64,000 nucleotides of DNA, from the NCBI GenBank assembly GCA_031763025.1, contig JASSKH010000001.1, forward strand, positions 11,387,102-11,451,101, in the 5' to 3' direction. Within the stretch, counting starts at the first letter, position 1; every line of letters starts with the position of its first letter. The position numbers and the translations under genes are program-made. Positions 1-64,000 of the stretch are shown here, piece after piece. This stretch comes from Macrocystis pyrifera. Taxonomy: Eukaryota; Sar; Phaeophyceae; Laminariales; Laminariaceae. A model generated the notes under the pieces. The model did no database searches. It was not told the DNA's origin and saw nothing but the letters and a program-made list of their open reading frames with translations.

Positions 1-23
1 GGTAGTATGTATCTATTGATATT

Positions 24-1379
24 CTACAGTACATGGCTTGCATGCATTGCGCTGTGACTTACCACGACCCAAACGACGAAGGCTATTTCACCCCCCTTGA
101 TCGAGCCCTCATCGTGACAGAGCACTTTGATCGTGAACAGCGCGAGCACACCGACGTAGACGATGAGGTCAAACACCATCCTCATCACCGGTGTCTTGTA
201 GTAGCTGTTAGTCACACTCACTATGCCCATCACGACGAAGTGGGCTCCAGGCAGTAGCGTGAGCCCGCATAGGCTATCGCGTGAAAGATTTTTCCCGAGT
301 GAAGTCATGATCACGCCCAGCGTCGAGCCCAGGGCATATGCAGTGAGACTATCATGCCCTTTCCCCTCTTCACGGCGATCCGCGCGCGGGACTTCCATTG
401 AGACAGCTCGGCCACTGTCTAACAGGCCTGGGAGGCCCCGCGTGAACTTCTGCAACATGTAGTCCATCGCTAGGGGCTTCGTGGCGAATGTAACGACACG
501 AGTTGAGCACTTGAGGGCGGCGGCCAGGGGCCCTGAGCCGTCCGTGCCGTCGACGCAGTGCATACATATCAGTTCGGGTTCGAACAACACATTGCACGCA
601 GCCATACCCCCCGGGAGATCGCGAACGGTTTGGGGCAGCCATCGCAAGGTTTCCGCCAAAAGTCGGTTGATCCCATGTCGGAGTTGAATTAACACCTTTC
701 GCTCCATATCCGGCGCCATGCCAATGGCCACGTCGAGTCCGAAGGAAATGTTCAAGCTGGGAATGAAAGGATTTCCGGCGGCGGACACGGCCTGGACGAA
801 GCAGTCCTCAAGACTCTCGCTTTCGACCGTACACGAGAGGAGGACGAGGTCTTCGGGGTCCGGCCTTGCTCCGTGTTGCAACAGCATCGACAGAGCCGCC
901 AAGGACTTGCGATCTCGAGCACCCCGGATTGCAACGGAGATGTCGTGAACCGCAGAGGAAAACACCGCAGCGACCTGTACTCGGCGGCAGCGGCGTCGGC
1001 GGAGTAGAGCGGCAAGGGCGCACTGCGCATGGGCCAATGGGCTACATACATGATAGGTTCGCCAAGTTATGTGCGTGGTTGTTATGCTGATACCGGCGCG
1101 ACTCTGTGCCCTGGATGGATCTCTTACCTGTCGCACGGGGATCTTCTCCAGCATCGCGTCAAGGACGATCGTACACACTTGGCCGTCGCCACGTTGCGCA
1201 ATCGCCAAGACAACGGTTGTTTGGGGCAACTCCTCCAAAGCCTGCGCCTCGTCCATAGCCTGCAACAGCCTCGCCACCACCTCCGGGGAACCATTCTGTA
1301 TTGCCTGCATTAATGTCTTAGCTTCCTCAACAGTCAGCCGGCGGAACGTGTGTACGGGGCCCGGAACATGAGGGCGTGT
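24..1379 (-). CDS. Ankyrin-repeat / TRP-like ion channel, internal fragment
   Basis: The frame is open from 1379 down to a stop at 24-26. Seen: an intron fits 1127-975, with donor CAG|GTAAGAG and acceptor GTACAG. It is 153 bp, in phase 0, and its removal joins ...PVRQ to VAAVFSS. The N-terminal part has ankyrin-like helices (NGSPEVVARLLQ; SLAALSMLLQHGARPDPEDL). The C-terminal part becomes hydrophobic, with candidate membrane segments LIVYVGVLALFTIKVL and GEIAFVVWVVV. Known: ankyrin repeats followed by a pre-S1/S1 region ending in an E-x-x-x-x-x-W-V pattern are the plan of TRP-type cation channels, so a plasma- or endomembrane channel is inferred. The last residues probably run into an intron (GTACTG donor-like), leaving the pore off the window. 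Codons upstream of the first ATG (1308-1310) read RRLTVEEAKTL in frame, so that ATG is probably internal and earlier exons exist. Alternative: another ankyrin membrane protein. Confidence 0.6.
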   Translation of the reverse strand, partial: TRPHVPGPVHTFRRLTVEEAKTLMQAIQNGSPEVVARLLQAMDEAQALEELPQTTVVLAIAQRGDGQVCTIVLDAMLEKIPVRQVRDPSRAQSRAGISITTTHITWRTYHVCSPLAHAQCALAALLRRRRCRRVQVAAVFSSAVHDISVAIRGARDRKSLAALSMLLQHGARPDPEDLVLLSCTVESESLEDCFVQAVSAAGNPFIPSLNISFGLDVAIGMAPDMERKVLIQLRHGINRLLAETLRWLPQTVRDLPGGMAACNVLFEPELICMHCVDGTDGSGPLAAALKCSTRVVTFATKPLAMDYMLQKFTRGLPGLLDSGRAVSMEVPRADRREEGKGHDSLTAYALGSTLGVIMTSLGKNLSRDSLCGLTLLPGAHFVVMGIVSVTNSYYKTPVMRMVFDLIVYVGVLALFTIKVLCHDEGSIKGGEIAFVVWVVVSHSAMHASHVL

Positions 1380-1497
1380 CTACTGTAGTCATAACTCATA
1401 ACTCTAGAACTCCAAAGTTTCGGTTCAAGATAACCCCGCTCCGTATCGAAAACGAGAGAGAACGAAGAATAACAGCGGCATTATTCAATGAGCAGCT

Positions 1498-1830
1498 CGC
1501 GACAAAGACCGTGCTCGGGTCTCGGGCGGAAGCGACACGAGAAATAATGTGCGATATGTGGCACACCCGGATCGGTTTGGGACAAAACAGTTCTGACTGC
1601 CTGTGCTCCTTAACTGCAGAACTACCCAATACTGAGGGATTATCCGGTACCGCTTAAAATAGATCGCGACAACGACCGTGCTCGGGTCTCGGGCGGAAGC
1701 AACACGAGGAAGTATGTGCGATATGTGGCACACCCGGATCGGTTTTGGACAATACAATTCTGACTGCCTGGACTCCTTAACTACGGAACTACCCAATACT
1801 GAGGAGTTACCCGATACCGCTTAAAACAAA
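1498..1830. repeat. Two-unit tandem repeat, period 167 bp
   Basis: Two head-to-tail units share long near-identical stretches (for example GTGCTCGGGTCTCGGGCGGA at 1511 and again at 1678, and GCACACCCGGATCGGTTT in each). They differ by scattered substitutions and small indels. The short open frames on both strands here follow the repeat and are not considered genes. Confidence 0.9.
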
Positions 1831-1862
1831 TGTGTCCGTTTCCGGTAGTGTTCGGTGTACAC

Positions 1863-2744
1863 CTAGGCCATGGGGTTGCACGGATAATGTTCCTTCAGGT
1901 CAGGTTTTGGTTGACTCACGAATAATATAGAGCTACTCCTGCTCGGATTCTCATGAAACATTATCATGGGTGCTGTACCGGCATCATAGCATGCAACCCA
2001 AGGATTCGTGCAATTACAATGTCCATGTTCATCTTGCAGCGGGGAAATCGTCGTCGCGGTTTCACCTTCCGGAAGGGGTGACGCTGGTTTGAGCGACACT
2101 GCATCCGACTGTTCCCGTGCACCATCACCCGACCACGCACCATCCGCAATCCCTTCCGCCCCCGCGCGATCAGCCTCAACTCCAACCGAAATCGTTCTCT
2201 CGGATGTGTCCTTTCCGCTTTGCATCCGACCCTGCCCGCCCTCTGGCGCGCCACGGGCCATCTTGAGACTCGTGCCATTTGCAGAGTTCCCGTTTGCCTG
2301 ATAAGGCAATTTCGCGGCCGCTGCCGGCATAACACCCTCCAAGCCGGGGTCTATGCCTCTCTGTGCCTGGCCTTGAGATTTACTTCGTTCGCCGTGAGAG
2401 GGCACGGCCGATGGCCAGCTTCGGTGGGCGACGGCGGAAGGTTGGAGGATCGGAGATGCTGCTTCGCCAGCTCCAGGGCCGTTGTTTGCTTCAGATCCGA
2501 TGGCAACAGAAGCTCCATGCAAGGCAAAGAAAGTTGACTGCGCATGGCGTTCACCATCGCCGCCTTGAGTCGGCGAAGCAGGGTAACCCGCGGATGAAGA
2601 CGACGTCGTGGGCGACACGAAGGTTGCTCTATATTCCGACATATCACTCCCTTCACAAAGACTGGGGTCACGAAGAAAAGCGGAAAGAGCGTCGGGCGAA
2701 CGTCTGAGGCAACGAGTATGGAGGCAAAACGCAGACTTCAACAA
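1863..2744 (-). CDS. Low-complexity open frame, possible disordered exon
   Basis: An uninterrupted 293-codon frame, unusually long and GC-rich for this part of the window. The product is rich in Ala, Gly, Ser, Pro and Glu, with no domain, membrane segment or signal peptide that I recognise; most of it looks intrinsically disordered. It lies upstream of, and on the same strand as, the ankyrin/TRP-like gene, so it could be a 5' exon of that gene, a separate small gene, or chance. The 167-bp tandem repeat lies between them. No function is proposed. Confidence 0.3.
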   Translation of the reverse strand: MLKSAFCLHTRCLRRSPDALSAFLRDPSLCEGSDMSEYRATFVSPTTSSSSAGYPASPTQGGDGERHAQSTFFALHGASVAIGSEANNGPGAGEAASPILQPSAVAHRSWPSAVPSHGERSKSQGQAQRGIDPGLEGVMPAAAAKLPYQANGNSANGTSLKMARGAPEGGQGRMQSGKDTSERTISVGVEADRAGAEGIADGAWSGDGAREQSDAVSLKPASPLPEGETATTISPLQDEHGHCNCTNPWVACYDAGTAPMIMFHENPSRSSSILFVSQPKPDLKEHYPCNPMA

Positions 2745-2754
2745 ATTCTACAGC

Positions 2755-4400
2755 TCATTCACTGGTCAAGCTGATTGCGTCGTGTTGCACATCGCTGGAC
2801 AACAGCGGTACGGGTACGCGAATCTTCAAGGAACAATATGCCTCAAGTTTCGACAAGCAAACCACGACGTCTAGCCCCACAGGGCACATATCTGGAGAAC
2901 GCAACGCTCCGCATGACGGTGTCCTGGTGCGTGATGACGTTCGCCGAGTTCGATGGTCGAGTGATCTGTTGCGGCCTTTAAGCGAAAGATCTTCGACGAA
3001 GGTCGAGGTAAATCGTTGCACTGTTGTTTTTATAAGCCTAGGATGCTCCTGCAGTCCTTGTATTCTCATTTTCGACCGCCGGCCGCGTATGACGCAGCCG
3101 ACCGATTTACAAGGCACAACACCCGTCGTAGCCCGACAATGGAAACTACCGCAAGCGCAGGTTTGAGCAGAGTTGGGGATTTCGCCAAAAATAGTGGGCG
3201 CGGGTTTCGAGTAACCTCTTGAAGCGCGTACTCCCACACACGGCAGGCTATACTACAGAGCGCAACCTGTCGGCCATGGTACGTACTCTCGCCGAGGAGG
3301 GGGGGGGGGCGACCTAAGTTTTACGCTATTGTCACAGCAGATGCATTATAGAACCCGTAGCACGCGCGATCGAAGTAGTACCAGTAAACCATACAAGTAA
3401 ACCATACGTACAGCTTACAAAATATACATAACAGCTGGAGTATCTTAATGAAAATGAATAAATCATGTATCGACAGGCGTAGAAACTGGGTCGAAAGAGC
3501 GATTATCGGGATACAAAATGAGACATACAGCGTGAAACGCTCCCCCCTGTCCCCCCAATATTACATACCTGGTACAAATTATAGAGCAGGGCAAACGTCG
3601 CCATGCTGTTCCTAGGTGTTACCATGTAATATAAGGTTGAACGGAGGCATGGAAATTTCAGGGATTGGTCGGGCTTAGAAAAGCGGCCGAAAAGCAGGAA
3701 CGAGGTGTTCGCAACGACGTCCGCCAGAAAAAATAACATGTATGTATGTGCATTTGGGGTAGGAGCGAAAAAAAAAGCAGCAGCGATATAATAACACTAT
3801 ACTGCAGAGGTCAGGCGCATTTGTGTAGGAGTGAAAATTTGAAGCAGCGACACGAGAACTACATACTGCAAACCAAAAAGGTCGGCAGAGTACCATTGCC
3901 TAGTCATCGGGACTCAGTCGTTGGCTCGCGAATACCAGTCATTTTGAAGTACCGAGTCCAAGAGTACGTCAAAGTACTGAAACGACAGAGTCCTCGTGAG
4001 TCTAAACAGTACGAGGGGCTGAAATGACTGAGTCCACGAAAGTCTCATGGGTGCTTAGATTCTAAATATAAAACCAAAACTTGTTAATACAGTCGAATCG
4101 CGAAGATTGCGATGGCTTCGACGTGGCGTGAACACATCCATACTAAAATAAGACGCCGCGGTAAAGTCCAAGATGACAAAAGGCATACAAGGAGAACTTT
4201 CACCGATTCTAGTTACATACATGCACCGCGCAAACAAAACCCTGTACAGGTAGACAAAATAGATAATATAAACGCAGCTGCGCAGAAGTCGAAGGCCTCG
4301 ACGCGCCGGGCAACAACCTGAAGCAAAGAAACAGACTCCGGCATGACCTCAACGGTGACGGATAACAGAGTAGCTTCACAGTCGTTCTTCGTGGGCCATT
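2755..4400. other. Gene-free stretch with simple repeats
   Basis: No supported gene. A minus-strand 160-codon frame (2755-3237) has no recognisable feature. A poly-G run lies near 3298-3309. Positions 3325-3395 resemble parts of 33.8-34.1 kb and 35.6-35.8 kb, sharing AACCCGTAG and GCGATCGAAGTA-like words. Confidence 0.5.
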
Positions 4401-4407
4401 ATCGTCG

Positions 4408-4958
4408 TAATCTATGTATCGAGAAAGTACGTAGAACGTACTCGTGTTATAGTCAAATACAGCTCGTAATATAGGCAGCAAATAGTAGGTTATAGGTTTG
4501 GGGGAAAATATCGTCGTACTGTACTGTATGCAGGTATAGAGAAAATACGTAGAAAGTACGTACTCGTACCGCAGTCTACTGTAGTATTTTAGTACAGCAG
4601 TAAGTACGTTGTTGGTTTTCCTTGGTCTTCCATGTAACCAGAATGGGACGCAACAGACGGCCCAATCAATTACATGTAAACAGGCGATTCGAAAAAGCCA
4701 AGAGATCCACATGCTCCATTCAGGAAAACAACCCGAAGGCCGCAAGCCGTACGTATGTACATACCCCAGTTAGGATACTTATTTCGTTCTTTTGATCTGC
4801 TGTACGTACGAAAGAGAAAGCACAGCACGGCACAGCAGAACCACAAAAACAATGACAATCCAACCGAAACCCAGGTAAGGTGCTTATTTCTTTCTTTTAA
4901 TATGCTGATGTACGAAAGAGAAGCACGGCACAGCGGCACCGCAAAAACACTGAAAATG
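4408..4958. repeat. Two degenerate short tandem duplications
   Basis: Positions 4408-4460 and about 4508-4570 share an ATCGTCGTA...GAAAGTACGTA pattern. Positions 4765-4858 and 4869-4958 are a clearer pair about 105 bp apart, each with TACTTATTTC-like sequence, TACGAAAGAGAA and a GCACGGCACAGC block. They look like local duplications in non-coding DNA. Confidence 0.7.
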
Positions 4959-5039
4959 AAAACATTTTTTCAGAAAGAAAAAAATCCACGTCCCCTCTCA
5001 TGTAATAATTTTCTGCCTGATTGGACACCTTCCACTGGT

Positions 5040-6352
5040 CAATATATATATATATATATGTATACCTGGTATATATATAGGTTGGGTTGGCGTCGGTTGG
5101 CGACGACGCTGTATAACACGCTGCTTACTGCGTGAGCTAGACAGCCAGGGTACCGATTTTTTTTGGCGGTTACCACGGCTGGCGTTCAAGTTCAAGAGCT
5201 TTTTTCCAGAATTTCCATCGTTTGGAAATAGTTGGAGATATGTACCAATATACGGAGGCGTTCTGTCACTATTCGTGAAATTCTCCAGATGCAAAAAAAT
5301 CGCATTTGTTAAATTTCACCTACGATCGCATTTGGAAAAAAAAATCAGGAAAATCTGGAAGATTGAAAATTGCGCGAAAAAATACATGGAAATTATGGAA
5401 AAACAAACTCTCCGACAAGAATGACCCTTAGATCATCACTGTGCCGGGAGAACCTTTACTCCTCGCAAGGGGGATGATCGTATCACGTAGTGTGTATATG
5501 CTGAGGCACCCACGAGGCAGTTACATAGTAAACCCATTGCTGTCTCTGGAAGTGGTCACACCAGCAATGAAATCAATTCATTGATGCTGTCATCCATGTG
5601 CAAGAAAATCCGCCTCTAAAGCAGTTCTTAGCAGGATGCAGCTCACCCTTCATGCGACTCGCCCAACACCTCACGGCGCTTCGCGCTTGGTGCAAGCAAT
5701 CTCTGCCTGGTGGGTGAAAACCCGACTTCTTCCGTCCCGGCATTGTAGGGATGCGAGGGTGTATGGTCATACGACTACGGCCATGCCTGACAACGAGTAC
5801 ACCTCCCCCCCCCCCCCCCCCTCATTATATATATTATATATGGGTTGGGTTGGCGTCGGTTGGCAACGACACCGTAAAACATGCCACTCACTACGTGAGC
5901 TAGACATCCAGGGTACCGTTTTATTTTTTGGCGGTCGCCCACAGCTGGTTGTCGAGTGAGATCATTTGTGCGAAGTAAAGAACATTTACTCTGCACAAGG
6001 GAATTGATCTTATCACGTAGTGTTCAAGGTAAGGCACCCAAGAGGCAGTTACATAGTACTCCCATTGCTGTCTCTGGAAGTGGCTACACCGGAAATTAAA
6101 CTAACTCATTGAGGCTGTCATCCATATGCAAGTCCGCCTCACAAGCGGTTCTTAGTAGGATGCAGCTCACCCTTCATGCCACTCGCTGGACACCTCACGG
6201 CGCTTCGCGCTTGGTGCAAGCAATGTCTGCCTGGTCGGTGAAAACCCGACATGCTCCGTCCCGGCATTGTAGGGATGCGAGGGTCTATGGTCATACGACT
6301 ACGGCCATGCATGAGATCGAGTACATCTCTCCTATCGAGTACACCCCCCCCC
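5040..6352. repeat. Duplicated unit (~530 bp core), each copy ending in poly-C
   Basis: Copy 1 spans about 5064-5822 and copy 2 about 5826-6352. Both begin with a TA-rich run and GGTTGGGTTGGCGTCGGTTGG (5080; 5838), continue through GAGCTAGACA and ATCACGTAGTG (5481; 6012), then a long block containing CACCTCACGGCGCTTCGCGC, and end in C homopolymers. Copy 1 is about 230 bp longer because a MITE-like element sits inside it. Frames at 5573-5959 and 6109-6486 read through the repeat and are not convincing genes. Confidence 0.9.
5190..5424. mobile_element. MITE-like element, copy 1 (nested in duplicated unit)
   Basis: The ends are inverted: AGAGCTTTTTTCCAGAATTTCC-like sequence on the left, and on the right the complement of GGAGAGTTTGTTTTTCC. 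It is absent from the corresponding site of the neighbouring duplicate (about 5950-5985), which supports a real insertion. The interior matches, in opposite orientation, the element at 17781-18084 (shared TCTGTCACTATTCGTGAAAT). It has no coding capacity, so it is a non-autonomous DNA element by inference. Confidence 0.7.
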
Positions 6353-6359
6353 CCTGCTG

Positions 6360-7695
6360 GACGGGAACAAGGCCACGGGCTGTCTGTATCGTCATCTTTT
6401 GTGGTGGGGGTGCATCTGCACAACCCTTGAATGAAGCAGCTCTGCCGAAAAGTGGTTGGATCAGTGCTGAATATGTATTAGGATGAACCCGGTGATATCC
6501 AGAACCCCCAATTTCTTCAATCGGGTTTTTCTTTATTTGTCCTGGGGTGAGGTTTTTCGATTAAATCACCTCAATGCCAACTACCACGTACCTGGTATGT
6601 TGTATGATTACTATTATATATTAATAGTACAATACAATAATCGTATGAATACGACGTCATCTCAATTTACGACACGCCAGTTGAGTGAAGATTTTGAACA
6701 CCATGTTGCGTGTTTCGTCAGTAGCGTGCAAACACTCAAGTTCGTAAGTTGCGAAAATGTTTTTTTCGTTGAGAATATGTTTCGGCCAGGTCGTCATCGA
6801 AAACGACCTATTACAATAAACGTTTTTTTTTTTTCGGAAAACTCCAGAGAGTTATTTAGTTTCACGTTGTCCCTTTTATTCCCTTGATTCCTGCTCATCC
6901 TTGCAACCTCTAGTAGCATTCCAGGGTTACCACTATTAATAGACCAACGGGGCGACCGGCCTTGCCTCAGATATGTTTCGGTACTTCGAAACATGCATGC
7001 AATAACCAAATTGTTATCAATCAAGTAAAACGTATGGTCTGGGTGTCCGAAACGTCGTCCAGTACGCAAGGGCAGTTTAGAATATCTTCTTTTAGCCTAA
7101 AGCTCGCGGCCTTTTGTGATACCAGTAGGATGTAGAGTGGAGTTCCTCGCTGAGCAGAAATGCTTAGCAGTAGCCTTCGACAGTCTCCCGCCATCCACCA
7201 CAAACACAAGAGGACACAGAGAGGAGGAATTATACCTGGTACAAGTATACCCGGCATCATGCTTGAATATATAGTTCAAAATATAAAAATCCGGCGCCGA
7301 CCGTATATCTAATTGAATAATAACGTCCATTTTCTGTCCAGGATGTATCGGACAAAGTTTCTATGAGCAGGGTAGAGATAGGTGTTAGGGTTCAGTAGTA
7401 GCGTTGTTTTCGAGCTAGTCCTGATCATTGGGCTAAAGCTACACACTGGCTAATTGGAAGACACTGCACTGCTGTATCCATGTCAATGGACAGCATAACA
7501 GAGTGATGACAACGTGCAGAAGGAAACTAGTTTTGGTTGTGCCGACTATGGTGTTTTTCTGGGGTGAGATGCATGCCGGGGGCATTGCCGAGCTTTCGTT
7601 GGGAGCTTTCAACTTACAGCAGAAACCGACGGAGTCACTGCCACCCCCGCTCCGAGGCTGTACTGTACGTGGGAGACTGCCAGGAGCCAGGAGTG
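6360..7695. other. Gene-free stretch
   Basis: AT-rich sequence with homopolymer runs. Short open frames on both strands (for example 6483-6887) lack any feature I recognise. It contains two copies of the TACCTGGTA word (6589, 7233). Confidence 0.5.
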
Positions 7696-7700
7696 CCAAA

Positions 7701-7925
7701 GAGGTTATCTTTGACAGGCTACCGTGAACATATTGGTACGTATGCGACGAGTAAGAGCTACGAACCTCTGTTGTAAAAAAAACAGAACACACGTGCAATA
7801 CCAGAATACGTGGAGGTTATCTTTGACAGGCTACCGTAAACATATTGGTACGCATGCGACGAGTAAGAGCTACGAACCTCTGTCGTAAAAAAACCAGAAC
7901 ACACGTGCAATACCAGAATACGTGT
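7701..7925. repeat. Two-unit tandem repeat, period ~112 bp
   Basis: The block AGGTTATCTTTGACAGGCTA through CCAGAATACGTG occurs at 7702 and again at 7814 with only a few substitutions. Poly-T/poly-A tracts follow to about 8100. Confidence 0.9.
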
Positions 7926-7929
7926 ACCG

Positions 7930-10900
7930 ACGAAGCAAACTTTTTTTTCTTTTTTCCCCGCCTTTTCCACCTTTTTTTTCCTGGTTTCCAAACAAATGTC
8001 AGAAAAAAAAACGATACTAGGCATTTCAAGTTTTCCACTCTTTTAAGCACCATGTTGAATTTCCAGTTTTTTCGTTTTTTTTTTTTTTCATGTATTGGGA
8101 AATCAAGGAACAAAAACGAAAAATCTACAACACTTGCTAGGACAGGCACACGGCCCTAAACACCATATATATAATACCGAGAGCCATAAATTCGACACGT
8201 AAGCATTGAAACAAAAAGCCACAGTGACGAAAGGCAGGGAAATGCAACGGTGACTGCAACACTACTGTATTATAGTGTTGAATGTCGAGATTGGGACGCC
8301 GATTTTCACATGCTTCGGAGGTCAAAATCCAGTTTGTTCCCCCCGATTCTGGATTCAGAATCGAAATCGAAATCGCAAGTTCGAAGATCGCCTTTCTTTC
8401 GATCTCTCTCCCCACCCACATATATATCTCGCTACGCCATCACATAATAACTTTCCGTTTTTTTCACAACAGCGTGCAAGCGTGTAGCAGCGTACGTAGA
8501 AGACAACATAGAGCAAACCACGAGCGAAAACAAACAACCCGCCGCCCGTCACAACCTTGGGACAACGAACATATAGATAATTTCCATGGGAAAATATGTG
8601 GGGGCTGAAATAACCTTGAAGTCGGAGTTGTTGGACGTTTACGTTTCTATCGCCAAACTTATTTATGCGGCCTCTGGCGGCACTTCACACAGTAGACCCT
8701 ACTGCGTGTGTCGTGAATTTTAAAACCGTTACTACCACCGGTCAACATCCGCACGAGCGCAGAATGTACCGATACTCCTGCACCTGGTGCCTGGTGTTTG
8801 ATAGCATAACCCATGTATACTGCCGACGCCTCCATCTCTAGCACAACACATTGTACGACGGAAGCACAGCATGCACTCCATAATATCACGTTTAATGCTG
8901 CTCGACGTGTATTAATAGACAAATTGGTGTAAGAGGACCGGGGGGAATTCCTGTTGTTGCTGTGCCACTGTTGTACGGAGTGCTCCTATTTTCGGTGAAC
9001 GGGTTACATAACTACCAACGGAGTTCCTGGTGATGACGAGAGCTATGGTGGCGAGACTCCTTGCTTGCTACCGCTACCTGTGGTAATGTTTAACGCTGTA
9101 TGTTGGTAGCCACATAAAGACAAAAACGTTCGGTGGAAAGACCCGAGGAGTGTAGACTGCGTACAGGTACGGGCCAAACAGATCTTTATTTACGTGATAC
9201 GAGGGTGCACTGATGTTTCAGAGTGAGTGGCGGGTCTGCTTACAGGCATACTGCTCTAGTATACTACAGTGGTGTCTACAACAGTAATAATAGCTCCTTA
9301 CTTGCACATTTAGGTAAAACACTTCCCACGGGGGTTTGTTTGCTGTAGTATCGTACACACCCGGGGGGAAAAAAGTCGTCCGGCTCGTGGCGCGCTACAC
9401 AAGACAAAGAAAGGCTAGGTGCGGCACCCGGAGGGCCCGCTGGGGGGCCTATTTCGCTATACATATTTATGGATGAATACACTCAAAATGTGGGTTTTAC
9501 CCGCTCCTTTTGGTCTTCTTGCGGGCGTGGGTTCGGCTGGCTTGAAAAGTCATGCAACTTTCAACGAAACGATGACAAAACTACGGTCAATATGCACGAC
9601 CAGCAAGCACGCAACCGTGTAACAATCACAGACATATTTTGAAGTGCTTGCAACTGGGACACAGTATCCCCGCGGGCCAGGTTTGGCGACTGAAATCCTC
9701 TTTGCCAGTCACTTGCGTGTGGCATACCTGGTAGATGCATACATAGAGAGAAAGAGAGCCGAGTGACTGCAGCTATAATGCACAATTTCAGGTCCCGGAT
9801 GAAAAACAAGTTTTTTTTTTTTTTCCCCGCGCCAAAACAAACCCAAAAATGTTCTAACCTGCGGCGAAACAGACCCCCTTTTTTTAGCCTGCAGCGAAAA
9901 CGGCGAAAAAAGCGCGGCGCTTTGGCGCCTTCATGAGGCGGCAACCCGCACCTTCACCTCGTGATGCTCTAAACTCGATTCTCGAGAAATCTTTGCGCCA
10001 GCGCAATATTTCACGACCTATTTCCGTCCCTGGGTACACAGTCCGGGGCACCCGGTAACCTAGGCCGGCTGTATTGGCCGTATTCGGGTAGGTACCACGG
10101 TATCCCCAGATTACATCATACTTTATACTACTGTAGTTGTTACAACACCCTTGACTTCGTATCATGGATATTTTCCTGTGGTAAGTTCGTTCGGAAGCGA
10201 TAAGAGACGGCATACCACAACCCGTTCTACTGCGGTAGTGCCTCACGGCAACACAATACCCTGTTCCTTTCCGTACATGCACACCGGTACACTGCACTTA
10301 CTACCTTGTGCTTGATACATACACGTACCGTGTGCATACCAGGGTATGCCTGCTTCAAATCAAGACGCTTTCTACAGTAGCTTCTTTTGATAGTCTGTTG
10401 TTTAACCACGGACTACAGCTTACTGTAGTTCCGAGAAACGAGATACGGGTGGGGTAACATCACATTATCATTTCAAGGCCAATGGTATCGGATCACCGCA
10501 AAAATAACTTGTTGTACTTTCGCGAAATTACCTCTAATATTGAACTGCTTACGGGCAATTCCGGCAAAAAAGGGGACGCTCAAGAGTTACGTACCCCTGC
10601 AAGGATCGAAGAACACCACAGTCCAAACGTGGCTGGCGGCAGAAAATACACACGACGCCGAATTACACATCGGGCATGCAAATGGTACTCTGCACACCTA
10701 CACCTTCTGCTACCGCTTGGCACCTTGAATAAAGCACTCATTACTGGTATAGGGCTAATTGTACGGGTTAGGGTTCGGGTCGGCTTTAGTCGCACTCTGA
10801 TCCCAACCTACCCAATCCACCAAAACCGAGGGTTTTCCACAAATGGCCACGGCGAAGAACAAAATACACAATAATTAGCACATACCATACGGTGAGCAGA

Positions 10901-11000
10901 TTATACCTGGTAATATGCAACCCCGGTGCGCGAATAGGGGCCGCCGAAAATAAATACTGACAAGACCACTATTGTACATGCTCCCGCCATGTTGCAGGAG
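7930..11000. other. Gene-free stretch with homopolymer tracts
   Basis: T and A tracts (7941-8100, about 9810-9825), no recognisable coding region, and scattered TACCTGGTA words (9725, 10904). A short GGGTTAGGGTTCGGG string near 10760 resembles a telomere word but is only about two units long. Confidence 0.5.
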
Positions 11001-11439
11001 CGGCCTGCACAAAACTCTGCAAGTCGGCCCAGACCGACCCTAAGCCTAAGCCTAACTCAAACTCCAACCTTTTGGGGGGCTTGAGGTCGGCAGGGGCAAG
11101 GGCAGACACGCGGCTCCGCCGGGCGTTCTGGTGGCGTTTTTCCCAAAATACGCCGGGCGGCCGCAAGACCCGCGTTGACCAATAAGAAAATGTGCAGGCC
11201 GCTCTTGCGCATCTATCAATAGTGTGACTCAGAACTTCAAGCGTCTCCTATCGATTTATGTCCTTTTTCTACCAGGTATGTAGGGGGCAGGGGGTGTTAC
11301 GAAATTTCGGCGGCCGCATGGGACTAACATCCGTGTTGCACTGCCCACAAAAAAACTGATACCGGCAAAATTCCCGACAACAAAAACACTGGAACCACGT
11401 CTGCCACCGCTATTTTTTCTCGCAGGACTAGAGGTGGGC

Positions 11440-11600
11440 ACCTTTAAAAAAAAACGTTTTAAAATCGGTTTTGGGAACCCCAGCAGGCTTGATCGAGCAG
11501 TCGGTTTTTGAAAAAAAAAAAAAAAGCGTTTTTTCCGGTTTAAACCGGTTAACCGGAAACCGGATAAAACCGGGAAACCGGTAGAACCGGAAATATTTTT
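11440..11600. repeat. AACCGG/CCGGTT-rich block
   Basis: Many overlapping CCGGTT/AACCGG words (CCGGTTTAAACCGGTTAACC near 11536) sit next to A tracts. A related degenerate block is at 13185-13300. Simple-sequence DNA; no coding frame is supported. Confidence 0.6.
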
Positions 11601-12383
11601 AATAGATTTTCGACAGAATATAACCATTACCAGTTTACTATTAATAGACTATCTACACAGCAGTTGCAGGAATAGTATTAGTAGAGAAAACGTGGCAAAC
11701 TACCTACCTACTTGGTACCCTGGAAGTGCTTGCATCAACCAAAGCTCGGAAGACAGCTATTAATGCAAACATCCTGCTGCACTACAGCAGTTACCTGTAT
11801 AAATAGTAGTTACCAGCGACAGCTATTATCAATAATTAATGAAATATTAATATGATCACTATTTTATTATACAGACAGATAGATGAGTCCGGAGTTAGTT
11901 ACGTTTTAATAGTAACAAGAAATATCTAAAGGTTATTATTTTCCGAACAGAGTGGTATAGATAGGCCAGAGGGTACAAACCGACCCCAAATTCCGCACGA
12001 TATCCTATTTGATTAAAATAGCTAACAAGTTTGTGACGTAAGAAGGAGAGTGCATTTTATGGTGCGATGGTTGACAAAAGCAGCTGTTGTTAGCTTGGTT
12101 TCGGATGGAATTATGCCCATATCCACTGCATCGTGAAGTTGTGACACTGCCGTTCCGTACTTTTTCAATATATTTGCACACTGACGATAAGGTTATTGTG
12201 TTTTACCTGGATGTCAGGATAGCTAATACGCAGGTGCTGCTGGTTCAGGTGGCGTAGCTTCTTGGGGTGTTGGGTGTGGGCGCTGCCAGCTACGGGGTTG
12301 CCGTAGTTAACTTCCCCCCCGATTTGTTCCGGTGGCATCGACAGGTTAAAGAAGAATGTCCAGCAGGTCGGTGCCCTGTAGTA

Positions 12384-12384
<1 letters not shown>

Positions 12385-12427
<43 letters not shown>
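12385..12427. repeat. (CTG)n microsatellite, about 14 units
   Basis: An uninterrupted CTG/CAG trinucleotide run. Overlapping frames translate it as poly-Cys or poly-Gln, but no surrounding gene is evident. Confidence 0.97.
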
Positions 12428-12429
12428 AG

Positions 12430-14450
12430 GGGTGGGTGTTTCACTTTGGTACTACACGCGAACACAGCAGCTGACTGTGCTGCTCGGTGTTCGATAGTCT
12501 TCGGGGGGGTGGGGCACCGGTGCAAAGTCAAACGAGCAATAAGCGACACATAATTACTCACCAACCAGCTGTTGTTTCTTTTGGTTCCAGATAGTGCATC
12601 ATCGCGAGACCCGCATAATTTCCTGTTCTCTTTGTTGTCTCCTGTGATACATGACCACGTTTCATGCCGACTTGTTGTGCAAAACCCTCCCAATAAGGGT
12701 ATCACTAATATATACCAGGAACACCCTATTAATTAATATGTGTATCGGGTATACACAATTGAGCTCGTCAATCCTGCTGCACGTGCTCCATGCCTCAATT
12801 TTTTTTAGAGATTGCTACATAACCAGAACAGTCAGCATATAGTAGCCTTGTGGGCGGCAATAGTTGAAGCTCTACACAAATATATGATGTACTACCAGAC
12901 GGCAGGTGTGCGGTAGGTACTACTGCTGTGCTACTACAGTTGTATACTTCAGTACGTATTGTAGAGTTAGGTAATATCTTGTGTTATTCCATGAAATCAC
13001 GTCACCTTGTACCATTAGTCCATTACTGTTTGTACGTGCTCTTGTGATGGCAGTGAGTGCCACACCACCTCATTTTATGGACGCACGCCACCACACCAGT
13101 AGCTCGGAATCCACATAATAAACAGCACATATTGGACGCAAAATCGCCCTTTGGTTCAATGATATGGAGGAGGCGTTTCACTTTAACATCCGGTTTTAAC
13201 CGGTTTTCGGAAAACCGTTTAAAACTGGGTGAAAAAAAAGGTTTTATGAGGATTTCGTTTTCAGAATAACGGGTCTCGTTATCCGGTTTCGGTTTTTTAT
13301 TTTGCCCTAAGGTCCCATTTTGCAGAGGACTTTTTTTAGTTTTATTTTATTTTATTTTTTCTAATTTAATTTGGATCTGATTGGCCGAAGAGTGAATCAC
13401 CACGCAGGCATTCTCCAGGCAAATTTAAATAAAAAAAAACACCTGGTACAAATTTTATTAGAGTGAAAAGTATTTTGGGATTTTTTTCGTGTGATTTTTT
13501 TAGTTTCAATTTGCAATTATTAATAGGGAGTTGATCAGCCTTGATGTAGCAGGTTCATGGTGGGTCAACACCCCCGGTCGATGGAGTCTGGGGCGCTTCG
13601 GTGACTACGATCGAGGCGATAAAACCCGAACCTCAACGAGAGGCGACCATAGCAATAGCCGCGCCCACGGTGACAGACCATATCACGACGTACCCCGACG
13701 GTGGCGCCTCAAAAAAAAGCATGGCGGTCGCAAGCCCATTTTTTCGGCCTCCTCGATCGGCCAACCATCACGAAAACCGAGCAAACGAGAACATCACAGA
13801 GGATACGCTCGAGACCTCGACAGCTGCATCACCGTTGCTGTTCCGCGCGTGGCGCTTGAGGGCTTCCTCCGCCAACCCAAGACACCCTGAGAGTGATAGC
13901 TTCCTATCCTGCGCCATCAAAAAGAAAAAGAGGCTGGCGGCGGCGCGCACGCGACAACGCAAACCTTCGCTCTCGTCGACGCTCGTCGCTGTTTGTCGGC
14001 TGGGCGTTGTGTGACGCGGTGTGTTTTAGCAAGTTTTTCCGATTTCTTTCTTGTTTGACAATCAATACGCCGTTCCCCGATAGGACACAAACCCTTATTT
14101 TTTTTTCGAAATCGCATCAAAATTAATTGAATTTGAAATTTTATTCAAAATTAAGAAATTTATCGTTCCCCGTTAAGATGGGCCCTAAGGTGTCCACCCC
14201 TTCTCAGGACATTTCGTTTTTCTGCTCGATTAATCGCTCCGAACGCTCCCATCGAGCCAAAAATTGGCACGGCAGACATGAGCTCCTTCATTATTAGTGC
14301 ACTCCCGTGAGTGTGATGATAAAGAGGACACTGTCACAGCACTTTTCGTGTCCTTCGGGGCGGACCTCGCCGCTGAAGTTTAAAAATGCGTTTTTTTTCA
14401 TGCTTGCAGAATGAGCAGGATAATTCCAGAAGCTGCACGAGTACGCTCCT
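12430..14450. other. Gene-poor stretch, one GC-rich frame of unknown status
   Basis: Mostly AT-rich non-coding DNA. Two overlapping plus-strand frames at 13531-13890 and 13601-14014 lie in a GC-rich patch and could hide an exon. Their products are Arg/Ser/Pro-rich with no motif, and neither frame is preferred. Confidence 0.35.
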
Positions 14451-14458
14451 CCTCCTCC

Positions 14459-14797
14459 TTTTTTTTTTTTTTTTTTTTTATCATCACTTTTACTTTCCAG
14501 CCTAACTCGCGTAGGAGGTTTTACCCTCGACGATCTCCTGGACAAGCCGTGGTCACAGGTGTCGTCCCTTCTCCCCCCCCGGTACGTGCCTTTATTTTAT
14601 GTTGCGTACAGGGTTCAGCATTCCCACTGCTCGTCGATTTTCATCGAAAATGTAGCAAACTCACGCTCTCGCGCTTTCCGCTAATCAATTTTTTATGCAA
14701 GAAAAAGTCCCTATGAGCATGCACTCGGTGAGACTTGAACCCACGAAATTGATCTTGATAGGCACGTGGACCACCTACCAAGCCACCGGGTCCTAGG
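14459..14797 (-). mobile_element. tRNA-derived SINE, copy 1
   Basis: Read on the minus strand, the element starts with a tRNA-like head: an A-box-like TGGCTTGGTAGG and a B-box GTGGGTTCAAGTCTCAC that can form a T-arm. A body of about 250 bp follows and ends in a 21-base A tail (the T run at 14459-14479). It aligns along its whole length with the plus-strand copy at 17322-17665. The tRNA head has no matching acceptor stem, so it is not a working tRNA gene. Transcription by Pol III and mobilisation by a LINE partner are inferred from the family type. Confidence 0.88.
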
Positions 14798-14799
14798 AC

Positions 14800-17310
14800 C
14801 TCGTTGTGCAGAAAAAATATACCAGGTATATATCGTATTTGTACGAGGAACTGGTAATTCAAGCGCCTGGAACCATATTTTCAAACTGCAGCGATGAGGT
14901 CCACCTCGAAAGAGGACACGGAAATTGTTGTCGCTTCGGAACACTCTAAGGGAAGACTCTAGGTTGACTCGGGATGACTCGGGATGCTGTGGCTGGGAAA
15001 GACTCGAAAGTTGATTAAGCCGCGTAAAACATACCCCTAGCCAATCAGAGTGCCTAATTAGCTACCCCAGGAAGATCTACTATCATCAAGGTTTGTCCAC
15101 TACTGCTCAAGGGAGAGCATCAAGCTAGAAGCTCATACCTAGGTGCTAAAATTTGCTCAATGGGAACATCCGGAGGTACTGCTGTAGGGCTGAAAAACGA
15201 CGTCTGGTCTATTAGAAGAGAGAGGAAAACGAACGGTGGCAGACGTGGTTCCAGCCTCGTTATTGACGGGAGTTTTTTTTTTGCAGTGCAAAACAGTAGG
15301 TTTGGCACAGAGGAGCTAAATTGCTCGCCGCTAAATTGATCTCTCCCTACTATTAATGTTATCCTCAGTCCTATCATCCGACATGTTTGATCATGCACCA
15401 TTATCAGCATTTATTTGCACAACTCCCCACACACAGGACGGGGAGAAGGGGTGTGGGTGGTCAACTAACAACGGCAAGAAATGCCGCCTCTGTGTGTTAT
15501 GATACCTGGCACACTATTGCATGCAGCATGCTACTGCTGTAATAATATACCTGGTGCGATACTCGTACTCGCACTTCGACGTATCGCGGTACGAGTACTC
15601 GTACGAGTGCGTGCGTGGCAGTGAAGGAATGTATCCTTCCCAACGACAGAGAGGAGGATCGTGCGATGGATGCTGTACCATATCCATAGATAGGTACAAT
15701 TTATAGCCTAGGCCAGCCGCTCCATGCGTGCGGTAAAATAAGAGGCAGATGCGCCGTTTTCGGCGTGGAAGAGGGGATGTTCGGCGTGGAAGAGGGGATG
15801 GAAAGCGAGGAGAGGGAGCGAGGGCGGGGCACAAGCGAGATTCGCGTTACAGCGGGCGCTGGTGGTGTCAATTCAATTTCGTGGACAACTCCCTACCCCA
15901 TTCATCCCGTCTGGGGGAGGCACGCACAACAATAAAGGCCCAACATCTGATTCAACACAACACATGCTTTGCTATTTTTGAGAGCAGGCGCACAAAAACA
16001 TCAACACGAGTGGCCCAAGCCTGGTGTGTGTTGTACGTACCAGGCATCATTACATACCTGGTACATCGTACACGCATAAAATAGCAAATGGCCGGACCTG
16101 GAAAACGGGACCATTCCAACCAAGGCATGACGAGGACAGCTGGAATCGTGCCTACTACCCGTCCATGCTGGCTGGTGAGGGCATCAAAAATATAGCCTTG
16201 GCCGCGTGTGACATACACAGCAGTGCCAGACTAACAAAAGGGCGAGAGGCGAGGGAGCGGGAGCAGCCGCACTTGACGTCGTGTTGCCCAGACTACGAGT
16301 ACAGCTGCTGTACAAGTACGAGTTCGTACGTACCGCTCTCAAACACACGTACTACTGCTGTAGGTACATACGTTAGAAAATAAGCATACCTCCTGTGTTA
16401 CGTACCTCTTTTTATCACTGTTGGGAGAAAGACAAAGCAAGCTGTCACAGTGGCAGAGCACGCCCCCAGCTGTTTCGCCCAGCAGTGGTGGCTACCGCAT
16501 TTCCATTGCGTGCTCCCGGCCGCGTCTCTGTGACCTGCTGCCCCAACTTGCCGTGAATGCTACTCAAAACTACTTCTGCGGGACCAGTATACTATTACAT
16601 CACATCTTGCCTGTTTTCCCCGACTCCCGAGCTGCCCGAGTTTTATCCCGGTGGGACACACCCATCGTGTCCTATTGAAGTTTTTTGAAGCGTCGGTTCT
16701 CCGAGTTCTCCGTTTGGAGAAATAATATAAAAAAACGTTGATCTACGTACGTAGAAAACAGTTGTTGGATCGCTGGATCTCGATCTGGTGGTCACACTCG
16801 TACCAAAAAACAAAACACTGATAATATCAGATGATGATGTTCGAGTATATAATAATACCAAAATCAGAGATATTATTACGCAGAAGCTGTTGCGCTGGCG
16901 CAACATTTTGGTCAAAATATATACGTCGTAGATGAAGCCGTTTTCCGCAACAACAGCCGCGGGGGGCAAACACGCGATTTTGGGCGCGCAACGTGGCCGC
17001 ATCAGGTCTAAAAGAAAACATTGCGGCCATTTTTTTTTTCGCCGTTATTATTATTTTTTGTAGGCGTTTTTTTTTTTACACTGTTTTTCAAACTCGCCTT
17101 TGGCGAAAACAAAAATGAGCCCCCTTTTTGAATTCGCCGGAGGAGAAAATTTTGTTTTTAACCCTTTTTCTACTTTGCGCCTGTGTCTGTACAGGATGAT
17201 AATAGATAATATGCATTGTTTCCTGTGTTCGGTTTTTCTGGGCAAGATAGTTTCTGTATACCACCAGGACAAGTACACACCGACTCCCAGTACATACCAA
17301 TATATAGTAG
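14800..17310. other. Gene-free stretch between two SINE copies
   Basis: No supported gene. Contains GTACGAGT-type palindromic simple sequence (about 15550-15620 and 16290-16340), a duplicated GGCGTGGAAGAGGGGATG motif near 15760-15800, and one TACCTGGTA word (16055). Confidence 0.5.
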
Positions 17311-17321
17311 TACAGGCCGGC

Positions 17322-17665
17322 GTCCCCGGTGTGGCTTGGTAGGTGGTCCGCGAGCCTATCAAGATCAATTTCGTGAGTTCGAGTCTCACCGAGTGCATGC
17401 TCATAGGGACTTTTTCTTGCATAAAATTGATTAGCGGAAAGCGCGAGAGCGTGAGTTAGCTGTACATTCGATGAAAATCGACGAGCAGTGGGAATGCTGA
17501 ACCCTATGCGCGATAAACACTAAAGGCACGTACCGGGGGGGAGAAGGGACGACACCTGTGACCACGGCTTGTCCAGAAGATCGTCGAGGGTAAAACCTCC
17601 TACTCGTACGAGTGGGCTGGAAAGTAAAAGTGATGATGAAAAAAAAAAAAAAAAAAAAAAAAAAA
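17322..17665 (+). mobile_element. tRNA-derived SINE, copy 2
   Basis: The head carries an A-box-like TGGCTTGGTAGG at 17332-17343 and a B-box at 17373-17389. There GTGAG and CTCAC form a perfect five-pair T-stem around TTCGAGT. The body includes GCGGAAAGCGCGAGAGCGTG and CGTCGAGGGTAAAACCTCC, and the tail is a 27-base A run (17639-17665). Near-identity with copy 1 over about 340 bp, in the opposite orientation, defines the family. Confidence 0.9.
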
Positions 17666-17780
17666 GGACACCAACCAGAGGTTCGATGTGTACGCGATTA
17701 TGTGTGAGAGCTCTATACGAATACTCTCGCTGGGACTCGCTCGCTCGCAACAAAGGAAAATTAGAGGAGGAGTAGGAAGG

Positions 17781-18084
17781 TCATTCATATCGGGAAGCGC
17801 TTTTTTCCCATAACTTGCATGTTTTTTTCCCCGCAATTCTGTGTGTATGTACTATGTAGTCTTCCAGATGTTCTTGATTTTTTTTTCTAAATAATATACA
17901 TAAATATAATATATAATATATAGTATGTAAATTTTTGCAAAACATGTTTTTTTTCGCGTCTGTCTTGAGAATTTCACGAATAGTGACAGAACGTCTCCTC
18001 CTCCTCCGTATCTAGACGCATATATCTTCAATTTTATTTCCAAACCTTGAAAATTCTGGAAAAAAAGCTCTCCGATAAGAATGA
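17781..18084. mobile_element. MITE-like element, copy 2, with inverted ends
   Basis: The left end TCATTCATATCGGGAAGCG and the right end (complement TCATTCTTATCGGAGAGC) form imperfect terminal inverted repeats that continue about 30 bp through a T tract and a CCNNAA-type block. The AT-rich interior has no coding frame. It matches 5190-5424 in opposite orientation. No clear target duplication was found. Confidence 0.75.
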
Positions 18085-18531
18085 ATGAGTCTGATCCCGA
18101 TATACTCCTTTTCGAGGTTCGCGAGGCGTTAAACGCACTTTGTTTCTATATATATAGGTTTTCGGGCATATTATATATTCATTCGCGCATGCATATATCG
18201 CATCTTTTTAACCTCCGGCGACCCTATACCGGCGCGCAACACACGCACACCGGACCACTAATTAATTAATTATTTATAATTGTATCCCTGTGATACCAAC
18301 ATATACATACATACCCGTCGGCCGGCGGGGGATGTAATACTAAAAAAAATGGAAATAATATCAGAAGCGAACGTTTTCGTATTAGACATATATACACCAT
18401 CATGTATGTTGAGATGATATTATTAATACCTATTGACCTATCATGGGGCAAAGATCGATCAAATACCCAGCCGAGGGTATAATCCTTATGTATAATGACC
18501 ACCATTCATTCTCACCATCAGTGATCAGTGA
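18085..18531. other. AT-rich spacer before the LTR retrotransposon
   Basis: No gene or repeat recognised beyond TA-rich simple sequence. Confidence 0.5.
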
Positions 18532-18535
18532 TCAC

Positions 18536-18767
18536 TATGGCCTCTGCCAGATGATATCAGCAAGAGGGCTTCCAGCGAGGGACTCCACCAGTCTCGCTGG
18601 CCTCGCACTCAGTAAGTCTTGTTCTTAGAGCTTGTATTATCACGGAGTGATCCTCATCGGACCACGAGCCAGGTGGCTAGGGGACATCACACAGGATCCC
18701 CGGCCACTGCTCCACTCACACATGCGATTACACTGAAACCTCCACGGCTTGGTATCTTTTGGCTACA
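18536..18767 (-). repeat. 3' LTR of the chromovirus
   Basis: Matches 24063-24294 without a visible difference. On the element's strand it begins TGTAGCC and ends GGCCATA. The intact pair and the flanking TCAC fix its borders. Confidence 0.95.
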
Positions 18768-18845
18768 GCACCCCCAAAGCGAGTTCACTCGACACGAACG
18801 AGCTTGACAAAACCAAAAAACCAAGACGAAATCGCATGCGGCAAA

Positions 18846-21800
18846 TCACAAATCAATGCTGAACTCTGAAGCAATTTTAATCTTGAGCGCACGGGTCATC
18901 CGTAATTTGCGCAATTCCTTCACGACGAATTCAGGCGCAGCAGAATAAATCGACCGCAAAGACTCCCACGTGCGCTCCTCTGCTTCGAAACCATCCCAAT
19001 CGACCAAGACAATCACCTCGTTGGCATCATCTTCGGCCACATGCACCACAGCATTCATGCGGCATTCACCCTGCGCAAAGGAATGTTGGAAAACATCCTT
19101 CAGATCAGCGGTGACGTTCAACGTCGCATCCGCATAAAATCGTAAACGAGCCACGTGAGCTTGATGCACCTTCCCAGAAACGATGTTCTGAACTGAGTAC
19201 ACATGATCATGATCAGCTGCTACCACACGCCACGGACCAGTCCATGTGGACAACAATTTCGGTGTGACACCCTGCCGACGAACACGAGCATACAACACGA
19301 AATCACCAACCGCAAATTTTGGCAACACCACCTGGCCCTGAGCCTGTTTACGTTTGTTGTCGCGAGACACGGCAACAGCTGCGCGAATATCGGCGCAAAA
19401 TCTCTCCTGCTCTGCAACGACTTCACGGACGTTCGCACGCAACAAGTCAGCATTCATCACGTCAACATTCCACCTGCCATCAGACTCAGAAACGAGCGCC
19501 GAGAAATCGGTACGCGGAGCACGCCCAAACATCACGCTGTACGGAGTGCTTCGGTAACGTTCACGAAACGAAGTGTTCAAGGCCCACTGAGCGGCCGGCA
19601 AAACATCAACCCACTCCGAAACCTGACGACGCTGTTCTGACAGAATGGAACGCAGAGCACGTACCACCTCTTTTACCATGCGTTCACACGTACCGTTCGA
19701 CCACGGCGTGTAAGCGACAGCAAAACGATGTTCGATGTGCAACGCGTCGCTCAACAAAGCAAGCACCCTGTTCTTGAAATGCGTGGCGGTATCACTCACC
19801 CACACACGCGGCACCCCCAAAGTCTTACACCAGGCTAGCAAATGCTTCGCTGTGACCTCGGCTGTACAAGCCTCGGCCGGTTCCAACGCCACGTAGTTGG
19901 ACAAATCATCCATGATGACCAAAACATATCGGAAACCATCCTCATCAGGCAGGCCATCGCTACCTTCGGGCCCGCTGTGGCCAACATACAAAAAATCAAA
20001 GTGCACCACTTCTCCCGGAGCGGTACCATGCACCGTGTCTCCGTAGGGACGAGGAATGAGTGCACCTGCACGCGTGTCTACACAGTGCAAACACTGGCGA
20101 ACGAATTCGCGAACCTGAGAATCCATGTGAGGCCAAACACAATATTCCTTCAGGCGAAACAAAGTCGGCGCCACACCACGGTGACCAGCCGAGCGCATGT
20201 GCGCGCACACCATCAAACGAGTTTGAAGAGCAAGATCATCCGGCGGAATCCACAAGACGTCACGCACCCCAACACGCACACGAAACAAACCATCATCGGC
20301 CAAGGTAGCTTGACCGAAGGTTGTCGAAAATTCATGAACACCAACGCCGATACGAGCGACAGACCTTTGTTGCGAGGCACGAATCACATCCAATGCGGGA
20401 AGCGAATCGTCAGCATTACATGGGCTGTGCACGGCAACCGAACGAACAGGCACCGTAGGAACTTTGACCCAACGAGACAACAGATCCCCCCAACAGTTTC
20501 GATCGCCAGGGATGTGTTCGATTGCATAGCGGTATTGTCCTAAAACACCCTTCCAATTCTCTAGGCGTTGTGCCATGGTCTTTGTGACCGTCGTGACACA
20601 CTTCTCCGGATTGAAAATGTACTGCAAGTTTCGATGATCAGTAAAGATATGAACACCACCCCAAAGCAGGTATTCGAGCCTCCGGAACGTATTAACGATC
20701 GCAAAACCTTCTTTGTCGACAGTCGCCCAGCGCAACTGCGAACCTGTGAACGAACCACTCAGAAATCCGAGAGGCTCGTGAGACATGCTTTCCAACGCCA
20801 ATCCACTGCGAAATTCGTGTTCAGGCACTTGGGTGAGAAAACTACCCCAATGGAAATCAGAAGCGTCAGGAAACATCAAAACAACGCACCCGGGACGAGG
20901 ATGATGAAGCGGCACTGCTTGCGCCACCAAACCCCGTGCGGCATTCCACGCCCGCACCCGATCCTCCGTCCACGCGGTATCCTTGATGACACGATTGCGC
21001 GCCACTCGCTTAGTCCGACGTGTAGCCCCAACAAGGAGCTCCTCCAAAAAATCACGTAACGGTGCTACCGTTTCCGCTAAACGTGGTAACGATGTACGCA
21101 ACCAGTTGACAGCCTGCAAGAATTGCATTAGTTCTCCAGCGTTTTCGGGACGACGCATTTCACTTAAACCTTGCACTCGAGCGGGGTCATGGGACACGAC
21201 ACCATTGGAATACACCTTACCACACCAGACCAGTTCACGAGAGAAGAAGGTACACTTGTGGGCGGCGACAAACAGTCCAACATTCTCCAGGCGTTCAAGA
21301 ATGTCATCAAGCAGCTGCAGAAGAGCTTCTTCGGTGTCTGCGAAAAAGAAAACGTCATCGACCCAAACTTTGCAATCCAAACCACGCAACACTTCAGTCA
21401 TGACACCTTGGAAATAAGAAGTCGCATTCAAAACACCTTGGGGAACACGGGTAGGCGTGAACAAACCGTCGCTTGTCGCCATGGTGAAGACGTCTTGCGC
21501 CTCCGGAGCCAAAGGCATCTGCCAGTACCCTTGAAGTAGGTCCAGCTTGCCGAAGAAACGCGCCCCCAGCAGATCTCCCATGTCTTCATGGTTGGGCATG
21601 ACGCCCGGGGACTTCTCCACCTGTGCGTTCACCGCCGAGTAGTCGCTCACCAAACGGAAAGAGTCCTTCTTGGGCACCGCCATCGCCGGACTCGCCCACA
21701 CCGCCTGGATGTTGTGGTAGACAAAGCCAAAAAACACCAAAGCAGCAATGCACTTCGAGAGCCAGTCCCTTTTCGTCGGTTCGTACCGACGTGGCGTTGC

Positions 21801-23855
21801 CTTGACAGGCTTCGCCTGTTGCTTCAGCTGCACTCGCATCGGCTCCACTTGCGCTGGCGGATCACCACACAGCGCACGGCGAAAAGCACCCACGCGACGA
21901 GCCAAAATTTCGCGCAAACGGGTTGCTCCGCCGACGCTTAATCCACTCTGCTCTGCCTGCTGCACGCTGTCCTCCAACGCCCGTTCTCGGGCCGTCCGCT
22001 CCGCCTCCGGATCCATGAACATGTCTGGCCCCCGGTCGACCAAATGTTCCACCGCCTTGTCCTCCGGAGCATCCACCGTAGCCTCGGTCTGAAAAGCACG
22101 CACGGAAACCGTCACTCTGCGCGCCGCAAGGTAACTCGGAGTCTCCACACCGGTCGATACCGGCACTGCGCGAGGGCGAAGCTTCTCCAGAGCTTCACGG
22201 TAGACGTCGATGCCAAGAGCTTTCATGGTAGCCATGCCAAACAGAACGACGTTATCTGTACCAGGCATGACCGCGAAAGTGATGGGCTCCAATTTCACCG
22301 CTCCCCACGGCGTCCGTACACTCACGGCAATCGGCACCGTTTTGTGCGTGACCATCACTGAAACACCCGTAGCGGTTTTCGCCTGCTGCGGGCCATTTTC
22401 GAACGGAATTTGCAGATCGGCGCCGCCGAAATGCGAAGACAGCTGCTGAAGTAAGCCGACACCGATGGACGTGAGCGCCGACCCCGAATCAAGGATCACA
22501 CGCGCCATCAGCGAACCAACCGACCCTGGCAAAGAGAGATCAGCGCGTAAACACTCAGCGCTGCGATCGACAGGCACTTCACCTGCCGTTGAACTCTGGT
22601 CGGTACCAAGAGTCACCTGACGCCATGGCTGCCCTCCTACAGCCGGCGCCGAAGAAATAGAATCGGCGGTCCACCCCGACCAAGACGTCGAATATACAGA
22701 CGGTTCCGGCGCTACCGCCCCTGCAGCAGCACCAGACACTGACTCCGCCCGCTCGGTGGATGGCGAAGTTCTCGCTCCAGCAGCACCCACCGATGTTCCA
22801 GCTCCTCCAACGTATACAGCTCGGCCGGCAACAGACGAACCAGATCCCGACCCAGCGGCTCCTGCCGCTGGCGCACCAGAAGTTGAAGAAGCAACAGCAG
22901 AAGTTCCACCGCCCGCTGTCAATTGATTGCCACCACGGCCACCGCGCCCGCGTCCATGGTTGAATCTGCCCCGGCCGCCATTGCGGCCCCCGCGATACCC
23001 TGACGACCCGCGCCCACCACTGCTGGGAGCTGTGCCGCCACCGCGAGCTTTTGGGCAATCAGAAACATAATGGTTGGGATCACCACACTCGAAACAGACG
23101 CGAACAAACGACTTTTTCGCGGACTGCTGCTGTTTCGGTTTCTGCTGCTGTTGGCGTCGCGGTTCAGCTGCCCCTGCAGCATCTTTCCGACCATACGCCT
23201 CGATGAATTTCCACTGTTCTGCAGCAGAAAAAATTTGGTCCATGACCAATGCCGGGTCCTTCTTCCACCCTGCAGCGTACGTTAGCTGACCTTTTACGTA
23301 CTTTTTGAACTCGGACGGCCATAAGCCATCCACCAACGCCATGCTCACAAATTCCGCCGGTCCGGGCAACCACGAACGGTCCTGCGCGCGGTACATGGCA
23401 TGCACCGCGTGATTCTCCGCAAAATACTTTTCCATAGCGGAGTTTACCATCATCGCGCGGTCTTTGACGGATGTTTCACCGCCCTGCTTTTCATCGCGCC
23501 TCATTGAGAGAACGCGACGCAAGTCCGCTGCCGCCCGCGAGGTGTCAAATCTGTTGCTGGTGGTTGTGTAACCAGCGTGCTGCCTAACAGCGTCCAACAA
23601 CTCCGAGGCGGTCATCGTAGTCTGATGCTTGTAAAATCCCTCAAAACACCGATGAATGTAATTGGGGATAAGCTGGCCCATGCTCACTTTGGAGTGCTGA
23701 ACCACCCCCTGAGCGTTGGCGAGCTGCAGCCGTTCCTCATAATCGAGGTACGCTGCGTAAAAAACACGAGAGGCCTGCTCGGTCCACACCTCTCCGTATT
23801 TCGGTGGAGTCAGAGACTCCCCTACCACCAGCGGCGTGCTTGCCGTGTGCGCCAT
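18846..23855 (-). CDS. gag-pol: Gag-Pol polyprotein with chromodomain, 1669 aa
   Basis: One frame encodes all retrotransposon functions. Residues 1-250 are Gag. A CCHC zinc knuckle lies at 254-267 (CFECGDPNHYVSDC), followed by an RG-rich tail. The aspartic protease motif DSG is at 456-458. Reverse transcriptase spans about 690-900, with FRLVSDYSAVN at 733-743 and the catalytic motif as WVDD at 831-834. RNase H has D997, E1049 and D1073. Integrase has H1219, H1225, C1255 and C1258, then the D1287, D1355, E1391 triad with the usual 35-residue gap. A GPY/F-like module is near 1535-1575, and a chromodomain spans about 1601-1650 (VDWDGFEAEERTWES). Known: chromodomains steer integration towards marked chromatin. 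The domain order and fused frame are typical of chromoviruses. Nothing essential appears missing. Confidence 0.96.
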   Translation of the reverse strand: MAHTASTPLVVGESLTPPKYGEVWTEQASRVFYAAYLDYEERLQLANAQGVVQHSKVSMGQLIPNYIHRCFEGFYKHQTTMTASELLDAVRQHAGYTTTSNRFDTSRAAADLRRVLSMRRDEKQGGETSVKDRAMMVNSAMEKYFAENHAVHAMYRAQDRSWLPGPAEFVSMALVDGLWPSEFKKYVKGQLTYAAGWKKDPALVMDQIFSAAEQWKFIEAYGRKDAAGAAEPRRQQQQKPKQQQSAKKSFVRVCFECGDPNHYVSDCPKARGGGTAPSSGGRGSSGYRGGRNGGRGRFNHGRGRGGRGGNQLTAGGGTSAVASSTSGAPAAGAAGSGSGSSVAGRAVYVGGAGTSVGAAGARTSPSTERAESVSGAAAGAVAPEPSVYSTSWSGWTADSISSAPAVGGQPWRQVTLGTDQSSTAGEVPVDRSAECLRADLSLPGSVGSLMARVILDSGSALTSIGVGLLQQLSSHFGGADLQIPFENGPQQAKTATGVSVMVTHKTVPIAVSVRTPWGAVKLEPITFAVMPGTDNVVLFGMATMKALGIDVYREALEKLRPRAVPVSTGVETPSYLAARRVTVSVRAFQTEATVDAPEDKAVEHLVDRGPDMFMDPEAERTARERALEDSVQQAEQSGLSVGGATRLREILARRVGAFRRALCGDPPAQVEPMRVQLKQQAKPVKATPRRYEPTKRDWLSKCIAALVFFGFVYHNIQAVWASPAMAVPKKDSFRLVSDYSAVNAQVEKSPGVMPNHEDMGDLLGARFFGKLDLLQGYWQMPLAPEAQDVFTMATSDGLFTPTRVPQGVLNATSYFQGVMTEVLRGLDCKVWVDDVFFFADTEEALLQLLDDILERLENVGLFVAAHKCTFFSRELVWCGKVYSNGVVSHDPARVQGLSEMRRPENAGELMQFLQAVNWLRTSLPRLAETVAPLRDFLEELLVGATRRTKRVARNRVIKDTAWTEDRVRAWNAARGLVAQAVPLHHPRPGCVVLMFPDASDFHWGSFLTQVPEHEFRSGLALESMSHEPLGFLSGSFTGSQLRWATVDKEGFAIVNTFRRLEYLLWGGVHIFTDHRNLQYIFNPEKCVTTVTKTMAQRLENWKGVLGQYRYAIEHIPGDRNCWGDLLSRWVKVPTVPVRSVAVHSPCNADDSLPALDVIRASQQRSVARIGVGVHEFSTTFGQATLADDGLFRVRVGVRDVLWIPPDDLALQTRLMVCAHMRSAGHRGVAPTLFRLKEYCVWPHMDSQVREFVRQCLHCVDTRAGALIPRPYGDTVHGTAPGEVVHFDFLYVGHSGPEGSDGLPDEDGFRYVLVIMDDLSNYVALEPAEACTAEVTAKHLLAWCKTLGVPRVWVSDTATHFKNRVLALLSDALHIEHRFAVAYTPWSNGTCERMVKEVVRALRSILSEQRRQVSEWVDVLPAAQWALNTSFRERYRSTPYSVMFGRAPRTDFSALVSESDGRWNVDVMNADLLRANVREVVAEQERFCADIRAAVAVSRDNKRKQAQGQVVLPKFAVGDFVLYARVRRQGVTPKLLSTWTGPWRVVAADHDHVYSVQNIVSGKVHQAHVARLRFYADATLNVTADLKDVFQHSFAQGECRMNAVVHVAEDDANEVIVLVDWDGFEAEERTWESLRSIYSAAPEFVVKELRKLRMTRALKIKIASEFSIDL

Positions 23856-24062
23856 AATCCACAGCAGTCCACCTGGACTCTACTGTAATAACGGAGAAAC
23901 TGCCGCCTGACCTGTGCGTCCTCCAGCTCCCGGAGCGTCCTCCCCTGCTGTGCGCTTCAAGCCGTTTCGATCCGTCCAACGGGCCAACTGCCTTCCCAGC
24001 TGTGACCCAATACTCCGCAGCCGAAAACTCCTCCAACAGAAGTTCCGCGAATATCTAGATAT
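23856..24062 (-). other. 5' leader of the retrotransposon
   Basis: The stretch between the 5' LTR and the Gag start codon; it should contain the primer-binding site and packaging signals. The bases directly after the LTR (minus strand ATATCTAGATATTCGCGG) do not match an obvious initiator-Met tRNA end. Confidence 0.6.
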
Positions 24063-24294
24063 TATGGCCTCTGCCAGATGATATCAGCAAGAGGGCTTCC
24101 AGCGAGGGACTCCACCAGTCTCGCTGGCCTCGCACTCAGTAAGTCTTGTTCTTAGAGCTTGTATTATCACGGAGTGATCCTCATCGGACCACGAGCCAGG
24201 TGGCTAGGGGACATCACACAGGATCCCCGGCCACTGCTCCACTCACACATGCGATTACACTGAAACCTCCACGGCTTGGTATCTTTTGGCTACA
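24063..24294 (-). repeat. 5' LTR of the chromovirus
   Basis: Same sequence as 18536-18767. It should hold the element's Pol II promoter (inference from its position); no TATA box stands out. Confidence 0.95.
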
Positions 24295-24298
24295 TCAC

Positions 24299-25360
24299 CC
24301 GTCGTTCACGCCACAGCAGTAAACAGGATATTTTCGGACTTCAGGATGAAATATTACTTCAGGATGAAATGCGAAAAAAATGGAAATTTCTGAAACAATA
24401 CCAAGGAAGGAGTAGGTTTAGCAATCTGGGAGAAGGGGGATCTTTAGGGGTGTTTCTGAATGAACTATGTAGCAGGGAAAAGGGAAAATAGCCTGCTCTG
24501 TGACCATCTGAGTTACGACTGCTGTAGGAAGAAGAGAGAAAGGAGACGAAGACAACAACAAACGGTATGGAGAAAAGCAACATATATTTTGTCGCAGTTA
24601 TTTTAAAACCACTCAAGAATATACCTAGAATACAATGTATAAACTTTCCAACAACAGCGGATTTTGTCGTGGGCAGGTATCTACTTACTATCCGCTGATT
24701 TTGACCCTGTGTAGCTGATGACCAGGGCTCGTTGGTGATGGCGCATACTTACTACATGCAGCCGTCAAAAAATCTAGTATCGAGAGTATCCTGCTTCATC
24801 TATCGTCGATTATTGAATATATATGCCGTGTGTCATCAATTGCCAACTTCCGACCGACACAGCAGTGTCGTTGCTACTACTGCTGCTGCTGTAGAATTCA
24901 TGGTAACACTGATCACAGTAGTAGTAGTAGATGTGGTCACTCTTTAGGTGCTTGTCTACTGCTGTAGATCGGGAAGGAGATGACCCCAAAGATCGTTGCT
25001 GTTCTCCTCAAAAGCTTGTGTGCAAAAGCCTTGCCTGTGTTCCACGACTCGGATATTATTATTTACTGTAAATTACTAAGTAGTCCGAAGTGCTCATCGC
25101 GAATAGGTTGGAATTTGCGATTTTCAGATAAATGCTAACAGGCACAGACACAGCAGCAACAGTTGGAACAATGACCATACCTTCAGCACAGAAGGTATAG
25201 CCCTGACAATAGCTGAACAAGAGGAGGCCTACAGCCGCAGAAGGCCACTCTTTATGTGCTGGGCCAGTCCGTGCAGCGGATAAGCACAATAATATCGATA
25301 TCATCGTTGATATTCCCCTCAAAAGCTTGGATTTTGCAAACAATTAATAAATTATCGTTG
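24299..25360. other. Intergenic, with a dispersed ~110-bp repeat
   Basis: Positions 24320-24415 resemble 29070-29165 (shared AACAGGATATTTTCG, ATTACTTCAGGATGAAA and AATACCAAGGAA). The remainder is AT-rich with a few CTG/TAG triplet runs. A short CCCTCAAAAGCTTG-type string recurs near 25008 and 25317. No gene. Confidence 0.55.
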
Positions 25361-25362
25361 TT

Positions 25363-26622
25363 GTGGTCGTTGTTGCTGTTCTCACATTAACTCATCCCCA
25401 CATTGCTGCGATACACATCGTGCTGGTACGCCTCAGCAAAGACGAATGCATCGTAAGGGATTTGGTTCATCTCGAAGAGGACAGGGTTGTCGGAAAAGAG
25501 GAACCGTTGGCATGCCTGCAAAGGGCTGTGTGGGGCATGTTGTATGCAGACGAAGCAGGAATAGTCTCGAAGTCGGCGGAAGGCCTTGCAAGAATGATGA
25601 CAGTCATCGTGGCTGTCTTCGAAGCAGTAGGTCTCACGGTATCCGAGAAGAAGACAGAGACGATGCTCCTACGAACACCGGATCAGACGTTTACCACCTC
25701 ACCGCTCGCGATCGAAGCTGCAGGCCAAAAGTATAAACAGACGACCCAGTTTTTATACCTAGGAGGCATTATCCACGAGAACGCTGACCTCTCCTTCGAA
25801 ATCGAGCGACGAATCCGTCTGATGCGGGCATGCCTCAAACGGTATGGTCCGGAACTGTACGATAAGACGAACGCACCGCTTAGTCTGAAAGTCCGGATGC
25901 TGAAGGCCGAGGTGATTGAGACCTTGCTGTACTGTTGCGTGACGTGGACCCTCAATGCGGACCACTTCGCCAAGCTTCGATCAGCCCACCACGAAGTCCT
26001 TCTGCGAGTCATTGGTTTCCAGCGCCGACTACGCACCGACCACACCACCCTCTCGTATGCGAAGGCGCTCAGGATAACACGATGCGAAAGTATCGAAACG
26101 ACCATCCGTAAACGGCGACTCTTCTTTGCGGGGGCTGTGGTGCGGCAACACGAGGGGCGATTGCCCAGTCGGTTGATGTTCGGGAAGATCGCTGGTGGGG
26201 GGAGCCCGAAACCAGGCGGGCAGCCCAAGACTTGGCCTAGGGCCATTGCTGAGGACCTTAGAGTGTTCAAAGCCACCGAGGGATCAACGGAAGACTCCCC
26301 CTTAGTCTTTGGAGTTGGGACCGCACTGTAGCCCACTGCAGCAAAACAGACGGGAAAGAGGTACCGGGGAATCCCCGAAGCAGCTGAACAGCTCATGGGC
26401 AGGTGGCACGAGGCTGAGGCAAAGCTGAGCAGACAGCGCCGTGCATCCGCTGCAGGTAGTGTTAGAGGGAATGGGGGGAGGGGTAACAGCAGGAGGGGTA
26501 GAAGGAACACCATACAAGTGTATGGGGGCAGGGGGGGGAACAGGAGGAGTAGAAGGGAAACCGCGGTAGAAGAGAGTAACAGAGAGACCGCAGATAGGGT
26601 AGCAAGGTACCAGGCCGACTAA
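25363..26622 (+). pseudogene. 5'-truncated LINE reverse transcriptase with a nonsense codon
   Basis: Residues 1-322 contain the C-terminal half of a non-LTR retrotransposon RT. The catalytic box reads YADE (residues 61-64) instead of YADD, followed by the thumb region (FLYLGGIIHENAD) and a long tail with TTIRKRRLFFAGAVVR and RLPSRLMFG, as in many LINE ORF2 proteins. A TAG at 26329-26331 interrupts the frame, but the same frame continues to 26622 with a basic Arg/Gly-rich C-terminus, so this is probably a Trp (TGG) to stop change. The N-terminal RT fingers and endonuclease are missing, consistent with 5' truncation on insertion. The altered catalytic Asp and the stop make it inactive. Such fragments are abundant in stramenopile genomes (recollection). 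Confidence 0.88.
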
Positions 26623-26639
26623 TAGGTTGGACGTTTCTT

Positions 26640-28130
26640 TGCTACTCGTACCGCCAACTGCTGCGGCCGTTCGGTATGTATTTTGATTTTTCTCTAAGAA
26701 GTACTACATAGTGGGTGGGTGACGAGCGTATTTTGGCCCACTCATTATTTTTCTCTTTTTACTTAGTTAAGTGTTCACCGGGATGCATAGTCCCCTTTTT
26801 CCTTCTCGTATCTTTCCCCTTGCACATCCCTTTTGGCTCATGCTCGGGGTAAGTATGTATGTGTCTGAGCTTTGGCTTCCCATTTTATTTATTTAGTTGG
26901 GATTCTTCTCCTTTTCTCTTTATTTTTCTTGTTCTTTTTCGGTTTGGTTTCTTCGTTGCTTCTCTTTCTTTACGGTGTATTTTGGTTGCTGGCGCATGTA
27001 TGTATGTTGTGTCGGCCGCACCTAGTGCGAAGGCATGGTATTGCGTAGGCTATTAATGCATTACGGTGTGTTATCTCTGTGTCGTAGTCTGTGACCACAG
27101 AGCTCGTATCTTTCTAGGGTGAAGAATCAGCACGGACACTCGGCTTGCTGGATGTCGACGAGTAGAAGAACGGTTTTAAGGTGAAGAACACACACACAAT
27201 GCATTCTGTGGTCGCAGGGCAGGCTCCAGTAACTCTGGAGTGGAAGAAAAAAAAAACAAGCAAAGAATATAACACACATGATAACTACACACCTGATGTC
27301 GACGAGTAGAAGAACGGTTTAATGTGAAGAACACACACACACACACACACACCTCTCAGACAAGAATAAAAAGTGAGGTCCGCACTTGTGCGTATCAGGT
27401 ACATGCGGTACGCTATGCGCTTTACAGGTCGCCACATAAACCGAGAAGACCGCAAGCTACTCAGGAAAAAATAGACAGGATGATAAAAAACAACTCGATC
27501 GACGTCGAAAAAATCGAAAACGAATCGAAAAATCATTGATGAAAAAGGAAGGAGAGAGAAAAAATGTATATTAATAATCGTTTCAAGCAAAAGAACAACA
27601 ATAATTCAAGAAAGGAAAACACACAAGAGAAGGCGCAGATTTTCGCAGATCGCAGGCTCGCAAGGCTGCGCGAGGTGTGTAGAACAAGATATATGAACCT
27701 AAAGAAACAAACATACTTACTCCGCTATTAAGAACACCAGAGGAGCAAAGAAGAAGCACAAATAGACAACAAAAGGAAAAAACGAAAACGAAAGGGAACA
27801 CGACGAAGCAAATCAGAAAGAATCAGCAGATATCAAAATGTAAATAGAAAGGGAGATACAATACCCTACTCTTACTTGTGTTCATGGCACCAAGCAAACA
27901 AGTACGTACGTACGTGCCGTGTGTGTCCGTCCTTACAACGTTAGGTGTAGCACTGGATCTTGGTCTATCATCGGGTTTTTATTGAGCAATATATATGATG
28001 AATGGCACACCGGTTCGCCGCCCCGAGCACGCGCTCCTCAGCCCCCTGGTTGCCGACATACATCTTGGCACGCACGACAAAAAAGACTAAGGATTGGTAT
28101 CTGATGGTGGATGGTACTGTAGTGCTATCG
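26640..28130. other. Non-coding stretch with (AC)n and a short duplication
   Basis: GATGTCGACGAGTAGAAGAA occurs at about 27152 and again at about 27295, each followed by an ACACAC run (the longer one at 27333-27352). It is possibly 3' sequence of the LINE copy. Frames on both strands here are unremarkable. Confidence 0.5.
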
Positions 28131-28131
28131 G

Positions 28132-28475
28132 CGTCCCCCAGGTGTGGCTTGGTACCGACGGTATGTGGTCCGCGTGCCTCTTGAGTACAGCAGTAAAGCA
28201 CCGGTATTAAAGTGTGCCGTAATACTTTTTTTTCGTAGGTTCGGGTCTCATCGAGTGCATACTCGTAGGGACTTGTTATTAGTAAGCATAAAACAGATAA
28301 ATTAGCGGAGAGCGCGAGAGCAGATTAAGTTATTTATTTCAATATTAATGGCAACAGTCCACGAAAATCGACGAGCGGTGGAAAAATGCTATCTATACGC
28401 GATAAAAATGAAAAGCCACGTATACCGGGGGGGGGAGAAAGGGACTACCTGTGTGACCAGAAAAAAAGTGCAGAC
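28132..28475 (+). mobile_element. tRNA-derived SINE, copy 3 (diverged)
   Basis: Shares the head (GTGTGGCTTGGTA) with the SINE copies at 14.5 and 17.3 kb, then a B-box-like GTAGGTTCGGGTCTCATCG, GTGCATACTCGTAGGGACTT and the GCGGAGAGCGCGAGAGC body. An insertion of about 30 bp with a T run lies between the A and B boxes. The 3' part fades after 28450 and there is no A tail. An older copy. Confidence 0.8.
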
Positions 28476-28479
28476 GATT

Positions 28480-31125
28480 ACTACAGCAAGCATTAGTAGT
28501 AGTACTTTCTGCTGCACAGCTATGCTCGTACAGTTTGTAGTTGGCAACCAGACTGAGTGCAGCAAAAAAAAAACAAGTCGAACCTTACGACTACTATACG
28601 AGTACTTGCTGTCAACTGTAGTAGTATCAATACTCATAACGGTATAATAGTGCAGTAAATCGGAGTGCTTTTACATTGTTGTGTTGTTGTAAAATATTAT
28701 TAATAATAGCACTTACTGCTGTTTGTTGCAGCGCTCTCAACGTTGACCCTTTCGATAAACTTTACGATTGATTATTAGTACCGTAAAAATGAGCTCCACT
28801 TTTTTAGTCTATTATTGTACATGTTTCCCGACTGGTTTGTTTGCTATTTGTTTGCTTTATTGCAGTAGGTACCTCCTACACACAGCAGGGTGGGGTAGTG
28901 CCGTATGTCGACAAGCCTCCTGTGCCATTGTTGTTCTATTTATTTGTTGTGGTTCTGGATATCATATATTGCATACATCATACATATTAACTATTAACTG
29001 CTGCTGTACAATACCTGGTAGGTACAAAATCCGAATCGTGATGCCTGACACTCTTCACTATACTACTACTAACAGGATATTTTCGAACTCAAGCATCAAA
29101 GATTACTTCAGGATGAAACGCAAAAATATAGAAATCAATGAAAAAATACCAAGGAAACATTGTTTTGTCTTCCTTTTTCAAGGGTGGGTAGAAGTCACCA
29201 CATGGCACCACCTCGCAAGTTTTTGGTGTCATACGATCTCGCATCGCCTCTCACCACCGCCAAAACGAAAAATCGACTTCTTACCCGCACCCAGAACCAA
29301 CGGCGGAAATAGGTGAGAACCCGTTTGCGACAGTGAGCGACGACGCTGGGTCCTAGGACCCCAAAAAAACCGTGAGGTGGTGCCTTGTGGTGATATCTAT
29401 ACCCATCCCAGAAACGAAAAAAAAAAGTTGGCTAAACCTACACTTTATTTTTGCAAATAAACTCAAACGTTTGATGCACGTGGAGTCCGACCTCAAGCGC
29501 CAACTCTTCGAGGCATTCAAGGGTACCGCTATCCCACCGGGGCGTCAGGTAGATATTGGCGAATAAAATTCACAATCTTTTCGCGATGCAAGGTTCGAAC
29601 AGGAATATCTGTGTAACGCGCCACTACTATTGTAGTATTGGAAGACAGGGCTGCATCTAAAGCGCATGGCGTGAACAGCAACCACGCCTGAGCTGAGCAG
29701 CCACCTACTACCTGGTCTACACTAGCAGCACAGGCAGAGCGAAAATACCCACCGTGGTGCAGTATGTATCATCAGCTTCTGCTGTTGGCGGGGTTAATTC
29801 CGTGTGACATTTTTCAGTGGGCTGCCACATGATGGTGTCAGTTAAAAAATAAGCGACTAAAGATACCGATTCGATTCACGATAAAACGTTTCGACCAGTA
29901 AACCATTGTATCTCGTTGGTGAACACAGGGCTGCATCTGGACAAAACTCCAACGATCCCTGTGAGAGCTGATCAGATACTCGGTCAACACCAGCACGGAG
30001 GGATGCATCACCCTCCCCCGCGTGGAGGGTCCCTCGGCTTTCACTACCCCCGAAGAAAGTCGTCGGAACAAGACAGAGCGGCAGGCGTTAACTTCTGCAC
30101 GAGCAGGAAGATGCCGTCATGGTCTGTACAAAGACGTCCTTACCGGCTAAAGAATGCGCTTTGGACATCGGCGGTGTTTGTGAGGCGTCAGGTGAAAGAG
30201 GAAATCGTTGGAGAGGACCGAGGAACCGCCAAGAGGATGATCCCGAATGGTGGCGTCACAGATCGGTTCAGTTTGTTGCCCACGCGCCCAATCGGAGTGG
30301 GTGTATTGCTCGACAGGTTTGAAGTACTCGATTTCTGCCGGTGATGGCATCTCGGGTAGAGCGCCTGGAGTGCTGGCACGCCGGGGAGCATCTGGTGTGA
30401 TTGTACCAAGCAAGGGCGGAGCAGGTGTGACCGCATCGGTGGTGGCCCTAGTCGGCACAGTCGGTACAGGGTCGATAGAGGGCCGGGGAGAAACCTCTGA
30501 AGGCGAGGTGGTTCGAGGCGGGCATGGCTTGGGCGCCGTGGGGGCTGTTTGTGAGACGGTGGGTGGAGTAGGATGAGAGCGAAATCATAGTTCACGGCGG
30601 TCGTAGGCTTGCCAGCAGCGGCAGCTTGGCGACGGTGGGTCCGAGATTAAATGAGCCCCGACGGGGGAAGGGATGACGAAGCCGTCTGCGAAGGTGAAGG
30701 CAGCAGAAGCGTAGCCGCGGGCACAACCGGGACTTGATCACGGTTGGTCCGGACGACACGCAGGCTCAATGAGACACAGCGGAGGGATCCGTAGTGCCTG
30801 AATCCATTGGTTCCTCGGTTGAGTCGTGGTGAACAAGGAGAACAAGAGGGAGGGTTTCCGACGCTGCGTTGTCAAGGGCGGCCGTGGATGAGAAGGGCTA
30901 GAGTTTGGTGCGTCACCGTCAGTGGGAAGGAAAGACTCGAAGGAAGTGGCGTGTCGGCCGAGGTCCGTGTCCTAGGTTGATATCGACAGAGGTGCAACAG
31001 GGACCATGAACACGGAAGCGGCGGGATAATCGCTGGTACATGTGTTGGCAGGAAGGGTCCATTTGAGACCTCGCAAAGTGACATAGGGGGCAGCACAGAC
31101 AAATAATACTCCAGATAAAGCATCG
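28480..31125. other. Gene-poor stretch, partly decayed retroelement
   Basis: 28.5-30.0 kb shows no gene; 29070-29165 is the second copy of the repeat near 24.3 kb. About 30.1-31.1 kb is GC-rich, with overlapping Pro/Arg- or Gly/Val-rich frames on both strands. It is probably the decayed downstream part of the gypsy fragment at 31.1-32.3 kb, but no integrase motif was recognised. Confidence 0.4.
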
Positions 31126-31131
31126 ATGTCG

Positions 31132-32340
31132 TCAACCCTCATTCGGGGCCCGTGTTGGCGAAATTAGCGGACATCGTGTGGCGAAAGCGGGGGTCCACCC
31201 AAGTCTGAGCTTGGGTCGGAGGGCGGCAGCCCACCCAAAACGACATGCACGGCGGAGGATCACCCCAACACCCAGGACTAGGCCGTGAGAGTGGATGAGA
31301 AAGACATGCTCTTTGTAGGACGGCGTGAGACTCCTGGGGCCGTCGCGGTCACGCTCCGTCGCTGGCAAGGACAGGAGGGCCAGGAAGTCCGCGTTCGCGT
31401 TGGCACTGCCTTTGCGATATTCCAAAGTGTAGTTGTACGCAGTGAGCAATTGTAACCATCCCTGTACCCGAGGGCTATGTTCTGATATCTTGTGGAGGCT
31501 TTCGAGCGCCCTGTGGTCTGAAAAAAGAACGAATTTCGTACCCCAAAGGTAGTCGCGAAGGCGCTTGATGCTCCAGACGATGCCGCCCGGTTCCAGGTCG
31601 AGCGGAGTCCAGTGGCGTCCAAACTCGATGGCAGCGCGACTGATGAACACGATGGGACGAATATTGTGGTCGTCCTGTTCTTGTTCGAGGGTGGCACCGA
31701 AACCGTCCACACTGGCATCACAGTAGACGAGGGAAGGGCGGGAGTTATCAGTGACGGCGTCCTAGTTGGGGTAGACGAGGACCGGGGGAGTGGTCAACTC
31801 GGCCAGGAGCTTCAGCACGATGGCTGCCATTCCTGGAGTAATGACTAACTTGACGCCTTGTTTCACAAGGAAAGGGATGGGCGGTATGCGCTTTGCCTTA
31901 TCGCGGAGGAGTTTCCTGTAGTAGGAAGGTGCGCCCAAAAGGAATCGTAGCTGTTTCCAGTCTTCCGGCATTGGAATTTTCGTCAGTGCTTCCACTTTCT
32001 GTGCGTTCGGCATGACGCCAGCCGATGATATGGTGTGACTGAGGAAATCTGCATCCGTGGCGCCGATGGTAGACTTTGAAGGGGACAATTTGCTATTGTT
32101 CTTTTGCAATCGCAAAACCAATTCCTTCATGTTGGCGATGCGAAGGGAGAGATCGGCGTCGACACTCCCAACGAAAGCAATGCCAGAGTTGTGTAGCTCA
32201 AGCTCAGTAATGCATGAATTTGGGGTCTGACCTGAATCAGGATCAGACAGGCAGGCGTCCATGCGAAAGTGTGTGTGGCGGGGGGGGGAGAGACGAGTAA
32301 GTTCGTTGTTCATGCCTTGTTCACGGTCGGATGGTAACAT
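31132..32340 (-). pseudogene. Decayed Ty3/gypsy reverse transcriptase - RNase H fragment
   Basis: Two minus-strand frames lie in domain order. Positions 32340-31762 encode the C-terminal RT region (ADFLSHTISSAGVMPNAQKV, then the connection PEDWKQLRFLLGAPSYYRKLL). Positions 31710-31132 encode RNase H (MDGFGATLEQEQ, DLEPGGIVWSIKRLRDYLWG, FSDHRALESL). The frame breaks between them, the YxDD box is not present intact, and no LTRs were identified. It differs in sequence from the complete chromovirus at 18.5-24.3 kb, so it is a separate, much older element. Confidence 0.85.
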
Positions 32341-32344
32341 TCAT

Positions 32345-35300
32345 CAGGCTTGCTTCTCGGCTGGGGGGTTGTTTGGCTAAGACCACACCTCAACCATACT
32401 ACTCACGGCCACCAGGGCTATTTAGGCATCGCGGTCACGCTTCCAGTTGCTGTTTCGCGTTTGGTTTGCCTCCGGATTTAACGGGCTCACCGGCTGCGAC
32501 GATAATGATAGACAAGTTCGCGCATCCGTGGCAATCCTATGACGACCTCGGGCACGGAGATACGATGCGGGTGGTGTAATGGCTCGGAGAGAGTGCGGCA
32601 TCCAATCCAACGAAAATGTCGCCATTCTAGGAGTGAGCCCCCCTCGTACAGTCATAGGGAAACGAACGGTACGGATGGCGTGTTCCTCTTGAGGCTTGCA
32701 TAAATTTGATAGACGCCGGATATTGTAAAGTGTCACACCATCCCAACATCACCGACATCTATGACTTGAGGGTTGCTTGCCGTACTTGTGACGAACAATT
32801 ACGAGTAACGTGTGTGGAATAGTTTGATATTACGCATTTCACAACGCAACTCCTCCCTTTGTCTTGATTGAAAGCACGATGATCGAAACATTTATCAGTC
32901 CGACGAGAGTACAGTATAGTCCTGAACAAGGTGCAGCGATCAGTCAGCGGGGTGCAAATATTGTCGAATGCTAACCAAACGCCGTGTCAAGAGTCTATCT
33001 TGTAAATACAGAGTATGCACGCCGCGAATACATCAACGTGTTTTCTCCACGTACAAAAGTAGAGACGTTCATTAGACAAAATATATTTGCATCGTCGCAA
33101 AGGATTGCGTTGATTCACATGCCGGCACGGACGTTCAGGCGCCAAAGGAAGTAGGTAGTTGGTGAATCATGCGGCTGGCGTGCGAAGCTGAACATAAATA
33201 CTCACAGTTTATCGTATCGGAAGAAGCCGGAAATATGTTGGTACGCGTGTCGTCAAACATGTCTTTTGCTCAACTTACGTGTTTGCGTGGTGATACGCGG
33301 GACGGTCGAGCGGCTTCATGCTACAACTTATTTACGTATATCTGGCAAACGTTTCGTCATCTACGAGACAATATCGCATATTCATGTAGACCAGTAGATA
33401 CTCTGGACATCTCCCAGAGCTCGCTGTAATTACAGTAGATTGGTTAGTAGATTGCCTTTTGTTCAAACCAGATATGCAGCAGAAGCAACTGCCCACGACG
33501 TAAAGAGTTTCGTTGCTGGCCGCAATTAAAGTTTGTACGTACAATTTATCGAACCGAACCCGAACCCGTGCTCGAACCTGAACCCGAAATCGAGCTTCCT
33601 GCTGAATTTCGTTATTTTGCTGTCTTTAAATGTTTTCCGCGCGAATGTTTTTTGACACTGGGCATCCTACTGGATTTTGTTATCTGGGCCGACGCTACGG
33701 AAAAACATACCAAGTATATATCTACGAAGGGCTCATCATTCCGTAGTATATGGGGTGAATATCCTGCATGATCATTGAGGCCATACTGTATTTAAAACCC
33801 AAGAGTACGCACTTGGTAGTAGTGATGACGATCGTGTCTCAACTATATACCATATGGTGTATAACATTAATATCAGGTACAAAATACACGCCGAAGAAGT
33901 GCCCAGTCGCGAGCTACGTGCGACATCGTTTAGTTCTCAAGTAATAACACACACACTTGCTTCTCTTCAAGTCTGCAGCTTCAAAGTCTGTTTCCCTTAC
34001 TTAAGGGATGTGTATCTTACATGATGAGACCATATGAAACCCGTACTTGCGTAATCGAAGTATCACGCACAGCCTGCACAGATGTGTGATGGTAGTACCT
34101 GCTGAGCTATAGGGGTACATAATCGATCGATTACCAAACCCAGGATAATCCTTGGAACACACTCCCCTCTCTGAACAGCGGGATCTTTGAGGCGTCGGTA
34201 TCGTATACGGCCGTACACCGACCTACCCTCCGCGTTTCAATACCTGGGGAACCTAGGAGATGTACCCTTGGCGGGGCACACGCACAACAGCAAGCGATTT
34301 GGCTTGTTGGATATCTCATATGACGTGAAGAGCTCAATTAGGGTACAAGAGCAGAGTGAGATCGGGAGGGGACAATTGAGTACCGGACTGTCCCCTGAAC
34401 CCTGAACCATGTACTTTCATCCATGTACGATCTACATATATGTGTCCGTTTGTTGCACATCGTGTCATCTCCTACGACTATTACTAGTACGTATTTACCT
34501 ATCGTCTCATTCATGCTGGCACGTATTGCATCCCCTCATCCCTCATAGCTACGTGGTACCGTCACAGATGGGGTACAACGACATCGTCGATCTCACAGCT
34601 TTTGTTTTACATCGTCGACACCAGGTAAATAGCGTCCACATCACGCACGATCTGATCATCACACACAATATCAAACAATGACACTCGACGAAACCCTCGC
34701 TAACAACGCTGATCGAGCCTTGTTATCGAATCCGTGTCCACCCCCCCACACCCTTCCCCCACCTTTTCTGTTGTTCCTGCGCAAATAGTACTGTAGATGC
34801 ACATTAATAAATAATAGTCTCAAATTAATCCAATACCTGGTGCCTCGTACTTTTTTCTCACCTACATTCTAGTTAAATTCCGCAGTTTTTACTATCGTCT
34901 TGTCACACACGGCTTGGAAATATGCGCGTCAACGAAATCATCGATTTCATAGGAGTATTTTATTATCACTATCGTGTCCGTTTTTAGCCAAAAAAGTAAT
35001 GCACATCAATTCGATGTCCCGAATTTAGAAATAAGAATAGATACTCACATGCCTCCACCTGCTTCGTCACTGGACTATGGTCCTCGCACGTCCCACCCAG
35101 TAAATATTGTGCTCTTTCAGCAAGTATTTCACGTAGAGTACATATATATAAACTTGCCCTGAGGGACCGCCAGGCCGCTAGGGGCAGGGAGGAAGAAGCC
35201 GGAGAAATGCGGCCAATGACATGGGGATGAAACATCCATGAGGAATAGAATATATTGTACTGGTAGCTAAAATGAGATGTTGTGGGGAATGGGAATTTGG

Positions 35301-35400
35301 AAACGACGGGAAGACAAGTGTATGAGAGATACTACTGATTTAAGGAAGTATATTTGGTTTATATAGGAAAGGCATCTACGCTATTTTGTCAGAAGGCAAA
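32345..35400. other. Gene-free stretch with a dispersed repeat
   Basis: No supported gene. Positions 33790-34110 share blocks with 35600-35830 (GTACGCCCGAA/ACACGCCGAAG, AACCCGTA.T, GATCGAAGTA-like words), indicating an old duplication. A short GAACCCGAACCCG string lies near 33555. No RNA gene was recognised. Confidence 0.45.
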
Positions 35401-35406
35401 AGCACA

Positions 35407-35563
<157 letters not shown>

Positions 35564-35579
35564 TGAGTTAGCGTTGTTC

Positions 35580-38500
35580 GGCAGCAACAGTGAAATGATG
35601 GTACCAGGTATGAAATGTACGCCCGAAAAAAACCCACCTCATGACAAGCTACATGCGATCTCGATATTTTTTAACTATATGTCCCAAACATAGACACACC
35701 CGCTCCTTCAACTCAGCAGCTTGTCTCCCTCAGGCACGGGCTGTATACCCTGCATGAGATCATCTGAAACCCGTAGTAGGCGTGATCGAAGTACCACACA
35801 TTGCTTGCAGAGATGAGTTTCGACCAAATCCTCGATCTAACAACACCTGTTGTTTTGAAGTATAAAAAATATATACCTGGGTATGTGTATACTCGTACGT
35901 GCTCTGCCGCTTCAGTTTACTCGGGGTTTAGGCCTTGATGCTGCATCGAAATCGTACAGCACGGAGTCGGCCCTGGTTGCCGCATTTCACATCAGTATGA
36001 CGATGTTGACAACGGAGGAAATAAACGTGGTGACTATTGCTTTTGTAACGCCAGTGATAACACCTAATAACCAATCACGAAGGCCGCCATAATTTGAATA
36101 TTTTTGTTGTACGGCTTTCAGCAGTACCGTGCACTATCGACTTACGCCATTATATCATCGAACGTCGTAGCACAACTTCACTGCCGTGTTGTATGTTGCA
36201 CATGCGGGTTCGTTCACGCTCGCTTGACGGGAAACTACACCAGATCTGCATTTGGGCATACTAAACACGACATACCTGCCGAGTAAAAAACAGAGGTATC
36301 TGCCGACCTGCATGACGTATACTGAACGTCAGTATTTGCTCTGCAGCGCATAGGCCTATCTGTCTCTATGTGGGTCGGTTTGATCGGCATATGCGGTGTC
36401 TCGTTCGCCGTTTATGGCCTACCCGCAGCCTTTCAGAAGCTCACACACCTACACTCCACCCATTTCGCCCAGCATCCAGCAAAAGCCAACCTCAGACCGC
36501 TATACGGTGTTACAGGAATGCGCACGCATGCCGGGCAAGAAGACGCACCTGATTCATGACGCTCTCAACTACCTGGTATACGTATCCCCGCCACCTGCTT
36601 GAAGACAAATTAGAAAGCCCGCACCATTGAACAATCTCGCGCTGGAGGTCTCTACCGAACAAATGTTGAAATACATACATCGGATCCAAACATCCTGATC
36701 GGTTCTTCTGAGCAATATTAGGGCTGACACCTGCCACGTCGACGTACAGAATGGCTCAGCGAGGGTGGAGTTGCGCCGCCGCAAGAGGTGTTCGAGTGTA
36801 AGGACTAGGTGCCTCATAGGCAACCGTACGTCGAACCAATATAAGACGTATAAGGGCGACAGAGACGTTAAGAAACAGTTTAACCCGCGGTTTCGCGGCA
36901 CCGTGATATTTTACCTGCTTCTTTCTGCAACGTGCCTTGGCTGGCTCCACCGCCATTTGTTGGTTTCAGATCAGACTGTTGGAGGTGGTAGGGTTGCACC
37001 TTTCCGATACAAATGGTTCGCCTTGCAATCTCCGCCCCCTCATCCAACATACATGTCTTAAGTGAAAGCATCTTTGTATGACATGGGGTTACTTTAGGTT
37101 GCCCCTGGCACCTTCTTGCCTATATCCCCCTCACCCCCCGGAAATGCGTTTTTACTTCAAGGACAGGGAGTTCTGGTTGTAAACTGTCGACGAGGCCTAA
37201 CGTTGCTTCGAATTACCAGAACGTAGCAACGACAAAGCTTTGCTATGTTTCCAGCACTTGATGGTAGGCCGGAACGTTAGGACATTTTCTTAAAAGGGTG
37301 TTAACATAGAGGAGAATCGTGAACTTCTACCGGCAAAGGTCTTACTCCGGAACAGTCAATTTCGCCATTACAATACTTCGGGAGCTTTTCTCTCGGTAGG
37401 ACACGGCCGATCGGTCATAAGGTACTGTTTGCATCGTCGAATTTCGGGAATTCTGCTCTCGCCCCACGACTTTCTTGCAGCCTAACCATTCTGTTCAGGT
37501 TGCTCACTTCAGGGGTCGCCAGAGCTTACCGCACGACTGGTCGTACGCGCCGATCACACGTCTTCGCGTGTCTACCACCGCAAGTGTGTTTTGAAACCAC
37601 GCGTGCAAGTGTGAGGATATGTCCAAAGGCACGGTGCACAGCATGTACAAATAATTGAACTGAAACTAAAAGAACGCTAATAAGGAGAGGCAGAGGGCAA
37701 AAACCAACAAGTACAACGGAAGGCAACCGTGACGGGGCTACCATCACCTTGGGAAACACCAAATGCTCACGATTATGGGCGCGGCTTCGTGCTGATACAC
37801 AGCAACCTAAAACTGTGGCAGACATAATTGCATTGTGGCTCTCGTTGGATATCTGACCATATATAGGCATATGCCACGGTGAACATGCGCTTGGAGAAGA
37901 GCGGTACAGACGGTACTCCAACAGCAAACACCAACCAGCTATATATACAAGCAGACGAACAAGAGACGGCTGTATGAATCTCAGCTAGGGGATGGAGTAC
38001 CAGTTCTGCGATGTCACTTCTGTTCTGAATCGCCAAGGCACGAGCTGAATGAAAACACCAGTTGTTTCCAATCCACGTGGAAGAGCTATATCTCTCGGCG
38101 AAAGTAGAACACGTTTTTTCGACGTGTGCGTGACGTGGGCGCAACGAGGAGCCGACACCCACTTTACACGGTACGCCTTGAACACAATCGATACGCGTAG
38201 GTAGATTTTCTGTTGTACCGCGCACGGCATATATACTACAAGTTTGCTAGGGGTACTGTACGTCTGGAATGAAGTCGCTGCCGCGCTCGCACCGTCCTGG
38301 TCCCGGGTTGAATGGCATCCATAGTTTCACTCTTACCTGCCGTATTGGTTCTGCTTTCAATACGCATGCACGTATGAAATATTGCACCGCAATTGTGAGT
38401 CTACAAATGATGAGTGTGGGTGATTATCAGACCATGCGATAGTTTACCCCGTAGTTTTCCAGGGCTCTGAGGGATTTGTTCAGTGACTTGAGTGCAAGCA

Positions 38501-39300
38501 TACCGACTTCTCAACCAGAAACCTTCACTTGATCCGCGCTGCTGTAGAATAGTCCAAACCATACATTTTTCGATCTCACGCACACCAACTCTTGCATATC
38601 TATCCTTTACCTGGCAATTCCGCAAACGTATCTTACCCGACTAAGGAGATCGTGCTACAGGAGTAGGACAGTGCGTGACGTCGTTGTCCGTTGTCACCAA
38701 ACTGCGCGTGTCTGCAATACCAAATACAATCAGAAAAATGCACATCGTTCGTTTCGTTAAAATATGTAGTTGCTAATAATCCACTGCCCATGAATATGAA
38801 GAGGAGAGCTCAGCAATACCCAAGGAAAGGCATCGTGTCGCCGGCCAATAGAGCTGGATCAACGCTGAGAATGTCGAATTTAGTAGGCACTGCATTGTGT
38901 AGTGTAGTGGTCACTGTACGCGTTGGCTTTTATCGAGCGCCAGTACATATTTCGTTAGCTCTTGGTACTTAAAAATCACACCTATTTTCGCTTCAGAGTG
39001 AGGAGCAACACTAACGAGTCATCTACCGTAGTCCACCCTGTCGAACGATATACGGCCAACTGGCAAGAGAGCAGTGAGGCCATAAAATTGCTGGCAATGT
39101 ATTAGGTGATGATAACATGTCCATTCGAACGGAGGGTTGATCACTTTCCCCGGGGCATTCGTCGTACCCATACTATGGACGTGTTTACTGCCGGAAGAAA
39201 CCCTTTGGAAGCGCCGAGTTCTTCACAAGTTCAGTGTTCGAGCTGTTTTTGTTACGCAGCTTACTACCACGTCCTTCATGTTTGACTTTCCTTGTCCACC
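35580..39300. other. Gene-free stretch before the tandem array
   Basis: The second copy of the 33.8-kb repeat occupies 35600-35830. Several frames of 80-150 codons at 36.3-38.2 kb have no recognisable features. The sequence immediately before 39391 is the 5' flank of unit A. Confidence 0.45.
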
Positions 39301-40069
39301 ACAACCACTCAGGTTTTCGCCCCTAATTCTGTAACGAGGAAAACGAAGCAACTTCAGACTTCGGTACCACGTACTCCAGCCGCTTTTGAAATGCGCTCTT
39401 TCGCTCTCCTGACCACCATCTACGCTGCCACCGTGGGCACATCCTATGGTAAGACGAATATCTCGAACGAACCATTCAAGTGCAAGCTACGGAATACAAT
39501 CTTTGCTGTTGGTCTTCATGTCGTGGATTTTTTTCTTCGCATTGTTTCGCTACCCCCCGCCGCCATAAGGACCACCGCTGCTCCGCATGACTGCAATGGC
39601 GCAACGTCTGCACGTAGTTGATAATACCCTACATGGCGCGCGTCTTAGCGATACTTGATTGTAGTGTATCACCACCACCGTGTCCAACGCTTGACCCTTG
39701 TCGTCCAGTACTGTCAAGTCCGCAGACGCGTGCTACGGATACGATAACACCTTGTCAGGCTGAAACAGTTTCTGAATGACGGGTATACTAAACCCCGAAT
39801 AGTCTGAATATATCTTGGTATGTTAGAATATTTGCGTTTCATGATTATTACGATGTTCCCCTTTGGGATGTAGGTAACGTGAAATCCCGGGGGCGTCGAA
39901 AGGCGAAAAGGGAATCAGAGTTAACAGACGTATAGCTGTTCTTGACGTAAACGTGAGCCATGGGTAAGCGTATTGCTCGAAGGAAAGAGTGACTATTAAT
40001 AGTATTGCTATAGTAATCAGCAGGAACTGAGTACTACTCTTTCTGTCGTGAATACTGCAGTACGACATG

Positions 40070-41790
40070 CACGCGGTACCATGGGTTGACTACCTAGTAT
40101 TCTGTTACTATACACCACTACCACTACTACACAGATGTAGTAGAGGTAAAAGGAGGATGCAGTCTACAAAATACTACCTGGCACACTATACTACTACGAC
40201 TACTAACTGCACTACTACGAAGTACTACCGCTAGAGCATGATCCATCGCTAATACACGACAGTCAACCTCATGGAAAATAGAGAGGTGAAATCACCACTC
40301 GGTACCGTGGGTTAGGGCATGACTACTATGTATACTGTTACACTATACGTACACCACTGCTAGCAATACATAAATGCAGCACAGGTAGAAGCAGCAGGAA
40401 TAAATACCACCTGGCACACCACTGTTATAAGGCTTAAATTGGGCAGGACTGTACGGACCTTGTTGGGAGCGAAACCCATGGCGGCGCTGACGGAAATGGT
40501 GTACGCAAATTTTACATGAGGGATCTGTTCATCCCACTTGTTTTGGAGTTCGTTGACGATGGGTCATATTCCTGCGCGGAGCAGTATATAATGGCTGAAA
40601 GGGCTCGCCTTTTTCATGTCCACGACGCAACGGAGCGGACTATGGTCACTACTACGAGTACTACTGCTGCTACTATAGTACTAACTTTCATACAACGGCA
40701 ATGTAGCATGCAAGCGGTACCATGGCTTGGGGGCATGACTACTATTATACTAAACTTTCAATTTACACTACTACCACTACTACGCAGATAGATGTACCGT
40801 ATAAAGGGTAGAAGCAGCGTGCACGCTACAAAATAGTATACTACTGCGACTGATATATATATATTTTGGAAATATAGAGGCTACGTAATACATACGGTAA
40901 AAGGCATCTACTACTTTTGGCCAGGTAGAAGCAGCATGCAAACGGCAACAACAGCAATAGCGGACACCACAACGACTTGACGTCTATTGCTACTACTTAT
41001 ATTACTGGTGCTACTTCTGTTTTTTGACAGGGGCATTAATAAAAACATCGTGCACTCGGTACCATGGGCTACCATTAATATCAAATACTACGACCACAAC
41101 TGTTATATACTATGCCATAACTACTTCAGAAGTCTATACCTGCGTTCAAAAAACAGCGTCAATAGCACAGGAAAGTCAAATAACCAAAAACATAACTGTT
41201 TATATTAGTTGGAAGCAGCTTCTCTGTATGCATTCATATACAGGTATACGTACGGCTTGGGCACATGAAAAAGTTATCTGCATCTATGTGTCATAAACAA
41301 AAATCAATGACTGTCAAATAAGTACTCACTTCAACAGCAGCTACTCGTGGCAACAGCAGTAGAGGTCTAGCATCACTAATAACATCAAAAGGAAGCAACT
41401 AGTCCACATACGATTGAGGGCATCACGAAAAACAAATGTGCGTTAGTCATGAAATGTTTATCTCTACGTCTAAACTTATGACTGTCAATAGCAGTATAAT
41501 ATGCTCATGGATACAGAAGCAGACTCACGTCAACGACAGCACTACTATACCTTTGATTGTCAATACTATTACTGCCACTACAGTCACCTACTGTTGCTAC
41601 TGCTGCTTATATAATTCTACTATTACCAATAATACCACAACTGGTACTACTACAGCAGTACTGCTACTAATACTATTAAATACTACTACATACTAATCTC
41701 GTACGCACTACTACCACTACTACTCGTACGTACGTACATATTACTACTACCACTACTATACTACTACTGTACTACTACACTTACTATACG
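40070..41790. repeat. Triplet-rich degenerate repeats in intron 1 of unit A
   Basis: GGTACCATGGG-type words recur at about 40077, 40301, 40717 and 41056, each followed by ACTAC-rich sequence and a GGTAGAAGCAGCA-like or ACCTGGCACAC block. Further ACT/TAC triplet runs extend to 41790. Non-coding. Confidence 0.65.
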
Positions 41791-42159
41791 TTTACAACTA
41801 CTACAAATATGCCAGATACACACCGAGACAGGGGGGGTAGAGGGAGACGGGCGGCAGAATGAGGCTTGCTCTGTGGCCCTTGCCCCCGTCTGCGATAACC
41901 TGCTGCTAAGAGCGTGCGACTGGACAAGTACTGTAGCTAGTTGTGACACCAAAACACCTAGATACCTGGTGCATATGTCTCCCAGGTATAGGTGGACGGA
42001 GGGAGGCAGTTGTTTTGGCCACAAACATGCTCCGTGTTCGGTGTATACCACCCGTCAAAGGGCTTGATGCAGCAGATTCGACGGCTGACAGATGTGTACT
42101 GCTCTTGCTTCTGTATTTCTGCTGCTGCTACTGCTACTTCTCCTGCTGAGGTTGGAAAA

Positions 42160-43692
42160 ATCCAAGGGTGTGTTCTGTAGGGTACGGGTATTCTCTGTAG
42201 GATATTGGATTTGTTACAGAGATCACAGAAGTTCTCTGTAGGGTATGAAAGTGTTACAGATCGTCACAGATATTCTCTGTAGGGTATGGAAATGCTACAG
42301 AACCTCACAGAGAAATAGGGTATTGCGGTGGAGGGTCACAGAGAATGTTCTGTGGGGTATGGGATTTATTACAGACATCACAGAAGTTCTCTGTAGGGTA
42401 TCAATGTGTCACAGAACCTCACAGAAATCTCTGTAGGGTATGGAAATGCTACAGAACCTCACAGAGAAATAGGGTATTGTGGTGGAGCATGGGTATTGTG
42501 GTGGAGCGTCACAGAGCTCGTCTGTAGGGTACCTACAGTAAGGACCCACAGAGACATATGTAGGGTACCTACAGAGCGACGTCTGTAGAGCGTGTAGGCG
42601 CGTCTGTAGGTACCTACTTGCTGCGGTCTCCCTTTTTGCATGGGACCACCCGCTTCTTCCTGCGGCAATCTGAGCTTGCCATGCAGAAGAACTTGTGGTT
42701 GACGCCTCCGCTCTGCTCGACGTATGCTCCCAGCGAGTACATGTACGACTGCTCGCGAGAGCCTTTCCTCACAAAACCATCCGGCGCTCGGAATCCATCG
42801 ACCGCTATGACTATGTTCTGGGTCACCTCCACCACGTTCTCTTGCTTCGTGTAGACTACCGCCGGTTTGATTACGGGCACGCCTGTGCTTCCATCGACTA
42901 TCTGTACGTCGTTCGAGCCTTCCTGCTCCTTGCTCTCGCCACCTCAGCCTCCCTCTGACGTGCCTCCTTGTGTCTCGCCCTCGCCGCCTTCACCTTCTTG
43001 AACTACACCTGCCTCACCCGTGTCTTGCGGCGTGGAGGAACCGCTGGGGTCCGCAGTAGCACTCATGTTCCCTCACAATCCAGCTTCACACAGATGCACA
43101 CAGAGATTTTGGTGTGTGTGTGACTCTCTGTGTGGCCGTCGAGGCACGCTTCAAGTGTGGTTCGTGGGGCTGACGTCACGCACAGGCTGACGGGGTATTG
43201 CACAGATGTTTTACCCGTACCGCGGATATTGTTCTACCGTCCGTACAGACCGTCTCTGTCTGTAGGGTATTGGATTTGTCACAGAACATCACAGAAGTTC
43301 TCTGTAGGGTATGAATGCGTCACAGATCGTCACAGATATTCTCTGTAGGGTATGAAAGTGTCACAGATCGTCACAGATAGTCTCTGTAGGGTATGAAAGT
43401 GTCACAAAACCTCACAGACAATTAGGGTATTGTGGTGGAGGGTCACAGAGAATGTTCTGTAGGGTATTGGATTTGTTCCAGACGTCACAGAAGTTCTCTG
43501 TAGGGTATGAAAGTGTCACAGATCGTCACAGATGTTCTCTGTAGGGTATGGAAATGCTACAGAACCTCACAGAGAAATAGGGTATTGTGGTGGAACTGCC
43601 ACAGACGTCACAGAGGTCGTCTGTAGGGTACTTACAGAGGTTTTTTCTGTAGGGCACCGGTCTGTGATACCCTACAGAACACAACCTTGGAT
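42160..43692. mobile_element. DNA transposon derivative with dense subterminal repeats
   Basis: The outer ends are inverted: ATCCAAGGGTGTGTTCTGTA on the left and the complement of ATCCAAGGTTGTGTTCTGTA on the right, both continuing into GGGTA. Inside each end is an array of about 40-bp units (CTCTGTAGGGTATG ... CACAGA) at 42175-42600 and 43250-43680, mostly in the same orientation. A single-copy centre holds one coding remnant. The flanks GTTGGAAA and GTTCAAAA could be a decayed 8-bp target duplication. Subterminal arrays plus an 8-bp duplication would suit hAT-like elements, but the family is not established. Confidence 0.72.
42614..43066 (-). pseudogene. Coding remnant inside the transposon, zinc-finger-like
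   Basis: A 151-codon frame from ATG (43066-43064) to TAG (42616-42614), broken only by an in-frame TGA at 42946-42944 (codon 41). The first 60 residues are Gly/Glu/Ser-rich. The C-terminal part has a Cys-x5-Cys ... Cys pattern (FFCMASSDCRRKKRVVPCKK) that could be half of a BED-like DNA-binding finger of a transposase. No catalytic domain follows. It may be the truncated N-terminus of the original transposase or a small accessory protein. Without the stop the frame would be intact. Confidence 0.5.
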
Positions 43693-45608
43693 GTTCAAAA
43701 TCTATACAGCAGAGGGGGCTAATAAACGTGTTCGGGGGTGGCGGGCTGTTTGCCTATGAGAAAACAATGGTAGGGTTTTCCATGTCACCTACTCGGGTCG
43801 GCGAGACCGCAAGCAATTGCGTGTTCTTTACATGAAGCTCAGCGATGTTCACTGCTCCGAGCACCACCAGGGTGTTAGGCCGGGGTCCAGACATGCGTCA
43901 TAATCTATCCGCAACCCCCTTGCTGGCCCCGCAGCCCAATGTGAGAGAAATAACACTCGGGCTCCTGAGAGCAGCATGTAAAAAACAAAAAGTGCATCTT
44001 TGCTGTATTGATATTAAAATCATGGTCCATGAAATTGTTCATCGGGTACTGTACTGTAGCTCTTGTATTTTCTTCATAAATCAGTTGTCGGTCGTCACTG
44101 AAATTTACATCTTCATTCAGTCATACGGCGAGCCTCACAAAAGAACCGGTGCACCTTTTCCGCAGGATGCGACTGCAGAATACGGAAAAACAAGGATCGG
44201 GTAGTTTAATAAAAGCCCTACCGATACTGCCCAGTTTCGGGAAACACGCTGTGTGTGATTTCACCTTTTCAAGAAGAACCTACGGTGACTACCATGCCGG
44301 ATATTTATCCCCAGGTTCTAAATGAGCGTCATCCTTCTCAGCGCCGTCGGACTGCGTATGTTAGTGAATCACAATAGTTTGACAGACGCGTGACACTGTC
44401 TAGGGGTTGCCATTTTCAGCCCACACATTCCTCTTTGTCTGAGTGTCGCTAATTGCAGCATATTTGCACACAATTTTCAACGATGAGTTTCGACCACACG
44501 AAAAGGATTCGATGTCACAGGTGATGTTAAGCTTTTTTATTAAATATATATTTCTATATTTTCTTGAAACCCATGGAGTTGCGCATCGGGCGAGGAGCCT
44601 CCTACAGTTTAGACGGCTCCCCTATGATAACAAGTGACACCTGCTAACATAGAGGTTCACCCATATATTTCGTAGGTTTCTTACACGAGGAGTCCTTAAT
44701 CTCATCCTACAACTGCCTGTGATAAAACTGAAAGTGCAACCCGATGAACAAACCTATGTCCTAGGTATAATATGCACCTCATGCTTTGAACAAAGAAATA
44801 TGGTATTCGGACGATTTTTGGACATCAAGCTCAGTCATTCACAATAGAAAATCACAAAAAATGTGCTACTCCTATCGCAGCACGCGTAAAATGTCTGCAT
44901 AAAGATGTAACATGCACACTGCTCATAGGCACGAACCGTAGGCACTTGACTATATTGACAGGTAGTGGTTGGGTAGGTGGTAATTGTCTGCATTCTCACT
45001 AGGAATAGCGAGATAGGTCTGTCCCCCCCTCTCTCAAATAAATGTAGAAAAAAATATAGAGATGAAGAGAGACGAGTTGGTGACCCGGTACCGACCCGGT
45101 TATTACCTCTACAATAATGGCTGAATATCTTCCCCCGTCCATGCTGATTTTGTGTCACTCGCCGTCCTCTTGCAGCCTTAGTCGACTCTCCCGTCCGGGA
45201 AAGCAGCAATGGTGACAGCGTCTGGGTACGACGAGAAGACTTCGTTTCCTGGCTGTGGCCCGGATGGTTGCATTCCCGAAAACACTCGGGACTACAGTCA
45301 CTCAAACAACTCTCGCTGGTCATGAAAGGGGGACATCCTTGATGATGATGGCGAAGGATTCTGGATCGAGTACTAAGTTTGGCGAAACCCTTGATATCGT
45401 CGAGCTGCGAATCCTGTTTTAGGGGGTGTGTGACTACATCGGAACGCTCGAAGTGGACGATAACGATGCCTACCACAGCAAGGTCAAGTCCAGCGGCGAG
45501 AAGGATGGGTACCAGACCTTCTACCTGAATTCCGATCAGACCACTCTGTTGAAGCTTCACCTCGTCGACTGGGAGTCCAACAGCGACATGCGAATCAGCC
45601 TGACAGAG

Positions 45609-48600
45609 GTACGTCAAGTACGTGACGTTGTATATGCGTGCACCGAAGCCATTTTGAAGGAAGAAGTGATAATTTTGACTCAAGGAGTACATTTGACGAG
45701 AACATGTTAACTCGCGTGTCTCTGAAGCACTGTAAAAATTATCAACGTGCCGGCTAATGATCTTGAAACAGGCCGACACTGCGTCTAAAAGTGTGGTTCG
45801 TAATGAATTGGATCCAAAGGAGATGGTTATGTTGTGGGGAGGCTACGTGGTTCTTCAGACACGTTGATTCCGGTAGCGACGCCTCGCCGACGTACCGCTG
45901 CTCGAAATACCAGTATATATTGCGTACAACGCTGTCAAAAACTCGTGGTGAACGCGGTACTAAGGCGTTTTTCTAAATGACAGAATGCTTTCTACGATAA
46001 GGTCTGTTTTGCGCTCTCTTTGAGCAAACCTTTTCTGACTGACGGGGGCTGCTAAAGTGAGGACCAGCCTAGTTCTCGCTAAACCTACAATAATATTGTA
46101 CACTGGGTTTTCGTTGCATACATAGGCTATGCGATTGTCTGTCTGAATTATACGTTTCTTCAGCGTTTGGGTGGCGCACGGGTCTCCTCAATTACGGTGG
46201 CCCAAGAAAACGATGGAGCTACCCCTGTTGCGGCCCGTCTAATCATAAGCGATGGTTCCTCGGTGATGCATATAAAAACCAGCAAAATCTCTGAGCAGAA
46301 CCACCTGCGGGCAGGTATTGGTTGGGAGTGCGGATACATCCATGCACAATTTACACGCTGCGGGCATGGCATGGCAACAGTTTCCTGTTGAATATTGATC
46401 AGGCCGGAGAAGATTGATCAGGCTGGAGCTAGTGAAAGCCATCCCGGCCGTTGAGTAGTGTACTCTATTGATTCAGTATGTCACATATCCGGTGATAGAT
46501 CCAGAGTTGGACTCGTTTTCGGGAATGCCTGAGATGGAAACAGCGCAGCTTCATCACGCGAAATGGGAACCAAGGCGTTTATTCATCCTTTCATTATGGA
46601 ACTTGGTGATTATCTACTAAATCGATATCACCGAACTGTTTCGCTTAAGAAGGCTCCGTCATTCGTTGCGCTATGGGCATACTATTTAGCAGCGGGTGTG
46701 GGCCTCAAATGGTACAAGCTTTTTAATATCATTGTCGACATGTCTTGTTTTTTAATTGGTTTGAGTCGATTCCCGTTACTGTCAGTTCTAACGACGATGA
46801 TATCCCGTTACATGTTGTGCCGAGCTTTGAAATCGACAAACAAACGGCCATCGTGCCGACCATGCAAGGGAATAAGAGCCCATTTTCTGTCGCTGATGCC
46901 CAAGTTCCCTACGTATCTTACGATGCCACTTCACATGTGCCAACGACACTCAGGCACACGGTTCATGGTGAAGTGACACCTCATCCCAACCTGGCAGGGC
47001 CTGGTGAAGAACAGGTTACTGAATACCACCCCCTCCCATGTGTGGTTGCTTAGTTCTTGATGAAATCAGTACTTTGTATGGTCGTTAGTAGTACAAGTTC
47101 CTCTTCCGTGTGGCGTGCGGGCAGTGCTCGATCGTGGGACATGGCGTCTTTCACACCACACCCGACGCATACGTCTATGAAGTGGACGCACTTTACGCGT
47201 AGGTACGTAGTAACTCGCAGTATGGATAAGCGGACGTTGAACACAAATATTATGAGCTCGGCCTGCTGTTACTGCGTTGTAGAAATCCCGCAGGCTTAAC
47301 GCATAGCTCGGTCCAAGAGGCGGCCCATCTGGCCGGACGTGCCCTCTGACGGTATAGCAGTGTGAGGGCTTGTGGAGAAACGCGACATTAGATTACTATA
47401 GATTCATTTTTATTGGAGACATGTGTTGCGGTTAACATTTGAAGACTCGGTGGACATCGCAACACGGTGGGCGTCCAATATGTGGGCGGCAAACATTTGG
47501 TGCTCATCTGTGTGCAGACTTAGCAAACATCGAGATGAGTTGTCGCTCGTCGTTTGTTTGGGATTGGGTCGGTCCCAGGTGTTCTAAACCTATGGTACCG
47601 GTCTCGACCGTATGCTGTGTCGAACACATGACCATGACGCGGACACAGAGACGTACCATCTCCGAACTGACTTGGGTATAGAAGGTATATGCATCGACAT
47701 TCGGACTTGAGCTAAATACACGCGGTTGGGGAGAGTTCGAGATTTTCAAGTTGAATGGTTGAAGGTTTCATTTGTTTGTTCATAGATATTGCTGACACAC
47801 CGTGCATGTAGTGGCAAAATAGACACGAGTCAAGTGACGGTGGACATGTTTGAGCGATACTCGATATCGGAAGTCGAGTCAGTACCAGGCCAATCTGCAG
47901 CCATGCATAATCGTATTGATGAACAACTCTTAGATTTTCGGTTGTCAGCTATGGGCTTCATGTATATGTGTGTGAGAACAAACATAGACGCACAACGACG
48001 TCGAAATCGCCACGGCCCAATGGGGTCCACCCCCTTCGCCGATACGGGAGGGCGCCCGACATGCGTCCGAAAAACATGACGGCATTATTATTCCCATTCA
48101 ATGGACTTCAACGAAACCGTCTATCAATAGCGCAAGTTGGACACATTGTGTGTACATCGTGATACGATGACGTCGGACAGCAACACAGCCCGCAACCACT
48201 CACAAGACTAGTGGTATGCAGTAACTCATTACCTACCATGACCGCTGCCAACACTTCTCGACGGCGCTGAATCTCACATGGTCACGCAGGAGTATTCACT
48301 GTGTCTTCGTAGTGTCTATTGTGGCGTTCTTCCACACAGGGGGCAACCAGCTACTCTTGCGTTTAGTTTAGCTATGTCACCACCTACTCTGCATGATACC
48401 ACTGGGCTCTACATAGATGTTCACCCCATAAGCTATACCAGCAATTAGCTTTGGTTGCCGTCTTGCTATCAAGCCTCCGGTTTAGCTCGCCGGGGATCAC
48501 CCCGGAGGAAGGTTTCTCGAGTGTATGAGGCCCGCCGGTGAATCCGTCGATATGCTAGCAAAACCCAAGTTCGGCAGATCCCCCCCTGCCACCCAACGAC

Positions 48601-51600
48601 GTACCGCTCGCCACTCGGTCTGCCCAAACTGCTTCAAGTGTCACAGAAGGCTGAACGCGCGCGCTGCGTTGTGATCTATACTCGTCGTTGATGAAAAAGA
48701 TTGAAGTCGTTCTAGATGTGGGAATGAATATCTGTGGACTGATATAGTGATCAGCTTGTGAAAATGTTTGGACGGAACAAACAATGCTGATCATCAGAGC
48801 CAGGACAAACAACCTGTGGTACGGTAGGTGTGTAAGTCGTGTGAAGTTCTTCTTTTGAGCAACTCATACCCAAATCCAAACATGAAAAAACCAAACGAAG
48901 CAAGAACAATCGATGACCTACAACATACAGGTGAGCAGTGAACATTCTTGAAACACACTCACGAAACCCCGACGGTTTTGGGTAGTTCTCCCTGTGTATT
49001 AGAGCCATCAGTCACAAATGGTTCGGCCTACACGTGCCACCTCTATTGTACGACGTGCTTCTCAACTAAGCGTGCACGAGGTGGGAGTCTGCTTCCGAGT
49101 GGAATCCGGTACCATCTTAAGGCGGAAGACACCATTGCAGAGTGTAATACGGCAGTACCGAGGTATGCAACTGAGACCATGCGCTTCAAGAAGATAACAC
49201 ATAGAGTAGAAGTGTAGCGAACGCCAACCCGAGAAGCGAGCATACTCTATCGTGATGGCGGCGTATACTTAGGTGCGAGCGATGGATACATTGCGAACGA
49301 TCGCACTGTTCTAAAATATCCGACAACTGCTGAATGATGACATGAGTCAACACACCATTATTTGTAGCCAAACAGACAGACAAGTTCTGTTGGCAGCGTG
49401 AGTGATCGCATCAGTTCAAGACGAAATAATGCATCGAAGAATAACATGCTACTGGAAACTAGTAGCTCTCACCACGCGAACCTTACTGGGGCCGTTTGGA
49501 ATAACCCGCGACAGTCGACGTAGACGTGCGCTACCAGCGCGGTTACCGGTGGCGGTGTAACGTTCGTCCAGAGCGGTGGTTTCCAAACACCAACCATAGT
49601 ATTCGCGATGTGAATGTGGCCTGCTAGTGTTGCAAGTATATCACGGGAGGTGATCTAACACATGTTCAAGAGAATTCTCTATACGTCTCGGAGCTTCCTT
49701 GAACTCCGAAGTGGAGCTTTGGTTGACCAAGCTGGTTCAACGCTTCGTCAAAAAGCGCATGACGCGTGAAATTGGTCCCGAATATTGCGGAGATGTTGAT
49801 ATCCAGCAGCTTCGTGATATATTCGGTGGTGGTGCCGTTGAGATGTCCCATGGTGACAGCTACTAACAGGGGGCCAATGTGGTGTGCTCAATGATCGAAA
49901 GAATACTGGTATTGGATTATTTGCTGTCAGGATTAGCTGTCCGTCGGAAGTCTTGACGTCTAATCCCCCGGACGTCTGCTGGTATATGTGCGTGCTATAG
50001 TTTAAACATGGGAACGTAATATTGTTCGTTGGGTGGACCAACTTTGTGCTGACCGATGTTAGCTCCCGGTAGTGTTGTTTTCTTCTTCAGCAGTAGACGG
50101 CGCAGGTACTGCTAGAGAAGTCGCAGGAACAGCAGTAGTAGTAGCGGGTGGGAATGTCTTCTGGATGAACCAATGACGTTGAACTCGTAGTCGCTGCGAA
50201 GAAAATAGAGCTGATGTTTGCTACGAGCGATGTTCAAGAAGCGCTGCTCATAGCTGTACTGTAGTAGTAGAAGTAGGCGTAGAAGTTGTTGTTCCATGTG
50301 AATGCAGGTACTGGTTGCTGTAGTCCCAAGGAGCAGACGTCCATGTGAGGAATGGGGTAGATGCGGCGGGGCGGTATACATCTATCATTTGTTGATGACG
50401 TGTAGTCTGCGACTTTGTCTCGGCCGTTGTGGTGGTCGAATATGATTTGACGGCTAGAGCCGTGCAGCCGTTAAATGACAGTTATCGTGCTGATTTGTTC
50501 GGTTCAGGCTATATCGCGAGCTTTTGTGTGCAAGGCAATACGATTGCGGCCTGAACTTTATGCGTGCAAAGCAATGTTGAAATCGTTCTGCTGACGGTGT
50601 GAGCGGACACCCTGTACTGGCGTAAAAGTTCCATATAGGCAGGAGAGGGTTGTCACAATACTTCGCTGAATGCCGATGCGTTGAAGACCTGGCCACGTGT
50701 GTTACAGCGCGTGTAGATCTTGAATATTGCACTTTAAAAGTTTGTTTATACATTACTTCGCGCTGGATGACTTGACAACTCGCGTTGAACAATATTTTCT
50801 TGTGATGGCGTAGAAACAAACTTCTGACACTCTCCATGCGTGACACGTCGAAGACGTGTAGGAACTAGCTTCACGTGCGATGGCCAGAAAAGAAAATGTT
50901 TGACGCCTACAACTTTAAAGCAGTATTCAGGACGAAGCTTTGTGCGTGATGGCACAAAAATAGTCGTTTGACGCATTGGACAACTAGCCCGTGAAAACAA
51001 TGATGACGCTCACGAGAAAGAGGTTTGCGCGCGCAAGCGTGAAAGCAGTTCTCATTGTATAAAACCCGTTAGATAGGATAAAATGGAGAGTTGATGTCGA
51101 CTGTTTCGTATCGATGGTGACCGTCTGGTTGCCGGACGAAGAAAGCTATGCCTCGGCACTTGAAAATCGGATGGGTTTGTCTTCGGGGTTCTTGTAGAAT
51201 TTGACGAATTCATGGAAACATGCTTCCGTGGTGTCAGTCGATGTATAGAACAAACCACGAGGCTCATACCCTGAAGAAATGATGATTATGTCGAGGATCA
51301 GGCTCTGTGAATGAAATGACAGAAGTGGCACCGACGTTACTGGCAAGATTACTTGAGATGAAGAAGGGGAAGAAGATGGTGTGAAATAGGTTCCTATGTG
51401 ACCGTTGTACAAGGGAGATTGATTTCGAAGATAAAGAAGAGAACATAACAGAAGAAGAGACGAGAAGTAGAAGAGAGAGGATTGGAAAGGAGTGTATGCG
51501 TGGGCGTGGCCAACACCTAATCATCTCGAGACAACGCCCATGTTACGGGCCGGTGTAATCTATTGTAGCCCGTGCAGTTCCGTCCCTGTAATGTTCTCTG

Positions 51601-53200
51601 CAACACCGTAGCAACGTTCGGGCAACGTTCCAAGCACCGACTGATCGTGATGCATCGGATATATAATAGACAGTACTACGAGTATGACACAATCGAGCAG
51701 ATTGCATTTACCCGTACTCACAACAGATTGACAAGATGCTAATATCCTCGTGTTCGCGCGTAGTTACTGAACATGAAAATAAACACTATTCATATTGGAT
51801 GTTAACGCCCATATGCTAACATTATGTATGTTCGGGCATATTTGTTAATTCAGAGTAGCCCAAAGCTATGATGGAGGTTTCCTTTGGGACTCATGGACAC
51901 GTGAATGGAAATGCGGACTGTGGGAGGACCTCACCAGCTATATTCTCCGTGCAGGAATCAGTAAATAGGGAAATTTAATGCCATATTGCACACCGAGGTC
52001 AGCGTATTGTGTTCAGCATGTGGCCAGCCGAATCCGCCTTTAATAGATGGTATATTTTGTCAATAATACGAACGTCTTCGAAGCACCAACTTACTGGACT
52101 CAGGATAGCGCACAACGTACTCAAGCATATAGAACAGTTCAATCAGACAGTTTCCCTTTGCACAGATGGGACGTAACCCGTGAGTCGATTTCAGTCAACA
52201 ACGCCGTGCATCCCACGATAACGACATAGGACGCGCCAATATATTTCGGAACGCAGGTATATTTTCCAAAAATGTACTACACACGAATAGTGTTGAGACT
52301 AACATCGCGGTCAAATTCCGCAAGCAAGCGTGTACCACATATATAAATAGTGTCAACACAAACACTCGAACACGGCGCAACCCCATATCAGGCGCGTTTC
52401 TAGTCCGGGTTTGGTCCGAGTTGGGGTCAACGTTAGGGATAGCGTTAGGGGTTCACTTGGGTCTGGGCCCGTGCCTTGATCCCATTATTAAACGTGAGTT
52501 TTACCCCAGTTACATACGCGAACAATCAGCGGCCCGACATCTGGAAGATACTACAGTAGTATATTCCAAGTCGCTACCAAGAGAACTCCAGCAAAGCGTA
52601 GTATTCCTTCACGTGAAACATGGTTAATGCAATGCAGACTTGGGGCCCCAAACTAAGATGGTAGCAGTCAACCACGTCAGTCAGCGCCGGGCGTCGTAGA
52701 CAAGATCGGCGCACCGAAACACGGGTACACAAGCAACGTACGCAGTTGCCGACCAATCTTGTTGGAGCAGTCAAGATACACAATATCCCGTATTGACGTG
52801 TACGCTATCACTTGGTTTCGAGCACGGCCTCCGTTTCAACGTTCCTTGCGTTCGACTATTTGAACGTGAACATGGTGTGTGTTTGCTGACTCGTGTTGTG
52901 TCGACCGGCACCATTTCAAACCCAGATAATTTCTGGCTGGAACTGCGCTGCCTGGGGTGTTCAGAAACTGTTACGAGCCTGTTCGAATAACTTATTGTCC
53001 AGTTATCCCGGATTGTGCAATCTGGTAATACTAGGGGTGATTCTGGTACCTGAAGCAAATTCTGGGAGGGGACAAAATGCTGCGCTAGTTCAGTCTTTGA
53101 GATGGCTTTGTAAGGCAATGTCCTGTCCCGACATACCTGTATTTGGTCTGTACTGCCCACCACTACCACTCCTCTGCTCTACTCACTATCTAAACCACGA
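45609..53200. other. Inter-unit DNA of the tandem array (A to B)
   Basis: Blocks here recur downstream of unit B: 46430-46560 matches 56270-56420, 46980-47050 matches 57718-57790, 47560-47700 matches 58290-58440, and 49440-49500 matches 62320-62385. Frames in these blocks are not conserved between units, so coding is unlikely. A plus-strand frame at 46167-46391 follows an acceptor-like TTCTTCAG and might be a lost exon. Positions 49640-51530 seem specific to unit A. Confidence 0.55.
50760..51010. repeat. Degenerate ~70-bp tandem repeat
   Basis: Words of the type GTGNGATGGCNNAAAAA...TTTGACGC recur at about 50804, 50878 and 50948. Diverged; no coding assignment. Confidence 0.55.
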
Positions 53201-53253
53201 CAGAATACTCACCTCCAGACAAAGGCGCACAACGTACTCCAGCCGCTTCCAAA
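52940..53253 (+). promoter_or_regulatory. Conserved 5' flank of unit B
   Basis: This segment aligns with 63640-63913 upstream of unit C (shared GGTTCTACTGCCTGAAG-like and CTTTGAGATGGCTTTGTAA-like blocks). The bases just before each ATG are alike in all three units (CCGCTT followed by A-rich sequence). Such retention suggests the promoter and 5' UTR were duplicated with the gene. No TATA box is assigned. Confidence 0.5.
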
Positions 53254-55492
53254 ATGCGCTATTTTGCTCTTCTTGCCGCCATCTACGCTGCCACCGTGGG
53301 CACCTCGTATGGTAAGTAGTATCTACACATGGGATTCCTCACGTATGAGCTGTGGAACAAATACGTATCAGTTATGAGATGCCATGCTGTTGACTAGGGC
53401 ACGCCATGATTCCCCGTAGACCAGCGTTTTTCCCCGCATGATTCAAATGTTACCACTGCGATGCTCTACAGTAGTTGTTGGTACTGTTCATAGAGTGCCC
53501 CTCGACTGTGAATCAATGTAGTTTACCTTCATCGCAATTTTTTGTTTGTACCGTGTGATCTACAAATGATACTGAATTTGTGTACCCAAACGACTGTGGC
53601 CCGGGATGTCCGCCCATCAAGTTTGTGCTCTGCATCTTTGATCCCGTCAAAACGGGTTAACCCTTGAGGTGTTTGTCAGATATTGGACAAATACTCATTT
53701 TTATTGTTGGTACCGTCGCAGGGTGTATATAAATTGCAAATCACGCGACAGTAATATTTACCGAGCACAATGTCTACAAGAGAGCGTTTGACCGAGGAAA
53801 TGGCAGACTAGACATCTGTAATCGATTTCGGTTTCAGCGTCTCGGAGCGTTGCCGGACGGCGGCTACCTTTTCATTATCAACACTTACTCGTACGCGATT
53901 TGAGCTCGCGACATACGCCTCCATGGACGTGTTTTGTTGCGCCGCACCACATCACTGTGCCTGACTCTACGTTTGAGAAAGGTACAGAATCACTCGTTCG
54001 AGTGGCCCAAAGGCGGGAGTGAAAACGCGTGTAGCCTGCCTACCATCGCACTAGTCCTGGAGGTGCTTGACTGCATAGACATATATGAGGCAGGTGGGCT
54101 TCCTGTTGGCCCTTACAAGCTGTGACAACTCGGTTTGGTTTATCCATCATCAGTTCAATTCATGCATGAATATTAAAAGGTCGGAAATCCGGTATCCATG
54201 CACTTAACAGCAACAGAGCGTGACTAAAACGGAGTACAGAACCGTTGCTTTCCTACCTAGAATAATACCTACTTACAGTACAGCAGGTCATAGACTCGCA
54301 TTCATCCGATTGTGAACGTAGCGCCGATTGGACGTCACAACTCCCAAAACGTTCGGATGAGTCGACACTAGCATGTGCTACAAGGCCATTCCAATCAGTA
54401 TATATGTAATGCAACTGTTGGAGTATGTTCGCTTAGCATGCACTGCTACATGTCGGGTCTCAAATGTCTCGCCGTCAACTAGCCTGTATGCTCAAAGTAA
54501 TGCGATTGAAAGTGGAACATGTGTGTCAATATAAAACCCTTGTTATTCGTTTGTTTTGACATGCCGGATGATCCTGAGTTCATCGTTAGCACTTGGAGAA
54601 GCTTCGTACTGCAAGTCACTCGTGTAAGAGATGTAGCCATACCAGCTTGTTGAATAGTTTCGGACGAGAATTGAAATGTGCTATCCAAGCATGGGGTAAT
54701 TCTGACAAGGCGAAGGTTCCTTCGCGAGCTGCGCAAAATTGGTGGACGAACAACGGAAACAGATTTCGTGTGTGTCTGTGTTGTGTGCAGTACATATTAT
54801 TTATAAGCCCCATCAACTGTTCTTGTATATGTGCGGAGCCATCTACTAGCCACAGGCTTCTACGAATATTCACCGCCGAAAGGCACAACACCGAAATTCT
54901 AGTAACACGTTTAAGTACGCAGTCCTGCAGGCGAATCCAAGGCGCACAGTTCAGACTATTGAACAATACGCCTACGAGCCTAATGGCATTCCGCCGCAAA
55001 TCGGTATTGTTCGTGTCCCATGCCGTGCCCGCTTCAGCCCTAGTTGACGCGCGCGACAGGACAACCGTGGATGTGGCTGCCTCTGGGTACGACGAAAGGA
55101 CCTCCTACCCTGGCTGTCGCCCGGACGGATGCATTCCGGAAAACACTCGTGACAAAAGTCGCTCGAGCAACTCTCGCTGGTCGTGCAAGGGGGACATCCT
55201 CGACAATGATGACGAGGGGTGCTGGATCGAGTACTACTTTGACGAGCCGCAGGACATCGTCGAGGTGCGCATCTCGTTCTACAAGGGCACCGAGAACACC
55301 CGGAAGCTCGACGTGTACGACAACGGTGGTTACCACAGCCAAATCGAGTCCTCCGGCAAGACGAACGGATATCAGACATTCTACCTGGACACTGACGAGA
55401 CGGAAGAGCTGAGGCTTTACCTCCATGACTGGAAGTCCAACCCTAGCATGTGGCTGAGTATTAAGGAGGTAGGTCAGAACCGTGATTCTTGA
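53254..55492 (+). CDS. Unit B: secreted CBM32-like (F5/8 type C) protein
   Basis: Exon 1 (53254-53311) encodes a signal peptide, MRYFALLAAIYAATVGTSY. The phase-1 donor G|GTAAGT joins an exon starting at 55038 after acceptor TTCAG; the joined codon is Ala20 and the frame stays open. Residues 28-163 form a discoidin/F5-8C fold candidate: N55TRD, R66WSCKGD, W82IEYYF, V96RISFYKG, G130YQTFYL, W158LSIKE. This is the pattern of CBM32 modules found on alginate lyases and other polysaccharide-active enzymes. Four Cys (46, 51, 69, 81) could form disulfides. Inferred role: an extracellular or cell-wall glycan-binding protein. The frame stops at 55492 (170 aa), but a donor GAG|GTAGGT at 55469, mirrored in unit A, suggests possible splicing to further exons that I could not identify. 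No catalytic domain is seen. Confidence 0.78.
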
Positions 55493-58400
55493 GTACTACT
55501 AAATCGGAAGCGTGCATGCGGGCAGAAGTCAGGTTCCGTACGCGAGGAGTACTTATGACGACTCCAAGATTGCTCACGTGTCTCTACAACAATCTGCAAC
55601 ACAACAACTCTAGCTGACGGGTGCTCGTCCAGTCGACGGAACGATGGTACGTAAGACATTAGAGTCAACGGAGTTGGTTATGTTGGGAATACACCATGCC
55701 TCGTAAACGTTTTCGACTTTTGTGGGAGCGCTTCATCGAGGTACCGCGTCTAGAAAAACGTACAGCGTAGAAACTCGGTGCGCGTATGACCGTATGGGTA
55801 TTAGTAGTGGGGATTTTAGCACATTGAACAGCGGGTGTCAACTGATTTGCGATAGAATCCAGTTGCCTCTGAGGCGAATCCCCCTGGGGTCAGAGATTAT
55901 GTTCGCGTGTGTATACGTCCAAGTGATAAAAACATGGATTAGGGGCGGCATACGTTCAAGGTGTTCGCTTATCGAAAAGCGTGACGTACGGGTTCGCTCG
56001 GGAGATGTTCTACGATAGAGCTTCACCCTAAACTGTATGAGTCTCCTCCCTCAAAGGAGCTCCATACCCACCCGAACACTGACTTCAGTATGAATCAAAG
56101 TGCATGCCAACGAACAATCTCATGGCCCAAGTACAATAAAAAGTCATTTATCGGAACATGACAGGTGTTCCGACGTTTTGGGTTGAGGAAACCCGTCATT
56201 CAGAAACGATTTTAGCGGAAATGTGCTACCTCTATCGTAGAACGGGGCTCAGGAATACCATCGAAGGTTCAAGTTGGTTGAACCACCCTGGTAGTCGAGT
56301 AGTGTACTCTAATGTTTGAACATGTCTCAGGTAGGACGTGTCCTGCAGAACTGGACTAGTATTGGTTCATACCATCGACATAAACTACACAGCTTCAATT
56401 CGCTCCATGGGAGCCACTACATTGGGAAATCCCTTTGATATACATCTTGACGGTGAGATAAAGGTTGTCGTCACCAGTCCTCCACGCTCAATAAGGGCCC
56501 CGGCATCTTTGCACTAATGTTGGATGACGAACCAGCGTGGGCCAACCGCTTCAAACTTCTCAGTACTGTTGCAGTGTCAACAAGATTGGTTCAAATGTGG
56601 CGTTCCGTTTTCCATTACTAGAGTGTTCGCGATAGAGGTGAAAAAAAATAATACTTTACTTCCATAAAAAAAGTGAATTTTCTTCCCTTCCTGATTTCGG
56701 TGTGTTTGCGAGTGAGGTAAACCAAACCCTACAAGCGACGCGTCCAAAAATAAGAAGGGAAGAGGGGAGGTGAGGCAACGCGGCAAACAAAAAAAAGAAG
56801 AACGAAAAAAAAAACAGCGTGCGAGTAGCAACGGCAGCCCAGCAACTTGTCGGCGACTGAGTTGACCGCGAAGACACCACTGCCATCCCACGACTGCAAA
56901 CAGCAGCTAGGGGCAGCTTGAGCAACAAAAACAACAGCGTCAGCACCAGCACCAGCGCCAACCAGCTTCCGTTTTTTTATTGCTGTTGCTGCTGCTGTTG
57001 CTGCTGCTGCTGCTTGAGTATGGTGAAATCGAAATGATACACGAGCTGTCATGCAGTCGCGCTCTGTACGAGCACGAGTACGAGCACGTGTGAGTACGAG
57101 TCCTTTTTTGGGACGACGGATCCTCCACGTCGTCACCAACCGGGGGAAAGCGTGTACCGTAGCAGCGGCGGCGGCCTGAGTCCAACGACGCCCAGCCGCG
57201 TTATACCCAAGCTACGCCTCTCAAGCCTCTGTGCTTCCAGCGGTTGTCGTGATGCGCACCAAGCAGCATGGTGGCATGGAAGATGCTCGGTGTTTTGACC
57301 CTTCGAGATTTGAGTTGCGTTCTGCGTCGGGATAATGCTCGGTGCGTGTCGGCCAATGAAACAGAGAGCCAAAAGTCACCGCAACGTTTGATGAAATCCT
57401 GACTTCGCTGAAGTACTTTTTTGCCTTTTTTTCGAACATTTACCTTGAAATGGTACCTCGGGAGAATTTTTAGAGAAGTAAAAGTAAAAAGAAATATAAT
57501 CGCAAACACTCTACTGTACACTCTAACGACGACGTTTTAATGGCGCTGATGGTTTTCAGGCGACGTGTGCATTGTGAAATAACGATAAACAATGGTGTTG
57601 ACCTTGCCAACTTAACCACTCGCTTGTTTTGGCTCCGATGTATTACGTCCCTCCGTCTTCGCTGATGCTCCTTCATCTCGGACTACAACATTCAGGTGAT
57701 GATCATGGTGGAGTAAATCTCCATCCCAACCCACCAGGGCGTGGAAAAGATCCGATTGCTGAATACCGTCCTACGCCCGAGTTCTCGGTCAAACCCGCTA
57801 TTTGTGTGGCATCAGAAGTAGACGTCCCTTCTCCGTATGGCGAGCTTGCACGGTACAAGCAGGGAATCGGACGTGTTACACACACCGTCGAATATTTGCG
57901 CCTGTGGAATGCAACAAACTCCAAGTCAGGGCGTAGCTCGGTGTGTGTATGTATACGTTCAAACCTATGTGGATGGAATTGATTGGGTGGTACTGCGTTG
58001 TGCGGTCGGTGGCTGAAAACATATGCTTACCGAGGAGGCAGCTGGTCCTGCTAGAAGTTCCTTCCAAACCTATGAAGGCTACGGGAGAAGAAGCGTTAAT
58101 CAGTCAGTAGTTATTTGCTTGGTTTGGGAGCATGTGTAAAGTGTTGGTGTTTGAGGTCTCGGTTCACGTCAAGACACGAAGGTCGTTCATCGTTTGTGAT
58201 TGGGAAACCTATGGATGTGATATGCGTGTGTGCGTCGAAAACGTCGAGGTGCGTTGTCTGTGGTTAATTGTTTGCATTTGGGCCGGTTGTACGCGATCTG
58301 GACGGATCGTACCGGTCTCCATCGTATGCTGTGTCGCAGACACAAACATGTGATGCCGATACAGGGACGTCAGGTTCCATCGTATCCCTCCGATTGGGTT

Positions 58401-59516
58401 GGGTATTTCGTGTGTGGGTGTCGGCATGGGTATCCGTATTAGAACCCGAGCTCAATAATATCATTGGGGCGATCTCGAGGGCTTCAAATCGATCGGTGGA
58501 GTAAGTCGTTTCATTGATATTGTTGGTCCCGGCCGCCCTTGTAATTGCGAGGCAGGTTTGACTCAGGTAACATGGGACTGTTCGGTACTTTTGGCCGAAG
58601 CCGATCCAGTGCGATACCAATCTGTAGCCATCCATAAACGGAAAGCTTGGATACGCGTTGCATTAGACCGTCGAGTCGCTTCGAGCGCGAGGCATGTAAA
58701 CGTGCGTGGCAAGGGAGATGGTGTCACAATGACGATGATTCACCATGGAAAAATGGAGGCCACCTCCAAGGCTGAATCAGGATGGTGCTGGAAGTGCGTC
58801 TGGAGAAATATAACAACATTGATACTTACGTTTTTGTGTCTTCAACATTGTCGGATAGCTCAAGCTAAGATGTATAAACGTGGTTACGTTATTAACTGTG
58901 ACGGCGACTCAAATCGCAGCCACCCACAGGGCTATCGGCATATCGTAAGCCATGTGCTTCGTATGGCTGATGACGACGGGGACGGCAGATATACACGTAT
59001 CACTTACATGGAATCCAGCAAACATTCTCTCGAACGCTCTGAATCTCGCATTGCCAAGCACAAGTATTCCGTACCTCGAGTTCTCGCCAATTGTGCGGTT
59101 CTTGCACGAAATAAAACAATCAACGACCCTTCGCTAAACTGCTGTATAAGCACAACCTACGGCACATCGTGCAATGCTGCTCGACATGTATATGTACGCC
59201 GTGACCATCCCAGACATTCAGTTTGATCGGTCTTTTGCAAGACCTTCTTGAATTGATTTAATGGGACTCCAACGACATTTGGTAGTTCCTGTGCTTGAGA
59301 GCCTCGTCAGGCAGAAAATCTTTGTCCAAAACGTTCTATCTCTATTCGAGCACGAGGAAAAGTGTTAGTGTTTCCACGGAACAAGAACGTGATACAGCTC
59401 CAAAACAAAATCAGCTAACAGCTCTATGCTCACAAGGCGGAAGTCGGCATTAAACACGGTTTTTCACACCAATGTAAGGCCTCATTGATCATTGTTTTGA
59501 GTTGATTGATATATAA

Positions 59517-59766
59517 AGGTAAAGACGCAGCTGGCACGAGAACGCGTGGCTGACTCCAAACATGTCACGGAACTCCTCTTATACTACATCCTGGCTGTCG
59601 AGTTGACTCGCCTTATATGCAGTATAGAGTTACACCTGACGAGTGGCATTGGTGGGCACACGTTACAATGATAGCCCAATGCCCTACTGCCAGAACCCCT
59701 TTCCAACGTGGAACTCCTCAATCTACGATGGATCTTATTTGTCGTGTTTCTGAGTACAATCAACAT
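59517..59766. repeat. Direct repeat, left copy
   Basis: About 240 bp, similar to 61803-62040. Shared strings include GACGCAGCTGGCACG, CACGGAACTCCTCTTA and CACCTGACGAGTGGCATTGG. The pair brackets about 2 kb of sequence not recognised in unit A, so it may be an LTR-like pair or a local duplication. Divergence between copies is clearly visible. Confidence 0.85.
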
Positions 59767-60257
59767 CCCCCCTACTCACTATACACGACCATACTAATAT
59801 CCCCCCTGCTCCTGTATATGACCATCAATATTCCCCCCAGCCCCGTACATGTAAATGTACGACATCCCAGGGCTGATATATCTCAATATTATATTCAACT
59901 CAAATCAAACTCAGATCGTCAAAAATCCAGTCTGGAACTCAAAAATCAAATTCTTGAATCAACACTCAAAATCCTCAAATCACCATTCAAATGCTCAAAT
60001 TCCCAGCCTCTCTATTGCAAACACATAAAACTCTCGAAATCTAATGCCAGGTAAAACGACATTCTTCTCGGATTCAGTCAGGTAAAACGGCATTTTCCGC
60101 GGAATTGATCCGAGGATATTCCGTGGAATCTCGTCGACTTAGTAACAGTGATTTCCGGGGCCCTCCCCTCGCCAAACGCTACTGGTGTCTACAAGCACAC
60201 TATCCAAATAATTCGTATTGTCTCCAGCGCACACGCTCGAAATAAACAACTTATGAA

Positions 60258-60335
60258 TTCGGCGAGACTTGAACCCCCGACCCACCCAATGGAATTATAT
60301 AACACTACTTGCTAGACCAGTCAGTTAGCGCTGAC
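60258..60335 (-). repeat. tRNA-like sequence, possible SINE head
   Basis: On the minus strand an A-box-like TGGTCTAGCAAG (60320-60309) is followed about 33 bases later by a B-box-like GGGTTCAAGTCTC (60276-60264). The T-stem has mismatches and no acceptor stem pairs, so this is not a functional tRNA gene. It differs from the SINE family at 14-28 kb. Confidence 0.5.
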
Positions 60336-61802
60336 GTTGAACGAAAGCACAATTTTTCAAGAACCAAAAAAATCAAACTCTCAATTTCCGAAGTACTGCC
60401 CAAACCTTCCTATCTACTGTCAGAAAACAGTATAGTATATGGACCGCACACACCCCCAGGCGCTTCCTAGTCTCTCTTCAGTCTCGTCAAAAACCTCTGT
60501 CTCTATCGTACAGGAAATTAATTCAAAGGATGGAAAAAATCACAAACAGTAGTCTTGCTCACCAAAAATAAAAAAAACTAAGCAAACAAATTATAATGCT
60601 AGAGATCGCAAGGAACCCAGTTCCTCCGCACAAGAGTCCCTACTCCCGACATAGATACACAGATCGCGACGGTATGCGAGATAGCATACATCTCTTTTCA
60701 CTGAAGTTTTATTCGACGTTGAAACCACTCGAAAACTCCAATAACTCTCGCGGAATCCAAATCGACCAGAAAAATAATCCGAAAACACAAACAATGAAAT
60801 ATTCATCCAGATTCACAGGCAACCATACTTCAGTAAGAATCACCCCGATGTCCCGAACACAACTGCTGTTGCCTCCGCCGCGGCTGCCTCTCCGTCCGGT
60901 CTCATGGCGTCACCGCAGCTCGGGTCATCCAGCTTATCCTCCTTGTGCGGACATAAGCCCTTGCTGGTGGCGCCTCGGTCCCTTCTCTTTCATCCTCTCT
61001 CTCTTGGCGCAGCGCATCCGGAACAGATGATGCAGACTCCTCCCCCTGGGCCCATCTTCACTCCTTCCCTCGTCTCCTTCTTCGGGGGCAACGTCCTCCC
61101 CATCAACCACCTGCGGGCGTGGTGCTTCAGCAGTCCAGGCAAACGATTCTGCCGGAACACTTTCAGCGTCGCTTCCGCGCTCTCCACCTTCCCTCCCGGC
61201 TCTTGCCGGCCAAACTCCCTCTTTCATATAATATTATACGCTTTACATCTACGACGCCAGCGCGCAGCGAACCCACAGATTCAGGCAGATGCCTGGCTAT
61301 CCCGGAGTATTGCAGAAGCGACGGATACGCGGGGGTCGAGACGTTGGCGGCGGCAGCGGCGGTAGCGAAGACGGCGGTTGTCTAGGCGGCGGCGGTAGCG
61401 GTGGTTCCTGCATGCCCTTCGTCGTCGCAACAAAAGTGCAGCAATCCTCTGACTGCTGAGGTTGCTGACGGTACTGCTGGAGCTGCTGCTGCCCCTGCGA
61501 CTGCTACTCTTCAGCGCCTTCGCCACCAGTGCCAATCGAATCTACCAGGTCCGGCTCAAACTTGACCCTGCTGGGATCGCTGCCGCTTCTGGTGCAGCAT
61601 CTCCTGCCTCTCCTTCTGACGCACACGTCCTCTCCTCCAGGACCTCGATCTCTTCTTCAAAATACACACGCTGGTACCCTGACTAAGCACATCATCTAAC
61701 AACAGACATGCTGGAAGCAGATTCCCACCTCTCTAGGTTGGCTTGGGCTACGCTTGCCGATAGAAGATCACCGGCTTTCACTAGTGTGCTGTTTAATCTC
61801 CA

Positions 61803-62040
61803 AAGGTATAGACGCAGCTGGCACGGGAACGCGTGCCTGACTCCAGACTTGACACGGAACTCCTCTTACATTACATCCTCGCTGTCGATTTGACTCGCCT
61901 TATATGCAGTACAGAGATACACCTGACGAGTGGCATTGGTGGGCACACATTACCCGATATCCCAATAACCCTTTCCAGCATGGAACTCCTCAATCTACGA
62001 TGCATCTTATATGTCGTGTGTCTGAGTACAATCAACATTT
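61803..62040. repeat. Direct repeat, right copy
   Basis: Partner of 59517-59766. The sequence then continues into a GTATCGAGGTATGCAAC block that has a counterpart downstream of unit A (about 49163), so the normal duplicated unit resumes here. Confidence 0.85.
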
Positions 62041-63314
62041 TGTTAGCGGTATCGAGGTATGCAACAAAGCCTATAAGCTGAGAGAAACGTTATCCTACAG
62101 TCCACATGAAGAACGACAAGCATCCTAACAAACAGGCTGACCCTGATCATCGCTGTCTACATAGGCGCGGGGGCGGTTTTCAATTATCGGGAACTTGCTC
62201 AATGTTCACGCCAGTGATTGGCCACGACCATCGGCCGCCACTTTGACCTATGCCTTGCCCACGACCGGTGGTTTAGATGCGTGTTAAGGTGGGTATATAG
62301 AAAACAAAGCATCGAAAAATGTTAAGCTACTGGAATCGAGGGGGTCCCACTCGCGAATCTCCCCGGGGCCGTATTGAATACTCTGCAATATTCAACTGGC
62401 ATCAGCTCGATTTCCAAAAGCGATGTACCGTTTGAATTCGGAATGATTGGGTCCGTGGTGGGTACTTTACCTCCTACCTTTGAAATCATATCGCGTCAGA
62501 TGACCTGCAATATGTCCCCCCCGGGCAGTCTCGAGAGCTCTTAGAGCTCTCCGTGTTCTATGTGCAGATATATACCTGGTATACAGTGCTGCAGTAGGAA
62601 CAAATTCTTGCGTTTTCCACTCAGGCTCTTGGTAACCGTGACGGAAATAATAGTGTGGCGCTATGATTGGACATCACAAGCTATATGCTCCGTAACGGTA
62701 CTAAAATATGGGGAAATCGACTGCCGTACTCCACACAGAAGTGCGTGCAGGGCGTTCAGCAACAGGTGGAATAAAACAACTTGAAATTGATGCAAACCAT
62801 ATCTCACAACTACTCTAATGTCATGATACAACTTGCTTCGAAAGAAGTTTCTGCTGGACTAAGAAGCTCGCACTATGAACTGCAATACATGCGTGCACTA
62901 CAACGGACAAACAAAAAGTAAATTCCGCTCGGACGAATAGAGTACGTCCGTGCGCAGGTGTCAGTCAACAAAATAAATCCACCTGAATTGGACTTAGGAT
63001 GCACCTTCATCTTTCCACGATGTACCACGTCTAATTTTCCGGGCATGTATTACTCGCTATCAGTATCGCAAGGGATATCGTCGTCCACAGTCTTCAACGC
63101 CACATTTCTGAACCATCTCGGGTAAAACACTCGAACACCCATGTCTGGCCCGTTCAGGCCCGTTTCGGGCCCGAGATTGGTCCGGGTTGGACTGAACATG
63201 AGGTATCGGCTCAAGGGCCGGATTGGGTCTACGCCCGTGCCTCGATCCCACCGTGGGAAGTGATTCCTACGCTCGATAGACGTGATCAATCGGCAGATCA
63301 ACCCCCGAAAGACA

Positions 63315-63426
63315 CTATTACGGGGGACCATAGTAAATAGGACCAGGTAATGTTGGTAAAAAAAGGTAAATATATGTTTTTTTTGTCTGTACCGTAGGTC
63401 CTATTTCCTATGGCCCCCCGTGATAG
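63315..63426. mobile_element. 112-bp hairpin MITE in the 5' flank of unit C
   Basis: Thirty-base inverted repeats (left CTATTACGGGGGACCATAG..., right complement CTATCACGGGGGGCCATAG...) are separated by about 52 AT-rich bases. The matching place upstream of unit B (about 52545-52565) lacks it while the sequence on both sides still aligns, giving an empty site. There is no coding capacity. The short TA-type insertion point suggests a Tc1/mariner-like family by inference. Confidence 0.8.
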
Positions 63427-63639
63427 TCCATCCTAAGTCGTTTTCAAAAGGAATTCAGCAATGCGTGAAATTCCTCCAAGCAGACAAATGTTAGGTTATT
63501 TCCGGATTGGGGCCTTACATTGGCATTGTAGCGGCCAACGATAACAGGTCATCGTTGGGGAATTCTTGACACAATCGCCGTAGAGACGCCCAGGTACCCA
63601 AGCGAAGTATGCTGTTCCGGTAGTTGTTGTCAAAACGGC

Positions 63640-63913
63640 CAGCCGAAAAAATTGTTGTTCAGTTATGCCCGGTTATTCGTCCTTTTCAAGCTAAGGATGG
63701 TTCTACTGCCTGAAGAAAATTATGGGATGTGGCAAAACGCTTCGCTAGCTCAGTCCTCGAGATGGCTCCCTAAAGCAACTTGCTGTCACTACCTTCGTGT
63801 ATGGTTTCCGTGTTCGCCCCACCATGTCCCACTCTTTCTCTTTCCCCTCAGTGTAAACAACCACAAAAAAAAAACGTCCAAACTTAGGCGCACTCTACTC
63901 CGGCCGCTTTACA
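63640..63913 (+). promoter_or_regulatory. Conserved 5' flank of unit C
   Basis: Counterpart of 52940-53253, with the same order of blocks up to the start codon. Probably promoter and 5' UTR; core elements are not identified. Confidence 0.45.
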
Positions 63914-63971
63914 ATGCGATATTTCGCTCTCCTGGCCACCGTCTACGCTGCCACCGTGGGTACCTCCTATG
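63914..63971 (+). CDS. Unit C: signal-peptide exon of CBM32-like protein, partial
   Basis: Encodes MRYFALLATVYAATVGTSY and ends in a phase-1 donor G|GTAACA at the same position as units A and B. The exon is exactly 58 bp in all three. The second exon is beyond the window, so intactness cannot be judged. Confidence 0.8.
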
Positions 63972-64000
63972 GTAACATGACAATCAACATGGGACTACTC

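What the first reader, a model, noticed from the sequence alone, without database searches (positions are those of the whole stretch)
39391..64000. Three-unit tandem array of a secreted CBM32-like gene
Exons of 58 bp with nearly the same signal peptide and the same phase-1 donor occur at 39391, 53254 and 63914 (spacings 13,863 and 10,660 bp). The inter-unit DNA also aligns in several blocks. This is a recent multi-copy expansion of a probable extracellular glycan-binding protein; in a brown alga, alginate would be a natural ligand. I know of no description of this locus.
Basis: partly seen in the sequence, partly recalled or inferred. Interest (0 to 1): 0.75.

Follow-up and report, generated by a model that had tools for sequence, protein, structure and literature searches.

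The report
Kelp mega-array of secreted CBM32-like genes
The window cuts through part of a 2.3-million-base cluster holding about a hundred copies, some broken, of a small gene in what looks like a kelp; its predicted secreted protein most resembles the modules with which bacteria grip cut ends of alginate, the alga's own wall polymer.

The parts
53254..53311 (+). Unit B exon 1 (58 bp): start codon and predicted signal peptide MRYFALLAAIYAATVGTSY, phase-1 donor GTAAGT
   Evidence: signal peptide judged by eye, no predictor run
55038..55468 (+). Unit B exon 2 (431 bp): CBM32-like jelly-roll domain, open; acceptor TTCAG, phase-0 donor GAG|GTAGGT
57696..57716 (+). Unit B exon 3, coding part: V-M-I-M-V-E-stop after acceptor CAG; last strand of the domain
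   Evidence: counterpart in 25 of 50 loci; homologue P0044 ends SITEVQFMVE
39391..39448 (+). Unit A exon 1, open, donor GTAAGA
45149..45608 (+). Unit A exon 2: broken copy (in-frame stops and a frame break), so a pseudogene
46954..46976 (+). Unit A exon 3 relic with a 2-bp insertion
63914..63971 (+). Unit C exon 1 without a detectable exon 2 or 3 in the following 10 kb
52984..53253 (+). Unit B upstream region, aligned with 63644-63913 of unit C in a 335-bp block (72% identical, exon 1 included); promoter role inferred

Best explanation
The window holds part of a giant tandem array, in a kelp-like brown alga, of three-exon genes that encode a single-domain, about 170-residue CBM32-like lectin. 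SHOWN: the array, its lower-bound size and block structure, open exon-2 frames in most full-length copies, protein-level constraint on exon 2, and a predicted fold closest to uronate-binding CBM32s with calcium-site residues and key tryptophan conserved. INFERRED: secretion, from the N-terminal sequence. INFERRED: the protein sits in the alginate-rich wall and holds uronate residues of alginate, by analogy with AlyQ most likely chain ends or lyase-cut fragments. INFERRED: many near-identical copies are kept because they raise the amount of one product (dosage), not because they diversify recognition. INFERRED: the array grew by repeated segmental duplication of whole units (upstream region, exons, introns), with decay of some units, as in A and C.
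Confidence: 0.55

Rival explanations
1. Damage sensing: the proteins bind lyase-cut alginate ends and present or buffer oligoalginate signals in kelp defence, in the manner of a soluble pattern-recognition lectin.
For: AlyQ CBM32 binds cleaved but not intact alginate (abstract and passages of PMC5651945), and its complex with 4,5-unsaturated mannuronic acid is the best structural match. A homologue carries a leucine-rich-repeat stretch before the same domain (P0044). Laminaria digitata reacts to oligoguluronates (passages of PMC3123347).
Against: No sign of diversifying selection on exon 2 as a whole; no membrane or signalling part in the array gene; no expression data. The LRR fusion comes from another record, and the search for it in this genome did not complete.
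Confidence: 0.2
2. A structural wall lectin for another glycan (fucoidan or a glycoprotein sugar): CBM32 folds bind many ligands.
Against: AlyQ and YeCBM32 lead both structural lists, and AlyQ is the only profile hit among PDB sequences.
Confidence: 0.15
3. A largely decaying gene cluster with little present function, kept large by unequal crossing over.
For: 12 of 82 near-full-length exon-2 places on C189 carry stops, units A and C in the window are broken, and 6 of 16 exon 1s found elsewhere look broken.
Against: 70 of 82 have no stop, and dN/dS of exon 2 is well under 1 in every bin.
Confidence: 0.08

Closest known systems
CBM32 of alginate lyase AlyQ (Persicobacter; PDB 7d29, 7d2a, 5xnr)
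   Different: AlyQ's is a module of a bacterial enzyme; here a stand-alone eukaryotic protein with four conserved Cys that have no Cys counterpart in the AlyQ alignment, and without Arg at the R248 position in unit B
YeCBM32 (PDB 2jda, 2jd9)
   Different: Bacterial; about 25% identity in the structural alignment; no array known to me
Brown-algal relatives, annotated only as unnamed products (e.g. P0007 Laminaria digitata, P0082 Ectocarpus)
   Same: Same domain; P0082 and P0115 also join a similar N-terminus to ALVDARKRTTV, the same exon 1-2 layout
   Different: Copy number and arrangement in those species not established here
Mannuronan C5-epimerase clusters of Saccharina japonica (105 genes, 43 of them clustered on seven scaffolds; PMC4421812 passages)
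   Same: Large tandem wall-related family in a kelp; clustered Beta_helix matches exist in this genome (that they are epimerases is recalled, not tested)
   Different: Different fold; none of the 120 Beta_helix matches listed lies in C189 11-13.5 Mb

Membership tests
CBM32 / F5/8 type C | Beta-sandwich (jelly-roll) fold of the family | tested here: met
   AlphaFold pLDDT 95.5; CBM32 chains lead Foldseek and VIA-align
CBM32 / F5/8 type C | Profile match over the curated cut-off | tested here: not met
   Unit B: PF22633 15.3 bits against 27.8, the only family at E <= 1. For the 26 other members of alignment A1 only E-values are listed (best 3.2e-5 for PF25302, 0.0012 for PF00754), not bits against cut-offs. 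The family profile does find AlyQ CBM32, E 1.4e-6. Hence CBM32-like, not filed as a CBM32 member
CBM32 / F5/8 type C | Conserved structural calcium site | tested here: met
   N36 76/77, D39 76/77, S or T46 77/77, mapped by alignment to residues named in PMC5651945; coordination itself not measured
Uronate-binding CBM32 (AlyQ, YeCBM32, AlyB) | Critical Trp (AlyQ W303) | tested here: met
   W139: 72 W, 5 F of 77
Uronate-binding CBM32 (AlyQ, YeCBM32, AlyB) | Carboxylate-binding Arg (AlyQ R248) | tested here: not met
   Position 87: R 40, N 28, D 7, Y 1, S 1 of 77; N in unit B; a neighbouring R89 in 74 of 77
Uronate-binding CBM32 (AlyQ, YeCBM32, AlyB) | Measured binding of uronates | not testable with these tools
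   needs protein
Secreted protein | Cleavable signal peptide | not tested
   Hydrophobic N-terminus seen; no predictor on hand
Tandem gene array | Repeated whole genes, same order, adjacent related copies | tested here: met

The most novel reading that the evidence does not exclude
The array encodes the alga's own alginate-end-binding proteins, dosed by dozens to about a hundred genes: a soluble system that caps, seals or reports cut alginate, and a first molecular candidate for how kelps recognise oligoalginates.
Probability: 0.2. Interest if true: 0.8.

Novelty: new variant of a known kind. Interest (0 to 1): 0.52.

Why it matters
If right, one of the larger gene arrays of a kelp serves to bind the alga's own wall polymer. 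The fold match to modules that hold cut alginate ends turns 'how do kelps sense or manage alginate breakage' into a direct binding test on located genes. Nothing describing the family or the array was seen in the listings of the paper searches run here; that library holds open-licence papers only and the searches were by words, so this is no proof of absence.

Tried and rejected
Exon 2 as a module of a larger protein such as a mannuronan C5-epimerase: rejected for this family, because conserved islands downstream lead to a terminal exon with a stop and no Beta_helix match listed lies in the array. The conserved block 47525-47654 / 58239-58370 as a coding exon: its tblastx similarity appears in several frames on both strands, so it is treated as non-coding. 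The ORF at 58459-59226: no Pfam family at 0.001; a 0.13 hit to an oomycete effector model is below cut-off and taken as chance. Viral or bacterial origin: no relative confirmed in viral contigs (24 pattern matches) or genome contigs (21 pattern matches) at that tool's sensitivity, and none in the phage records; EsV-1-164 stands first in the viral fold library and was not pursued (no paper found). The 'Paracoccaceae' and 'Roseobacter' MAG proteins P0012 and P0016 are read as algal DNA binned with bacteria (inference). Diversifying selection as a reading of the array: not supported (no site-wise test was run). A codon model in IQ-TREE gave a tree likelihood but printed no omega. Copies of an LRR-fused form in this genome: not answered. 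Exon 3 of subfamily 8 is uncertain: a 6-mismatch candidate 3.2 kb downstream, but a second 6-mismatch place in the same 15 kb is probably chance.

Full report
WHAT WAS CHECKED. Units A and B share 11 plus-strand blocks (E <= 0.011), all in one order; one short minus-strand match does not fit. Apart from exon 1 (86%) these blocks are 70-78% identical, and the DNA between them does not align at that setting.

GENE STRUCTURE. Exon 2 of unit B (55038-55468) ends in GAG before a splice donor. In 80 distinct copies examined, 79 have GT there and one GC. Islands conserved between subfamilies, one shared with a copy on another contig (C199), led to a third exon beginning CAG|GTG.., coding about six residues and a stop: 57696-57716 in unit B. 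A counterpart at 0-6 mismatches (shuffles 8-12) lies within 1.5 kb downstream in 25 of 50 distinct loci, and exon 1 within 1.5 kb upstream in 16 of 50; the others may have them further off, as unit B itself does. Of those 16 exon 1s, 10 are open in phase 1 (9 by script; L073 read by eye, the pattern having missed it), 5 lose the frame in a run of T (decay or assembly error) and one (L031) lacks start codon and donor. Proteins from other records end in the same way (SITEVQFMVE in P0044), and two Ectocarpus products join a similar N-terminus to ALVDARKRTTV. The spliced product is 169 residues. Transcripts were not available, and no signal-peptide predictor was run.

STATE OF THE THREE UNITS. Unit A keeps exon 1, but exon 2 has in-frame stops and a frame break and exon 3 a 2-bp insertion. 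Unit C has exon 1 only: no exon 2 or 3 was found in the next 10 kb, and the capped list of the genome search shows no exon-2 copy from there to 11,523,656. Unit B is the only intact gene of the window.

SIZE OF THE ARRAY. The window is C189:11387102-11451101 of a 537-Mb assembly in 223 contigs. Exon 1 has 15 matches, all on C189; 14 of the 15 have an exon 2 downstream on the same strand within about 0.9-8.1 kb (compared by hand), the exception being unit C. Exon 2 gives 150 scored matches of 189 candidates, a lower bound. Merged, these are 144 places: 103 on C189 over 2.34 Mb and 41 on eleven other contigs, many of the latter more distant (32-50% identity). On C189, 82 are near full length and 70 of these have no stop; median spacing 16.5 kb; 68 on the plus and 35 on the minus strand, but 50 of 51 on the plus strand between 11.84 and 12.80 Mb. 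These counts concern exon 2 alone, so they overstate whole intact genes. A second query gave 150 scored of 196 candidates.

EVOLUTION. Of 88 loci processed, 8 repeats of the same place and 3 with stops were dropped, leaving 77 copies with open exon 2, 64 of them on C189; the other C189 places were not fetched. Subfamilies occupy contiguous blocks, the two largest almost wholly on one strand: 40 copies of one at 11.85-12.79 Mb (39 plus, 1 minus) with a 41st on C201; nine of another (eight at 12.86-13.11 Mb on the minus strand, one at 11.09 Mb); seven at 13.30-13.41 Mb (three minus, four plus). Unit B groups with copies at 11.52 and 11.56 Mb. Pairwise dN/dS (ratio of means) is 0.15, 0.09 and 0.13 in the dS bins 0.05-0.1, 0.1-0.2 and 0.2-0.4, and 0.34-0.36 between dS 0.4 and 1.2; 13 very close pairs (dS under 0.05) have 0.47. 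Pairs are not independent, and no site-wise test was run. Among the 77 the nearest to unit B has dS 0.38; a stop-bearing inverted copy at 11.58 Mb, dropped from that count, is nearer (94% over 247 bp, 89-90% over the longest blocks). Some pairs elsewhere are young (L014 and L015 98% over 1.5 kb downstream; L028 and L029, and L054 and L055, identical in exon 2). So the window's units are old, and duplication has gone on since. Exon 2 is conserved rather than diversifying. High dosage of a conserved product is the simplest reading (inference).

FOLD AND SITE. The exon-2 domain models at pLDDT 95.5 (alignment). By Z the first eight solved chains are AlyQ (16.1-16.4), YeCBM32 (15.3-15.7) and AlyB (14.5-14.8); the next is 14.2, so AlyQ and YeCBM32 stand apart while AlyB is tied with non-uronate chains. 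Foldseek's first seven are the same three proteins. The family profile finds only AlyQ among PDB sequences (E 1.4e-6); unit B alone gave only weak hits (E 0.11 collagenase, 0.69 YeCBM32). Unit B does not reach a curated Pfam cut-off, so the protein is called CBM32-like. AlyQ residues were taken from passages of PMC5651945 and mapped through the alignment: calcium-site residues and the critical Trp are conserved, the carboxylate-binding Arg is not in the same place. Four Cys are conserved in 76-77 of 77 copies; in the alignment AlyQ has none there; disulfides are inferred. Net charge is -12 to -14 in 44 of 77 copies.

WHO HAS IT. Named ones are brown algae (Laminaria, Scytosiphon, Ectocarpus, Choristocarpus, Ascophyllum, Sphacelaria, Pylaiella and, by record name, Undaria), apart from two bacterial MAG proteins. 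None was confirmed in the bacterial and archaeal genome scan or the viral contig scan. The species of the window is not established; size, clustered Beta_helix matches and nearest relatives suggest a kelp. The S. japonica draft is also 537 Mb (abstract of PMC4421812), while a later S. japonica assembly is 516 Mb (abstract of PMC11836290).

LIKELY MECHANISM. Secreted into the wall (inferred), the domain holds uronates of alginate (inferred from fold and site). AlyQ's CBM32 binds cleaved but not intact alginate (PMC5651945, abstract and passages), so chain ends or lyase products are the favoured ligand. Whether this serves wall structure, sealing of breaks, or sensing of oligoalginate is open; kelps do respond to oligoguluronates (passages of PMC3123347).

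LITERATURE. The listings of the paper searches showed nothing on this family or array. Of the papers named, only abstracts and passages found by terms were read; in the brown-algal wall-gene survey PMC11468063 the term CBM32 does not occur in the main text.

Noticed in passing
window 18536-24300: LTR retrotransposon with RT, RNase H, integrase and zinc-knuckle domains in one 1677-residue open frame on the minus strand; its 238-bp terminal repeats are 99.6% identical, so the insertion looks young.
   Followed up: partly
window 25351-26331 (+) and 31132-31761 (-): Fragments with weak reverse transcriptase (E 4e-5, under cut-off) and clear RNase H matches, of other retroelements.
   Followed up: partly
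window 42191-43637: Direct repeats, 75-95% alike, inside the enlarged intron 1 of pseudogene A.
   Followed up: no
G000 C214 3.4-4.8 Mb, C191 6.8-7.2 Mb, C199 4.6-5.0 Mb, C189 7.28-8.1 Mb: Clustered Beta_helix (PF13229) matches, perhaps mannuronan C5-epimerase arrays of this genome.
   Followed up: no
P0044 (393 aa): Homologue in which a leucine-rich-repeat stretch precedes the same domain, a possible receptor-like relative.
   Followed up: partly
P0107, P0111: Undaria and Pylaiella proteins with Notch (LNR) repeats before the same domain (P0107).
   Followed up: no
BFVD Q8QKV2 (EsV-1-164): An Ectocarpus virus protein is the best viral fold match, E 5.8e-8.
   Followed up: no
P0012, P0016: Proteins labelled as bacterial MAGs are 66-70% identical to the algal domain and are probably algal DNA in the bins.
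   Followed up: partly
L033, L037, L057, L060, L069 (exon 1 in C189 11.85-12.01 Mb): Exon 1 of five subfamily-8 copies differs in the length of a T run (7, 8, 7, 10, 7 instead of 6), which breaks the reading frame; slippage decay or an assembly error.
   Followed up: partly
L054/L055 (C218 5.83 and 6.98 Mb), L028/L029 (C189 13.366 and 13.391 Mb), L035 (C201): Identical exon-2 copies over 1 Mb apart on C218, an identical pair on C189, and a subfamily-8 copy on another contig: recent duplication or dispersal beside older units.
   Followed up: no
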